47,881 bases of DNA from an uncultured Clostridia bacterium. GTDB taxonomy: Bacteria; Bacillota; Clostridia; Christensenellales; Borkfalkiaceae. Shown here one piece after another: positions 1 to 47,881 of the stretch (positions are counted from its first letter, which is position 1; each line of letters begins with the position of its first letter). The stretch is taken from positions 1 through 47,881 of the forward strand of contig CANQJF010000013.1 in NCBI GenBank assembly GCA_947624225.1. Direction: 5' to 3'. The notes beneath the pieces are model-generated. The model saw only the letters and a list, made by a program, of their open reading frames with translations, was not told where the DNA came from and did not search any database. A program made the translations under genes and the position numbers.

Positions 1-230
1 TGTCAAATTGTAGCAATCAAAAATTTGGATGTTTCGTTTGCGGAAAATCGCCCCAAAGCCCTTGTGCAGATGGCGACCGGTGCAGGAAAAACCTTTACTG
101 CAATTACAGCCGCCTATCGTCTTTTGAAATACGGAAAGATGCGGCGGATCCTTTTCCTCGTAGACACAAAAAGTCTTGGAGAGCAAGCCGAACGGGAATT
201 TCTTGCATATCGTCCCAATGATGATAACCG
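1..230 (+). pseudogene. hsdR: Type I restriction subunit HsdR, internal fragment (helicase Walker A region)
   Basis: An open frame enters from the left edge and encodes a SNF2/DEAD-type helicase start. It contains the Walker A motif MATGAGKT at about residues 24-31 of the visible part, followed by RILFLVDTKSLGEQAEREF and PNDDNR, the usual order in HsdR (DNA translocase and endonuclease subunit of type I restriction). The homologous reading stops at about 230. Beyond that point the same frame is nonsense to a stop near 357. HsdR is normally around 1000 residues, so everything after motif I/Ia is missing. The sequence is joined directly to an hsdM internal segment in another frame. The left end is cut by the window. 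It is almost certainly non-functional. Confidence 0.8.
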
Positions 231-1373
231 ATCGATAAAGAAAAGTGGGTTTCGATGTCGTCAGATGTCAAGGGCGAAATTTACGAGGGATTGCTCCAAA
301 AGAATGCCGAAGACGTCAAGAGCGGCGCAGGACAGTATTTCACCCCTCGTCCGTTGATTCGTGCTATGGTAAAATGCTTGCGCCCCGAACCGTTGAAAAC
401 AATTGCCGATCCCTGTTGCGGAAGCGGAGGCTTTTTCCTTGCCGCACAAGACTTTCTTGCGGATCCACAAAATTATACTCTTGACAGAGAGCAAAAAGAA
501 TTTCTGAAAAACGAAACTTTCTATGGAAACGAACTTGTTGCTAACACATTCAAGTTGTGTTTGATGAACCTGTATCTACATAATATCGGCGATATTTATG
601 GGAATGTTCCTGTCGCACAAGGAGACTCCCTGCTGACAGACCCCGGTTATCGTGTAGACTATGTTTTGACAAATCCTCCATTCGGCAAGAAATCCTCGCT
701 TACCTTCACCAACGAAGAAGGCGAACAAGAGGAAGAAGACTTGGTCTACAATCGTTCTGATTTTTGGACGACGAGCTCAAACAAACAGCTTAACTTTATT
801 CAGCATATCAACACGATCCTGAAAGCCTCGGGCAAAGCTGCCGTCGTTGTCCCCGACAATGTCTTATTTGAGGGCGGCGCGGGCGAGATTGTCAGAAAAA
901 AGTTGCTTGAAACAACAGATTTGCACACCATTCTTCGGTTACCGACAGGTATCTTTTATAAGCCGGGCGTGAAAGCGAATGTCATATTCTTTGACAAACG
1001 CCCCGCAAGCGCCGAGCGGCAGACAAAAGAAGTGTGGATTTATGATTTGCGCACCAATATGCACTTCACGTTAAAACAGCACCCCATGGATGATGCCGAT
1101 TTGGAGGATTTTGTACAATGCTATAATCCGCTGAACCGTCGTGAGAGGAAAGAAACTTGGTCCCCCGAAAATCCCGATGGACGGTGGCGTAAATTCAGCG
1201 CGGAAGAAATCTATGCACGAGACAAGACCAGCCTCGATATATTCTGGATCAAAGATAAGTCGCTCGCCGATTTAGACAATCTTCCCGACCCCGAAGTTTT
1301 GGCGGACGAGATAATTGAAAACCTGCAAAGCGCCTTAGATAGCTTTCAAGAATTAAAGTCGCAACTTAAATAA
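231..1373 (+). pseudogene. hsdM: Type I DNA adenine methyltransferase HsdM, N-terminally truncated
   Basis: The frame encodes the catalytic half of HsdM, the N6-adenine methyltransferase subunit of type I systems. Visible motifs are SSDVKGEIYEGLL, GAGQYFTPRPLI, the SAM-binding motif I DPCCGSGGF (residues 52-60 counted from the ATG at 255), and the catalytic motif IV NPPF (residues 140-143). HsdM homology is already present upstream of that ATG (codons for IDKEKWVS from 231), but an in-frame stop lies at 225-227. The helical N-terminal domain of roughly 100 or more residues is therefore gone. No good ribosome-binding site precedes 255. The catalytic domain is intact to its C-terminus, so a shortened product is possible, but HsdM without its N-terminal domain is unlikely to assemble with HsdS. 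No hsdS is present. Confidence 0.8.
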
Positions 1374-1386
1374 CGAAGGAGTGAAT

Positions 1387-2208
1387 ATGTCTAACAAGGA
1401 AATTACGGTAAAAGGACTGAACGTCAAATATAAGAAAGTAGACCAATCGGACTATATTTCGCTTACGGACATCGCAAAGTTCAAAAATCCATCCGATCCG
1501 AGATTTACGGTTTACACTTGGCTTCGGAGCAAGGAGACGTTGCGCTTTCTTGCCGTGTGGGAAGAACTCAACAATCCCGATTTTAACCGTGTCGAATTCG
1601 ATACGGTTACAAAGGATGCTGGCACAAACGCATTCATGATCACTCCTTCCCAATGGATTCAAAAATTGAACGGCATCGGGTTGACGGTCTCTGCGGGCAA
1701 ATATAACAGTGGTATCTATGCACATCAAGATATCGCATTTGAATTTGCAAGCTGGGTGTCCGCAGAGTTCAAATTGTATCTCATCAAAGAATTCCAACGC
1801 TTGAAAATATCCGAGCAGAAAGAACTTGATTGGACATCGAAGCGTGAACTCGCCAAAGTGAATTACCGCATCCATACAGACGCTATCAAAGAGAATATCG
1901 TCCCCACGCTTACCGAGGAACAACTCAAATACGTTTACGCCGACGAAGCAGATCTACTCAACGTCGCCCTGTTCGGTAAAACTGCCGCTCAGTGGCGCAA
2001 AGAAAATCCGACCTTGAAGGGCAATATCCGCGATTATGCTACTATCGAACAATTGCTTGTAATTGCCAATATGGAAAGCTACAACGCCATTTTGATTGAG
2101 CAAGGCGTTCCGCAGGCAGAGCGTTTACAACGTCTCAATGATATGGCACGTTCGCAACTGCGCGTATTGCAACAAATCGACACTTCGCATTTGCTTGGGA
2201 ATAAGTAA
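1387..2208 (+). CDS. KilA-N domain protein
   Basis: A 273-aa protein with a KilA-N domain, a DNA-binding fold common in phage proteins and in accessory genes of type I restriction loci. The N-terminal half carries the characteristic stretch DYISLTDIAKFKNPSDPRF, then the WLRSKETLRFL and GIYAHQDIAFEFASWVS segments that define the family. The C-terminal half is helical, with no motif I can name. The start chosen is ATG 1387 because AAGGAG lies 5 bases upstream; a GTG at 1381 overlaps that site. It begins 13 bases after the hsdM stop, so it was probably co-transcribed with the methylase. Its role in type I loci is not established. Confidence 0.85.
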   Translation: MSNKEITVKGLNVKYKKVDQSDYISLTDIAKFKNPSDPRFTVYTWLRSKETLRFLAVWEELNNPDFNRVEFDTVTKDAGTNAFMITPSQWIQKLNGIGLTVSAGKYNSGIYAHQDIAFEFASWVSAEFKLYLIKEFQRLKISEQKELDWTSKRELAKVNYRIHTDAIKENIVPTLTEEQLKYVYADEADLLNVALFGKTAAQWRKENPTLKGNIRDYATIEQLLVIANMESYNAILIEQGVPQAERLQRLNDMARSQLRVLQQIDTSHLLGNK

Positions 2209-2229
2209 AAAATCAACAAGAGGACGAAA

Positions 2230-3285
2230 ATGAATGAGACTGATTTTTGTATAATCTGCGGGAAGCAATGCTCACTGTCAGATATTGAATCACTCGGATG
2301 GGAGAAATTTAATGTTTTGGCACATAGTCAGTTACCCAAACAACTTTTTAGATATTTTCCCAATACAGTATCTGTTGACGGTAAAAACCATTCAATTGAA
2401 GCATTAGCGAATGGAACGGTTTATATTAATGATGCGGAAAGGTTTGATGATTGCTTTGATTGTGCTATAGATATGGAATGGAGTGCATTTTATGAAAAAA
2501 GAATAAAACGGTATTGTACCTATCTCGATATAGATTATACTATTGTTCCTTTGGAGGAACTCCCATATAAAATAGCCTTAAAACTATTTGAATTTGGAAC
2601 TCCTCAAAATGCATTAAACCATGTTCCTAATACATTGGATGCGGCGCAAAAACTATCTTTAAAGAATCTTATTCTGAATGCCTTTATTGCCGGAAAAAGT
2701 GCCGATGGCTGGTATTCGGGTATACTCAAACAGATAAAAGACGAATATTTAAATTTTTTGAATTGCCTGAAGCATTTCAAAATAGCTTGTTTCACCGTGT
2801 CACCTTATCTGAATAGAATGTGGGCAACTAATAGTAGCACCGGCTTTTGTATTGAATATGAAACAGATAACATGAGTGATTTATGTCATAACTTATTTCC
2901 CGTTATTTATAGTCAACAGAGGAATGATTATACAGAATTAAGTTTGAATTGCGACAAATTGCCTGATATCTCGGATTTATGGCAAATGTATTTCAATGGA
3001 CTTTTGCGCAAAAGTATTCACTGGGTGGATCAGCAAGAATGGCGATTAATAAGCTATGAACAAGATAATAAAGCAAAAAATATCCCTTTCTTTAAAATTA
3101 AAAAAGTATATTTGGGTAACAAGATGCCTTGCGACGAGCGTAGTAAGATTATAGGCATCTGCAAAGAGAAAGGATATCCTTATGTAGGAATTAAGCGCCA
3201 GCCGAATAGTTTTAATTTGACAGATTGCCCTTATGATTGTGGAACGTGCGCAAAATTAAAGTCAAATGTGAATCAATTTCTATAA
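2230..3285 (+). CDS. DUF2971 family protein
   Basis: A 351-aa protein resembling the DUF2971 family: LFRYFPN near residue 40, VYINDAERFDDCFD near residues 64-77, RMWATNSSTGFCIEYE in the middle and a WVDQQEWRL segment before the last quarter. These correspond to the family's conserved 'FND', 'MW.hY...G..iey' and 'E.EWR' blocks. The biochemical function is unknown; members are frequent in defence and mobile regions. Extra cysteines occur at both ends (CIICGKQC at residues 7-14; CPYDCGTC near the C-terminus) and could bind metal. The gene is visibly more AT-rich than the rest of the window, suggesting transfer. AGAGGACG precedes ATG 2230, and the gene lies 21 bases after the KilA-N stop. Confidence 0.7.
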   Translation: MNETDFCIICGKQCSLSDIESLGWEKFNVLAHSQLPKQLFRYFPNTVSVDGKNHSIEALANGTVYINDAERFDDCFDCAIDMEWSAFYEKRIKRYCTYLDIDYTIVPLEELPYKIALKLFEFGTPQNALNHVPNTLDAAQKLSLKNLILNAFIAGKSADGWYSGILKQIKDEYLNFLNCLKHFKIACFTVSPYLNRMWATNSSTGFCIEYETDNMSDLCHNLFPVIYSQQRNDYTELSLNCDKLPDISDLWQMYFNGLLRKSIHWVDQQEWRLISYEQDNKAKNIPFFKIKKVYLGNKMPCDERSKIIGICKEKGYPYVGIKRQPNSFNLTDCPYDCGTCAKLKSNVNQFL

Positions 3286-3350
3286 CATTATTCTTGCTAC
3301 AAATTTGCCTTTTCTTTCCATTAGTTCAAATTCGGATGCCGACGTGCCGC

Positions 3351-3389
3351 CAAATTGAGCGGGGTACTTGTAGTACCCCGCTCAATTTG
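3351..3389. repeat. Perfect 17-bp inverted repeat (hairpin) downstream of the DUF2971 gene
   Basis: Arms 3351-3367 and 3373-3389 are exact reverse complements (CAAATTGAGCGGGGTAC on the left) with a 5-base loop TTGTA. It lies 65 bases after the DUF2971 stop. There is no T-run on either side, so it is not a textbook intrinsic terminator. It may still end transcription or mark a recombination boundary between the AT-rich genes and the repeat-like DNA that follows. Confidence 0.6.
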
Positions 3390-3534
3390 AATGAGGTGAA
3401 GAACCCCCGCGGGGCTCGCGCGAGCGAAGCGAAGCTTTCGAGCCCACAGGGCGAAGAAAATCCCTCACGCTTTGGAGCGGTTCCCGCGATAAAGCGTAAT
3501 CGTGTTCAAACATCAAAGCCAGTGCCCCGCCGCA

Positions 3535-3591
3535 ACTCCGTTCGGACAAATTCCACTTCTTCGCCGTTTCAGTCACGGAAAGATACTTCAT
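3535..3591 (-). pseudogene. 5' fragment of a small helix-turn-helix (excisionase-like) gene
   Basis: On the minus strand, ATG 3591 with AGGTGA just upstream begins MKYLSVTETAKKWNLSERS. This is the typical start of short MerR/excisionase-like DNA-binding proteins whose next helix should be RNYC or similar. Homology stops after about 19 codons and is replaced by sequence of repeat-like character (many CGAGCG/GAAGC words and small palindromes at 3400-3480). The open frame continues to 3382, but that part looks non-coding. I read it as a gene truncated by recombination. Confidence 0.5.
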
Positions 3592-3714
3592 TCAAAATCA
3601 CCTCACGTTAAGTATAACACAGAATCGGCAAGAAAGCAAGGGGCATCGCCTCTGGTTTTTTTATTATTTTTGCCGTTATCGGCAATTGACATTACAGTTC
3701 ATTGTCGTAAAAAG

Positions 3715-3736
3715 GCACCCTCAATCATGAGAGTGC
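3715..3736 (-). terminator. Intrinsic terminator of the 3745-4527 gene
   Basis: An 8-bp stem with one mismatch (arms 3715-3722 and 3729-3736) lies 9 bases beyond the stop codon of the minus-strand gene. On that strand it is followed by CTTTTTAC. The plus-strand flank is also T-rich, so it may act in both directions. Confidence 0.65.
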
Positions 3737-3744
3737 TTTTTGCT

Positions 3745-4527
3745 TTAATTTTGCGCCCGAGTGCGGTCGCCCGCCCATTTCCGCGCTTTGAGTTCAAAGA
3801 GCTGTGTATGTTCCGCGTTCATGAAGTGAATCGCGGAAAGAACGGCAAGCCGAAAATCAAGGCTCTCCGTGTCGCTGTTCGCAAGCAGAAAGCGACCGTT
3901 TTTTTCTTTTAAGAGCCGCTTCACATAGTACGGCAAATACGGCAAGTCTTTTATGTAGCGGTCAACACAGCCTCCCTGCCTAAGTCCCCGCGTTATGATC
4001 GCCACCAAAAACTTGGCGATTTTTTCATAACACGCCGTCTGCACGGCACGGTCGGAGAACGGCGAGGCGATCTCAAAAAAGTCGTGTTCCGCTTCCGTCG
4101 CAAGGATATTTCGGAAAAGCGGGAACAGGCGCATGATATAGTCGTTCAGCCCTTCTTTGTTGAACGGGCGCAGACCGTTTTCGTCGTCGTCTTTCCGCTT
4201 GCTGTATGGCGCGGTGTCAAAGACATAGTTCATGTGGAAGATAAAACACTCTTTCTCAAAAAAGACAATTTCCTTGTCCGCAATCGTTTCATCCTCCGCG
4301 ATAGCGATGCCCTCGATACTGTCCCGAACACAGTAAACTTTCCATGCGGTCAGCCCCAAGTCCTCTATGAATTTGCCGAACGGAATTTTATCCCTCGGTT
4401 TCAGATCGCCAAAAACTACGTTTTCAATCGCATAAGCATTGAAGATGGAATTGACGTCAATGGCACAAAACGCGAGCAGTATGCGCCGGAGTTTTATCAA
4501 TTCTTCTTCGGAAAATTTTTCCCGCAT
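3745..4527 (-). CDS. Unrecognised 260-aa protein
   Basis: I do not recognise this protein. The start is ATG 4527 (MREKFSEEELIKLRR) because GGGAG lies 8-9 bases upstream; the open frame extends further but has no other good start. The sequence is soluble in character, with no signal peptide or membrane segment. The N-terminal half mixes beta and alpha segments, including VVFGDLKPRDKIPFGKFI. The C-terminal half is helical and rich in aromatic and basic residues. The gene is monocistronic. It has its own promoter at 4757-4785, a folded leader of about 220 nt that ends in an intrinsic terminator just before the ribosome-binding site, and a terminator 9 bases after the stop. That arrangement implies conditional expression. 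No reverse-transcriptase YADD-type motif is present, so it is not a retron RT. Confidence 0.7.
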   Translation of the reverse strand: MREKFSEEELIKLRRILLAFCAIDVNSIFNAYAIENVVFGDLKPRDKIPFGKFIEDLGLTAWKVYCVRDSIEGIAIAEDETIADKEIVFFEKECFIFHMNYVFDTAPYSKRKDDDENGLRPFNKEGLNDYIMRLFPLFRNILATEAEHDFFEIASPFSDRAVQTACYEKIAKFLVAIITRGLRQGGCVDRYIKDLPYLPYYVKRLLKEKNGRFLLANSDTESLDFRLAVLSAIHFMNAEHTQLFELKARKWAGDRTRAQN

Positions 4528-4544
4528 TGCATTTCTCCCAAATA

Positions 4545-4750
4545 ATAAAAAACTGCGCCAACCGAAGTCAGCGCATGAAAAACGCAAACTCCGTTGTCGC
4601 CAAACAGTAATCATAAGCCGTGAATGTAATTTCACCCTCTATGATCGGATTTTGCATTTTTACCGATATTCAAAAGAGGATGAAATTACTTTTTTGGTAA
4701 ACGAAAGATGCCCGTACGCCTGTGCGGGTGACTTAGATTAACTGTTTGGC
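4545..4750 (-). ncRNA. Structured leader RNA (riboswitch- or attenuator-like, class unknown)
   Basis: Read on the minus strand. The predicted transcription start (about 4750) coincides with the first base of a long closing stem. Plus-strand arms 4599-4612 and 4736-4750 pair over 14 bp with one bulged base, ten of them uninterrupted (GCCAAACAGT/ACTGTTTGGC). Inside are a short CCCG/CGGG hairpin (4711-4728) and a long hairpin with arms 4626-4639 and 4676-4689 (13 of 14 paired) extended by an inner ATCGG/CCGAT stem (4644-4648/4663-4667). After the closing stem come about 23 bases, a terminator (4554-4575) and then the gene's ribosome-binding site. The three-way layout plus terminator looks like a cis-regulatory aptamer. 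I do not match it to a known riboswitch class. The layout also resembles a retron msr-msd, but no RT gene is nearby. Confidence 0.6.
4554..4575 (-). terminator. Intrinsic terminator inside the leader of the 260-aa gene
   Basis: On the minus strand a 9-bp stem (two G-U pairs) with a TTCG tetraloop is followed by GTTTTTTATT. It sits between the folded leader and the GGGAG ribosome-binding site of the gene starting at 4527. Transcription would therefore have to read through it to express the gene. Confidence 0.75.
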
Positions 4751-4756
4751 ATACTC

Positions 4757-4785
4757 AGCATAGCACAGAAGGAATTTATTGTCAA
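4757..4785 (-). promoter_or_regulatory. Sigma-A-type promoter for the leader RNA and 260-aa gene
   Basis: On the minus strand TTGACA (plus coordinates 4780-4785), a 17-base spacer and TATGCT (4757-4762). The expected start is about 4750, exactly at the 5' strand of the leader's closing stem. Confidence 0.75.
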
Positions 4786-4992
4786 GTCTTAAAGGGCGAT
4801 AGATCGAAATTTATGAAATTGTGCGAAAAAGTAACGCTTATAATGCAGAACGTACTCCGGGTATGTATCCAGACAGCGCATCGTCTCGTGGTTGATGTAT
4901 GGCGCGGTGGAAGAGACGCTCTCCCGCGAATACTGTCCCCACGGGCTGCCGATTTTATGACAATCCAAAGGCAATGGCCCGCTTTCATACAA
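4782..4992 (-). pseudogene. Fragment related to the 3' end of the LURP-one-like gene
   Basis: The minus strand can encode INHETMRCLDTYPEYVLH here, nearly the same as the C-terminal part of the neighbouring LURP-one-like protein. DNA identity is exact over 54 bases (4842-4895 versus 5137-5190) and fades on both sides. The flanking codons do not match the family and no start with a ribosome-binding site is evident. It is either a decayed paralogue or the result of a small local duplication. The stretch also overlaps the promoter of the leader RNA. Confidence 0.5.
4842..4895. repeat. 54-bp exact direct repeat, copy 1
   Basis: This is identical to 5137-5190, which lies inside the LURP-one-like gene. 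The copies are 295 bases apart in the same orientation, so recombination between them would remove the start of this copy to the end of that gene. Confidence 0.85.
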
Positions 4993-5077
4993 TGGGCCCG
5001 CTTTTAAATCTCACGCGCGGATGACCCAGGTTGCAGACATGGGTGGCAGACATTTGGCGGCAGGCATGGGCGGGCGG

Positions 5078-5554
5078 TCATTTCAGCGCCATGGCCTCGG
5101 AGACCTGCACCTCAATCGCAAGCATAAAGGTGAGCGAATGCAGAACGTACTCCGGGTATGTATCCAGACAGCGCATCGTCTCGTGGTTGAGATAGGTCTC
5201 GGTCACCGTGGCGACCGTTCTGTCGTTCGCATCGAGGATGGCATAATTGCCCTTGCCGAAATCGCCCGCGGCACACCAATTCAAAAAACCGAGGTCGAAC
5301 AGCTCACGGTATTTCATCGGGGCTCTGCTCACCGTCGAGACATACCGCGTCCCGTGCTTGATTTCCACCGCAGGAAAGCCCTCCAAGGCCTCCTTGATCG
5401 TGGCCACGCTCTTGTTGTGCAGGTAGGAATCGTAAACTTTGAGCCGCCTGCCATCCTCCTTGGCCTCAACGTGAAAGATCTTGCGGCCGAGCTCGTCTAA
5501 GACGTCAAAGCTATCCAGCCATGTTATGATTTTATCCACGAAAAGCAATTTCAT
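5078..5554 (-). CDS. LURP-one-related (tubby-like barrel) family protein
   Basis: A 158-aa protein that fits the LURP-one-related family, a small beta-barrel around a central helix related to tubby and scramblase folds. It shows the family's order: an N-terminal LLFVDKIITWLDSFDVLDE segment, GRKIFHVEAKEDGRRLKVYD, then GDFGKGNYAILDANDRTVATV and a C-terminal hydrophobic helix (LTFMLAIEVQVSEAMAL). Bacterial members have no settled function; membrane or lipid association is proposed for the fold. Start ATG 5554 has a strong GGGAGG-type site. It lies 37 bases downstream of the 1101-aa surface protein in the same direction and could be the last gene of that operon. Part of its 3' end is duplicated at 4842-4895. 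Confidence 0.65.
   Translation of the reverse strand: MKLLFVDKIITWLDSFDVLDELGRKIFHVEAKEDGRRLKVYDSYLHNKSVATIKEALEGFPAVEIKHGTRYVSTVSRAPMKYRELFDLGFLNWCAAGDFGKGNYAILDANDRTVATVTETYLNHETMRCLDTYPEYVLHSLTFMLAIEVQVSEAMALK
5137..5190. repeat. 54-bp exact direct repeat, copy 2 (within the LURP-one-like gene)
   Basis: This is identical to 4842-4895. Here it encodes residues near the C-terminus of the 158-aa LURP-one-like protein (NHETMRCLDTYPEYVLH). Confidence 0.85.
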
Positions 5555-5591
5555 TTTCTTCCCTCCCCCTTTGCTTTGTGATTTTTTTGCG

Positions 5592-8500
5592 TTACGATGC
5601 GGTCTGTTCTTTCCCGCCCGTTAAAGTTTGCACATGGGCAAAAGTAAACACGCCACCACTATTAACACGGAAAGCCGCAGTATATTTGTAGGAATAATTG
5701 CCGTCGATATTTTCGATCAGAATCTCTCCTCCCTTGGGCTCTGTGGTCTCTTCCACGTCAGGATTATATTCGCCGCCGTCGTAGAAGAATCTGAGGTTGA
5801 AAGATTCACCCGGCTTGAACCAGAAAGTATATTCTTGCGAATGTTCCGTGCTGTCTGTTCTATCGGCTTTGCTATCATAGGTTTCTTTCACCGGGGGATG
5901 ATCGCCGTAAACCAACTCAAAGCCCAGCACATACGCGTAAGCCTTGCTGTTATTATCCCCTTTGTTCGTGCGCGCCAACGTAATTGTAAGGCGATACTTT
6001 TGGCTCCACTTGGCAGTGACGGTGACGGTGCCATCGGCATCTTGATCCAAGGCGCGGTTGAGCACAGTTTCGGGCGACACCGCGCTTCCGTCCTCCGCGC
6101 ACCAGCCCTCAAAATAGTATTCATGAGATAGTTCGTCATCGTATTGGTGGAGGTCTATCGCGGGCATGCCTGCCTGTGCGAACGTCCAATCGAGAGGAAT
6201 ATCTTTCACCGTTATGCTCTCTATTGCGGGATAATTGTCCGCGGGGCGTTCATACTCGAACGTGACCGAGACGAGCTCTTCCGCATCCGCAAACCGGCCG
6301 AAGAGATAGAGCTCGACCGAAGCGCCCTGCTCCTCTTTCACCAAGACCTTATCGACCGTCGTTTCATTGATTTCTTGTAGCAGTTCTCCCGTTGCACTTT
6401 CACTCAAATACCAGCCGAAGAAAGTGAGACCGGCCGGTACATCGGGCGCAGCCAACGTCAGCCCCGGTTGCTCACATGTCCATGTGCCGAGCAGGCGAGG
6501 CGCTTCGTCCGGGATACACCCGTATACGGTGTAGGTGATGGGGCTCCACTTTGCATACAGGTGGATCTCCTCCCCGCTCTTCACTTGTGCTTTCCCCTCG
6601 ACGCGATCTTTCTCGCACGCCTCGTCGAGATACCAGCCCTCGAAGAAGTAATGTTCCCGCGTCGGGGTGGCGGGCACAAACGCATTCATCTGCCCCGACC
6701 AGACGTCATCTTCGACCGTTTTCGTCACCACATCGTTTTGCTCGCCATCCAGCGTGCCGTTGTTCAGATGATAGTGCACGGTATACGAGGAGGGCCCGAT
6801 CCAATGCTTGTCGATATATTTCCATAGGCCGGGGAGTACCGTGTCCGGCGTTTCGTTTCCGTTCCACCATTTGCTCGTCAATACGACTTTGTAGGCCCCC
6901 TCGGGACCATACTCCACGACCCGATTGTCCGTTTCCTCTGCGGTGTCCTCTCCGATACAGGAAAGCGTCGCCTTACTGTCAATATCCGCCACACCACCCC
7001 CTTCGCTCTCGATCTCGGCGGCGACCGTAGGCGTGGCCGTCTCCGTATGCCTTACGATGAGCTTGCCGTTGACGATGACGCGGGCGGGTTTCTCATCCGT
7101 ATAGTCAAATTCGGGCTTGATGCGGTAGACCTGTGCAAGCCGCGGGATGGGATAGCTGAGCGAACCGTCTCGGAATTTCCCCTGTTGCAGTTTCCCCTCT
7201 GCATCCTCTCCGCCATTCGTCGCACCATAGGAGAGCGCTTTGCCGTTGATGACGAGCGTAGCTCCTTTCTCGATGCGGACATTGGCCCCGGGGAGCATTT
7301 TGAGACTGACGCCCTCCGGGATCGTCGTCGTGCCGGAATTGATGACCATTTCGAGATGTCCGGGAACGGGCACATCCCGATTCAAGGTGCTGACTTGCAT
7401 CCCCATCACTTCCAACCCGAGGTTGTTCACGAAGATATCGCCGTCCGCAATAAAATGCAATTTGCCCTTTGTTTCGTTGACTTCCTTGGTGACGGTGCCT
7501 CCGTCGATCTGCAAAAAGGGAGCGACGCCTTGCGAGGAGCGCGCGGATATAAACTTGACTTCGGCGCACGCATACGTGACATCGCCCATAGTCCCCGCGA
7601 CAAATGCCCGCAAACTGTAAACAGAACCCTTTTGGAACACAGTTTTTGCCACAAGGCTTGCAACCGTGTATTGCGCGAGCGGGAAAACGCCGGCGCCATA
7701 AACCGCCAAGGTTTCACCGCCGCCCTTCCATCCGGACATATTAAAGGGTTCAAAGACGCTTGCCCCATCCTTTGCGACGAGTTCCCCCGCCCCGCACGTG
7801 AAGCCCATGCAATCGAAGGTCGAGCCGCTTTCGAGGGAAAGGCTTGCGCCCTGTTCCAAGGTCAGTTCCCCGTAATAATCTCCGTTGACGCGGGAGGTGT
7901 TGCCGTTGCTTGATGAGATGATTGCATTGACGACCAATCTCCCCGTCACGGAGAGCGCCACGCCGTTTGGCAATGCCAAGGTCACGTAGGGCTCTTTTTC
8001 ATAGGGAGCAGGGGGCTCCTGCTTGCCATAATCCTGTGTAAACGTCTTGGCGTTGGCGCGGATGACGGGATCGGATTTTCTCGCGTCGTCGTCCGCCGTG
8101 CCCGGGTCATCCACCGTCTCCGAATCCATCAATCCCGTGCTGAGAAAGCCCACGGCGGTCGAGGCATAGGGAACGAGCAGGGTGCCGCGGACGCTGTAAC
8201 AATTGTTTTGCGGGTTGCCGTCGGCATCGAGGTAGCCCGCCGCCCGCGCGACGTCGGGATGTGCGAACGCCGTATCGTGCTCGATGATGGCGATGGTCTC
8301 CTTGCTGCCTCCCTCCGCGGTGACCTCCGCAACCGTCTTGGTGCCCTCCTCCCTTTCCACCGTCTCGGGTACGCGCGCGAGCGCATCCTCCACGGTATAC
8401 CATTCGTCGTTCAGCCGCACCGTCTTGTATTTGAAGAGGAGCGCAGTCGTTCTGAGGTCCCCCTCCTCGATGCCGCCAAGTGCCTTGGCCGCGCCGTCAT

Positions 8501-8897
8501 AGCTCGCATAGGTACCGCCGAAAGCATACTCCGCGGGGGCATTCGGCAGGTCGAGCTCGAAGCGATAGGTGGTACCCATGTTCGCGGTTATGCTGTCGGT
8601 ATTGGGAAATGTTGTCTCTCCGTCCGTAAATTCGCGAATGTAGAACGTGCCGACCGAGGAGGTGATGTCCTCGCCCGATTCATCCAAAAATACGAGGTGT
8701 TTTTTGATGTCCCCCAACGAATGGGGCGCGCCGTAATCGAGTTCCACCGTCTTATTGACATAGAATTTGGGCTTGGAATCGCGCCACAGGGGCGTGACGG
8801 TAAACGGATTTGCAATGATCCACGCCGAAGCGCCGACCATGCACAGCATGCTCAGCAGCAGCAAACTCAGGATGACGATGTATTTCTTCTTACTCAC
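5592..8897 (-). CDS. Large exported surface protein with InlB-type B-repeats
   Basis: An 1101-aa exported protein. The start is GTG 8897 with AGGAG 8 bases upstream. Residues 8-30 form a hydrophobic signal/anchor ending GASAWIIANPF, like the A-W ends of SipW-dependent signal peptides in this locus. The middle (about 300-560) is beta-rich and repetitive, rich in G, S, V and N (for example ITLEQGASLSLESG-like units), and may form a beta-helix. About residues 705-965 hold three Listeria-Bacteroides (InlB B) repeats, recognisable by FFEGWYLDEAC, TFFGWYLSES and YYFEGWCAEDGS followed by AKWS. A C-terminal beta domain follows. There is no LPXTG sorting motif and no C-terminal anchor. B-repeat proteins are cell-surface or adhesive proteins; the function here is inferred. 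It is the last large gene of the surface locus. Confidence 0.8.
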   Translation of the reverse strand: MSKKKYIVILSLLLLSMLCMVGASAWIIANPFTVTPLWRDSKPKFYVNKTVELDYGAPHSLGDIKKHLVFLDESGEDITSSVGTFYIREFTDGETTFPNTDSITANMGTTYRFELDLPNAPAEYAFGGTYASYDGAAKALGGIEEGDLRTTALLFKYKTVRLNDEWYTVEDALARVPETVEREEGTKTVAEVTAEGGSKETIAIIEHDTAFAHPDVARAAGYLDADGNPQNNCYSVRGTLLVPYASTAVGFLSTGLMDSETVDDPGTADDDARKSDPVIRANAKTFTQDYGKQEPPAPYEKEPYVTLALPNGVALSVTGRLVVNAIISSSNGNTSRVNGDYYGELTLEQGASLSLESGSTFDCMGFTCGAGELVAKDGASVFEPFNMSGWKGGGETLAVYGAGVFPLAQYTVASLVAKTVFQKGSVYSLRAFVAGTMGDVTYACAEVKFISARSSQGVAPFLQIDGGTVTKEVNETKGKLHFIADGDIFVNNLGLEVMGMQVSTLNRDVPVPGHLEMVINSGTTTIPEGVSLKMLPGANVRIEKGATLVINGKALSYGATNGGEDAEGKLQQGKFRDGSLSYPIPRLAQVYRIKPEFDYTDEKPARVIVNGKLIVRHTETATPTVAAEIESEGGGVADIDSKATLSCIGEDTAEETDNRVVEYGPEGAYKVVLTSKWWNGNETPDTVLPGLWKYIDKHWIGPSSYTVHYHLNNGTLDGEQNDVVTKTVEDDVWSGQMNAFVPATPTREHYFFEGWYLDEACEKDRVEGKAQVKSGEEIHLYAKWSPITYTVYGCIPDEAPRLLGTWTCEQPGLTLAAPDVPAGLTFFGWYLSESATGELLQEINETTVDKVLVKEEQGASVELYLFGRFADAEELVSVTFEYERPADNYPAIESITVKDIPLDWTFAQAGMPAIDLHQYDDELSHEYYFEGWCAEDGSAVSPETVLNRALDQDADGTVTVTAKWSQKYRLTITLARTNKGDNNSKAYAYVLGFELVYGDHPPVKETYDSKADRTDSTEHSQEYTFWFKPGESFNLRFFYDGGEYNPDVEETTEPKGGEILIENIDGNYSYKYTAAFRVNSGGVFTFAHVQTLTGGKEQTAS

Positions 8898-8962
8898 AAT
8901 GCACTCCTAATTGAACGAAAAAACGAAGTCCGCCTGCCTCCTCCCATGGGAGGATTTTTCTC

Positions 8963-9013
8963 GGCTTCCCCTTTGGGGAAGCTCCCGCAAAGCGGGTGAT
9001 GAGGCCACCTCAT
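8963..9013. repeat. Dispersed hairpin-rich repeat, copy A
   Basis: A 51-base segment almost identical to 22319-22369 (three differences). It contains CTTCCCC/GGGGAAG and CCCGC/GCGGG hairpins. It fills most of the 199-base gap between two surface-protein genes, a gap that otherwise shows no coding potential. Confidence 0.8.
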
Positions 9014-9096
9014 CCGTCTCACTCCGTTCGACACCTTCCCCAAAGGGGAAAGCAAAGGCTCGACCATGCTTTGGTCGTCCCACCTACCTATTGCGA

Positions 9097-9756
9097 TCAC
9101 GAGCGGATGGCGATGCCGAAAGAGAACTCTGCCCCGCGCTCCTGCCCGTTTTGGGAATCGTAAAAGACTTCATAGATGTCTCGCGTGTAGTCGGCTTGGG
9201 TGGAGACAAAGGTGTATTCGAGGGTAAAACTCGCCCTGCCCGCCCCGGAGGAGTCCCCCACGGAGGGGTCCAAAGAGAAGCTCGCCCAATAGACGTCCCC
9301 CTCCTCCGCGAGTTGGCCGCGCACGTTCGAAATGTGCGCGCGGTCGGCACACGAGACGCCCCGAACGGACGCGAGCGGCGAAAAATTTTCCGTCCCCGTG
9401 AGCCTGAGCGAGACGGAGATGCCGAGCGCTTCTCCCCCGCTCAAACGGGCGCATTTTTCAAGATCTGCCGTGATGATTACGGACATGGTACCCTCGTAGC
9501 TCGTCTTGGAGACCTTACCCTCCTTGTCTAAAAGGGCAAAGCCGTCGGGCGTGTAGACGAGCGGGGAGACGTCTTTGTTCTCGTCCGCGATGAAGAGATA
9601 CTCATCGCTGAAATAGACGTGCTCGGCCTCTATCCCGCCCGCCAGCGAATCGTAGAGCGGTCCCTGTTGGGTGATCACCCAATTGGCGAAACCCATGCTC
9701 ATCACCGCGCAGCAGGAGAATACCGCAACGATGCAAAGTTTTGATTTGATCCGCAT
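9097..9756 (-). CDS. Exported protein with SipW-type signal peptide
   Basis: A 219-aa protein starting at ATG 9756 with GGAGGAG upstream. Residues 1-25 form a signal peptide ending MGFANWVITQQ, the same A-N-W end as the 273-aa protein at 20676 (GFASWVIS). The mature part is beta-rich: GTMSVIITADLEKCARLSGG, ISVSLRLTGTENF, ASFTLEYTFVS. This is consistent with a TasA/camelysin-like beta-sandwich, although sequence similarity is too weak to be sure. It sits 20 bases after the lipoprotein gene in the same direction. It is probably a secreted substrate of one of the two SipW-like peptidases encoded upstream and a minor component of the surface structure. Confidence 0.65.
   Translation of the reverse strand: MRIKSKLCIVAVFSCCAVMSMGFANWVITQQGPLYDSLAGGIEAEHVYFSDEYLFIADENKDVSPLVYTPDGFALLDKEGKVSKTSYEGTMSVIITADLEKCARLSGGEALGISVSLRLTGTENFSPLASVRGVSCADRAHISNVRGQLAEEGDVYWASFSLDPSVGDSSGAGRASFTLEYTFVSTQADYTRDIYEVFYDSQNGQERGAEFSFGIAIRS
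9480..9490 (+). other. Over-represented polar word CGGACATGG (one of nine sites)
   Basis: CGGACATGG starts near 9480, 14126, 19236, 21701, 28432, 30088, 32444 and 44346 on the plus strand and ends near 18226 on the minus strand. Five of the nine extend to CGGACATGGTA and three to CGGACATGGGT. The sites lie in genes of both orientations and in different reading frames, so the word is conserved as DNA, not as a protein motif. Near-matches occur at about 25036 (CGGGCATGGGTG) and 47127 (CCGACATGGTAG). Confidence 0.6.
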
Positions 9757-9776
9757 AGCGTCTCCTCCGTAAGCTG

Positions 9777-10889
9777 TCAGGCCTGCTCCCAGCGGGGATA
9801 GAGGTCGAGATCGGAGAGGACGGGCGTGAGATCGGTGAAGTGCCCCGAATTGGGGTCGGGCTCCTCCCCGGGCGCGACGGCTTTCGTATACCAGCCGAGA
9901 AAGCGCTGCCCCGGCCTTTCCACCTTGGGCAGTTCCAGCCCCTTGGCGGCAAAGTTATACCCATGCTCGATCTGCACGGGGAAAGTGCTCTCCTCCTCGG
10001 TCTGCAAATGGAACGTCACGGTGTGTTTTCGGGTGGAGAAGCTCGAAAAATCCGCAATGATCTCCCATTGCAACTCGTCCACCTTGTGGTAGATGCGGCA
10101 GGAGGCCTCGTCGAAGTAAAAATCCCCGATGTGATAGGAGGAATCCCCCGGCTGCCCTCTGCCGACATACCAGCGGTTGGCGCGCCCGATTTCGAGGTCT
10201 TGCGAGCCGCCGTCGTCATAGTAGATGCGGAGGGTGAAGCTGTCCTCCGAGGCGTCCTCCTCGCACCCGATCTCGCGGATGCCCCTGCCCTTGGGGATGG
10301 TGACGGTGCTGTTTTCCAGCTCATATTCCTCCCAAGCGCCCTGCTCGGCGCGATATCGCTCGTAAAAGATGTGGACGACGATGTTGCCCTCCTCGTCCTC
10401 GTCCCACGCGACGCGGGAGATCCTGTCCCCGTCTAAGCCGTCCCGCCCGGGGCGGAGCGTCATGACGGCGGGTTGGCTGCCGTCCGAATAGCGGATGGTC
10501 ACGGTGACGAAGTTGGTCTCGGGATCGGTCTCGGAGGAGATGTCCGTGATGTATCTGCCGCAGGGGATGGTAAAGACGTAGGGCGGCATGGAGACGTCGG
10601 TATACTCCACCGTGACGGTGACCGAGCCGTCGGCATTGGTAAGAGCGCCCACGCTCCGGATGCCGTTCCCCTCCTCCCCCGCCGCGGGGTCGGGGAGGAA
10701 GAACGTGCTCTCGGGGGAGCCGTCGGCATATTGGATGACGATCTCGATGCCCGTGTCGTCCGCGCTCCGACGGCTGAAAATATTCTCGATGGCGCGCGTC
10801 TGTTCCGCGTCAAAAAATGTGCATCCGACAGAAAAGAGCATAACCATGCCCGCGATGAGCGCGCAGAAAAATTTTTTTAAGCTCCTCAT
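9777..10889 (-). CDS. Surface lipoprotein with repeated beta units and one B-repeat
   Basis: A 370-aa lipoprotein: the signal peptide ends in the lipobox FSVGC with the acylated Cys at residue 23. Residues about 45-260 hold repeated units of the form 'V.I.YxDGS ... TIPxGRyI' (IEIVIQYADGSPE, VTVTIRYSDGSQPA, LRIYYDDGGSQD), suggesting tandem small beta modules. The C-terminal 75 residues form an InlB-type B-repeat ending RFLGWYTKAV ... LYPRWEQA. The start overlaps the stop of the preceding beta-helix gene (ATGA), indicating translational coupling. It would be anchored on the outer face of the membrane and could tether or nucleate the B-repeat proteins of this locus. That role is inferred from context only. 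Confidence 0.75.
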   Translation of the reverse strand: MRSLKKFFCALIAGMVMLFSVGCTFFDAEQTRAIENIFSRRSADDTGIEIVIQYADGSPESTFFLPDPAAGEEGNGIRSVGALTNADGSVTVTVEYTDVSMPPYVFTIPCGRYITDISSETDPETNFVTVTIRYSDGSQPAVMTLRPGRDGLDGDRISRVAWDEDEEGNIVVHIFYERYRAEQGAWEEYELENSTVTIPKGRGIREIGCEEDASEDSFTLRIYYDDGGSQDLEIGRANRWYVGRGQPGDSSYHIGDFYFDEASCRIYHKVDELQWEIIADFSSFSTRKHTVTFHLQTEEESTFPVQIEHGYNFAAKGLELPKVERPGQRFLGWYTKAVAPGEEPDPNSGHFTDLTPVLSDLDLYPRWEQA

Positions 10890-13414
10890 AAATTCTCCTT
10901 TGCTTTCAAGAGATCCCGATAATCGGGCACGAGCGGCGTGCCGGTTGCGGCGTCGAACACGCCCTCGGGATCGTTTCCGAAGCGGAATTTGAAGGGCTCA
11001 TAGCCCATGACCGTCGTCACCGTCTTGGTGAGCACCTCTTTCATAAAGCGCATGAAGTTTGGCTGTGAGACGACGGCGTGCAGGCCTCCCCCGCTCGCGA
11101 GCCCCGAGAGGTCGAGCGCCGTGGTCAGATTTAAATAACTGTCGAGCAGGTCCACGTCGATGGACTCCGTGAGCCCGCCCGCGGTGAGACCGTTCACCGT
11201 GACAGAGGACAAGTTTCTGCCGCCGCCATAGAACGCGACGGGAATGTTGATATACTGCTCCCCGCCGATGTCGAAGATGACGCCCTGTTCGCGCGCGCGG
11301 GCAGTCAGGATCTCTTTGAGCGGGAAGATGTCGTCGATGGTGATGTCATACTCCTTGTCGAGCAGGTTTTTGACGATGTCCGAGATGTTCTGGTCGATGA
11401 GGCCGGAGATGTCCCACGCGCCGAGCGTCTTGTAGTCGAAGAACCGGGTGTTGCCCGAGAGGTTGACGCTGACGGGATAGGAGGCGCCCGAGAGATTCAT
11501 TTCGAGCGCGTCGAAGCCGGGCATGACCTCATCCAGCATGCCGCCGAGGATGGACAGCACGGCGGAGAGCATGGAGGGGGCGCGGTTGTATAAAAACGGG
11601 CCGTTGAACAGCGTCTCCACACCGATGGCGGCGATCCCGCTCCGATAGAAGATGGTGTCGCGGATCTCCGTGGAACCGTCGAGATCGTCCGCCGCGATCC
11701 TGTCCTCGCAATTGAGCCCCCTTTGCAGGGAGTGCAGCGCCGTTTTCATGGCGTCCTTGGAATAAGCCGTCGGCTTGCCGCTCAAAAGCCCGCCGATGTC
11801 GAACTCGGGGTAGCCCGTCGTGAACAGGCTGAGACTTTGGTCCCCCGCCCCGCCTTTCCCCAAATAGGAAGAGAGCGTCGAGGAGACCGTCTTGCCGTCG
11901 AGGGTCGTGAACGGATGCTGTCTCGCGTCCCCCTGCCCGTTCTTCTCATAGCGGTTGCTCCCCACCATGAGCAGGAAGTTGCGCGCCGTGCTCAGGATGC
12001 AATTGTCGACCGTCACATGTTCGGAGGAATAGCTTCGCATGACCGTCTTTCCGTTGGAGAGCACGGAATTCTTCACCGTGACGTTGTCGCCGTGCACTTC
12101 GAGCACGGTCCCCGCATAGTGGAGGTTTTGCACGATGAGGCCGAAATCACAGTTCTTCACCTTTACGTCGTTGACCGTGATGTTGTTGCCGTCGATATAG
12201 AGGCCGACGTTGTCCTGCCCGAACGCGGTGACGAGCGGCTTGCTCCCGTTGGGGTCGCCGAGCATGTAGAATGGCTTGGGGCCGCGGAACAGATCCCCCG
12301 GGCCGGGGTAGTAGGTGTCGTAGGAGTTGCCCGAGGCGTCGGTCGTGGTGGAATAGGAGGTCGGAAAACACAGGTTGTGCAAATTGAGCGTGTATCCGTT
12401 TCCATAGAAGTCTTTGCGGATGCGAAGTCCCGCGAGGATCTCGTCGCTGACCGCACTGTATTGGGCATGGGTGGCAGCAAATGCGTTCCACTGCTCCATG
12501 AACTCGTTGTTCCACGTGGTGCGGAAGCGATAGACTTCGTCCGCAAACGCAAACCCGTTCCCCCGCTCCGTGCCGAACAGCGCCACGTTGGAGGAGGCCG
12601 CCGCGGCGAAGTTGGCACTGGATTCGAAATGCTTCCTCAAAACCGCGATCTCCCCCGTCTCCGAGCGGTTGGTGCAATTGAGCAGGTCATCATAAGTATA
12701 GACGTTGACGCCCCCCTCGACGACCTCGAAAGAAAGCTCGGCGGTGAGGCCGTCTTTGCCGCTGAATGCCGCGGTGGCCTTGCCCGCCCCGTGCACGGCA
12801 ATGGTCTCCCCGGCGAGATCGACGGTGAGATTGGAGGAAGTGCGCGCCGCGTCCACCTTGATGTCCCCGCGCAGGGACTCGTCGGACAGCGTGAGATCAA
12901 ATTGGATGACGGCGGGCTTTTTGATGCCGTTTTCCCAATCGTATTGGCCGTAATAGACTGTCTCGTCGACATTTTGGCCCGACCCGTCCACCGCGGTGTT
13001 GACGGCAAAGGCGCTTCCGCTGTATAGGATCCCCGTCATGCGCCGCGGGGTGACGTTGCCCTTTTCCGTCGAGCAGGTGATCGTCACCCTGCCCACCGTT
13101 GCGGCGCGGAGGAACCACTGCCCGACGCCCGCTTCATAGACATCGGCATGGGCCTCTTCGGCACCGTCGGCATTCTCCACTGTCCACACGATGCGGTTGC
13201 CCTCGCTCGCGGGGTAGCGGCTGTCCGCCACCACGCCCTCCGCCGCCAACGGGATCTGCTTGCCCACCTCGAACAGCTCGTTTTCGCGGTAGGCCCAATC
13301 GATGCGGATGATGTCGTTGTCGATGAGGTTGAATGCCGCACGGATGGTGACCACGCCGAACAGCGCAACGAGAAAGGGAATGATGAGAAGAATGGCAAGA
13401 TTTTTCTTTTTCAT
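10886..13414 (-). CDS. Exported protein with right-handed beta-helix region
   Basis: An 842-aa protein. Residues 6-26 form an N-terminal membrane segment or uncleaved signal. Residues about 405-500 show parallel beta-helix type repetition (NITVNDVKVKNCDFGLIV, DNVTVKNSVLSNGKTVM, EHVTVDNCILSTARNF), as in pectate-lyase-fold proteins. No catalytic residues of a lyase or hydrolase can be assigned. The start ATG 13414 follows GGAGGTGG and lies 1 base after the permease stop, so it is coupled to the ABC exporter genes; it overlaps the downstream lipoprotein gene. The N-terminal part (30-250) is beta-rich and unrecognised. It is likely a structural or adhesive cell-surface protein, perhaps exported or matured with help from the adjacent transporter. 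Confidence 0.65.
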   Translation of the reverse strand: MKKKNLAILLIIPFLVALFGVVTIRAAFNLIDNDIIRIDWAYRENELFEVGKQIPLAAEGVVADSRYPASEGNRIVWTVENADGAEEAHADVYEAGVGQWFLRAATVGRVTITCSTEKGNVTPRRMTGILYSGSAFAVNTAVDGSGQNVDETVYYGQYDWENGIKKPAVIQFDLTLSDESLRGDIKVDAARTSSNLTVDLAGETIAVHGAGKATAAFSGKDGLTAELSFEVVEGGVNVYTYDDLLNCTNRSETGEIAVLRKHFESSANFAAAASSNVALFGTERGNGFAFADEVYRFRTTWNNEFMEQWNAFAATHAQYSAVSDEILAGLRIRKDFYGNGYTLNLHNLCFPTSYSTTTDASGNSYDTYYPGPGDLFRGPKPFYMLGDPNGSKPLVTAFGQDNVGLYIDGNNITVNDVKVKNCDFGLIVQNLHYAGTVLEVHGDNVTVKNSVLSNGKTVMRSYSSEHVTVDNCILSTARNFLLMVGSNRYEKNGQGDARQHPFTTLDGKTVSSTLSSYLGKGGAGDQSLSLFTTGYPEFDIGGLLSGKPTAYSKDAMKTALHSLQRGLNCEDRIAADDLDGSTEIRDTIFYRSGIAAIGVETLFNGPFLYNRAPSMLSAVLSILGGMLDEVMPGFDALEMNLSGASYPVSVNLSGNTRFFDYKTLGAWDISGLIDQNISDIVKNLLDKEYDITIDDIFPLKEILTARAREQGVIFDIGGEQYINIPVAFYGGGRNLSSVTVNGLTAGGLTESIDVDLLDSYLNLTTALDLSGLASGGGLHAVVSQPNFMRFMKEVLTKTVTTVMGYEPFKFRFGNDPEGVFDAATGTPLVPDYRDLLKAKENL

Positions 13415-13415
13415 G

Positions 13416-15008
13416 TCAGTTCACCACCTCCAATTCGTCAAAGAGACGGAGGATGCGCGCCCGAAAGCCGATTGCCCACGGCAACCCGCTCGCGAGGATG
13501 AGCGCGAGACCGATGAGGTAGACGGCATAGAGCGCCAGCCCGAAGTAAGAGGCAAGGATCATGCCCGCGGAGTAAAAGATGGGCAGCATGTACGAGAACG
13601 TCGACGAAAAAAAGTAGCTGCGCGCGCGGTTTTGCCTGATTTTCAGCTCCTCATAGAGGGAGATCATGCTGAAAATAATTTGGATGAGCACGGCCAGCAC
13701 GAAGCCCGCGAGCGCCGTCCAGACCGAGACCGTTCCAAAGGCGAGCAAGACGAGGTAGGTGACAAACACGGACGCGCACACAAAGATGAGAGGCAGCGCC
13801 ACCTTCACCCCCAGCTGCAACAGGATGCTCACGGGCATGCACTTGATGAGGCGGATGTTCTTTGCCTCTCCCGCGATGTAGTTGTTCGCCCCCTGCGCGA
13901 TGATGAGGCCGATCAGGATGACGAGCAGTATATCGATGACGGGCAGAAAGTTGGGCAGGAGCGCAACGTAATAGGCAAAGATGCCCGAGGTGAAGATGGT
14001 GTTGAGGGAGGAGACGATGAGGTAGACCAAAAACGGTTGGACGACCAGCAGTCCCGTAAAGGAAAAGAGATTGTCCGAATCCCGAAAGAGCAGGATGAAT
14101 TCTTTCTTTACGAGAGCCCTCTTCGCGGACATGGGTATGGGATCTGCCGTCTTGCGTGCTTCATGCGAATGGAAACGGACAAAGCGGAGACGCCGATAGG
14201 AGAGGATGCAGAGGGCCGCGCCCAGGGCGAGGATCCCCATTGCCACGGGGAGATAGATGACAAGCTCGTTGATACTCTTCAAAAAGAAGATGTCCACGAG
14301 CCAGACGACGGGGATCATATAGTTGCGGGCGCCGATCATTGCGCGGATGTTGTCGGCGCTCAACAGCGCGTCGAAGTTGTTGGAGGCGACGAGCGTCACA
14401 AAGACATCGAGCACGCGGCTGTAAACATAGCACAGCCCGAAGATGACGACGACGGCCGTGAAGAACTGCACGAGAGGATGCTTTTTGAGAAAATCCCCGA
14501 GCAGCTTGTAGGGATAGACGAGGAGCAGCGCCACGCCGCATTCGAACGGGAACGCGAGCACGGGGTAAAAGAGCCCGAGGTAGTAGAGCGCATTGCCGCG
14601 GTGGAACACGGCGGCATAGGAGGCAATGACAGGATAGGTAAACATGAGCCCCGTGCCGTATTGCATCAAAAAGAGCAAGATGAGTTTGGAGAAGATGATG
14701 CGGCTGCTCCTCACGGGCATCATTGAGAGATTGCTCGCGTCCTTTTCGTTGAAGAAGAGCTTTTTGGCCTGCGTCAGGCACACGAAGATCATGAGCACCG
14801 ACACGGCGAACAGCGCAACGGACAGAAATGCGAGCGGCGCGTTGACATAGGAGGCCAGCCGGGTGAGCACCTGAAAGACGATGAACGTCTCGACGGCGAT
14901 GAAGAAAGCGAGCAGGAGCACGCTGATGAGGTAGGAAAGCAGCCGCCATTTTCCCGTCTTTCCGCTCGCGAACAGGAGCTTGAAATCTTTATAGAGCAGT
15001 GTCAGCAT
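13416..15008 (-). CDS. ABC transporter permease (about 12 membrane segments)
   Basis: A 530-aa integral membrane protein, ATG 15008 after GGAGGATAGG. Two halves of about six hydrophobic segments each are separated by a cytoplasmic region near residues 270-305 (SYRRLRFVRFHSHEARK). The N-terminal YKDFKLLFASGK and the central LVKKEFILLFRDSDN resemble the cytoplasmic 'coupling' starts of ABC-2 type permeases, so each half looks like an ABC-2 unit. It is paired with the ATPase gene 1 base upstream. The substrate is unknown; the position between the DUF2357 gene and the beta-helix protein gene suggests export of a component needed for surface assembly. Confidence 0.75.
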   Translation of the reverse strand: MLTLLYKDFKLLFASGKTGKWRLLSYLISVLLLAFFIAVETFIVFQVLTRLASYVNAPLAFLSVALFAVSVLMIFVCLTQAKKLFFNEKDASNLSMMPVRSSRIIFSKLILLFLMQYGTGLMFTYPVIASYAAVFHRGNALYYLGLFYPVLAFPFECGVALLLVYPYKLLGDFLKKHPLVQFFTAVVVIFGLCYVYSRVLDVFVTLVASNNFDALLSADNIRAMIGARNYMIPVVWLVDIFFLKSINELVIYLPVAMGILALGAALCILSYRRLRFVRFHSHEARKTADPIPMSAKRALVKKEFILLFRDSDNLFSFTGLLVVQPFLVYLIVSSLNTIFTSGIFAYYVALLPNFLPVIDILLVILIGLIIAQGANNYIAGEAKNIRLIKCMPVSILLQLGVKVALPLIFVCASVFVTYLVLLAFGTVSVWTALAGFVLAVLIQIIFSMISLYEELKIRQNRARSYFFSSTFSYMLPIFYSAGMILASYFGLALYAVYLIGLALILASGLPWAIGFRARILRLFDELEVVN

Positions 15009-15009
15009 C

Positions 15010-15759
15010 CTATCCTCCGTACGTCTCCACAAACACACGGGCAAGGCGGAGGCGGAGATTGGGCGTCTTGTTGAGGTCATAGAGGGCGGCGACGACGCCG
15101 TTGTTCACGATTGCCACCCGATCGCACAGCTTGGAGACCAGCTCGATGTTGTGGGAGGTGACAAAGACCGTCTTGCCGTGGTCGGCATATTCACGCATCA
15201 TCTTTTTGAGCTCCTCCACGGCCATGATGTCGAGGCCGACGGTCGGCTCGTCGAGAATCCAGATGTCGGGATTGTGCAACAGGCTCGCGACGAGGCAGAG
15301 CTTTTGCTTCATGCCGTGGGAGTAGCCCGAGATGGGCAGTTTGAGGTCGCTCTCCTGAAAGGAGAGCCGCCCGATGAGGTATTCGAAATTGGCCTTGAAT
15401 TGCTTCTCCCCCACCCCATAGACGCTGGCGATAAATTCGAGGTAGTCATAGCCCGTCATGATCTCATAACAAGTGGGCTCGGAGGCGACATAGCCGAAGC
15501 TCCGCTTGGCCTCCAAGCTGTCGCTCACGATATCGTGGCCGTTCAGCGTGATGGAGCCGCTGTTGAACTTCTTGACCCCGATCATGCAGTCGATGGTCGT
15601 CGACTTGCCGATGCCGTTTCTGCCGATAAAGCCGAACAGCTCGCCGCGATACACGTCGAGATCGATGCCCTTTAAAACTTGCTTCTTGCCGTAGGACTTA
15701 TGGAGTTCTTTGATCGAGACGGCGATCTCGCCGCGCTCTTGCATGGCTATTTGCGTCAT
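15010..15759 (-). CDS. ABC transporter ATP-binding protein
   Basis: A 249-aa ABC ATPase. Walker A GRNGIGKST is at residues 46-54, a signature variant YSHGMKQKL replaces the canonical LSGGQ, Walker B is ILDEPTVGLD, and the H-loop is in VTSHNIE. The family layout matches single-domain ATPases that partner with ABC-2 permeases. Start ATG 15759 overlaps the upstream stop by the ATGA arrangement, so translation is coupled to the DUF2357-like gene; longer in-frame starts lack a ribosome-binding site. With the 530-aa permease it forms an exporter embedded in the surface locus. Confidence 0.85.
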   Translation of the reverse strand: MTQIAMQERGEIAVSIKELHKSYGKKQVLKGIDLDVYRGELFGFIGRNGIGKSTTIDCMIGVKKFNSGSITLNGHDIVSDSLEAKRSFGYVASEPTCYEIMTGYDYLEFIASVYGVGEKQFKANFEYLIGRLSFQESDLKLPISGYSHGMKQKLCLVASLLHNPDIWILDEPTVGLDIMAVEELKKMMREYADHGKTVFVTSHNIELVSKLCDRVAIVNNGVVAALYDLNKTPNLRLRLARVFVETYGG

Positions 15760-17048
15760 GGTTTTCTCAATTTGGGGAACCAGATCCCCTCTCCGAGGAA
15801 GATGTATTCCGTCTTGCAGGCGGCACAACGGAAGCGGTCTCGCTCGGCCGAGACATCTCTTCCGCCGCATGCAGGGCAGTGCGTTTCATAGATTTGCCTG
15901 CTCCCCTTTTGCAGCCGCGTCTTGTCTTTGAGATAGTGAAGAAGCAGCCCGTTCTCGTCCGTCCCGCGCATGCCGAGCGGCTGCACAGCGTCCTCGACAT
16001 AGGCAACGTCCCAAAGGTTTACGGCATCCACAGCCGCACCGCTTGCCCGAAGCCTTTCAAGCTCCTTTCCCGTTTGCGAAAAATCCAGCGTCGGGTCAAA
16101 GACGAGAAGATTGCGCGCCGCGTGGCCCCCCTCGGCCGCCTTGGGCCTCACGAGCACATACACCCCGCCGTATTCCTCCACCCGTTCGAGCGCGACGAAA
16201 AAGTTTGCGTTTTCAAACGTCATGGGCAGCATTTGTAACGCCTCGTCGCAGACATGGTCCTCTCCGATGAGCTCATACCCCAGCGTTTTGAGGGCGAGCA
16301 GGAGGCGGGTAGAAAAGTAGACGGCCATGTCGTCCGCACGCGCTTCGTCGCCCGCATAGGTCATGTTCCGAAGATAGAACCGGTAGCATGCCCCGTAGGC
16401 GCGGTCGTGCTTGAAGAGGTTGGTCGCCTCCACGCGCGCAAACCGCGTGTTGCTCTTGGAGACGATGCGGTAGAATTGGGTAGCGCGGATGCGCCGAAGT
16501 TTTTTGGAGAGTGCCCCGAGCCCACGGTAGAGCGCCTCCAATTGCGAATGCTCCTCGGTGAGCGTCCCCCGCCGCACCGTGCCGATCAGCGTATCCAGCG
16601 CCTTGGTGTCGCTCGCAAGCTGTGCGGAGATCGCGTCGAGCAGGTGCACGATGAACCTGTTCTCATAGTTCGCGAGCTCGTCGACGTTGTGAAAATAATA
16701 GACCTCCGAGGGCGTCATGATGCCGCGCTTTTCTTTCCAGAGCTTTTGGTCGCGCACGGTGTCCGAGAACATCTCGGGCGTGATGCCGTAGGCCTGCTCG
16801 GCGCGGACGATGACCGTCTCGCGGGCATTGAGGATGTGTGGGTGCACGATGATCGTCGTGATCACGCTCAAAATGCGGTCGACCTCCTGCAAGAAATCGA
16901 GCTCATTTCGGAGGGACGCGCCTTGCAGCGAGAGCGGCGCGAGTGCGTCTATGCCCCCGTAATACGACGCGGCGTCGGGATGTGCCTCGGCATAGGCGGT
17001 GATGTGCCCGACGGCCGACTTCAAAAGCGCTTCTTGACAGTGGATCAT
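15756..17048 (-). CDS. DUF2357-like protein with C-terminal zinc ribbon, partner of AAA+ ATPase
   Basis: A 430-aa protein. The N-terminal and central region matches DUF2357-type proteins: LRNELDFLQEVDRILSVITT, a TVRDQKLWKEKRGIMTPSEV block and VDELANYENRFIVHLLDAI. The last 45 residues contain CPACGGRDVS ... FRCAACKTEYIF, a two-CxxC zinc ribbon. DUF2357 proteins are commonly encoded beside McrB-like AAA+ ATPases and have been compared with McrC-type nucleases. I cannot identify a clear PD-(D/E)XK catalytic set here. The start used is ATG 17048, which abuts the AAA+ stop (1 base apart); its ribosome-binding site is weak, consistent with coupling. Placement in a surface-protein operon is unusual. 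Confidence 0.6.
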   Translation of the reverse strand: MIHCQEALLKSAVGHITAYAEAHPDAASYYGGIDALAPLSLQGASLRNELDFLQEVDRILSVITTIIVHPHILNARETVIVRAEQAYGITPEMFSDTVRDQKLWKEKRGIMTPSEVYYFHNVDELANYENRFIVHLLDAISAQLASDTKALDTLIGTVRRGTLTEEHSQLEALYRGLGALSKKLRRIRATQFYRIVSKSNTRFARVEATNLFKHDRAYGACYRFYLRNMTYAGDEARADDMAVYFSTRLLLALKTLGYELIGEDHVCDEALQMLPMTFENANFFVALERVEEYGGVYVLVRPKAAEGGHAARNLLVFDPTLDFSQTGKELERLRASGAAVDAVNLWDVAYVEDAVQPLGMRGTDENGLLLHYLKDKTRLQKGSRQIYETHCPACGGRDVSAERDRFRCAACKTEYIFLGEGIWFPKLRKP

Positions 17049-17049
17049 A

Positions 17050-18882
17050 TCAGAGTTTCTTGATGAGCGTGTCGAGCATCTTTTCGCTCCGCGTAAAGAC
17101 GCCCGCCCCATAGACGTTCGCGAGCAGCGCCTTGACCTGCTTCAACCCGTCCTTTACGTAGTCCTCAAAGCGGCCCTCGAGCCGAACGAGCACCTTGCGC
17201 GCGAGGATGAAGTCCAGCACCTCCTCCTTGGTGCCGCCGCATGCAATGTATACGGGCACGAGCGATTGGATCTGGTTGAGCACGCGGTTGCCGAAAGCGA
17301 CGTCGAATTCCTCATAGATGAAGTCGGTCACCTTGGAAAAGCGCGCCGCATCCTCGCGGGTGAATTGATTGGCGACATCGCTCTGTGCGGCGGCGAAGAG
17401 CGCTTTCAGCCTACCCATGCCCAAGGTGATGGGCTCGCAATTGCCCTCCGCCTCGAAAAATTCGTTGCGGTTGTCGAATTGGATGGGAATGGAACGGTCG
17501 TAGACCTTATCGGCGATGGAGAACGTCGAGTCGTCCTTGTTGGCCGTCCCCACGAAGAAGCTGTTGGGCGGGATCTGCACATAGCCCTCGTCCAACTTGA
17601 TGGGCGGGAGAAAGCCCACGGGCAGCTGCATGATGCGAAGTTTCCACTCCTCCTCGGGGTATTCGAGCACGGAGAGGAAGTCGGCAAAGTAGTATTCGAC
17701 GCGGGAGATGTTGAGCTCGTCGAGGATGAAGAGGTGGATGCGGTCCTCGTCGTAACTCGCCTCATAGAGGGCGGAGAGGAAGTCCGTCTCGGCATATGTC
17801 TTGGAAAATTCGTTGAAATACCCGAGGAGATTGGTCCTGTCGCGCCACGTCGCCTGCACGGCGAGGAAAGTCGCCCTGCCGCTAACATATTTTGCAAAAT
17901 AGCGGGGCAGGGAGGATTTGCCCGTGCCGCTCAGGCCTTCGAGCAGGATGATGCGCGCTGCCGCCAGTCCGCAGACGAACATGCGGACGGTCTCGATGTC
18001 GTAATACAGCTTTTCGTGCTTGGCGAGATAGTTGCGGAAGCCGTTGCACAGCGTTCTGAGGTCGACATCCGCACTGTCGAGCGGCTCGGCCGGGTAACCC
18101 TCGTATTTTTTATCGACGGAGGAGAGCGCGGGGAATACGGTCTCGCGGTCCTCCAATGCGCCGCTTCCGCCGCTCACGGCACCTCCGATTGCCGAGTCGA
18201 GACCGCTTGCGAGCATACCATGTCCGAGGTCTGTGCTCACGGGAGCTGTCTCTTGCGGTGCATCGAAGCTCTCGGCAAGCGATGGCTGGGGTTCCTCTTC
18301 CATGACCTCGTCGAGCGTCTTGTCGCCGAAGAAATCAAAGGGTTTGTTGACCTTGCGGAAGTTGACGATGAACATGGCGACCGCCGCGATCACCGCGCCG
18401 ATGCCCAAGTAGCAGATGGCCGCGATGAGCAGGCATTCGCCCAAGAAGGTCAAGTGATCCAAAACATTCTCGCCCGTGATCTTGGGCTGGATGAGCAACC
18501 CCAGCCCGACGGAGAGGACGAGGCAGATGCAAAGCGTCACCCCGTAAACCGCCAGCATCTTCTTGGACCAGAGCGGTTTTCCGTTGACATAGGCGAGCCG
18601 CCGCTCGAACACGAACGCCACCGTGAAGATGACGGCATACACGGCCACGAGCGTGACACAGACAATGCCATAGATGCCCGTCGCGACGGGTCTCATTTTG
18701 AGGCTGTCGGCGAGCCCGATGAGCGGATTTTTTGCGCTCACGATCCCGAGTTCGCTGCGGTCGATGCAGACCGCGACAAACACGAGCAAGATGGAATAGA
18801 GCGCCACGAGCGAAAAGGCGATAAAGTTTTTGCGGGTGAAATACTGTCTATTCTTCTTTCCCTTTGCTTCCGTTTTTTCCAT
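17050..18882 (-). CDS. Membrane-anchored McrB/MoxR-like AAA+ ATPase
   Basis: A 610-aa protein. Four hydrophobic segments are at about residues 17-37, 65-90, 104-126 and 140-169, followed by an acidic/low-complexity linker (about 185-260). A AAA+ domain of the AAA_5 (McrB/MoxR) type follows: Walker A GLSGTGKSS at about 314-322, Walker B LFILDELNISR at about 385-395 and sensor-1 GTANKDDST at about 446. The start is ATG 18882 with AAGGA upstream. It overlaps the signal peptidase gene by 35 bases, and the DUF2357-like gene begins 1 base after its stop, so the three are tightly coupled. McrB relatives couple GTP/ATP hydrolysis to a partner protein. Here the membrane anchor suggests remodelling at the membrane rather than DNA cleavage; that is inference. 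Confidence 0.7.
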   Translation of the reverse strand: MEKTEAKGKKNRQYFTRKNFIAFSLVALYSILLVFVAVCIDRSELGIVSAKNPLIGLADSLKMRPVATGIYGIVCVTLVAVYAVIFTVAFVFERRLAYVNGKPLWSKKMLAVYGVTLCICLVLSVGLGLLIQPKITGENVLDHLTFLGECLLIAAICYLGIGAVIAAVAMFIVNFRKVNKPFDFFGDKTLDEVMEEEPQPSLAESFDAPQETAPVSTDLGHGMLASGLDSAIGGAVSGGSGALEDRETVFPALSSVDKKYEGYPAEPLDSADVDLRTLCNGFRNYLAKHEKLYYDIETVRMFVCGLAAARIILLEGLSGTGKSSLPRYFAKYVSGRATFLAVQATWRDRTNLLGYFNEFSKTYAETDFLSALYEASYDEDRIHLFILDELNISRVEYYFADFLSVLEYPEEEWKLRIMQLPVGFLPPIKLDEGYVQIPPNSFFVGTANKDDSTFSIADKVYDRSIPIQFDNRNEFFEAEGNCEPITLGMGRLKALFAAAQSDVANQFTREDAARFSKVTDFIYEEFDVAFGNRVLNQIQSLVPVYIACGGTKEEVLDFILARKVLVRLEGRFEDYVKDGLKQVKALLANVYGAGVFTRSEKMLDTLIKKL

Positions 18883-19861
18883 GATCTTTCCTTGTTTGAA
18901 TGGTGATGCGCTTGGAGGGTGCGCCGTCGTAAACTTTGAGCATGACGTCGTCGTCCGCATGGTCGCCCGTCAGCTCGGATTTGCCGAGGAAGCCCGTCTC
19001 GTCGAAGCGGTAGGCATAGCCGCGGTAGAAGATGGTCTCGCGGAACTCTGCGCGCATGGAGCTCGCCGTCGGCTCGTCGCTCTCGATGGCGTTCATGAGC
19101 TGTTCGCGCCGCCTCTCTTCACAGGCCTCGATCTTGCGGGAAACGCGGTCGATCATGATGAGGCAGTAGAGCAGCGCGACGACGGTGATGATGCCCGACC
19201 ACGATTGGATAAACATGATCACAACGCCTATTCCTCGGACATGGGTGCCACGGTAAACGCCGATGACGTCGGAAAAGGCGGGCCGATATTCATCGCTTGC
19301 GTTGTTCGCGTCCCCCCGCGTCGTGTAGCGCACGTCCTCGCCCGCGCCCTCGATGCCGACGATGCGGTGGATGATGTTCACGCCTTGATCGTTCCGGTAG
19401 GCGATGACGTCATACAGCTTTAATTCCGACGGCGAGGAGACGGCGCCCAGCACGATGATGTCGAATCTATCAAACCGGTCCCTAAGCCCCCGCTCTTCGA
19501 GGTAGGCGTTCTCCTCGTTGGCATAGCTCATCGAGCCCGAGGCGACGACCATAAAACTCTTGCCGAACACGGGCCTGTCTCCCGCAAAGCGGTTGACGAG
19601 CGAGATGAGAAAGACGGGGATGACGACGGCCAGGAAGAGGATGAAGAGGACGTTCTTCACGACCGCGCCCGCCTTGCCGCGCCGCTTGCCTTTCCTCCGC
19701 TCCCGAAGCGCCCCATCGATGATCTGAATATCCCGCTTTCCCGCCTCGATCTGTGCGACCGACGAGGCGACATAGGAGCGGTAGAGGATGGTGAAAACGA
19801 CGGAAAAGCTCGTGACGCCCAAAAACGTTGCGATGATGGAGATGATTTCGAGGAATTCCAT
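18848..19861 (-). CDS. Signal peptidase I, SipW/ER type (second copy)
   Basis: A 337-aa membrane protein. An N-terminal membrane segment is at 5-27 and a second at about 68-90. The catalytic Ser is in VVASGSMS (Ser110), followed by the block YDVIAYRND, His165 in NIIHRIVGI in place of the bacterial catalytic Lys (the mark of SipW/ER-type peptidases), and Asp184 in TRGDANNASD. A further membrane segment lies near 210-232. The basic, acidic C-terminal tail of about 100 residues is longer than in SipW. It is likely the processing enzyme for neighbouring A-W signal peptides. It follows the 244-aa exported protein gene by 4 bases and overlaps the AAA+ gene. Confidence 0.75.
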   Translation of the reverse strand: MEFLEIISIIATFLGVTSFSVVFTILYRSYVASSVAQIEAGKRDIQIIDGALRERRKGKRRGKAGAVVKNVLFILFLAVVIPVFLISLVNRFAGDRPVFGKSFMVVASGSMSYANEENAYLEERGLRDRFDRFDIIVLGAVSSPSELKLYDVIAYRNDQGVNIIHRIVGIEGAGEDVRYTTRGDANNASDEYRPAFSDVIGVYRGTHVRGIGVVIMFIQSWSGIITVVALLYCLIMIDRVSRKIEACEERRREQLMNAIESDEPTASSMRAEFRETIFYRGYAYRFDETGFLGKSELTGDHADDDVMLKVYDGAPSKRITIQTRKDHGKNGSKGKEE

Positions 19862-19865
19862 GGCC

Positions 19866-20600
19866 TCACTCGTTGGGGCTCGCCATGAGCGTGAGCGTAT
19901 ACGTCGGGCGGTAGTTTCTCGGGTCCATCCCCTCCAACACCGTGGTTTGCAGATCTTGCAGGGTACTCTTTACCTCTTCCAAGGGCTCCCCGAGCCCCAC
20001 CGTGTCAAAATAGATGCTCGGATTCATATTTTGGAAGCGCGTCCCCCACTGCAACGCAATGGAGAAGTCAAACCGAAAGGCACTGTCCGCGCCGTCGGAG
20101 ACGAGCACGCCGTCATCCGAGAGCGAAATGGGCACTTCTTTGAATTGTCCCGATTGGGCGTCGTAAAATCGGGAGATGTCGACATATCCTTTCTCCGCCG
20201 CATCCAAGATGCCCTGCGGCAGCGTGAGGATGTAAGAAAAGGAGCTGAGGTGTTGCGCCCCCATGAGCACGCCCGAGATTTGCAGCGAGAGTTTCTCCGA
20301 AGAGACGCCGTTCCACGAGACGCGGCCGCTGTCGTCGCCTGCGAGGCTGTCGAACACAAAGCCCACGCCCTGCAACGTCTCGCCGCTAACCACCTCCTCC
20401 CCGTCGACCGTGAGCGAAGTAAACGAAAGCGGGCTCATGGCTACCTCGGCGACGGTCATCCCGCCGTTTGCGGTAACTCCGAGCGTGCTGAAAAGCAACC
20501 AGATCGCGACGCCCGTTGTCGCAAGCGCGGCGGCCGCGAACATGAGCACGCCGTAAAAGAGGCGCCTCCTCGTATATTCTTTTCTCGTCATCTTCGCCAT
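19866..20600 (-). CDS. Membrane-anchored or exported protein, paralogue of the 20676-21497 product
   Basis: A 244-aa protein. Residues 13-40 form one hydrophobic segment; its signal does not carry the A-W end of its paralogue (it reads TTGVAIWLLFSTLG). The mature part matches the neighbouring protein in the C-terminal third: FSIALQWGTRFQNMNPSIYF here against FTVTFAWGSHFNAQNPYTYY there. A TasA-like beta-sandwich is plausible. Start ATG 20600 has only a weak ribosome-binding site; an internal ATG 9 bases later is an alternative. It may be the uncleaved, membrane-held partner of the secreted paralogue, for example an anchor for a fibre. This role is inferred. Confidence 0.6.
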   Translation of the reverse strand: MAKMTRKEYTRRRLFYGVLMFAAAALATTGVAIWLLFSTLGVTANGGMTVAEVAMSPLSFTSLTVDGEEVVSGETLQGVGFVFDSLAGDDSGRVSWNGVSSEKLSLQISGVLMGAQHLSSFSYILTLPQGILDAAEKGYVDISRFYDAQSGQFKEVPISLSDDGVLVSDGADSAFRFDFSIALQWGTRFQNMNPSIYFDTVGLGEPLEEVKSTLQDLQTTVLEGMDPRNYRPTYTLTLMASPNE

Positions 20601-20675
20601 AGTTGATTGTGGATGAAACTCATTTCGACCGCGGACAGCCCGCTGCGGCCCTGCGGCCGCTATTTCGCAACTGCG

Positions 20676-21497
20676 TTACTCTGCTTCCGCCTGGGAATAC
20701 CCGGTGAACGTGAAGTGATACTTTTGATCTTTCAGCAAGTATTCCAATATATTGAGAGAAGCCCATGCGTCCTCTTGATAGGCTACCGTATCCGAGGGCG
20801 CGCTCTCGAATTTTCCGTTGTCGAAAGTCGTCTTGCTGTCGATAGAATCTTGATAGCCATACGCGGAATCCGAACGGGTCCCCGATGCCGATTGGGCGTT
20901 GTAATATGTATAGGGATTTTGCGCATTAAAGTGCGAGCCCCATGCGAACGTGACGGTGAAAGAATACTTATACGTCTTACTTTGATCGAGCGCTCCCTCC
21001 AACGTGATTGCGCCCGAAGCGGAATCGATTTGATAGACGGAGCTCCCGTCCTCGTTGCCGTCCGGCTCGGATACTGTCGTCTCGGCATAGGTGACCGAGG
21101 CATTCACCAAATTCAACTCCGTGGTCGCCCGGTTCCAATTGGCACTGTTGGCCGACGGGGTTTCCTCATTGTTGACAAAGAATTGGGTGTCAACGTGGTT
21201 GACGCCTTTCATGGTGAGCGTGAACGTTGCCACCAGCGCCTCCTTGCCCTCCGCTTCGGTGTTGGTCAGCCACGCGCTGTCGTTTTCCATCTCCTTGGGC
21301 GCGCCGAAGTTGATGTCTCCCGTTGCTGTGGCGGTCAAGGTCACGTCGGCAACCGCAACGGCCTCGGCGGTGACGTTTCCGCTCGCCTTGCTCTCCACGC
21401 TGTTGGAGATCACCCAGCTTGCGAAGCCGACGCCGGTCATGGAAACGCCCACAAGAAGCGATGTTGCAAGCGCAACGACCTTTGTTCTACGTTTCAT
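20676..21497 (-). CDS. Exported TasA-like protein with SipW-type signal peptide
   Basis: A 273-aa protein starting at ATG 21497 (MKRRTKVVALATS) with GGAGGA upstream. The signal peptide ends TGVGFASWVISNSVESKAS, the SipW-dependent pattern. The mature part is beta-rich with many S, T, N and Q: ATFTLTMKGVNHVDTQFFVN, YKYSFTVTFAWGSHF, NPYTYYNAQSASG. A large loop is followed by YHFTFTGYSQ at the end. It is a paralogue of the product of the next gene. Composition and signal suggest a secreted fibre or matrix subunit of the TasA/camelysin type, although I see no close match to TasA itself. Confidence 0.65.
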   Translation of the reverse strand: MKRRTKVVALATSLLVGVSMTGVGFASWVISNSVESKASGNVTAEAVAVADVTLTATATGDINFGAPKEMENDSAWLTNTEAEGKEALVATFTLTMKGVNHVDTQFFVNNEETPSANSANWNRATTELNLVNASVTYAETTVSEPDGNEDGSSVYQIDSASGAITLEGALDQSKTYKYSFTVTFAWGSHFNAQNPYTYYNAQSASGTRSDSAYGYQDSIDSKTTFDNGKFESAPSDTVAYQEDAWASLNILEYLLKDQKYHFTFTGYSQAEAE

Positions 21498-21566
21498 AAA
21501 TTTATCCTCCAAATGGATGTTGTTTTTGTTTACGGGTTCTTGGTTCCGATTTTTGGTTACGGTTTT

Positions 21567-22136
21567 TTACGGGGCGGACGGAGCAATGATTGTGAATTCC
21601 GTTCCGTCGAATGTCAGCCCGCTGCCGTTTTTTAAGGATTCGCCCGCGGGTGCATTCCCCCAAGCCGCACGGACGGAGAGCGTTAGTTGCACCTCTCCCT
21701 CGGACATGGGTGCCCCGTCGACGGTGAGTGTGAAAGAAAACGCCCCACCCGGTGCAACAGGTTCCGTGGAGAAAGAGAAAGATTTCGCCTCCGCGCCCTG
21801 CGTGGAAAATGTTATGGAAAAGTAGCCCTGTGTGGCCTCGCCGCGCGCGGCGATCTGCACGGTGAAAGCCGCCCCATCCTCCGTTGCGGTGAGAACATAA
21901 GTATCTCCCTGCGGTTCGGACGTGCCGCCCGAAATCGGAGGGTTGACTTGCACCTCCTGCACGGAGAAATTTGCGGCAGTCATCGTCGTCACGCCGCCCG
22001 CGACGTGCGCGCTGAACCACGCATAGGTGAGGCCGACAAGGCAGACCATGGCGAAAAGGATGCTGAAAAGTGAAAGGAGCAGCGTTTTTAAAAGCGCCTT
22101 TTCCGTGAGATTCTGTTGTTCGGATGAGCTTTTCAC
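21567..22136 (-). CDS. Small exported protein with TasA-type signal
   Basis: A 189-aa protein. The start GTG 22136 (VKSSSEQQNL) is preferred because GGAG lies 8 bases upstream; an ATG at 22166 has a poorly spaced site and lies in repeat-derived DNA. A membrane/signal segment at about 17-40 ends LTYAWFSAHVAGGVTTMTA, which resembles the 'AWF ... T..A..F' start of TasA/camelysin proteins. The rest is a beta-sandwich-like chain (TYVLTATEDGAAFTVQIAA, YFSITFSTQG, FSFTLTVDG, VQLTLSVRAAWG). It is the first gene after a 474-base repeat-filled gap, so it may have its own promoter, although I could not identify one. Confidence 0.65.
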   Translation of the reverse strand: MKSSSEQQNLTEKALLKTLLLSLFSILFAMVCLVGLTYAWFSAHVAGGVTTMTAANFSVQEVQVNPPISGGTSEPQGDTYVLTATEDGAAFTVQIAARGEATQGYFSITFSTQGAEAKSFSFSTEPVAPGGAFSFTLTVDGAPMSEGEVQLTLSVRAAWGNAPAGESLKNGSGLTFDGTEFTIIAPSAP

Positions 22137-22610
22137 AATGGCTTCTCCAAAAAAGAGTTCGGGCATCCCCTCCGTGGGGAGAGGCCGGCGTGTTACCCCC
22201 TCCATGGGAGGGGGACCCCCCGAGGGGGTGGGGTGGCGCAATGGAACGCGCCCTCCGCTGTCATACCGAGGGCCCACAAGGGCCCGAGTGTATCCCCTTG
22301 GCAAAGCGTTTTTTTCTTGGCTTCCCCTCTGGGGAAGCTCCCGCGGAGCGGGTGATGAGGCCACCTCATTCGTCACGGCTTCGCCGTGCCACCTGTCTCA
22401 CTCGGGTAGAACCCCGCGTTCGGTCACCGTTCGCGCGGCAAATGCGCTCACTCACCGCAAAACGCCGCCCACAGCACACTGTGCTGATGTGCGAGAAGTG
22501 CGTTTTGCGACCCAAAGGGGAAGGCGAGAGTAACGTTTCCCGGGCGGGGGGGGCCTGCCCGACTTGCGCCGAGCAGGAAAACACCCCTTATAAAACTCCC
22601 TTTAATTTCG
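22137..22610. other. Repeat-filled intergenic gap in the surface locus
   Basis: No convincing gene. It holds a CCCTCCATGGGAGGG palindrome near 22197, the GAGTGTATCCCC word near 22286 shared with the dispersed repeats at 29476 and 43626, dispersed repeat copy B (22319-22369), and a GC-rich hairpin near 22552-22576 after the large TasA-like gene. It splits the surface locus into an upstream TasA/SipW half and a downstream half. Confidence 0.6.
22319..22369. repeat. Dispersed hairpin-rich repeat, copy B
   Basis: 51 bases that match 8963-9013 with three differences. Both copies sit between surface-protein genes and both contain CTTCCCC/GGGGAAG and CCCGC/GCGGG hairpins. Confidence 0.8.
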
Positions 22611-24005
22611 TTACGGAGCAACGGCATCTTGCACGGCAAATTTCAAACTGTAAGTCACGGCATTGCCGAGTTTATCGGTAATGACAACATCGCATGCTTT
22701 GCCGTCTAATCCGGAGATTTCACCACTTATAAGCTTTCCCAGCATTCCGCTCTTCAGCAATTGGTCGAAAGTTTCACCCGAACAACCCATATGTGGTGCA
22801 GCCCAGAAAAGAAGGGGTTCCAGGAGCCAACCGGGACCGCCTACCGGCATATCTTCCACTAAGTCGGGCATTGCTGCGGCTACTACTCCCATAAGAGTAA
22901 CTTGCACCAAGGCTTCCGGATCCTCTTCCAATTCAATCGGATCGCCCGCTTGATGTTCTTCCCCTGCTGTTTGTTCGGTATATGTAAGAGCCTGCAAACT
23001 CGCTATCGTCTCTTGGGAAACTACCTTACCGTTGATTGTAATCGTGTCGATGTTATCTTTTTGCTCCACTACGGCATTGTGAAGTAGACCAACGATACCG
23101 CAAATTCCTATTGTTTTGCACTGACCTTCCATTTGATCAAACGTAAGGATCGATTCGTATTTCTGCGTATCTTCGTTATACGTCATCTTATCAACAGAAA
23201 GCGTACCGACCCATTTCTCGCTTGGATCTGCATCAGCTCTGAGTTCAGCCATCAAACTATTAAAAGTATTCACATCCGTAACACCCGTTTCAACAGCTTT
23301 CTTCACTTTTCTTGACTGAATGGTCTTTTCAGCGGCAGGAAGCGTCTTTTCGGCATCTTGATCATACTTATTCCCGACGGAATCGCTCTCGGAAGAAGCC
23401 TGTGTGGCATAGACATCGACGGTGAACTTGAACGTATATTCTGCTGAGTCGTCATTGTATTCATCATCGCTCTCTGTGGACTGCCAATAGAGGACAATGG
23501 CGAGGGCCTCGCTGTTGTCTTCCTTTGCCACATCCCCTGCCGTCTTGTTCTTTTCATCGGTGCGATAATCGCTCCATGCGGCTTCACGGTCGGTAACGGT
23601 AATGCTCGCGGGGTACTCGATGACCGTATACTGTATGACTTCCGCAAGGCTATTCTCTTCTGCCACCGGGTTCACGGTAATTTTGTATTTGAGCGCCTTG
23701 GTGCCCTTGTTGACGATTCGGATGGGTTTGGAAAACACCATTTTGCCGGGCTCCCACTTTGTTGTATCCTCAGTTTTAAAGACGTTCGTTGCTCCCACCG
23801 CACTTGTCCAAGTTGCGCTTGCGAGATCGCCATCGGCAATGTATTCAAAATCGACATCGAGGGTGCCGGCCGTGATGGTGTTCTCGGCGGACTCGGCCGT
23901 ATCGTGGAACCAGGCAAAGGTGGTGCCGACCAACATCGCGCCGCTCAAAAGAAGCGAAACGCCGCTCATAAGTAACGCTGATTTCAAAGATTTTTTATTC
24001 GTCAT
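22611..24005 (-). CDS. TasA/camelysin-like protein with long C-terminal extension
   Basis: A 464-aa protein. The start is ATG 24005 (MTNKKSLKSALLMSG) because GGAGG precedes it. The SipW-dependent signal peptide ends LVGTTFAWFHDTAESAENTI and the mature chain opens TAGTLDVDFEY, the hallmark of TasA/CalY proteins. The TasA-like domain runs to about residue 215 (FKFTVDVYATQASSESDS). About 250 further residues, not seen in the shorter paralogue, contain a hydrophobic, Pro/Gly/Met-rich segment (LLEPLLFWAAPHMG, two Cys nearby) and end VTYSLKFAVQDAV. Family members polymerise into extracellular fibres. The extension might be a cap or adhesin part, which is my inference. It begins 29 bases after the shorter TasA-like gene. 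Confidence 0.8.
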   Translation of the reverse strand: MTNKKSLKSALLMSGVSLLLSGAMLVGTTFAWFHDTAESAENTITAGTLDVDFEYIADGDLASATWTSAVGATNVFKTEDTTKWEPGKMVFSKPIRIVNKGTKALKYKITVNPVAEENSLAEVIQYTVIEYPASITVTDREAAWSDYRTDEKNKTAGDVAKEDNSEALAIVLYWQSTESDDEYNDDSAEYTFKFTVDVYATQASSESDSVGNKYDQDAEKTLPAAEKTIQSRKVKKAVETGVTDVNTFNSLMAELRADADPSEKWVGTLSVDKMTYNEDTQKYESILTFDQMEGQCKTIGICGIVGLLHNAVVEQKDNIDTITINGKVVSQETIASLQALTYTEQTAGEEHQAGDPIELEEDPEALVQVTLMGVVAAAMPDLVEDMPVGGPGWLLEPLLFWAAPHMGCSGETFDQLLKSGMLGKLISGEISGLDGKACDVVITDKLGNAVTYSLKFAVQDAVAP

Positions 24006-24034
24006 TTTCTTTACCTCCAAAATTCATCGGCGCC

Positions 24035-24781
24035 TCACGCCTCGGGGTAGGTCGCGTCTTTGTCATAATCGGAGCTTACCGAATCCTTCTCCGACGCTGC
24101 CTGCTTCGCAAGAATGCTGATCTTGCACTTGACGTTCAATAGTTGCCCTTCGCCGTCTTTTGCATTATTGTAGACGTTGTCATACTGTTCTGCTTGCGGC
24201 ATCCAATATAACATGGCCACAAAGACGTTAGAGCTTTTGTTTCCCTCTAAGGTCTCCGGTGTCGCTTCCTCCACCGCCTCCCAAATGTCCATGCGGCCGA
24301 GTGCCTCTTCGGATTCGTTGTCTTGTCCGGGGGTTGTGCCCCCATCGTTTATAAGGCCATCAAGCGTCACCACTTTCATTTGGATAACATCTTTGAGGGA
24401 TTTTCCGTCGGTGGTGGAGTTGTATGTGCACTCGATGTTGATCTCATAGTCCAAAGCGAGGTCGCCCGTGTTTTTGATGCGGAAAGGCGTGCTGATGAGC
24501 ATGGCGCCCGGCTCCCACGTGAATGAATCATCGAAAAGTTTTTGCTCGGAAGCACCTGCCCAATTTCCATCGTCTGCCCAATCGGTCTCTTCTTGACTCA
24601 TATCAAGCTGCGTGTTGTATTCCAACGCAACATGCAAGTTTCCGGCAACGATTGTGTTTTCCCCTGATTTCGCCGTATCGGAGAACCACGCAAATGTGGT
24701 GCCCGCAAGCATTGCGCTGCACAAAAGCATTGAAAGCCCGCTCATGAGCAGTGCGGTTTTTAAGGACTTCTTTTTTGTCAT
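24035..24781 (-). CDS. tasA-like: TasA/camelysin-like fibre protein
   Basis: A 248-aa protein, close in size to TasA. ATG 24781 (MTKKKSLKTALLMSG) is preceded by GGAGG. The signal peptide ends LAGTTFAWFSDTAKSGENTI, and the mature chain starts VAGNLHVALEYN. It continues with the family's RIKNTGDLALDYEINIE, a donor-type strand block, and YNNAKDGEGQLLNVKCKISI, ending with an ILAKQAASEKDSVSSDYDKD tail that is shared with the next gene. TasA/CalY proteins are processed by SipW-type peptidases, and one is encoded immediately upstream. It is probably the major fibre subunit of the locus. Confidence 0.85.
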   Translation of the reverse strand: MTKKKSLKTALLMSGLSMLLCSAMLAGTTFAWFSDTAKSGENTIVAGNLHVALEYNTQLDMSQEETDWADDGNWAGASEQKLFDDSFTWEPGAMLISTPFRIKNTGDLALDYEINIECTYNSTTDGKSLKDVIQMKVVTLDGLINDGGTTPGQDNESEEALGRMDIWEAVEEATPETLEGNKSSNVFVAMLYWMPQAEQYDNVYNNAKDGEGQLLNVKCKISILAKQAASEKDSVSSDYDKDATYPEA

Positions 24782-24907
24782 TTTTGTTACCTCCAAATTG
24801 GTTTTGAATTTTTTATGTACGCGGGGTCCTTATCCCGTTTCCACCGTGTTGTTCGGCCGCTTGGGCCGTCTGACTTTGGCCGCTTTATACTGCGCGCCCT
24901 GTTCCCC

Positions 24908-25831
24908 TCAACGGGCGTCGGAGGGTTTGGGCTCGGGCGGGTCGGCCTGCCCCTCGGGCTCCCCGAGGAGTTCTTCTTTGGCCGTTAAGGTCTCCTGCGC
25001 GGCGGGGCCCTCTTGCGTTTTTGAGACCTCATCCTCGGGCATGGGTGCCTCCGATTGCCTCCCATCGGAAGATTGGCCCGCCATTTGCTTTCTCAGCGTG
25101 CGGAGCTCCTCCATCATTCTCTGCGCTTCGAGGCGCTCCTCTTCCAACTTTTGCTTCTCAGCTTGGATCTCCGCGCGCTGCTCGCGTTTATATTGCAAAA
25201 ACAGCCGCACGGCCCCCACGCCCTGCCACACAATGAGGAGCATGAACGGGAGAAAAATGCAGACGAGGTAGCCGGGCGTCGTCTTTAAAAATTGAAAGAA
25301 GTGCCCCAGTCCCGGGATCTTGCCCTCGTATTTGCCGATGACGAACGTGTAGAGCACGATGGCCTCGTCGTCGGTATCCGTCGTGGTGCCGTATGTGATA
25401 AAGCCGGGGTTGCCCTCCGCATCCTTGGTGAGCGCGCGGATCTTGTGCGTGATGATCTCGCCATAGCTATCCTTGTTCGTGGACTGAAAACAGATGATGT
25501 CCCCCGCTTCGAGGGTGGCGGGATCGGTCTCCTTGACAAAGATGAGATCCCCCGCGGCAAAGTCCGTCGCTTTCATGGAATCGGACAGGACGATGAATGC
25601 CTTATACCCGAACAGGCTGCGGTCGGTGCGGTCGAATGTCGTGACGGAGACGATGGTAAAGACCATCATGAACACGGCGAACGCCAAAATCAGCCCCGTG
25701 ATCACGCGATAGATGATCGTGCGCGCCCCCGCCTTGGGCCTTTGATTTTGTTCGGGCTCCCGGGTCTCTTGCGGTTTTTGATTTTCCTCGGGCTCTCGGG
25801 TCTCCCGGGTTTGAACGGTGTTTTCTTCCAT
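24908..25831 (-). CDS. sipW-like: Signal peptidase I, SipW/ER type (first copy)
   Basis: A 307-aa protein, ATG 25831 after GAGGAAAG. The N-terminal cytoplasmic tail is an imperfect repeat of ETREPEENQKP. A membrane segment is at about 41-63. The catalytic Ser85 is in FIVLSDSMKATDF, and His129 is in GEIITHKIRAL where ordinary bacterial enzymes have Lys. A second membrane segment lies near 190-215, followed by a long coiled coil (REQRAEIQAEKQKLEEERLE) and an acidic Pro-rich end. SipW-type peptidases cleave TasA-like precursors, and two such genes follow directly. The coiled-coil tail is an unusual addition that could recruit other locus proteins. Confidence 0.85.
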   Translation of the reverse strand: MEENTVQTRETREPEENQKPQETREPEQNQRPKAGARTIIYRVITGLILAFAVFMMVFTIVSVTTFDRTDRSLFGYKAFIVLSDSMKATDFAAGDLIFVKETDPATLEAGDIICFQSTNKDSYGEIITHKIRALTKDAEGNPGFITYGTTTDTDDEAIVLYTFVIGKYEGKIPGLGHFFQFLKTTPGYLVCIFLPFMLLIVWQGVGAVRLFLQYKREQRAEIQAEKQKLEEERLEAQRMMEELRTLRKQMAGQSSDGRQSEAPMPEDEVSKTQEGPAAQETLTAKEELLGEPEGQADPPEPKPSDAR

Positions 25832-25839
25832 GACTTTCC

Positions 25840-26409
25840 TCAGAATTGCTTGTCGGGATTGTCCCTGACCTGCGTGACTTCGGCCGCCAAGCGGAATGTG
25901 ACCGACGTCCCCTGATACTCGTTGCCCGCATCATCGGCAATGTTGAAAAAGATGGTGAAGTCCCGATGGTCGCGCAACTTTAAGATGTCGTCCGCCGCGA
26001 CCGTGTTCTCGCGCTCCATTTCCGACATGCGCCCGCTGTAAAGCAGTCTGTCCCCCAAGTAGATCTCCACCTCCATGACCGCCGCCAGCTCCCCTCTGAC
26101 ATCGGTGAAGTAGAGGCGGTAGTAGACGTCCTCATCGCTCTGGTTCTCCAAGAAGAAAGTGCTCACCGTCGTCTCGCCCGGTGCGGAAAAATCCAGCCCC
26201 ACGTTCTCGTCGACAACGGGCTTGCCGTCGTTGAAATTCAGTTTGAGGCCCGTTGAATAGAGCACGCTGTCCGTCAGCACATTGGAGTATGCCAAGCTCA
26301 AGGAGGAGATGATGAGGCACGCGACGAGCAAAAGGATGGTGAACACATAGAGGATGACGGAGACAAGCGACATGCGCTTGGAGCCATTATCTTGCACGCT
26401 TTCTTGCAT
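25840..26409 (-). CDS. Membrane protein associated with the SipW-like peptidase
   Basis: A 189-aa protein. The start is ATG 26409 (MQESVQDNGSKRMS) with GGGGGGAA just upstream; the open frame is longer but upstream residues are a frame shadow of the preceding gene. One membrane segment is at about 16-40 (SVILYVFTILLLVACLIISS). The outside domain is beta-rich: VSTFFLENQSDEDVYYRLYF, VEIYLGDRLLYSGRMSEMER, FTIFFNIADDAGNEY. The LYSG(R/Q) block is shared with the product of the overlapping upstream gene, so the two are probably divergent paralogues. It lies 8 bases before the signal peptidase gene. It may hold or deliver the TasA-like precursors; this is inference from context. Confidence 0.6.
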   Translation of the reverse strand: MQESVQDNGSKRMSLVSVILYVFTILLLVACLIISSLSLAYSNVLTDSVLYSTGLKLNFNDGKPVVDENVGLDFSAPGETTVSTFFLENQSDEDVYYRLYFTDVRGELAAVMEVEIYLGDRLLYSGRMSEMERENTVAADDILKLRDHRDFTIFFNIADDAGNEYQGTSVTFRLAAEVTQVRDNPDKQF

Positions 26410-27037
26410 GGTTTCCCCCCTTTCCCGTGATGAATGCGAGCTGCAACAGCGCCAGCACAACGGCAAGCACGAGCAACAGAATGAGGACGGTGACGACCAA
26501 TTGCGAGTTTTGAACGGGGGCGAGGAATTCCGCCTCCTCCACCCACCATATATAATTCGCTGCGAGCGATTGGCCCTGCGCCGCACTGTCTGCATCCGCG
26601 CTGAGCGTGGTCACGATCTCATAGCAGACGTCCTCCGTCTTTTCCTCTCCGAAGAGGGTGAGGGTGATATCCGAAGCCTTGGACAGCTGCCCGCTGTAAA
26701 GTGCGGAGTCTTTCCCCTGAACGGAGACCTCGACGTCGAGCGCATCCGCGAGCAAGGGCTCTGCCTCCTCGGGGAGCTCCACGCGGAGATGGAGGGTAAC
26801 CGTTTGCCGATGGGCAACGCGCAATTGAAACTGCGCCTCGACCTTGTCGCCGGGGGACATGTCCGAGAAGCGCACGGGCTCGGCGACGAGGTTTTCCCCG
26901 CGCGCGATGGTGAGAATGGGCTCTTCCGACCTCGATTGCAAGACGACGACCACGGTCGCGATCAGGGCCGTAACAAAGAACAAAACGGCCAAAAAGAACG
27001 TTGTCACCGCAAATGCGTGCTTTACTCGCCCCTTCAT
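26387..27037 (-). CDS. Membrane protein with N- and C-terminal anchors, first gene of the surface locus
   Basis: A 216-aa protein. ATG 27037 (MKGRVKHAFAVTT) follows a perfect AAGGAGGTG; an ATG 18 bases earlier lies before that site and is rejected. It has an N-terminal membrane segment at about 9-34 and a C-terminal one at about 178-205 (LVVTVLILLLVLAVVLALLQ), with an outside domain of about 140 residues between them. That domain contains VTLHLRVELPEEAEPLL, SALYSGQLSKASDITLTLF and an IWWVEEAEF stretch before the last helix. It shares the LYSG block with the next gene, which it overlaps by 23 bases. Function unknown; the topology fits an assembly or anchoring factor. Confidence 0.6.
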   Translation of the reverse strand: MKGRVKHAFAVTTFFLAVLFFVTALIATVVVVLQSRSEEPILTIARGENLVAEPVRFSDMSPGDKVEAQFQLRVAHRQTVTLHLRVELPEEAEPLLADALDVEVSVQGKDSALYSGQLSKASDITLTLFGEEKTEDVCYEIVTTLSADADSAAQGQSLAANYIWWVEEAEFLAPVQNSQLVVTVLILLLVLAVVLALLQLAFITGKGGNHARKRAR

Positions 27038-27129
27038 GCGCACCTCCTTCCACATTTTTCCGCGCTCCCAAGCACTTTTTGAAAGATTTTTTTCTTAAAA
27101 AACCCTTTGGAGGCGGTGTCCATATTCCG

Positions 27130-27146
27130 AAAAAGTATAGATTTTT
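27130..27146. promoter_or_regulatory. Degenerate AAAAGTAT-type palindrome (candidate AbrB site 1)
   Basis: AAAAAGTATAGATTTTT, flanked by CC..GG as in the perfect palindrome at 27231. It lies between the start of the surface locus and the plus-strand promoter at 27160-27188. On the minus strand it overlaps a TATACT that might be part of the locus promoter, although no good -35 is visible at the right distance. Confidence 0.4.
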
Positions 27147-27159
27147 GGACGCGAAATAA

Positions 27160-27188
27160 TTGACAAGAAAAGTCGAAAATATTATAAT
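27160..27188 (+). promoter_or_regulatory. Consensus sigma-A-type promoter for a short plus-strand RNA
   Basis: TTGACA (27160-27165), a 17-base spacer and TATAAT (27183-27188): a perfect consensus. No gene begins in the next 300 bases, and a terminator follows about 110 bases downstream, so its product would be a small RNA. Confidence 0.8.
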
Positions 27189-27230
27189 ATTTGCATTCAA
27201 AAAGGCCGTTTTCGGGTCCGAAACCGGCAT

Positions 27231-27254
27231 ACCAAAAAAGTATACTTTTTTGGT
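27231..27254. promoter_or_regulatory. Perfect 24-bp palindrome (candidate AbrB operator 2)
   Basis: ACCAAAAAAGTA and its exact reverse complement, abutting with no spacer. The core AAAAGTA/TACTTTT recurs at 27494-27508 within the abrB promoter and in degenerate form at 27130-27146. AbrB/SpoVT-type proteins are dimers or tetramers that bind such palindromes, so autoregulation plus control of the neighbouring surface locus is a reasonable inference. Confidence 0.55.
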
Positions 27255-27272
27255 AAATTTTCGAAAAAAAGG

Positions 27273-27302
27273 GATTAGTGCTGAAATTCACTAATCTTTT
27301 TT
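27273..27302 (+). terminator. Intrinsic terminator of the candidate small RNA
   Basis: An 8-bp stem GATTAGTG/CACTAATC (27273-27280/27289-27296) is preceded by an A-run and followed by TTTTTTATT. Confidence 0.8.
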
Positions 27303-27459
27303 ATTGTTTTTAGGGCGGCTCGTGGTTTTTGACCGCCCCGCGGAGCCCAATTTCAGCCCGTTAATTCGTAAAATTGAGCGAATCTCAGCTCCCCTTTTTT
27401 CCAAAAAATATCCCGCGAAGATTTTAGGATCGTATTTGGGGATTTTTTTCAAAAAAGTC

Positions 27460-27488
27460 TTGACAAGCGGGTGAGAAAAGTTTATAAT
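27460..27488 (+). promoter_or_regulatory. Consensus sigma-A-type promoter of the abrB operon
   Basis: TTGACA (27460-27465), a 17-base spacer and TATAAT (27483-27488). The palindrome at 27494-27508 covers the expected transcription start. Confidence 0.85.
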
Positions 27489-27493
27489 GTAGG

Positions 27494-27508
27494 AAAAGTA
27501 ATACTTTT
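27494..27508. promoter_or_regulatory. AAAAGTA-A-TACTTTT palindrome (candidate autoregulatory AbrB site 3)
   Basis: It starts 6 bases after the -10 box and ends just before the AGGAG ribosome-binding site of the AbrB-type gene. The core matches the perfect palindrome at 27231-27254. This is the position expected of a repressor site. Confidence 0.55.
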
Positions 27509-27519
27509 AGGAGCCAATT

Positions 27520-27744
27520 ATGACTATGGATAACTTTCCTGAGGGCAAGTATCTTGCGACCGTGAAGATCGGTCCCAAGGGGCAAATCGTCATTCCCAAG
27601 GAGGTGCGCGACATGTTCTCGCTGGGCGCCGGCGACGCGCTTCTGCTCATGGCGGACAAAAATCAAGGCATTGCGCTGCAACCGTTCTCGTATGCGGAGT
27701 CCTTTTGGAATGCCGTCAAGCAAATCAAAGGCGAGGAGAGCTGA
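27520..27744 (+). CDS. AbrB/MazE/SpoVT-type DNA-binding regulator
   Basis: A 74-aa protein with the swapped-hairpin AbrB fold: YLATVKIGPKGQIVIPKEVR followed by DMFSLGAGDALLLMADKNQG, the two signature blocks. The C-terminal 25 residues (YAESFWNAVKQIKGEES) are specific. The start ATG 27520 has AGGAG upstream. It leads an operon with an ABC ATPase (GTG 27747, 2 bases after its stop) and a permease, a common layout for transporter-linked AbrB regulators. A perfect promoter and a palindrome over the start site suggest autorepression. Similar palindromes between it and the surface locus suggest a second target. Confidence 0.85.
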   Translation: MTMDNFPEGKYLATVKIGPKGQIVIPKEVRDMFSLGAGDALLLMADKNQGIALQPFSYAESFWNAVKQIKGEES

Positions 27745-27746
27745 CC

Positions 27747-28571
27747 GTGTACGCGCTGGAAGTGGAGCATTTAAAAAAGGTCTATCCGAATTTCACGCTC
27801 GGCCCGCTCACTTTCTCCGTTGAGGAGGGGCAAATTGCGGGGCTGATCGGCCGAAACGGCGCGGGGAAGAGCACCACGCTCAAATCCATCATGCGGCTCA
27901 TCTCCTCCGAGGGAGTGGTGCGCGTGTTCGGGAAAGACTTTTCCCGCGAGGAGGGCGCGGCCAAGGAACTCATCGGCTATGTGGGCGGCGGGTTTCGGTT
28001 CTATCCTGATCGGCCCCTTTCCGCCGTCGCGAGGGCAGTCTCCCGCTTTTATCCGCATTGGGACGAGAAAGCGTTTCAACGGTATGCGGAGGAATATTCG
28101 CTCATCCTCTCCAAAAAAGTGCGGGAGCTCTCCGAGGGCATGAAGATCAAATTTTCGCTTGCGCTCGCCCTCTCGCACGGCGCAAAATTGCTGCTGTTGG
28201 ACGAGCCGACGAGCGGGCTCGATCCCCTCTCGCGGGAAGATTTTTGCGATACGCTCCTCGCGCTCAAAGGGCAGGGCGTGACCGTGCTGTTTTCCACGCA
28301 TATCACGTCCGACCTCATGCGCGTTGCCGACCGCATCGTCTATCTCTCGGGGGGTGCGCTCCTCGCGGATGAACCGCTCGACGCTCTGTTAAAGCGATAT
28401 CGGGTCAAACGGTTTTCCTCGCGGTCGGATGCGGACATGGTATGGGCCATTGGCGTGAAAGCGGTGAAAGACGGATTCGAGGGCTTGGTAATGGTACCCT
28501 CCGATGGGCGGGAAGCCACCCTCGACGAGATCATGATCCACCTCGAATATGCCCAAAAGGAGGGGGTATGA
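27747..28571 (+). CDS. ABC transporter ATP-binding protein
   Basis: A 274-aa ABC ATPase: Walker A GRNGAGKST at residues 35-43, signature LSEGMKIK, Walker B LLLLDEPTSGLD and H-loop FSTHITS. The C-terminal 70 residues after the core are typical of ATPases that pair with small ABC-2 permeases (YtrB-like). The start is GTG 27747 with GAGGAG 8 bases upstream; the longer frame overlaps abrB. Its stop overlaps the permease start (ATGA). The substrate is unknown; peptide or lipid-II-type antimicrobial stress is common for such AbrB/GntR-linked exporters, but nothing here proves it. Confidence 0.85.
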   Translation: MYALEVEHLKKVYPNFTLGPLTFSVEEGQIAGLIGRNGAGKSTTLKSIMRLISSEGVVRVFGKDFSREEGAAKELIGYVGGGFRFYPDRPLSAVARAVSRFYPHWDEKAFQRYAEEYSLILSKKVRELSEGMKIKFSLALALSHGAKLLLLDEPTSGLDPLSREDFCDTLLALKGQGVTVLFSTHITSDLMRVADRIVYLSGGALLADEPLDALLKRYRVKRFSSRSDADMVWAIGVKAVKDGFEGLVMVPSDGREATLDEIMIHLEYAQKEGV

Positions 28572-29218
28572 AAGCACTCATCAAAAAGGAATTTTCTCTC
28601 TGTCTGCACCCGACGGCGGCGATCTTTTTGACTTTCGCGGCGTTCGTGTTTGTGCCGAACTATCCCTATGAGGTGATGTTCTTTTTTTCGGGGCTGTCCG
28701 TTTTCTTCATGTGTATGGCCGCGCGGGAGAACGGGGACTTGGCGTTCACTTGCGCGCTCCCCGTCAAGAAGTGTGAAGTCTCCCTCGCGCGGATCTTGGT
28801 TGCAGGCATGTTCCAATGCGCACTTCTACTCCTGACGGCCATTTGCATTGCCGTAAAACAGGCTTGTTTCCCCGACGAAATGCTTGTGAATTTGGCGGGC
28901 AACAGTGCTAATCTCGCCTTTTGCGGGTTGGGTGCGCTCCTCTTGGGCAGCTTCAACCTCGTCTTTTTCCCGCTGCACTATCACAGACCCGAAAAGGTCG
29001 GCGTGCCGTTTTTGATTGCGGCCGCGGTGCAATTTATGCTCATCGGCATCTTGATTTTGATTCGGCATCTGCCCTTTGCCGCACCGCTTTGCTCGCCCGA
29101 TTTTGCAAACGTGGGCTTAAAACTTGCCGTTTTGCTCGCGGGGCTGGTTTTGTATTGCATGATAACCGCGCTCGCCGCACGCCTCTCCATGAAAAACTTT
29201 GAAAAGGTGGATTTATAG
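28568..29218 (+). CDS. ABC-2 type permease
   Basis: A 216-aa membrane protein starting MKALIKKEFSLCLHPTAAIF, a typical ABC-2 coupling start. Six hydrophobic segments follow, including VMFFFSGLSVFFMCMAARE and VPFLIAAAVQFMLIGILILI. The motif 'GDLAFTCALPVKKCEVSLAR' after the second segment corresponds to the 'LPvsr...v.aK' loop of ABC-2 permeases. The start codon overlaps the ATPase stop. It is the last gene of the AbrB operon. No terminator follows for about 450 bases, until the bidirectional one at 29667. Confidence 0.8.
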   Translation: MKALIKKEFSLCLHPTAAIFLTFAAFVFVPNYPYEVMFFFSGLSVFFMCMAARENGDLAFTCALPVKKCEVSLARILVAGMFQCALLLLTAICIAVKQACFPDEMLVNLAGNSANLAFCGLGALLLGSFNLVFFPLHYHRPEKVGVPFLIAAAVQFMLIGILILIRHLPFAAPLCSPDFANVGLKLAVLLAGLVLYCMITALAARLSMKNFEKVDL

Positions 29219-29475
29219 GGCGAAGTCCCTCAAACGGAGGCGTCGCCGCTCTTGCCCCCCACCACCGCCTTGCAGGCAGAGCCTCCCCCCGTTGGGGGTA
29301 GGCCTTACGATTGCTTGCGTGTAGCCGAATTCACTTCGGCGGAATGCACCCAATTTGCCGAGCCCTGTCGGCTTGGTGTTTGATGAAACGATTGAGACAC
29401 CAAAGTCGTTAAGATGCCAACACCCATTTCCGTCACGGAAATTTGTTTTCTGAACCATGGGGAGCGTTTTCCCAA

Positions 29476-29562
29476 GGGGATACACTCATGCGGCAAGGGC
29501 GCCGCGTTACTTCGTCGCTAACGCTCCTCGTGACGCCCTTAGACCACAATAGAAGCCTCGGG
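29476..29562. repeat. Dispersed repeat, inverted partner of 43561-43638
   Basis: It runs from GGGGATACACTC to AGAAGCCTCGG and matches 43561-43638 as a reverse complement with substitutions and a few extra bases. It lies in the 29219-29666 gap, which has no gene I can support but also holds GC-rich hairpins (CCCCCCGTTGGGGG near 29285) and two copies of a 'CGGTATGACAG' word (29566, 29599). Confidence 0.7.
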
Positions 29563-29666
29563 CGGACGGTATGACAGCGGAGGGACAAGGTTCGCGCGAA
29601 CGGTATGACAGTCGAAAAGAAAACAAATCTCGTGGACTTCGTCAATGGGACAAGGGCATAGAAAAA

Positions 29667-29700
29667 CGAGGGAGCCATGGGCTCCCTCGCGGTTTTTTTC
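29667..29700. terminator. Bidirectional intrinsic terminator
   Basis: A 10-bp stem CGAGGGAGCC/GGCTCCCTCG (29667-29676/29680-29689) with a 3-base loop. CGGTTTTTTT follows on the plus strand, and TTTTTC follows on the minus strand. It ends the plus-strand ABC operon and the minus-strand hydrolase operon. Confidence 0.85.
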
Positions 29701-29785
29701 GTAAAAAATTCAATCCATTCTTCGATCCCGATCTGTGCGCTGTGTCACTTCGCATGCCGCGTCATTCCGCATGCGGGCTTTCGCG

Positions 29786-30778
29786 TCATTCGGCGCAAAA
29801 ACTTTGCCTGAAAAACTCCTCCATCTTCTCAAACGGGATGACATCCAATCTGTCATAGAGGTCGGTGTGCACGGCGTTGGGGATGATGAGCAGCTGCTTG
29901 TTCGCAGCGTATTTGCTCCCCTTTGTCATGGCGGCATAGGCGTCCCTTGAAAAGTAGCACGAATGCGCTTTCTCGCCGTGGATGATGAGGACGGCGCTCC
30001 TGATCTCGTTGCTATAAGCGAGGATGGGCATGTTCATGAACGAGAGCGCGGAGGTCTTGTTCCAGCCGCCGTTGGAGTTCAGACTTCGGACATGGTACCC
30101 CCGTTTTGTCTTATAATAGTCATAATAGTCCTTGACGAAGAACGGTGCGTCGTCGGGAAGAGGATCGACGACCCCGCCGCCGAGCTCATATTCCCCTTTG
30201 CTGTAATCGACGGTGCGCTGCTCGTTCAGGGCCTTTTTTGTCTCGAAGCGCGCCTCCTCGCTGTCCGCCGCGTCGAAGTAGCCCTTTGCGTTGACGCGCG
30301 TCATATCGTACATGGTCGATGCGACCGTCGCCTGAATCCTCGTGTCCATGGCCGCGGCGTTGAGCGCCATGCCGCCCCATCCGCAGATCCCGATGATGCC
30401 GATCTTTTCGGCGTCCACATCCTCCCGACAGCAAAGATAATCGACCGCCGCCGAAAAATCCTCCGTGTTGATGTCCGGAGAGGCGACATACCGCGGCGTT
30501 CCCCCGCTCTCGCCCGTAAAGGAGGGGTCGAAAGCAATCGCCAAAAAGCCGCGCTCGGCCATTTTTTGCGCATACAGGCCCGAGCTCTGCTCCTTGACCG
30601 CACCGAACGGCCCGCAAACCGCAAGCGCGGGCAGCTTTCCGCTCACATTCTTGGGCCGATACACATCACAGGCCAGCGTGATGCCATAGCGGTTATGGAA
30701 CGTCGCCTTTTCATGCATGACTTTGTCGCTCTCGGAGAACACTTTGTCCCACTCGGTTGTCAACTTCAATTCTTCCAT
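29786..30778 (-). CDS. Alpha/beta hydrolase, dienelactone-hydrolase-like
   Basis: A 330-aa cytoplasmic alpha/beta hydrolase. LPALAVCGPFGAVKEQ marks the oxyanion-hole strand. The nucleophile elbow is GICGWGGM with Cys in the nucleophile position, as in dienelactone hydrolases, rather than Ser. A late PNAVHTDLYD supplies the likely catalytic His. The ATVASTMYDMTRVNAKGYF block is characteristic of a family of uncharacterised hydrolases found beside sugar and xenobiotic genes. It starts 5 bases after the acetyltransferase stop, so the two form an operon from the promoter at 31373-31401. The substrate is unknown; an acyl or lactone ester is likely. Confidence 0.75.
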   Translation of the reverse strand: MEELKLTTEWDKVFSESDKVMHEKATFHNRYGITLACDVYRPKNVSGKLPALAVCGPFGAVKEQSSGLYAQKMAERGFLAIAFDPSFTGESGGTPRYVASPDINTEDFSAAVDYLCCREDVDAEKIGIIGICGWGGMALNAAAMDTRIQATVASTMYDMTRVNAKGYFDAADSEEARFETKKALNEQRTVDYSKGEYELGGGVVDPLPDDAPFFVKDYYDYYKTKRGYHVRSLNSNGGWNKTSALSFMNMPILAYSNEIRSAVLIIHGEKAHSCYFSRDAYAAMTKGSKYAANKQLLIIPNAVHTDLYDRLDVIPFEKMEEFFRQSFCAE

Positions 30779-30783
30779 GGTCC

Positions 30784-31353
30784 TTACTCCTCTATTATTT
30801 TTATGATTTTTGCGGGAACGCCCGCGACCACCGCATTTGCGGGGACATCCTTTGTGACGACGGCGCCCGCGCCCACCACCGCGCCGTCTCCAACCGTCAC
30901 GCCCGGCAAAATCGTGACGTGCGCGCCGATCCAGACCTTATTCCCGATCTTGACGGGTGCGGGGAACATATTGCCGCGCCGCGCGGGAGCCAAATCGTGA
31001 TTTAAGGTGGCAATTACCACCTGCTGGCCGATCAAGACGTCGTCACCGATCTCAATGCCGCCCTGATCCTGAAAACAGCAGCCCGAATTGACAAAGACGC
31101 GCTTGCCGAGCGTGATATTGAGGCCGAAATCGGTGGAAAAGGGCGGGAACAGCCCGAAAGTCGGGTCGCACTCCTGCCCGATGAGTTCAAAGAAAAGTTT
31201 TTTGAGCTCCTCCGGCGCATGATACTTGCCGTTGATCTCCGCCGTATATCTTAGCGCCCTCTGCGACATTTCGTGCATGTAGAGGTGCGTCGGGGAGCCC
31301 GCCTCGATGTAGCGCCCCTCCCTCATGATCTCGATAAACTGTGCTCTATCCAT
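30784..31353 (-). CDS. Maltose/galactoside O-acetyltransferase family protein
   Basis: A 189-aa left-handed beta-helix acetyltransferase. Hexapeptide repeats run from about residue 75 to the end ([59 protein letters not shown]), with the likely catalytic His in TLNHDLAP. The N-terminal 60 residues are the helical cap typical of the Maa/LacA group. The start is ATG 31353 with AGAGGG upstream; the longer frame upstream is not homologous. These enzymes transfer acetyl from acetyl-CoA to sugar hydroxyls, often to dispose of non-metabolisable sugars. It is the first gene after a strong promoter at 31373-31401. Confidence 0.8.
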
Positions 31354-31372
31354 ATTGCCCTCTGCTGCATTT

Positions 31373-31401
31373 ATTATAGACCGTTCGTGCCGCCATGTCA
31401 A
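31373..31401 (-). promoter_or_regulatory. Sigma-A-type promoter of the acetyltransferase-hydrolase operon
   Basis: On the minus strand TTGACA (31396-31401), a 17-base spacer and TATAAT (31373-31378), about 20 bases before the ATG at 31353. A perfect consensus inside the sugar cluster shows that these two genes can be expressed apart from the fructan operon. Confidence 0.85.
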
Positions 31402-31474
31402 ATGCTTGGAAAGAAAATCAACTTTTTCCCAAATGCCGAAAGCTGTTTTTGAACTATTTCGAGTATAGACCGAT

Positions 31475-31494
31475 AGGCGGGCATGTGCCCGCCT
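31475..31494. terminator. Hairpin after the GH32 gene, possible operon end
   Basis: A perfect 9-bp stem AGGCGGGCA/TGCCCGCCT with a 2-base gap, 21 bases after the GH32 stop on the minus strand. No T-run follows in that direction, so termination may be weak or the hairpin may only protect the mRNA end. Confidence 0.4.
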
Positions 31495-31514
31495 GACTAT
31501 TTGATTTGCCTTTT

Positions 31515-32993
31515 TTAAACGACGATGTCGTACTTTTCGAGACTGATTAGCCTTGCGTTGCCGCCCTCGGCGAAGAAAGAGATGCCGTCCCCCTCCGAAT
31601 AGACATTGCCCGTCATGGTCCGTTCCCCGCCGTTGAGGAACACCTCGCAACTGGAAACATCGAGGAAGATGCGCATTTCGAGCAGACCCTTTGACGTGTC
31701 CACTTTCACGGAGCGCACGGACGCGTCCTTTTCTTTTGCGTCGTGTGCGATCTCGATCCCCATGCGGGAACGGTCGAAGATGACCCTGTCGCGCGCGCGG
31801 TCGTAATAGATCCTCGCGTCGTGCTCTCCCGCCTTGTAGATCTTGATGCCCACTCTCTGCGCGTCTCCGAGCTCCAAGGTGAACAGCAGCTCGATCTTGG
31901 TGCCGTTCACTTTGGTCAGAGCGGTTTCCCCGCTCAGCTTTATGTTGGCAAAGCGCACGGCATTCCAGCGGTAGCGCTCGATCTCCCGCACGGGGCTCTG
32001 ATACAGTCTGCCGTTCTTCAAGGTGAGTTCGCGGGGGAGGATCATGGCGCCCGTCCAGCCGTGTTTGGCCGTCGGGAAAGTTCTCTGCCACATCTGCATC
32101 CACGCGATCATGACGATGCGCCCGTCGCTCGTTTTGAGCGTTTGGGGGGCATAGAAGTCCAACCCGCCGTCGATCTCGTCCTCATATTGCTTCTCGAACA
32201 CGCCCCGCTCCGCATCCAGCTTTCCGAGCATGTAGATGGACGACTGCACATTCTCATAGCGCCAATCATCCGTCTGATAGCCCTGCGGGCTGGCGAGAAT
32301 GACGTCCGTCCCGCCCAGTTCGAAGAAGTCGGGGCACTCATAGATGCCGCGCGTCGTGAGATTGTCCCTGCGGATGACATTCACGAACTTCCACTTCATG
32401 AGGTCGGAGGAGCGGTAGAGGAGCAGCATGCCCTCGCTCTCCTCGGACATGGCACCCGCGAGCAGGTAGTAATATCCCCCCCGCCGGAAGATCTTGGGGT
32501 CGCGGAACTCCGATTTGAGGCACCCCTTGGGCAGGTCGTTCCCCGAGATGACCACGCCGAGCTTTTCAAAGTGGATGCCGTCCTCCGAGACGGCGAGCGA
32601 CTGCGTCTGCCTGTCGGGCATGACGGAGGTGTACATGAGATACATCTTGCCGTCCTTGATGACGGAACAGCCCGAGAAACAGCCGCCGCTGTCCTCCTTT
32701 CCGTCGGGGGCAAGCGCCGTGGGCTCCAACTTCCACTTTACAAAATCTTGCGTCGTGAAATGTCCCCAGTGCATGGAATCCCATGCCGCGCCGAATGGGT
32801 AAAATTGATAAAACAAGTGGAACTTCCCGAATGCCTCGTTGAAGCCGTTCGGGTCGTTCATCCAACCCACGGGGGGCATTGCGTGATAGATATGGCGGCT
32901 GGTCCCGTTTACGGCGGCAAGATTATGTACGATATACAGATCGGCAATCTTTGTGCCGTAAGAACCGCCCGCCAAGGTCGAATTTTGTTTCAT
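31515..32993 (-). CDS. Glycoside hydrolase family 32 enzyme (sucrose/sucrose-6-phosphate hydrolase or fructanase), cytoplasmic
   Basis: A 492-aa GH32 enzyme without a signal peptide. All three catalytic blocks are present: WMNDPNG (nucleophile Asp47), FRDPKIF (transition-state Asp165) and YECPDFF (acid/base Glu219). The five-blade propeller runs to about residue 340. A C-terminal beta-sandwich ends in [19 protein letters not shown]. The family hydrolyses terminal beta-fructosyl linkages in sucrose, its 6-phosphate or short fructo-oligosaccharides. The import system here is an ABC type and not a PTS, so an unphosphorylated oligofructose or sucrose substrate is more likely. It begins 18 bases after the GH32 lipoprotein gene in the same direction. 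Confidence 0.9.
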
Positions 32994-33011
32994 GCCTACT
33001 CCTTTCGGACT

Positions 33012-34517
33012 TTAATAGGTGTAAGTAAACTGTTTGAGCTCGGAGAACTGCGCGCTGCCGCCCTTGGCATAGAGCATGACATTCTTGCCGCTCACGCCAT
33101 AGATGCGCACGGTGAGCGCTGTCTGCCCCTCCACATAGAGCACGCCGACGGAGCCCTCCTGAATGAATGTAAAGGAATAGGTCTGTCCCTCCGTGAGGGT
33201 GGCGGAAACAGACGTGATGGGCGTTTCGCCGCGGTTGAAAGAGAGCGAGATGGCCTCCCGGGAGACGGTGACGTATTTATACTTCTCGGCGCGGCCGTTG
33301 TAATCGAAAGCAAAGCCGAATTCGCCCTTGCCGCACGTGAACTTGCCCGTCACCATGTAGCGCTCGAAGCAGCGGAAGCTCTCGACGAACTCCCCGTCCT
33401 GCACCTCCACGGAGGAGCCCGAGACGAGATTGCGCTCCTTGGTGTTCTGCGTGTAGGCGTCGACGGGCGCGAGACGGATGCCGCCGTTGCCGTCGGAGAC
33501 GACTTTCTGCACCTGCAAGTTGCCCGCCCATGCCTTGACGTCCGTCGTGGAGGAGGGCGATTCCGAACGGCGGGACCAGCCGATCATGTAGGTGTTCGTG
33601 CCGTCGGAGGCGTGCTTGGCCGCATAGAAGAGGTGCCCGTCGAGGGGCTTGGGTGTGGCGGAATAGGGGTCGTATTGCGTGTCCGCCGCCGTGTACCACA
33701 GCGTGCCGTCCTGCGCCGAGAAAGTGAGATACCACTTGTCGCCAATTTGGAAAGTATCCGAGCATTCGAGGTTGTAGACATTGCCCACGGTCGCCACGTC
33801 GTTGGTGTAGATGATGCCGCCGTACGTCGGTTCGGAGAGGTCGCCGTTCAGCGTGTATTTGAGCACGCGGGCGGTGCCGCTCTGGGAGGCCGTCACGGTG
33901 AGCGTGATGAGGTCGGCTTTGGCGTCATAGTAGGCCTGCGGGTCGCGGAAGTCGTTGCGCTGCCCGAGGGAGGTGTCGGGTTGGATCTCCCACCCCGCTT
34001 TCTTGGTGAATTCGGTGGGGCTGCTGCCTTCCGCCACCATGATGGTCTCGTGCGTGTCGCGCTTGTCGTTGTGGCCCGTGTAGAAGAAGTAATACTTCTG
34101 CCCCACCTTGACGACGGAGCCCGTGCCGATCATGGCATCCTGTGCGGTGCCGTGGTCGGATTCGAGCACGGGGTCCTGCTTCTCCGTGTAGTGCACGAAA
34201 TCCTGCGTCGTCGTGAGATAGACGGAGTGGTTGTAGGAATCGGCGCCGTCTTTGAGGTAGTAGATGTAGTAGGTGCCGTCCTCATAGTAGGGCATGGTGT
34301 CGCCCACATAGCCCTGCACGCCCTTATCGGGCTCGGGCAGGAAGTTGAATTTGTAGTCGTAAGCGCTCTCTTGCGAGCCGGCAGTGCGATATTCCGAGAA
34401 ATCCTTATCGGAGGGATCGGTGTCGAGCACGGGCGCTGTTTCCCCACCGCAAGCAGCAAACAGCATGAGGCCGCCCAGCAGAACTGCAAGCATAGACAAT
34501 TTTTTCCACGTTTTCAT
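33012..34517 (-). CDS. GH32-like lipoprotein (extracellular fructanase or fructan-binding)
   Basis: A 501-aa lipoprotein with lipobox LFAAC (Cys23). The propeller of GH32/GH68 type is present: VGDTMPYYEDGTYYIYYL at the first blade (Asp73 as candidate nucleophile), NDFRDPQAYY (transition-state Asp) and VYNLECSDTF (Glu). The usual WMNDPNG is altered to GYVGDTMP, a known kind of divergence in levanase/fructosyl-hydrolase relatives, so activity is probable but not certain. A C-terminal beta-sandwich follows. It sits outside the membrane and would release fructose or oligofructose for the ABC transporter upstream. ATG 34517 follows AAGGGAG. It starts 12 bases after the fructokinase stop. Confidence 0.8.
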   Translation of the reverse strand: MKTWKKLSMLAVLLGGLMLFAACGGETAPVLDTDPSDKDFSEYRTAGSQESAYDYKFNFLPEPDKGVQGYVGDTMPYYEDGTYYIYYLKDGADSYNHSVYLTTTQDFVHYTEKQDPVLESDHGTAQDAMIGTGSVVKVGQKYYFFYTGHNDKRDTHETIMVAEGSSPTEFTKKAGWEIQPDTSLGQRNDFRDPQAYYDAKADLITLTVTASQSGTARVLKYTLNGDLSEPTYGGIIYTNDVATVGNVYNLECSDTFQIGDKWYLTFSAQDGTLWYTAADTQYDPYSATPKPLDGHLFYAAKHASDGTNTYMIGWSRRSESPSSTTDVKAWAGNLQVQKVVSDGNGGIRLAPVDAYTQNTKERNLVSGSSVEVQDGEFVESFRCFERYMVTGKFTCGKGEFGFAFDYNGRAEKYKYVTVSREAISLSFNRGETPITSVSATLTEGQTYSFTFIQEGSVGVLYVEGQTALTVRIYGVSGKNVMLYAKGGSAQFSELKQFTYTY

Positions 34518-34529
34518 GGTGATTCTCCC

Positions 34530-35468
34530 TTAAAATACTTCTTTATTTGTCGGCATCGCGGGGATGGCGCCCTCCCGCGAGACCACGACCGTCGCCGCAC
34601 GGTTTGCCCGATACAGCATTTCCGAGAGCTCATCGCGCGTGAGGCCATCGAGGCCGCGCCCGAGCAATTGGTAGAGGACGGTGCCGATAAAGCTATCGCC
34701 CGCGCCCGTCGTATCCACAACGGCCGAACGCTCGTCCGTGGGCTGCCACGCCTCCGCATCTGCGGTGTAGACGCAAGCTCCGTCCTTTCCCTTGGTGACG
34801 AATACCGCCTTGACATTGCCTTTCAAAAGGGACAGGGCGGCCGCCTTTTCCTCACGGATGCCCGTGATGTCCACAAGCTCCTCGTCGCTCACTTTCACGA
34901 TGTCGGCGAGGGGGAGGAATTCCCGCACGGTCGCGAGCAGCTCCTCCCCGCTCTTCCACAGGGAATAGCGGAGGTTGGGGTCGAAGCTGACGAGCGCACC
35001 CGCCGCCCGCGCCCGCTCAATGGCGACCCTGTGCGCCCCTCTCACGGGGGCGTCACACAGGTCCACACTGCAAAAGTGCAGAATGTCTCCCCGTTCAAAG
35101 GGGATGCGCTCCACTTCGCTCCCGTCGAGCAGCATATCCGCGGAGGGATTGCGGTAGAAAGAGAACGTGCGTTCTCCCCTCTCGTCGCGGGCGACAAAGG
35201 CGAGCGCGGTGTTGGCCTCCTCCGTGCGAAAGACATAGTCCGTGCCCACGTGCTCCCGTTCGAGCGTCTCCACGAGGAAATTCCCGAACGCATCTCTGCC
35301 GAGCTTGGTGATCATATTTGCGCGCTTGCCCAATTTGGCGACGCACACGGCGACGTTGGCGGGAGCGCCGCCCGCGTTCTTGCGGAAAGTGACGGCCCTT
35401 TCGAGCACGCCCGTCTCCTGTGCCGTGAAGTCGATGAGCATTTCGCCGATGGCATACAGTGTATTCAT
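34530..35468 (-). CDS. scrK: PfkB-family fructokinase
   Basis: A 312-aa sugar kinase of the ribokinase/PfkB family. The N-terminal signature is FRKNAGGAPANVAVCVAKLG, the C-terminal signature DTTGAGDSFIGTVL is at about residues 250-263 (with the catalytic Asp), and SFDPNLRYSLW is in the middle, as in fructokinases. It phosphorylates fructose with ATP, which fits fructose released by the two GH32 enzymes encoded directly downstream. Start ATG 35468 has GAGGGGAAAGG. A long hairpin (35487-35525) lies between this gene and the upstream lipoprotein gene and may set their relative expression. Confidence 0.88.
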   Translation of the reverse strand: MNTLYAIGEMLIDFTAQETGVLERAVTFRKNAGGAPANVAVCVAKLGKRANMITKLGRDAFGNFLVETLEREHVGTDYVFRTEEANTALAFVARDERGERTFSFYRNPSADMLLDGSEVERIPFERGDILHFCSVDLCDAPVRGAHRVAIERARAAGALVSFDPNLRYSLWKSGEELLATVREFLPLADIVKVSDEELVDITGIREEKAAALSLLKGNVKAVFVTKGKDGACVYTADAEAWQPTDERSAVVDTTGAGDSFIGTVLYQLLGRGLDGLTRDELSEMLYRANRAATVVVSREGAIPAMPTNKEVF

Positions 35469-35486
35469 ACCTTTCCCCTCTTTTTA

Positions 35487-35525
35487 GCTTACACCTCCGC
35501 GATAAAATTTACCGCGGAGGTAAGC
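35487..35525. other. Intercistronic hairpin upstream of the fructokinase gene
   Basis: GCTTA(CA)CCTCCGCG pairs with CGCGGAGGTAAGC across an 11-base loop, 13 bp with a 2-base bulge. It lies directly after the large lipoprotein stop and before the scrK ribosome-binding site. No T-run follows, so mRNA stabilisation or partial attenuation is more likely than full termination. Confidence 0.6.
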
Positions 35526-35540
35526 CGGTTTCCTATGATG

Positions 35541-38054
35541 TTATGCCTTGACCTCGCGATAGCCGATTTTGAGGTCGGAGATCTCGATCTTCACTTCCTT
35601 GTTCGTGCCGAGGAGCTTGCCGAACTCGATGAGGAGCTCGCACTTGTCGTGCGCCACAAGGGATGCGTCCTGAGACATGACTTCGATCGTCGTCTCTTCG
35701 GTGCCGGCATGAAGCAGCGTGTGTCCGCCATAGTCGGCATAACGGATGGGAATGCCGCCGTCCGCTTCGTCCCAGCTCATCTCCATATCGTGCAGGGTGA
35801 GCGAGAAGTCAAACGCAACGCTCGCCTTGATCTTAAAGGAGACGACATAGTAAGCATTTGCGGGAAGCGCGATGGGGTTATCCCAATAACCGAACGCGAG
35901 CTTGTTGTGCCCCCAATCCGAGCCGCCCTGATGGATGAGGTAGACGAGCTTGTTGTTCTCGAAGTAAGCCGTGCCCATGGGAGCCGCGTCAAACGTGTCG
36001 TCGGACTGGTTGTAGACGGAGATGGGATACTTGGGATTGGCCTTGTCGGGGGAAGCATCGCCGAAGAGGATGAACTTATCCTGGATCTTCGAGGTCTCCT
36101 CGTTGCCCTCTACCACGAAGAAGCGGAAGCTCTTGATGTAGACGGTGTTGGATGTAGCGGTATTTTTGGGATCTTTCCCGAGGAAGAGATGGAGCGCGGG
36201 TTCGCTGCATGCGTCGCCGAGTTTGAAGGTGTGATGCAGTGTCCGATATTCGGTGCCGACGGTTCCGATGTCTCCGCTATACCACTTGTCTCCGCTATCC
36301 GTATTCGATTGCGTGCCGCAGTGCATCTCCGCATTGTCGAATGCGCTGTCTGCCTTGATCTCGATCTCATAGCCATACGTCTTTTCGGTGTCGAGGGTGA
36401 GGCCTTTGAGCGGGATGGATGCAATGATGCTCCAACTTCCCTGTGACGTGTTGTAGGTGCCGATCTCCACCGTCGTTGCGCCCTCTTTGGAGCCGACCGA
36501 GACGGTGCCCTCCGAGCCGTCGCCCTGATTGGTGATGACGACGCTCTCCCCGCCTGCATGCAGGGTGAAGAGGTTGGTCTCGTTGCTTTCGTCGATCTCG
36601 AAGAAGCGGATGCCCTTGATGTAGATGACGTTGGTCTCCGCAGCGGGGTAGTTGTCATTCACATTCTTCCCGAGCTGGAAGAAGATGTACGGGGTGTTCG
36701 TGGTGAATCCGCTGAGCCCATCCTTGGTCTCGAAGTCGTATCTGACTTTCGTGTAGGTGTTTCCGACGACCGTCTCGGCTTTGACGAAACGGGGATCGGC
36801 GTCCTTGCCGTCTTTGCCCCGGCCGATGACGATCTCGGGTTTGATCTCGCTTTGGGCTTTCATCTCGACCTCGATGCCATACTTCTTATCGGCCTCGACG
36901 GCAACACTCCCGAGGGGCGCTTGCGCCACGATAGACCAGATGCCGCCCTCGGTGTTGTATTTCGTGATGTCGAGCTTGACTGCCTCTTCGGTCGCGTCGT
37001 ATTCCATCGTCGCCGCCGCGTTGTCCCATGCGTGGTCGACCACGAGGCCGCCGGTCTTTGCGGAATCCAGCGTGAAGATGTCTGCCTCCGTGTTCTTGCC
37101 CGTCGTTTTCCAGATGGTGATCTTCTCGAAGTCCACCTTAAAGGCGTTGGGGTTGTAGTCCCCGCCGAGGCCGACACGGAAGAGCACTTCCGCCTTGTCC
37201 CCCTGCAGGATATCCTCGGTGATTTCGAAGTCAAGCGTGTATACTTTGTACTCTGCGCCGAGCTTCATATCGTTCGTCTCGGGGTTGTTGTACTTGCCGC
37301 CGCCGAGGTTCCGTTTTTCCCAGGTCTCGTCGCCCTTGCCTCTGAATTCCTCTTTGAGGCTGTTTTCGCTGAGTTCTGCGATCAGGTTGATCTGCACATT
37401 GTCGCTCGATCTCGCCCAAACGGCAAACTTGTATTTGCCGACGGGCAGGTCGTCGAATCCGCGCGTGAGCATGAGCTTGTCGTCGCCGACGTTGTTGCGG
37501 TTGGTGACGTTCACGGCGAGTTTGCCCTCTTTGAGGGTCGCCGCCGCCTCTGCGCCGTCGTTCGCGGTCAGGCTCCACCAGTGATTGTTGCCCTCGCCCT
37601 CGTTGCCCTCTGCCCAATCGTATTTGGGGGTGATGTCCGAGAAGTCGGCGGTGTAGACATTGGTGAGTTCTCCGGCGCCCTCTTTCACCTTGAAAGTGCA
37701 GAATTCCGTCGTCGTTTCGCCGTCGGAGTCGGTGACGGTGTAGGCGATCTCATAGCCGAGCGGGCTGGCCTCGGCGGGCGTCGTCTTGCCGCCCTCGAAT
37801 ACGAGGCCCTCGGCGGAGACTTGGATCTGATCGGTCAGATCGCCGTCCTCCGCATCCGTCGCGGTGACGCCTGCGAGCGCATCGTATTCCTCGCCGACCA
37901 TGCCCTGTGCCTCCACGGGCACACCCGTGATCACGGGCGCTTCGTTGTTCTCGTCCTTGTTGTTGTTATTATTGTTATTGTTGTTGCCGCCACAGCCTGC
38001 AAGCAATGTGAGCGAGAGCGCCGCGGCCATGCCGATTGCAAGTATCTTTTTCAT
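35541..38054 (-). CDS. Multi-module surface lipoprotein, likely carbohydrate-binding
   Basis: An 837-aa lipoprotein with lipobox TLLAGC (Cys21), immediately followed by a run of nine Asn as a linker. Residues about 38-128 match the bacterial Ig-like 'Cry22Aa' domain (APVITGVPVEAQGMVGEEYD, TATDAEDGDLTD). Four beta-sandwich modules follow. Modules 2 and 3 (about 325-660) are internal duplicates: YNTEGGIWSIVAQAPLG and YNTSQGSWSIIASIPLK, each ending in a 'N..YIK..RFF' strand. These look like carbohydrate-binding modules of the CBM4/9 kind. No catalytic residues are evident. Placement in the fructan operon suggests that it captures substrate at the cell surface, which is inference. Confidence 0.75.
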   Translation of the reverse strand: MKKILAIGMAAALSLTLLAGCGGNNNNNNNNNKDENNEAPVITGVPVEAQGMVGEEYDALAGVTATDAEDGDLTDQIQVSAEGLVFEGGKTTPAEASPLGYEIAYTVTDSDGETTTEFCTFKVKEGAGELTNVYTADFSDITPKYDWAEGNEGEGNNHWWSLTANDGAEAAATLKEGKLAVNVTNRNNVGDDKLMLTRGFDDLPVGKYKFAVWARSSDNVQINLIAELSENSLKEEFRGKGDETWEKRNLGGGKYNNPETNDMKLGAEYKVYTLDFEITEDILQGDKAEVLFRVGLGGDYNPNAFKVDFEKITIWKTTGKNTEADIFTLDSAKTGGLVVDHAWDNAAATMEYDATEEAVKLDITKYNTEGGIWSIVAQAPLGSVAVEADKKYGIEVEMKAQSEIKPEIVIGRGKDGKDADPRFVKAETVVGNTYTKVRYDFETKDGLSGFTTNTPYIFFQLGKNVNDNYPAAETNVIYIKGIRFFEIDESNETNLFTLHAGGESVVITNQGDGSEGTVSVGSKEGATTVEIGTYNTSQGSWSIIASIPLKGLTLDTEKTYGYEIEIKADSAFDNAEMHCGTQSNTDSGDKWYSGDIGTVGTEYRTLHHTFKLGDACSEPALHLFLGKDPKNTATSNTVYIKSFRFFVVEGNEETSKIQDKFILFGDASPDKANPKYPISVYNQSDDTFDAAPMGTAYFENNKLVYLIHQGGSDWGHNKLAFGYWDNPIALPANAYYVVSFKIKASVAFDFSLTLHDMEMSWDEADGGIPIRYADYGGHTLLHAGTEETTIEVMSQDASLVAHDKCELLIEFGKLLGTNKEVKIEISDLKIGYREVKA

Positions 38055-38077
38055 GGTAATATCTCCCTTGGGCTATC

Positions 38078-39781
38078 TCAATTTTCCGAGGCATATCTGC
38101 CGTATGCCGCCTGATAGACCTTCTGCACCTCCGAGAGCCCCACTCTGGTGCTGAGAAGTTCCGTCTTGAAGCTCTCCCAGTCGCCCGCCGTCACACCGTT
38201 GCGGGTGAATTTGAGGAGGTTGTTGAGCAGGTAGTTGCCGATGTTCGTCTGATAGCGGGTGAGCGTGTTGAGCTCGGCCTCGGTGAACTGCAAATTGGGA
38301 ACGGGCTTGACGTTCGCGGGCACAAAGTTGGCCTCATACTTGCTGAGACGGTCGAGGCGGAGCTTTGCGCGGGGTTCCATCTCGACGGTCGTGTTCCACA
38401 CTTCGCCGGAGAGGTAGCACAGGCCGAGGGGCGCGTTTTGGAGGCGGAGCTCATCGGTGGTCATATCTGCGGGGGGATTCTTTGCGACCAGCTTGCCGTT
38501 TGCATCCCGCTCCTCTTCAAAGGCGAGGCCGATGGGACCATAGTTGATCTGCGCGGAGATCTCGGGCATGTAGTAGCGGTCGAAGTAAGCGAGCAGCACT
38601 TCCACATTGGGCGTATCCTTGAAGATGATGAGTTCGCCCGTGGAGATCTCGGGGTTGTTGGAGACGCACACCGTCTGGCAATTGCTGTAATCGTGGCCGT
38701 TGACGTTCTTGGGTCCTTTCAAAGGCGCACAGCAGATGTAGTTTTCGGGATTGTCGACGACCGTCTCACTCTCCCACCAATAGAACGCTCCGTATTGCTC
38801 GGCGCCCTTGCCGTTGGCGAGGAAGTTATCCTGCGACTGCTCGAAAGAGACTTGGTCGATGAGCCCTTTCTTGACCCAGCTGTTGATGTAGGTCACGGCA
38901 TCGAAGTAGGCCTCATCGAGCACCGTGTAGGCGATCTGGCCGTCTTTCACGATCATGTGGTCGGTGTTGTCGTTGATGCCGAACATGCCATAGAGGTCAT
39001 ATTGGTTGCCCTGCCAATTGTTGTTGACAAAGGTGAGCGGGCGGAAGTTGTCGCCCACGCCCGTCAGCGACGAGCTGTTGTTCTTGAAGTAGGTGAGGAT
39101 GGCCTCCATCTGCTCGGCCGTGAGCGTCAGGCCGTCTTTGAGGTCGGCCTCCGCAATGCCCGTAACGGCCTTGGCGTCGATGGCCTGCTTGGTCCACGTC
39201 TTGTTGAGGAAGAGCAGGTTGGGATTTTGCAGAAGCCCCATCTCCTCCACGCGGGGAAGCGCATAGATGTGGCCGTCTGTGCTCGTGACCTGCTTCTCGA
39301 TGTCGGCGCGGTCGTTCAAGATCCTCTTGAAGTTGGGCATGTAGTCGAGGTACTCATCGATGGGAAGCAGCACCTTGCGCTTGATGCCATAGGTCAAAAT
39401 CTCGTTGGAACTGAGGCCGGCGTGATAGATGGCGTCGATGCCCTTGTGGTTGCCGAGTTTGAGCGTCTTGCTTTCGCCATAGATGCTCTCGGAGACATTT
39501 TCCCACTCGACATAGACATTGGTGTCCTCATAGAGCGTCTGCATGATGTCGAGATCGTTATAATCCTTTGCAGAGGCATTCTTGGAGGAATAGATGTGGA
39601 AGCCGATCTCCTGTGCGCCCTTTTCGTTGAGGATGGGCTTGGAGGAATCCTCCCACTGGAATCCGTAATCGGCTTTGAGCGCTTCCAGGGAATTGCTCGG
39701 GCGCTGTTCGCCGCCGCCGCAACCCGCAAGGGTAAGAACTACCGCACAGCCGATCGCACCGATCATAAGTAACTTCTTCAT
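38078..39781 (-). CDS. ABC transporter solute-binding lipoprotein (oligosaccharide type)
   Basis: A 567-aa extracellular solute-binding protein. The start is ATG 39781 with AAGGAG upstream; the longer frame includes non-coding hairpin DNA. Lipobox LTLAGC (Cys20) is followed by the two-lobed family-1 fold of the large LipO/LplA-like group that partners LplB/LplC permeases, for example YNDLDIMQTLYEDTNVYVEW near the N-terminus and SNNPEISTGELIIFKDT near the hinge. It delivers an oligosaccharide, probably a short fructan or sucrose, to the two permeases encoded just upstream. Its gene is separated from the permease gene by 124 bases with two hairpins, which may raise binding-protein mRNA relative to the permeases. 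Confidence 0.85.
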   Translation of the reverse strand: MKKLLMIGAIGCAVVLTLAGCGGGEQRPSNSLEALKADYGFQWEDSSKPILNEKGAQEIGFHIYSSKNASAKDYNDLDIMQTLYEDTNVYVEWENVSESIYGESKTLKLGNHKGIDAIYHAGLSSNEILTYGIKRKVLLPIDEYLDYMPNFKRILNDRADIEKQVTSTDGHIYALPRVEEMGLLQNPNLLFLNKTWTKQAIDAKAVTGIAEADLKDGLTLTAEQMEAILTYFKNNSSSLTGVGDNFRPLTFVNNNWQGNQYDLYGMFGINDNTDHMIVKDGQIAYTVLDEAYFDAVTYINSWVKKGLIDQVSFEQSQDNFLANGKGAEQYGAFYWWESETVVDNPENYICCAPLKGPKNVNGHDYSNCQTVCVSNNPEISTGELIIFKDTPNVEVLLAYFDRYYMPEISAQINYGPIGLAFEEERDANGKLVAKNPPADMTTDELRLQNAPLGLCYLSGEVWNTTVEMEPRAKLRLDRLSKYEANFVPANVKPVPNLQFTEAELNTLTRYQTNIGNYLLNNLLKFTRNGVTAGDWESFKTELLSTRVGLSEVQKVYQAAYGRYASEN

Positions 39782-39813
39782 AATTTCACTCCTTATTTTG
39801 ATTTTTGGTTGAG

Positions 39814-39831
39814 GTCCCCCTCGCGGGGGAC
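39814..39831. other. Intercistronic hairpin before the solute-binding protein gene
   Basis: GTCCCCC/GGGGGAC with a 4-base loop. A second stem GAACGGC/GCCGTTC lies just beyond (about 39838-39871). These are typical of stabilising structures between transporter genes expressed at different levels. There is no T-run. Confidence 0.55.
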
Positions 39832-39905
39832 GGGGCAGAACGGCCAATTTGGGGGGAGGAGCCGTTCCGCCCGCCCCTTATTGCAAGAGGTTTGTGTGGG
39901 CTTTG

Positions 39906-40853
39906 TCAATCTTTGAGGGAGCCGACGAGCACGCCCTGCGCAAAGTACTTCTGTACGAAAGGATAGAGCAGGAACACAGGCAGGCTCGACACGATAACGG
40001 AGACATATTTGAGCTGGTTGGCGAGACGGAACTGTTCCAAAATGGTCTCGCCGCTGCCGCCCGTCGTCGATTCGGATGCCGTGAGGATCTCCTTTAAGAC
40101 GAGTTGCAGGGGCCACAGTTCTTCCTGGTTGCTGAGGAAGATCATGGCGTTGAAGTAGCTGTTCCACTGCCCGATGGCATAGTAGAGTGCAAGCACTGCG
40201 ATGATGGGCGCCGAGATGGGCACGATGATGGAGACGAACAGCCGCGCCCTGTTGGCACCGTCGAGCTCTGCGGCCTCCACGAGGCTGTCGGGCACGCCCG
40301 TCTGGAAGAAAGTCTTTGCCATGAAGAGGTTCCATGCCGAGACCGTTCCGGGGAGGATGATCGCCAAGGGGGTGCCGTTCATGCCGAGATCGCACACGGT
40401 GTTATAGAACGGGATGAGGCCACCGCCGAAGAACATCGTGATGGTGAAGAATACCATCCACAGGCGGCGAAGAGGGAGCGTCTTTCTCGAAAGCGCCCAT
40501 GCCGCCGCAAGCGTGAACGCAACGCTGAGCGCGGTGTAGACGAGGGTATACCAAATGGTGTTGCCATAGCCGATCCAAATGTCCGCGCGGCTGAAACACT
40601 TGACGTAACCCGTGAAGTCGATGTCAACGGGCCAGAGGTAGACCCTGCCCGCGAGCACGGCATCCGCACTCGAAAAGGAGGCGATGATGACGAACCAGAG
40701 CGGGTAGATGACGATGAGGGCAAGGAGCGCCAAAACGATGTAGGAGATGATGTAATAGACCTTGTCGCCGGTGGGATCCTTGACTTTCTTGGATTTTTGT
40801 TTGAGAGCAGGCTGCATGGGCTCGGACATTACAACATTGTTTTCTTCTTGCAT
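39906..40853 (-). CDS. Carbohydrate ABC permease, LplC type
   Basis: A 315-aa permease with six membrane segments. The EAA loop EAAELDGANRARLFVSIIVP at about residues 190-210 contacts the ATPase. The N-terminal 25 residues are cytoplasmic and charged. The family works with an LplB-type permease and a lipoprotein-binding subunit, both of which flank it. No ATPase gene is present; such transporters usually share an MsmX-like ATPase encoded elsewhere. It lies 11 bases downstream of the LplB-like gene. Confidence 0.88.
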   Translation of the reverse strand: MQEENNVVMSEPMQPALKQKSKKVKDPTGDKVYYIISYIVLALLALIVIYPLWFVIIASFSSADAVLAGRVYLWPVDIDFTGYVKCFSRADIWIGYGNTIWYTLVYTALSVAFTLAAAWALSRKTLPLRRLWMVFFTITMFFGGGLIPFYNTVCDLGMNGTPLAIILPGTVSAWNLFMAKTFFQTGVPDSLVEAAELDGANRARLFVSIIVPISAPIIAVLALYYAIGQWNSYFNAMIFLSNQEELWPLQLVLKEILTASESTTGGSGETILEQFRLANQLKYVSVIVSSLPVFLLYPFVQKYFAQGVLVGSLKD

Positions 40854-40864
40854 GGCTTGCCTCC

Positions 40865-41881
40865 TTAAAACAGCGAGTTCTCGGAGAAACGCTTCGAGAC
40901 CGTGTTGGCGATGATGAGGAGAATGAGGTTGATGACCGAGTTGAACAGGCCGACTGCCGTGGCATAGCCCGCACGGCCGTTCTGAATACCCTGTTTATAC
41001 ACATAGGTCGCGATGATCTCACTCACACCGATGTTGCCGTCTGTCTGCATCAGGAGCACTTTCTCATAGCCGACGCCCATGAGGCCGCCGATGGACATGA
41101 TGAGCATGACCGAGATGATGGGCATGATGGCGGGCAAGTCGACGTGCAGGATGCGCTGGAAGCGGGAGGCCCCGTCGATCATGGCTGCCTCGTGCTGGGA
41201 CTGTTCCACGCCCGAGAGCGCCGCGATGTAGATGATGGAGCTCCAACCGAAGTCTTGCCAGTTGCTCGAAAGGATGTACATGGGCCGGAAAGCTCCCTCT
41301 TCAAGGAAGAAAGAGAACCGCTCCCCTCCCGTGCTTTCGATGATGTTGTTCACGAGACCGTATCTTCCGAAGAAGAGGTAGAGCATACCGACGAGCACGA
41401 CGAGCGAGATGAAGTGAGGCCCGTTGAACACCGTCTGCAAGAACTTGGTGATCTTCTTGTTGCGCGTCGTGTGGAGCATCACCGCCACGATGATGGGCAG
41501 CGGGAACCCGATGATAAAGCCGAGAATGCACAGCAGGAACGTGTTCCCCATCAGCTCCCAGAATACATAGTTTCCGAAGAACTCCGTGAAGTTGTCGAAG
41601 CCGATCCAATAGCCCGTCCAGATGGAGTCGCCGGGAACGAAATCCTGAAACGCAATGAGCAGGCCGTACATCGGGATGTAAGCAAAGATAAACGTCACGA
41701 TGACAGCGGGAATGAGGAACAGCAGATAGCTCCAATTGCGCTTGAAGTTGTGCACAAAGTTGCTGTCCTGAAACGAATGGCGGGGCGCCCCGCTCACTGC
41801 TTCGGGGACGGCAACGTCGGCGCTTTGGGGGATGCCCTCGCTCACGCCTTCCGCTTGTGTCTCTACAAGTTTCGTTTGCAT
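40865..41881 (-). CDS. Carbohydrate ABC permease, LplB type
   Basis: A 338-aa permease with six membrane segments. The start is ATG 41881 (MQTKLVETQAEG) with AAGGAGGG upstream; the ORF upstream of it lies in the promoter region and is not coding. The EAA loop is EQSQHEAAMIDGASRFQRIL, followed by LPAIMPIISVMLIMSIG. The N-terminal 45 residues are a charged cytoplasmic tail. It is the first gene of the sugar operon transcribed from 41931-41958. Confidence 0.88.
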   Translation of the reverse strand: MQTKLVETQAEGVSEGIPQSADVAVPEAVSGAPRHSFQDSNFVHNFKRNWSYLLFLIPAVIVTFIFAYIPMYGLLIAFQDFVPGDSIWTGYWIGFDNFTEFFGNYVFWELMGNTFLLCILGFIIGFPLPIIVAVMLHTTRNKKITKFLQTVFNGPHFISLVVLVGMLYLFFGRYGLVNNIIESTGGERFSFFLEEGAFRPMYILSSNWQDFGWSSIIYIAALSGVEQSQHEAAMIDGASRFQRILHVDLPAIMPIISVMLIMSIGGLMGVGYEKVLLMQTDGNIGVSEIIATYVYKQGIQNGRAGYATAVGLFNSVINLILLIIANTVSKRFSENSLF

Positions 41882-41930
41882 TTTTTCCCTCCTTGTTTTT
41901 TCCAAAATCGCTTGGTTTTGGGTGGTTCCT

Positions 41931-41958
41931 ATTATAATTTGCCCCTTTTTTCCGTCAA
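41931..41958 (-). promoter_or_regulatory. Promoter of the fructan utilisation operon
   Basis: On the minus strand TTGACG (41953-41958), a 16-base spacer and TATAAT (41931-41936). It is about 50 bases before the LplB-type start and immediately downstream (on that strand) of the putative LacI operators. Confidence 0.7.
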
Positions 41959-41984
41959 GAGCCGCCAAACAAATTACGGGAAAT

Positions 41985-42024
41985 TTGTGTATTTGCACAA
42001 TTTCCTCATTTGCATTTGTGCAAA
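41985..42024. promoter_or_regulatory. Two inverted repeats, candidate LacI-family operators
   Basis: TTGTG/CACAA separated by 6 bases (41985-42000), and TTTGCA/TGCAAA separated by 4 bases (42009-42024). Both are dyads in the divergent promoter region between the sugar operon and the LacI-family gene. They lack the central CG of many LacI operators, so the assignment is tentative. Confidence 0.4.
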
Positions 42025-42038
42025 AACGCAAAAAAATA

Positions 42039-42066
42039 TTGACATTTTCTCAACCTGTGGTATAAT
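42039..42066 (+). promoter_or_regulatory. Promoter of the LacI-family regulator gene
   Basis: TTGACA (42039-42044), a 16-base spacer and TATAAT (42061-42066), about 33 bases before the expected start region of the regulator gene at 42106. Confidence 0.75.
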
Positions 42067-42105
42067 CAAAACAAAAAAACCCGACAAGGAACGATTCGAA
42101 CGAAC

Positions 42106-43128
42106 ATGAAAAGAGAGAGAATCACAATTCAGGACATTGCAGACTCACTCGGTCTCTCCCGCAACACCGTTTCCAAGGCCTTGAACGGCCAATATGTTCC
42201 CCCGCACACGCGGGAGATGGTTTTATCCGCCGCAATCGAGCTCGGCTACAAGAGCTACCAAGCCGTTGCGGACAGCGAGACATCCTCCTCCCACCGGAGG
42301 ATCGTGCTCATCACCTCCAAATTGCTCATGACGATGAGCTTTTTTGTGCACGTCGTGCGCGGGATCGAGGCCGCCCTCTCGGAGGATAGCAACATCGAGC
42401 TGTTGCAATTCACCGCCACAAAGACGGCCTTTTTCAACCGCCTCGTGGACTTTCTCGACGAAAACAAGGTGGACGGCATCATCTGCATGGAGCTCTTCCG
42501 CGCGGACTATGTCCCCAAGCTCATCGAGCTGGGCTATCCCATCGCGTTCTTCGATTTTCCCATCTATGTCTCTCAGACGGGGAACTTCGATATCGTCCTA
42601 CCCGAGAGCTTTTCCCCCGTCAAGAATTTTTGCCTGTCGCTCATCGGCAACCGCGACTGCAAAAGCTTCGGGTTTGTGGGAGACTACACGCACTGCACCT
42701 CCTTTTACGAGCGCTTTTTGGCAATGCGGGAGGCCATGTTCCTCGCGGGGCTGCCCTACGATCCCTCCCGCTCGGTCATCGAGAAAGATTCTTTCCCCTA
42801 CGGCAACGCCAACGAGCTCGCGAAATTGTTCGAGGCCATGCCCTCCCTGCCCGACTGCTTTGTGGCGGCAAACGACACGCTGGCCATCGATACCATCGAG
42901 GCGCTCAAACTGCTGCATAAAAAGGTCCCCCGCGACGTCCTCGTGATCGGCTTTGACAACCTCGCGGAGGCCAAGGCCTACGACCCGCAAATCACGACGT
43001 TCAACGTGGACAAGACGGGCCTCGGGCGCAAGCTACTCTCGGTGCTGTTGGAGCGCATCGGCCATTCCCGCCAAAAGACGCAAATCATCTACCTGCAATC
43101 CAAGCCGATCATCCGCCAGACAACGTAA
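42106..43128 (+). CDS. LacI-family transcriptional regulator of the sugar operon
   Basis: A 340-aa LacI/GalR-type protein. The helix-turn-helix is at residues 5-27 (ITIQDIADSLGLSRNTVSKA) with the hinge helix after it, and a periplasmic-binding-type effector domain from about residue 65 includes FVAANDTLAIDTIEAL and VIGFDNLAEAKAYDPQITTF. It is divergent from the transporter operon and separated by two back-to-back promoters with dyads between, so it most likely controls that operon in response to its sugar. Start ATG 42106 has AAGGA only about 15 bases upstream, a poor spacing, so expression may be low. Confidence 0.88.
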   Translation: MKRERITIQDIADSLGLSRNTVSKALNGQYVPPHTREMVLSAAIELGYKSYQAVADSETSSSHRRIVLITSKLLMTMSFFVHVVRGIEAALSEDSNIELLQFTATKTAFFNRLVDFLDENKVDGIICMELFRADYVPKLIELGYPIAFFDFPIYVSQTGNFDIVLPESFSPVKNFCLSLIGNRDCKSFGFVGDYTHCTSFYERFLAMREAMFLAGLPYDPSRSVIEKDSFPYGNANELAKLFEAMPSLPDCFVAANDTLAIDTIEALKLLHKKVPRDVLVIGFDNLAEAKAYDPQITTFNVDKTGLGRKLLSVLLERIGHSRQKTQIIYLQSKPIIRQTT

Positions 43129-43171
43129 CGCGGCACATGTTCTTGTCGCCCCTGTAAGGGGAGTAGCCGAC

Positions 43172-43295
43172 TGTCATTTCGAGCCGACGGGGTTTGGCTT
43201 TCATCGAACAGCTCATCTGCGAGAAATCTTACTACGACCAAGCATAGGCAGAACGAATCATAAGGTAGAGATTTCTCGACTTCGCTCGAAATGAC
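43172..43295. repeat. Dispersed element with TGTCATTTCGAG ends, copy 1
   Basis: 124 bases starting TGTCATTTCGAG and ending with the inverted CTCGAAATGACA. The interior contains a long stretch (CATCTGCGAGAAATCTTACTACG onward, about 65 bases) shared with copy 2. The short inverted ends and lack of coding sequence resemble a MITE-like or ERIC-like element. Confidence 0.75.
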
Positions 43296-43347
43296 ATTAG
43301 AACCTCCTGCCCCCGCCCACTGTCATTTCGTCCCCCCGAGGCCTGTT

Positions 43348-43521
43348 TGTCATTTCGAGCCGAACAAGTCTGACTTTCAACGAACTGCTCATCTGCGAGA
43401 AATCTTACTACGACCAAGCATAGGCAGAACGAATCATAAGGTAGAGATTTCTCCACGCGGGGCTTTGCCCCTTGGTACTTCGCCTTCGGCTCGTACGTCG
43501 CTTCGCGCCTTCGAAATGACA
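43348..43521. repeat. Dispersed element with TGTCATTTCGAG ends, copy 2
   Basis: 174 bases with the same ends and left two-thirds as copy 1, but with about 50 extra bases (CACGCGGGGCTTTGCCCC...) before the right end. Both copies are followed by the same 55-base spacer, which contains a third TGTCATTTCG word. The gap 43129-43706 contains no gene. Confidence 0.75.
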
Positions 43522-43560
43522 TTAGAACCTCCTGCCCCCGCCCACTGTCATTTCGTCCCC

Positions 43561-43638
43561 CCGAGGCTTCTATAATGGTCTAAGGGCGTCACGAGGAGCG
43601 CAAGCGACGAAGTAGGGCGAAGCCCGAGTGTATCCCCT
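43561..43638. repeat. Dispersed repeat, inverted partner of 29476-29562
   Basis: CCGAGGCTTCTAT...GAGTGTATCCCCT is the reverse complement, with changes, of the repeat at 29476-29562. Inversion of the intervening 14 kb by recombination between the two is conceivable. Confidence 0.7.
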
Positions 43639-43706
43639 CAAACGAAGTCCGTCCCCTCTCTCGGAGGGGGCGTGTTGTATTTCCCAAAGAAATCCCTCGA
43701 AAAGCA

Positions 43707-43735
43707 TTGAAATGATCGTGAAAGTATGTTATAAT
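43707..43735 (+). promoter_or_regulatory. Promoter of the channel gene
   Basis: TTGAAA (43707-43712), a 17-base spacer and TATAAT (43730-43735), 41 bases before the ATG at 43777. Confidence 0.7.
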
Positions 43736-43776
43736 GAAAAAGTCGTCACGTCACCGTGAGACCCGAGAGGTTTTTT

Positions 43777-45882
43777 ATGAGAAAATTCAAGGAATGGTTC
43801 AGCATCCAACTTGCCAAACATCCCGCAAGAGTCGTTTTGCTCGCAATTCTGCTCTTCAATATCGCATTCTTGTTTATCGCGGCACTCGTGATCAGCAACC
43901 TCGCCCTCAGCGGAACGGAGCACATGGGCTTCTTTGAGGCGGCGTTCTACACCGTAACCATGATCCTCGACGCGGGTTGCATCTCCTTTGTCGTGCAGGA
44001 CATCGGCCAATCGGGCGTCGCGCTCGCCGTCATCTGCCTCGTCATCATCCTCATCGGCATGGTCTCTTTCACGGGCGCCGTCATCGGTTATGTCACGAAC
44101 TACATCTCCGGCTTCATCGAAAGTTCCAATGCCGATGCGCGCAAACTGCACATCTCCGACCACCTCGTCATCCTCAATTGGAACACGCGTGCCTCCGAGA
44201 TCATCAACGACCTCCTCTATTGCCGCAAACGGCAGAAAGTGGTCGTGCTCGCGGGCAGCGGAAAAAAGGAGATCTCCAAGGAGATCGCCGAGCGCGTTTC
44301 GGATACCATCCGCAGGGAAAATCGCGCGCTCCGAGAGCAGTATCGCGGACATGGTATAGGCGCACGACTTCGCTACTTCCGTGAACGCCTCAAAAATAAC
44401 TTGATCGTCATCGTCCGCGAGGGGGATATTTACTCTGCAAAACAGCTCTATGATATCTCGCTCGAACGGGCGCGTTCAGTCATCATTCTCGGCAACGACG
44501 TCAATAACACGTTCTGCCGTTACGGCTACAAGGAGAAGCTCGAAGAGAACGCAAAGGGCAACGCGCTCACCGTCAAGACGCTCATGCAGGTCTCGGACAT
44601 CACCGATGCGGAATTCTCCGCGGACAACCAAAAGATCATCGTCGAGATCTCCGACGATTGGACATGGGAGCTCGTCGACCGCATCATTAAATATAAGGAA
44701 GTCGCCGGGAAGTGCAACATCGTCCCCGTGCGGGTCAACCAGATCCTCGGGCAGATCCTCTCGCAATTCCCCCTCATGCCCGAACTCAACCTCGCATACA
44801 GGGAGCTGTTCTCCAACAAGGGCTCCACGTTCTTCCTCGAAGAGAAGAAAGTGGCGGACGACAATGCCTACATCACCGAATATCTGAAAACGCACAAGTT
44901 CGCAACGCCCCTCACCTCGATGCAGGCGGAGGGAAAGGATTACTTCTTCTATGCGGCGGACAGCCAGCGGGACATCACCCGCGAGAGCGAGATCCCGGAC
45001 AGCGGATTCACCGTAAAACTCAACCGCAACTATTGGATCGAGCGGAAAAACGTGATCATTCTCGGCCACAACAGCAAGTGCAGGGACATCATGGAGGGAT
45101 TTTGCAAATTCCGCGACGAATGGGGCTATAAGGACGGTAGCGGCGAGATCTTGCGGATCATCATCATCGACGACAAGGACAGCTTGGAGCGGATGAACTA
45201 TTATCGGGATTACCCGTTCGTCATTCGGACGGTCGCGGCAAGCATTTACGACCAAGAGCTGATCTGCTCCACCATCGAACAGTTTGTGGACTCCAACGAG
45301 GAAGATACGAGCGTGCTCATCCTCTCCGACGACTCCGCCGCCAACGACAACATCGACGCGAACGCCCTCGCCAACCTCGTCTATGTGCAGGATATCATCG
45401 CCTCCAAAAAGCGCGAACATCCCGACTTCGACTTGGGCCGCATCGATGTCATCGTGGAGATCATCGATCCCAAGCATCACGACATCGTGAGCAGTTACAG
45501 CGTCAACAATGTCGTCATCAGCAACCGCTACATCAGCAAGATGATCACGCAAATCAGCGAAAAGGAGGCCATCTTCGACTTCTACACCGACATCTTGACC
45601 TACGACTCGGGGGAGACGGATGTCTACCAGAGCAAAGAAGTGTATGCCAAGAAAGTCTCCACATTCTTCGAGGAGATCCCCGCCGAATGCACGGAGGCCG
45701 AGCTCGTCCGCGCCATTTGGAACGCCTCCGTCAGCGACGACATTCCCAAGGAAAAGCAAAATCCGACGATTGCGCTCGGATATGTGAAGAAGAACGGCTC
45801 GATCAAGCTCTTCTCGGGGGATAAGTCCGCCCCCGTCAAACTCGAAAGCGGCGACAAGATCATCGTGTTCACCAACCATTGA
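43777..45882 (+). CDS. CASTOR/POLLUX-related ion channel protein
   Basis: A 701-aa protein resembling the bacterial relatives of plant CASTOR/POLLUX channels. There are two or three membrane segments at about 17-40 and 75-105 with a pore-loop-like FFEAAFYTVTMILDAGCIS between them. RCK/TrkA-N-like cytoplasmic domains follow: LVILNWNTRASEIINDLLYC at about residue 130, VIILGNDVNN near 236, then a second Rossmann-like unit with NVIILGHNSKCRDIMEGF near 430 and SVLILSDDS near 515. Such channels conduct cations and are gated by ligands on the RCK domains. The ion and the ligand are unknown. ATG 43777 has AGAGG 6 bases upstream; a GTG 21 bases earlier is an alternative. It is transcribed alone and converges on the TIR-BspA gene. 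Confidence 0.75.
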   Translation: MRKFKEWFSIQLAKHPARVVLLAILLFNIAFLFIAALVISNLALSGTEHMGFFEAAFYTVTMILDAGCISFVVQDIGQSGVALAVICLVIILIGMVSFTGAVIGYVTNYISGFIESSNADARKLHISDHLVILNWNTRASEIINDLLYCRKRQKVVVLAGSGKKEISKEIAERVSDTIRRENRALREQYRGHGIGARLRYFRERLKNNLIVIVREGDIYSAKQLYDISLERARSVIILGNDVNNTFCRYGYKEKLEENAKGNALTVKTLMQVSDITDAEFSADNQKIIVEISDDWTWELVDRIIKYKEVAGKCNIVPVRVNQILGQILSQFPLMPELNLAYRELFSNKGSTFFLEEKKVADDNAYITEYLKTHKFATPLTSMQAEGKDYFFYAADSQRDITRESEIPDSGFTVKLNRNYWIERKNVIILGHNSKCRDIMEGFCKFRDEWGYKDGSGEILRIIIIDDKDSLERMNYYRDYPFVIRTVAASIYDQELICSTIEQFVDSNEEDTSVLILSDDSAANDNIDANALANLVYVQDIIASKKREHPDFDLGRIDVIVEIIDPKHHDIVSSYSVNNVVISNRYISKMITQISEKEAIFDFYTDILTYDSGETDVYQSKEVYAKKVSTFFEEIPAECTEAELVRAIWNASVSDDIPKEKQNPTIALGYVKKNGSIKLFSGDKSAPVKLESGDKIIVFTNH

Positions 45883-45914
45883 GGCGTGAAGCGGAAAAAA
45901 CTATCGGATAGCAT

Positions 45915-45948
45915 AAAGCGGCGGGCCGAACATTCGGCCCGCCGCTTT
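45915..45948. terminator. Terminator between convergent genes
   Basis: A perfect 16-bp stem (arms 45915-45930 and 45933-45948, AAAGCGGCGGGCCGAA) with a 2-base loop. It lies 33 bases after the channel gene stop and 54 bases beyond the end of the minus-strand TIR gene. T-runs are short on both sides, but the stem is very strong. Confidence 0.7.
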
Positions 45949-46001
45949 CTCAATATCCCGTTGATTGGCTTGCGGTTTTAATCTCGTCGATCCTATGTAG
46001 G

Positions 46002-47881
46002 TCACCTGTCTTGGGTGCATTCGACGACGGCTCCCGTTTTCAAGTTCTTGGCGATCTGCTCCCACTGCACACGCGTTCCCTGATAGATGATGCGTTCGAG
46101 CGCGCTACAACCTCTGAACGCGTGATTGCCGATTGCAGTCACGCTTGCCGGGATGGTGATACATTTGAGCCGGCTGCAACCCTCAAACGCGCTCTCCATG
46201 ATGGCTCCCCCGCCCGTCAGGATCACCTTCTCCAAAGCGTAACGCGGCACGGACCAAATGCGCCCCGTGGGCATCTTGACCGCACGGATCTTGCCGCAAC
46301 CTTTGAATGCGTCCACGCCGATTGCGGTCACGCTTTCGGGAATGCTTAAACTCATGAGCCCGTTGCAGCCCTCGAATGCACTCTCTCCGATCAACGTCAC
46401 GCCATCGGGGATGGCAATACCCATCAACGCGTTGCAGCCCTTAAACGCATTCTTGCCGATCTCGGTCACACCCGCCGGGATGACGATGCTCGTGAGCTCG
46501 CTATGCCGCTCAAACGCGCTCTCTCCGATCTTGGTCACGCTGCCGTCGTCGGGGATCGTGCAGTTCTTGGGAGCGGCGACCAGAATGTGCGTCGTCGTTT
46601 CGATCAGACAGTTGTTGGTGCTGTGATATGTCACATTCCTCGGATCCACATAGATGACTTCCAGCCCGCTACAACCCTTGAAGGCGCGCCGCCCCATCAA
46701 GCCGACCCCGCGCCCGATCTTCAAGATGGTGAGGCCCAGGCAATCTTCGAACGCCCCCATCCCGATCTTGGTAACGCTGTCGGGAAGGATGGCGCTGCGG
46801 AGTTCGCAACATCCCTTGAAGGCATCGTCGCCGATGGTGCTCACCTTTTTCTTGAACCGTATTCTCGCAAGCCCGCGGCGGCGGAAGAAGGCGCCGTCTT
46901 TGATGTCGATCACGTTGCCGGGGATGACGATCTCCGCCTCCGTCCCGTGGAATTCTCTCAATTCCTTATTAAACCAAACGGTGAAGCTGGTCGACGGCGT
47001 TGCGCGGATCGAAGCCAATTTCTTCTCCTCTTCCTTTACCTCCGACGGAAGTTTCCGGCTGCGCTTCGCCTCTTTTCGCCGCGTCGACCATAGATGCGTT
47101 CCGCCCGTTTTTTGCGCCTTTGTCTCCGACATGGTAGTGCCCTCGAACGTCAAGTCGCTCTCGTCCCCCTTGGGATCGGCATAGATGACGGGGTGAAGGA
47201 ATCGGTTGGCGCAATCGGCCACTTCCTCCGGCGACTTGCAATATTCCACGTCCCCGAAGAAGCGCTTCAAGAATTTTGCAATGGTGTGCGGTGTCTCCGT
47301 TTCGCGGTCGCTCGGGGGACGGTATTCGATGCGGACCTTCTCCTTGGGGGAAAACTGTTTGAAGTAGTCGAGCTCCCCCTCGCCTCCATCCACCGTTTCG
47401 TCCTCGCGGCGAATGGCGTCGCACTCCATGCTGCGCGAGTTGGGCGTGGAGACAAACACGATGCCGCTGCTGTGATCCATCGCAATTTTGAGGCGGGTCC
47501 AATAGTTGCTGCCGCCCGCGCCGCGCCCGTGCGGGAGATCGCGATAGGCGACGAAACAAGTAAGTTGCTGCTTTTCAAGTTCGCGCAAGAGCGCATCCAC
47601 TTCCGCGCGGTCGGAACTTTTATACGCAATGAAGAGGTGATAGCGCGCCAGGGGATCGAAAAAGCTCCCCTGCTGAATGGCCGTCATGTATTTGGTGTGC
47701 TGCCCGCGATTAAAGACATTCTGAGTGAGAGCGCGGTCGTTGAGGGAGAGCAACGCACCCTTCATGCGCGGCTCCAAGGGCTCCACGAGGTAATCGAGCA
47801 TGGCGCAAACCACCTCGGCGCCGCACGCGACAACGTCTATCCTGCCCAAAAAATATTCGATGGCCTCCGAATTGTTCTCGG
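46002..47881 (-). CDS. TIR domain protein with BspA-type leucine-rich repeats (5' end cut by the window)
   Basis: At least 626 residues; the reading frame continues through the right edge (ENNSEAIEYFLGRID precedes the TTG at 47849), so the true start is outside. About 60-170 residues into the visible part is a TIR-like domain: YHLFIAYKSSDRAEVDALLR, LTCFVAYRDLPHGRG, then GIVFVSTPNSRSMECDAIRRE. A basic linker follows, then about ten LRR_5 (BspA) repeats of the form 'IP.GVT.IG..AF.GC..L' to the C-terminus, with a degenerate last unit. TIR domains act as NAD-cleaving or scaffold modules; BspA repeats bind proteins or surfaces. No signal peptide is visible in the part seen. The gene converges with the channel gene. 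Confidence 0.8.
   Translation of the reverse strand, partial: ENNSEAIEYFLGRIDVVACGAEVVCAMLDYLVEPLEPRMKGALLSLNDRALTQNVFNRGQHTKYMTAIQQGSFFDPLARYHLFIAYKSSDRAEVDALLRELEKQQLTCFVAYRDLPHGRGAGGSNYWTRLKIAMDHSSGIVFVSTPNSRSMECDAIRREDETVDGGEGELDYFKQFSPKEKVRIEYRPPSDRETETPHTIAKFLKRFFGDVEYCKSPEEVADCANRFLHPVIYADPKGDESDLTFEGTTMSETKAQKTGGTHLWSTRRKEAKRSRKLPSEVKEEEKKLASIRATPSTSFTVWFNKELREFHGTEAEIVIPGNVIDIKDGAFFRRRGLARIRFKKKVSTIGDDAFKGCCELRSAILPDSVTKIGMGAFEDCLGLTILKIGRGVGLMGRRAFKGCSGLEVIYVDPRNVTYHSTNNCLIETTTHILVAAPKNCTIPDDGSVTKIGESAFERHSELTSIVIPAGVTEIGKNAFKGCNALMGIAIPDGVTLIGESAFEGCNGLMSLSIPESVTAIGVDAFKGCGKIRAVKMPTGRIWSVPRYALEKVILTGGGAIMESAFEGCSRLKCITIPASVTAIGNHAFRGCSALERIIYQGTRVQWEQIAKNLKTGAVVECTQDR

Follow-up and report, generated by a model that had tools for sequence, protein, structure and literature searches.

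Does the run of surface-protein genes in this stretch of DNA encode a single machine, and what would a membrane AAA+ NTPase with a DUF2357-like partner be doing among them? In the window (the whole stretch of DNA analysed, 47,881 nucleotides), 17 co-directional genes lie on the minus strand between 27037, where the first begins, and 5592, where the last ends (open reading frame coordinates; Table 1). The first-pass annotation had counted about 16 such genes, often overlapping, and had placed the limits exactly. Between aw5 and aw6 (9097), adjacent genes overlap by up to 35 nt or lie up to 20 nt apart. A search of the window for RNA families returned none. Two perfect promoters lie upstream of 27037 and face away from the locus; because of this orientation we looked there for an invertible promoter, and none of the 18 inverted-repeat pairs listed convincingly frames one. 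The 17 genes form at least two units, a core at about 5.6-21.5 kb and a TasA-like/SipW1 cassette at 21.6-27.0 kb.

Table 1. Genes of the cassette and the core, in order of transcription.
Gene	Description	Coordinates	Strand	Matches and remarks
tmA	small protein, membrane segments at both ends, first cassette gene	26387..27037	-	relative (6e-7) close to a further sipW1 cassette (L145)
tmB	membrane-anchored protein	25840..26409	-	without Pfam family
sipW1	SipW-type signal peptidase of TasA cassette	24908..25831	-	TIGR02228 63.9 bits; NF046067 75.6 bits, under cut-off 190
tas1	TasA/camelysin-like, signal end TFAWF	24035..24781	-	PF12389 26.9 bits; TIGR04088 28.4 bits
tas2	larger TasA/camelysin-like, signal end TFAWF	22611..24005	-	PF12389 25.0 bits; TIGR04088 28.2 bits
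aw3	exported, signal end TYAWF	21567..22136	-	relatives in sipW1 cassettes (L143, L144); start chosen at GTG 22136
aw4	exported AW-family, core, signal GFASWVI, WGSHFNAQNPYTY signature	20676..21497	-	
aw5	exported AW-family, core, directly before sipW2, signal GVAIWLL, WGTRFQNMNPSIY signature	19866..20600	-	
sipW2	SipW-type signal peptidase of core	18848..19861	-	TIGR02228 64.8 bits
AAA+	membrane AAA+ NTPase, four N-terminal membrane segments, NxD McrB-type motif	17050..18882	-	PADLOC PDC-M26A 8.7e-38
DUF2357	DUF2357 (McrC N-domain-like) partner, C-terminal CxxC..CxxC zinc ribbon, without conserved nuclease residues	15756..17048	-	
abcA	ABC transporter ATPase	15010..15759	-	PF00005 8.8e-25
abcP	probable ABC permease	13416..15008	-	identity from position beside ATPase
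beta-helix	surface protein, N-terminal anchor, probable right-handed beta-helix	10886..13414	-	PF13229 weak; conserved in relatives
lipo	lipoprotein, B-repeat-like C-terminus	9777..10889	-	PF09479 19.8 bits, under cut-off 27
aw6	exported, signal GFANWVI	9097..9756	-	matched in few loci
Brep	1101-aa exported protein, B-repeats, signal GASAWII	5592..8897	-	PF09479 52.1 bits; TIGR02543 48.3 bits

The TasA-like/SipW1 genes (21567-27037) form a cassette of their own, outside the core unit. Among 80 named loci retrieved by a match to the AAA+ protein, tmA, tmB, tas1, tas2 and aw3 are the best window match of no gene, and sipW1 is the best match once, on the opposite strand. In the close relative G117, a search for SipW in the 14 kb past the AW genes gave no match. 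The cassette recurs elsewhere without the core: of the sipW1 relatives opened, the four best have no AAA+ gene nearby, and its weaker relatives adjoin AAA+ genes of a sister clade. Since the cassette is separable, we reject the original reading of a single 21-kb locus. The exported proteins with A-W signal ends described at first are indeed present, for example in tas1, tas2 and aw3. Both tas1 and tas2 exceed the cut-off of 19 for the SipW-dependent signal model TIGR04088 and that of 22.5 for PF12389, which covers only residues 7-61 and 7-53, respectively. The cassette is a neighbour that may supply the same surface as the core.

The core itself is conserved. The order of family matches sipW-AAA-DUF2357-abcA-abcP-beta-helix-lipo, with unmatched genes allowed between matches, is kept in 36 of the 80 named loci; in 13 more it is rearranged (8) or cut by a contig end (5). 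An AW match precedes sipW in 55 of the 57 loci that have sipW, and some kilobases separate sipW from the AAA gene in four (L049, L051, L052 and L071). Greedy gene calling left 7 of the 80 loci unlabelled because of long antisense frames, and counts were taken from family matches and distances instead. Alignments A1-A4 hold chosen members (n = 36, 42, 44 and 48), and the tree includes some records under two locus numbers each (e.g. L086/L153, L077/L154, L093/L159). Across the 37 loci in which each of the seven families had a usable length (the 36 and the window), the pairwise distances of the families correlate (Mantel r 0.43-0.93, permutation p 0.001 each). Agreement between the DUF2357 protein and the permease (r 0.93) is about that between AAA+ and SipW (0.92); the divergence therefore does not single out the SipW/AAA pair. 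A chance juxtaposition of unrelated surface genes does hold for the TasA/SipW1 cassette, which is not conserved with the core, but for the core we reject it on the recurring order in relatives and the correlated divergence, both of which span Clostridia and Bacilli assemblies; as an account of the whole it is very improbable. In relatives, a SipW-type peptidase and exported proteins thus accompany the AAA+, DUF2357 and ABC genes, the co-conservation on which the first-pass annotation had made its proposal depend.

The distribution of the core locus is patchy. In a phylum sample (n = 398, at most three candidates scored per genome), an AAA match at 1e-60 occurs in the source genome only, among the matches listed. 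The core AAA+ locus was found in 11 of 151 genomes of the bacterial family; a strong beta-helix match occurs in nine of the 151 (one cut by a contig end), every one with a core AAA+ locus (Fisher p 6e-13, or 1e-9 with the five next-best beta-helix genomes counted against co-occurrence; the genomes are related, so these values are indicative only). Two of the 11 core loci (G090 and G144) lack the ABC/beta-helix module, which is therefore dispensable. The AAA+/DUF2357 pair is not invariably linked to SipW either: 20 of the 80 named loci have no sipW match (4 of these are cut on the 5' side), and none of the 24 AAA sequences of a sister clade is labelled with SipW (some are cut, and L086/L153 has one on the opposite strand). 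Within this bacterial family, sister AAA/DUF2357 loci likewise adjoin SipW genes and TFAWF-type exported proteins, or large proteins.

What kind of NTPase does the core encode? An N-x-D motif (N-[KRT]-D), which marks a McrB GTPase branch, is found in 44 of 44 aligned AAA+ members; the P-loop (Walker A) and Walker B are intact in the same alignment, and the family averages four membrane segments. By its NxD motif the NTPase may use GTP in place of ATP, so the assembly first described as ATP-driven could be GTP-driven. The window protein has no Pfam match over cut-off, AAA_5 is matched at E 0.01 by 29 of the 44 members, and a sequence search for solved relatives gave none at E 0.01. The partner, about 430 aa long with a C-terminal zinc ribbon, scores 19.3 bits against DUF2357 (PF09823) in the window, under the cut-off of 23.3, and 22 of 42 family members match at E 0.01 (best 2.1e-11). 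Its solved relatives, 41 sequences up to E 1, are led by zinc-ribbon proteins (eS31, eL43) and include none named McrC. The AAA+/DUF2357 pair of the initial annotation is confirmed.

Such a pair could serve in a defence system: a membrane-bound relative of McrBC would detect invasion at the cell surface, and the surface genes would supply its sensors or a barrier. The window AAA+ protein matches the PADLOC candidate PDC-M26A at 8.7e-38 in two stretches (the name 'PDC-M26' drew no mention in the literature searched), the core is patchily distributed, and, in the part of the source available, other descriptions of the NxD branch concern CoCoNuT systems, which are predicted to target RNA (PMC11090510). 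However, the part of the partner in which a nuclease would be expected (residues 225-388) has no D, E, K or Q conserved above 57% over 42 members, which leaves an active nuclease unsupported; none of the seven conserved families has a nuclease-family match over cut-off; and the genes around AAA+ encode a signal peptidase with exported proteins, an ABC module and a lipoprotein. We regard a role in defence as quite unlikely.

Both SipW-type peptidases recognized in the first reading score above the TIGR02228 cut-off of 51.85, and the stricter Bacillus SipW model NF046067 stays under its cut-off. SipW-type peptidases have conserved Ser, His and Asp motifs, and the S-M, H-R and G-D motifs of the sipW2 family are each present in 52 of 52 members. 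In the AW genes, W stands at the motif position of the signal in 78 of 109; all 78 of these carry A or S at -2, 70 carry G at -4 and 65 carry F at -3. The cleavage motif of SipW2 is probably GF[AS]|xW[VI]. Among the matches of 48 members of the core AW family (aw4, aw5) there is no TIGR04088 or PF12389 (Pfam E 0.01, NCBIfam E 0.1), and the mature AW domain matches neither TasA nor any consistent Pfam family. A profile match between AW and TasA (E 1.5e-4, probability 52) spans the signal and first strand only, and solved relatives of AW match at E 0.037 or worse. On these matches the core substrates are at most putative fibre proteins.

Of the exporter first proposed, the ATPase matches PF00005 (its best NCBIfam models, in the best 25 of 190 matches, are DrrA and GldA), and the permease is named from its position beside the ATPase; it has no family over cut-off in Pfam or NCBIfam, and its relatives have 9 to 15 segments by a crude hydropathy count. 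The beta-helix protein is conserved, as a family, but the Beta_helix match in the window is weak (15.9 bits against a cut-off of 25.9), PF13229 appears at E 0.01 in 5 of 36 family members, and its solved relatives match at E 0.036 or worse. The two B-repeat assignments fared differently, that of Brep holding and that of the lipoprotein falling under the cut-off in the window; the lipoprotein relative in L048 is over it for PF09479.

Might the AAA+/DUF2357 pair regulate the peptidase and transporter, or act as their quality-control ATPase, with the ABC/beta-helix proteins exporting unaided? Nine of the opened stretches (L117-L123, L128 and L129) have the ABC/beta-helix trio but no AAA+ gene, so the trio is able to work alone, and the correlation of DUF2357 with the permease points the same way. 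Against this, the SipW-AAA-DUF2357-lipo set occurs without the trio in two long-flanked records (L063 = L125, L077 = L154), and we consider such a role unlikely.

On the gene identities and order, co-conservation, correlated divergence, motifs, four membrane segments and lack of conserved nuclease residues, we think it reasonably probable that the core is a nuclease-less, McrBC-type membrane machine with a dedicated SipW peptidase, which assembles surface subunits. The core unit would make and place a set of exported subunits. AW precursors, anchored in the membrane through their signal segment, would be freed by SipW2, encoded adjacent to them, at its own motif, probably GF[AS]|xW[VI]; each cleaved protein may keep a hydrophobic N-terminus, like the TasA donor strand. 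The membrane AAA+ protein, probably an McrB-like ring, would be activated by the McrC-like DUF2357/zinc-ribbon partner and would consume NTP (GTP or ATP) at the inner face, where its force, in a direction that we infer, may extract, gate or proof-read subunits or the peptidase. A second energised module, extending outward, could consist of the ABC transporter and beta-helix protein, and the lipoprotein and B-repeat protein could anchor or cap a presumably polymeric product. More tentatively, and with the odds somewhat against it, an McrB/McrC-type NTPase pair may have lost its nuclease, moved into the membrane and come to drive surface assembly in Gram-positive bacteria. Together with a private SipW peptidase and signal code it would polymerise exported subunits of a new family, and the ABC/beta-helix proteins would be a second engine. 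If true, this would be energised fibre assembly by a route different from those of sortase pili and type IV pili and from the TasA route as currently understood.

These results suggest that a gene cluster common to uncultured gut bacteria encodes a powered machine for a surface layer or fibre. By strong gene-order evidence, they link cell-surface construction to a family whose known role is defence against foreign DNA or RNA. They open a test of whether surface fibre building in Gram-positive bacteria is powered directly by NTP, and the signal motif may predict which exported proteins pair with which SipW peptidase.

How does the core compare with known systems? NosDFY comprises a beta-helix protein, an ABC ATPase and a permease, and the core trio, in which the beta-helix protein is anchored, resembles it by analogy; NosDFY membership is unsupported in NCBIfam, where the permease and beta-helix protein of the window and of L040 match no family at E 0.05. 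McrBC is a type IV restriction system of the McrB GTPase and McrC. The core shares with it an AAA+ protein with an N-x-D variant of the N-x-x-D motif and an adjacently encoded DUF2357 partner, but differs in the four N-terminal membrane segments of the AAA+ protein and in a partner without conserved nuclease residues, in which PD-(D/E)xK is not found (42 members, by sequence).

The tapA-sipW-tasA operon of Bacillus subtilis and the sipW-calY1-bc_1280-calY2 operon of B. cereus also place a SipW-type peptidase beside exported proteins, its supposed substrates, and have TasA-type signals, found here in tas1 and tas2; as named in the available parts of the sources, they have no AAA+, DUF2357, ABC or beta-helix gene (PMC9674648, PMC10151520). 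The core AW proteins differ further from TasA in giving no TIGR04088 match.

The first-pass annotation knew of no described system with such genes, but a related SipW-linked system of McrB/McrC type, CoCoPALM, has been named briefly; in the part of the source available, its NTPase carries an FtsB-like region of membrane and coiled-coil helices, and its McrC homologue is fused to a coiled coil (PMC11090510). It is the nearest published system to the core, as far as that description goes, and the two share an McrB-like NTPase with the NxD motif (44 of 44 members of the window clade) and a partner of the signal peptidase family, sipW2 here adjoining AAA+. FtsB has one membrane segment. By the published outline, the window clade differs in its four membrane segments in place of an FtsB-like membrane/coiled-coil part, its zinc-ribbon partner of about 430 aa, its ABC/beta-helix/lipoprotein module, and an exported family and signal motif of its own. 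Loci closer to CoCoPALM as outlined there occur in the same bacterial family, with 1-3 membrane segments (crude count) and often two SipW genes, and form a separate clade in the tree; given that clade and the four membrane segments, we do not assign the core to CoCoPALM. As far as the outline allows, the core is a variant of a barely described kind, set apart from CoCoPALM by its membrane segments, module and signal motif, and it supplies a parts list for a CoCoPALM-like kind that so far occupies a paragraph in the literature searched.

Seventeen genes are transcribed from the minus strand in the order tmA, tmB, sipW1, tas1, tas2, aw3, aw4, aw5, sipW2, AAA+, DUF2357 partner, ABC ATPase (abcA), ABC permease (abcP), beta-helix protein, lipoprotein, aw6 and B-repeat protein, with predicted starts picked by eye from ribosome-site-like sequence. 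By gene coordinates, neighbors from aw5 to aw6 overlap or lie at most 20 nt apart, and gaps of 474 nt and 199 nt separate tas2 from aw3 and aw6 from the B-repeat gene. The first-pass annotation treated this 21-kb stretch as one locus, which was not borne out: at least two units are present, since the TasA/SipW1 cassette (tmA to aw3) is, but for one sipW1 match, unmatched at relatives of the core (sipW2 to lipoprotein, with exported AW proteins upstream). The proposed co-conservation of AAA+, DUF2357 and ABC genes with TasA/SipW genes held for the sipW2 core and failed for the cassette.

When the 17 window proteins were compared with the mechanically called reading frames of 80 named relatives, all retrieved through an AAA+ match, the window's row of genes was seen around the AAA+ gene. 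Family models, with unmatched genes allowed between matches, gave the order sipW-AAA-DUF2357-abcA-abcP-beta-helix-lipoprotein on one strand in 36 of the 80 loci. The lipoprotein stood ahead of the ABC genes in 8/80, a contig end interrupted the main order in 5/80, sipW-AAA-DUF2357-lipoprotein occurred with the ABC pair not seen in 4/80 (two, L083 and L094, end shortly after), the sipW match was absent in 20/80 (the 5' side is truncated in 4), and 7/80 were other or cut forms. An AW match lay upstream of sipW in 55 of the 57 loci with sipW. Because genomes hold about one SipW-like gene each (24 across 21 genomes, E 1e-3), our own arithmetic puts the chance that any given gene has one within 5 kb at the order of 1%, against a sipW match within the locus in 57 of 80. 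Pairwise distances of seven core families correlate over 37 loci (r between 0.43 and 0.93, each with p 0.001 by 999 permutations), which we take to show joint inheritance rather than contact, because the hosts' shared ancestry would give the same correlation. Among the assemblies named in the record titles of the 80 relatives are ones from Clostridia, Bacilli, Erysipelotrichaceae and Acholeplasmatales. The core seems rare overall, because in a 398-genome phylum sample the host's own genome alone had an AAA match at 1e-60 among the matches shown (at most three candidates scored per genome).

For the cassette, tmA, tmB, tas1, tas2 and aw3 were the best window match of no gene in the 80 relatives' reading frames, and sipW1 was so for one reverse-strand gene, in L086. 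At 1e-20, 23 of 151 genomes of the bacterial family, the own genome included, have a sipW1 relative. Four of the best, when opened (L143-L146), all lacked AAA+ and carried genes like TasA or aw3; weaker sipW1 relatives neighbor AAA+ genes that belong to a sister clade (L147-L149). In G117, which has the best AAA+ match among family genomes, a search limited to SipW found no match in 14 kb past the AW genes (L113). On these grounds the cassette, which adjoins the core in the window, is probably a separate unit.

A strong beta-helix match was found in 9 of 151 family genomes (G016's is interrupted by a contig end), all with the core AAA+, counted with part of the AAA matches opened and with G142's match beginning at a contig end; in G071 the core AAA+ is divided over two contigs. 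The core loci of G090 and G144 lack the ABC and beta-helix genes. Weaker beta-helix relatives occur in 25 further genomes (34/151 in all at 1e-3), and six of these, when opened, had ABC/beta-helix modules without AAA+. Nine opened stretches (L117-L123, L128, L129) carry the ABC/beta-helix trio in the absence of AAA+, and three of these are second modules in the own genome and G117; on this distribution the trio is a portable module that has been combined with the SipW/AAA unit. A frame of 929 to 3178 aa, in several cases cut by the stretch end, adjoins eight of the nine; a 2026-aa frame beside one carries B-repeats, and L122, L128 and L129 have an extra gene between permease and beta-helix. 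In gene content the window's trio resembles NosD-NosF-NosY; NCBIfam models gave this likeness no support. That the ABC module does the work, with the AAA+/DUF2357 pair acting as a regulator only, we regard as unlikely.

Across 44 aligned AAA+ members, Walker A is kept as G-x-S-G-T-G-K-[ST], Walker B as D-E, and N-x-D is followed by D in 41, E in 1 and G in 2; on family average, four membrane segments lie within the first 175 residues. Among 42 partner-family members, DUF2357 matched in 22, a C-x-x-C..C-x-x-C ribbon is present in all 42, and no D, E, K or Q in residues 225-388 is more than 57% conserved. The window partner's C-terminal zinc ribbon resembles ribosomal eS31 and eL43 (best E 1.2e-5). 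The most likely reading of the whole, which we hold with moderate confidence, is that the pair would be a membrane motor acting on signal-anchored subunits together with SipW2. A defence system built on the pair would account for one real match, of the AAA+ to the PADLOC candidate phage-defence family PDC-M26A, but the partner shows no conserved nuclease residues and we consider this explanation distinctly improbable.

A tree was built from 117 AAA domains, with several records entered twice; in it, 53 of 54 core-labelled sequences form a weakly supported clade (0.63) and one falls outside it. Further clades comprise sister sequences labelled as without SipW (24, support 0.93), SipW-linked plus Acholeplasma sequences (20, 0.90) and tandem AAAs (18, 1.0). 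Nine related loci (L124, L168, L172, L174, L175, L181, L182, L185, L186) have one to three core-clade AAA matches around a DUF2357 gene, though no DUF2357 gene was seen at L174; these loci often include one frame of ~1050-1250 aa and lie beside large proteins. Acholeplasma and relatives (L106-L111) also have the pair, preceded at L108, L110 and L111 by a large protein, truncated at the locus start and at least 2756-2808 aa long, and a ~420-430-aa membrane protein. L108's large protein has Cadherin-like domains (PF12733) in 14 stretches, and L110's membrane protein weakly matches an EAL-like domain (25.6 bits against a cut-off of 31.3).

Signals were surveyed in 109 AW-family genes from 49 loci. 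W follows the signal in 78, with G at -4 in 70, F at -3 in 65, A/S at -2 in 78 and V/I/L at +1 in 74; the other 31 comprise 30 without W (F or Y replaces it in the eight shown) and one without a clear membrane segment. The window's aw4 (GFASWVI) and aw6 (GFANWVI) fit this motif, and aw5 (GVAIWLL) does so loosely, as does the B-repeat protein (GASAWII); T[FY]AWF is the signal end in tas1, tas2 and aw3. The signature W-[GAS]-x-x-F..N-P occurs in 56/109 AW genes versus 0/600 other grouped genes of the same loci. No match to TIGR04088 or PF12389 was found among 48 AW members, and alignment of the AW profile with the TasA-like one is confined to the signal and first strand. A hydrophobic new N-terminus of cleaved AW proteins would suit donor-strand use as in TasA (PMC10151520).

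Just upstream, a divergent gene with a perfect TTGACA-17-TATAAT promoter encodes a 74-aa DNA-binding protein of the MazE/AbrB type (38 bits to PF04014), followed by ABC ATPase and ABC-2 permease genes. In B. subtilis, AbrB represses tapA-sipW-tasA, so by analogy this protein may regulate the locus. Between the divergent operons a 25-nt element recurs in three related copies; the other two share 84% and 64% identity with the first, and the middle copy lies within a perfect 26-nt palindrome. These copies are possible operator sites. A second perfect promoter, with a terminator-like hairpin no more than ~115 nt downstream, could mark a small RNA; with a third match elsewhere, there are three in 48 kb versus 0.00 expected from shuffles. 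The own genome also holds a third SipW-like stretch, below the family cut-off, in a 436-aa frame, and long frames like it are found elsewhere in the genus.

Coordinates of the locus and of neighboring or related features
Feature	Position	Strand
Seventeen-gene stretch	5592-27037	-
TasA/SipW1 cassette	21567-27037	-
DUF2357 partner	15756-17048	-
25-nt element, first copy	27124-27148	
25-nt element, middle copy	27229-27255	
25-nt element, third copy	27487-27511	
Second perfect promoter	27160-27188	+
Terminator-like hairpin	27267-27302	
Possible small RNA	27160-27302	+
MazE/AbrB-type gene with its promoter	27460-27744	+
Third perfect promoter match	31373-31401	-
Third SipW-like stretch	G000:C9:38028-38339	

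In a literature search short of most subscription journals and preprint servers, no published work pairing DUF2357 with SipW was found, and DUF2357, McrB and transmembrane features were found together only in work on the SipW-linked system CoCoPALM (PMC11090510), by title the sole work on it. That paper announces a separate publication, which the same search did not find. It gives the NxD variant as the mark of a branch of McrB to which CoCoNuT and CoCoPALM belong (PMC11090510).
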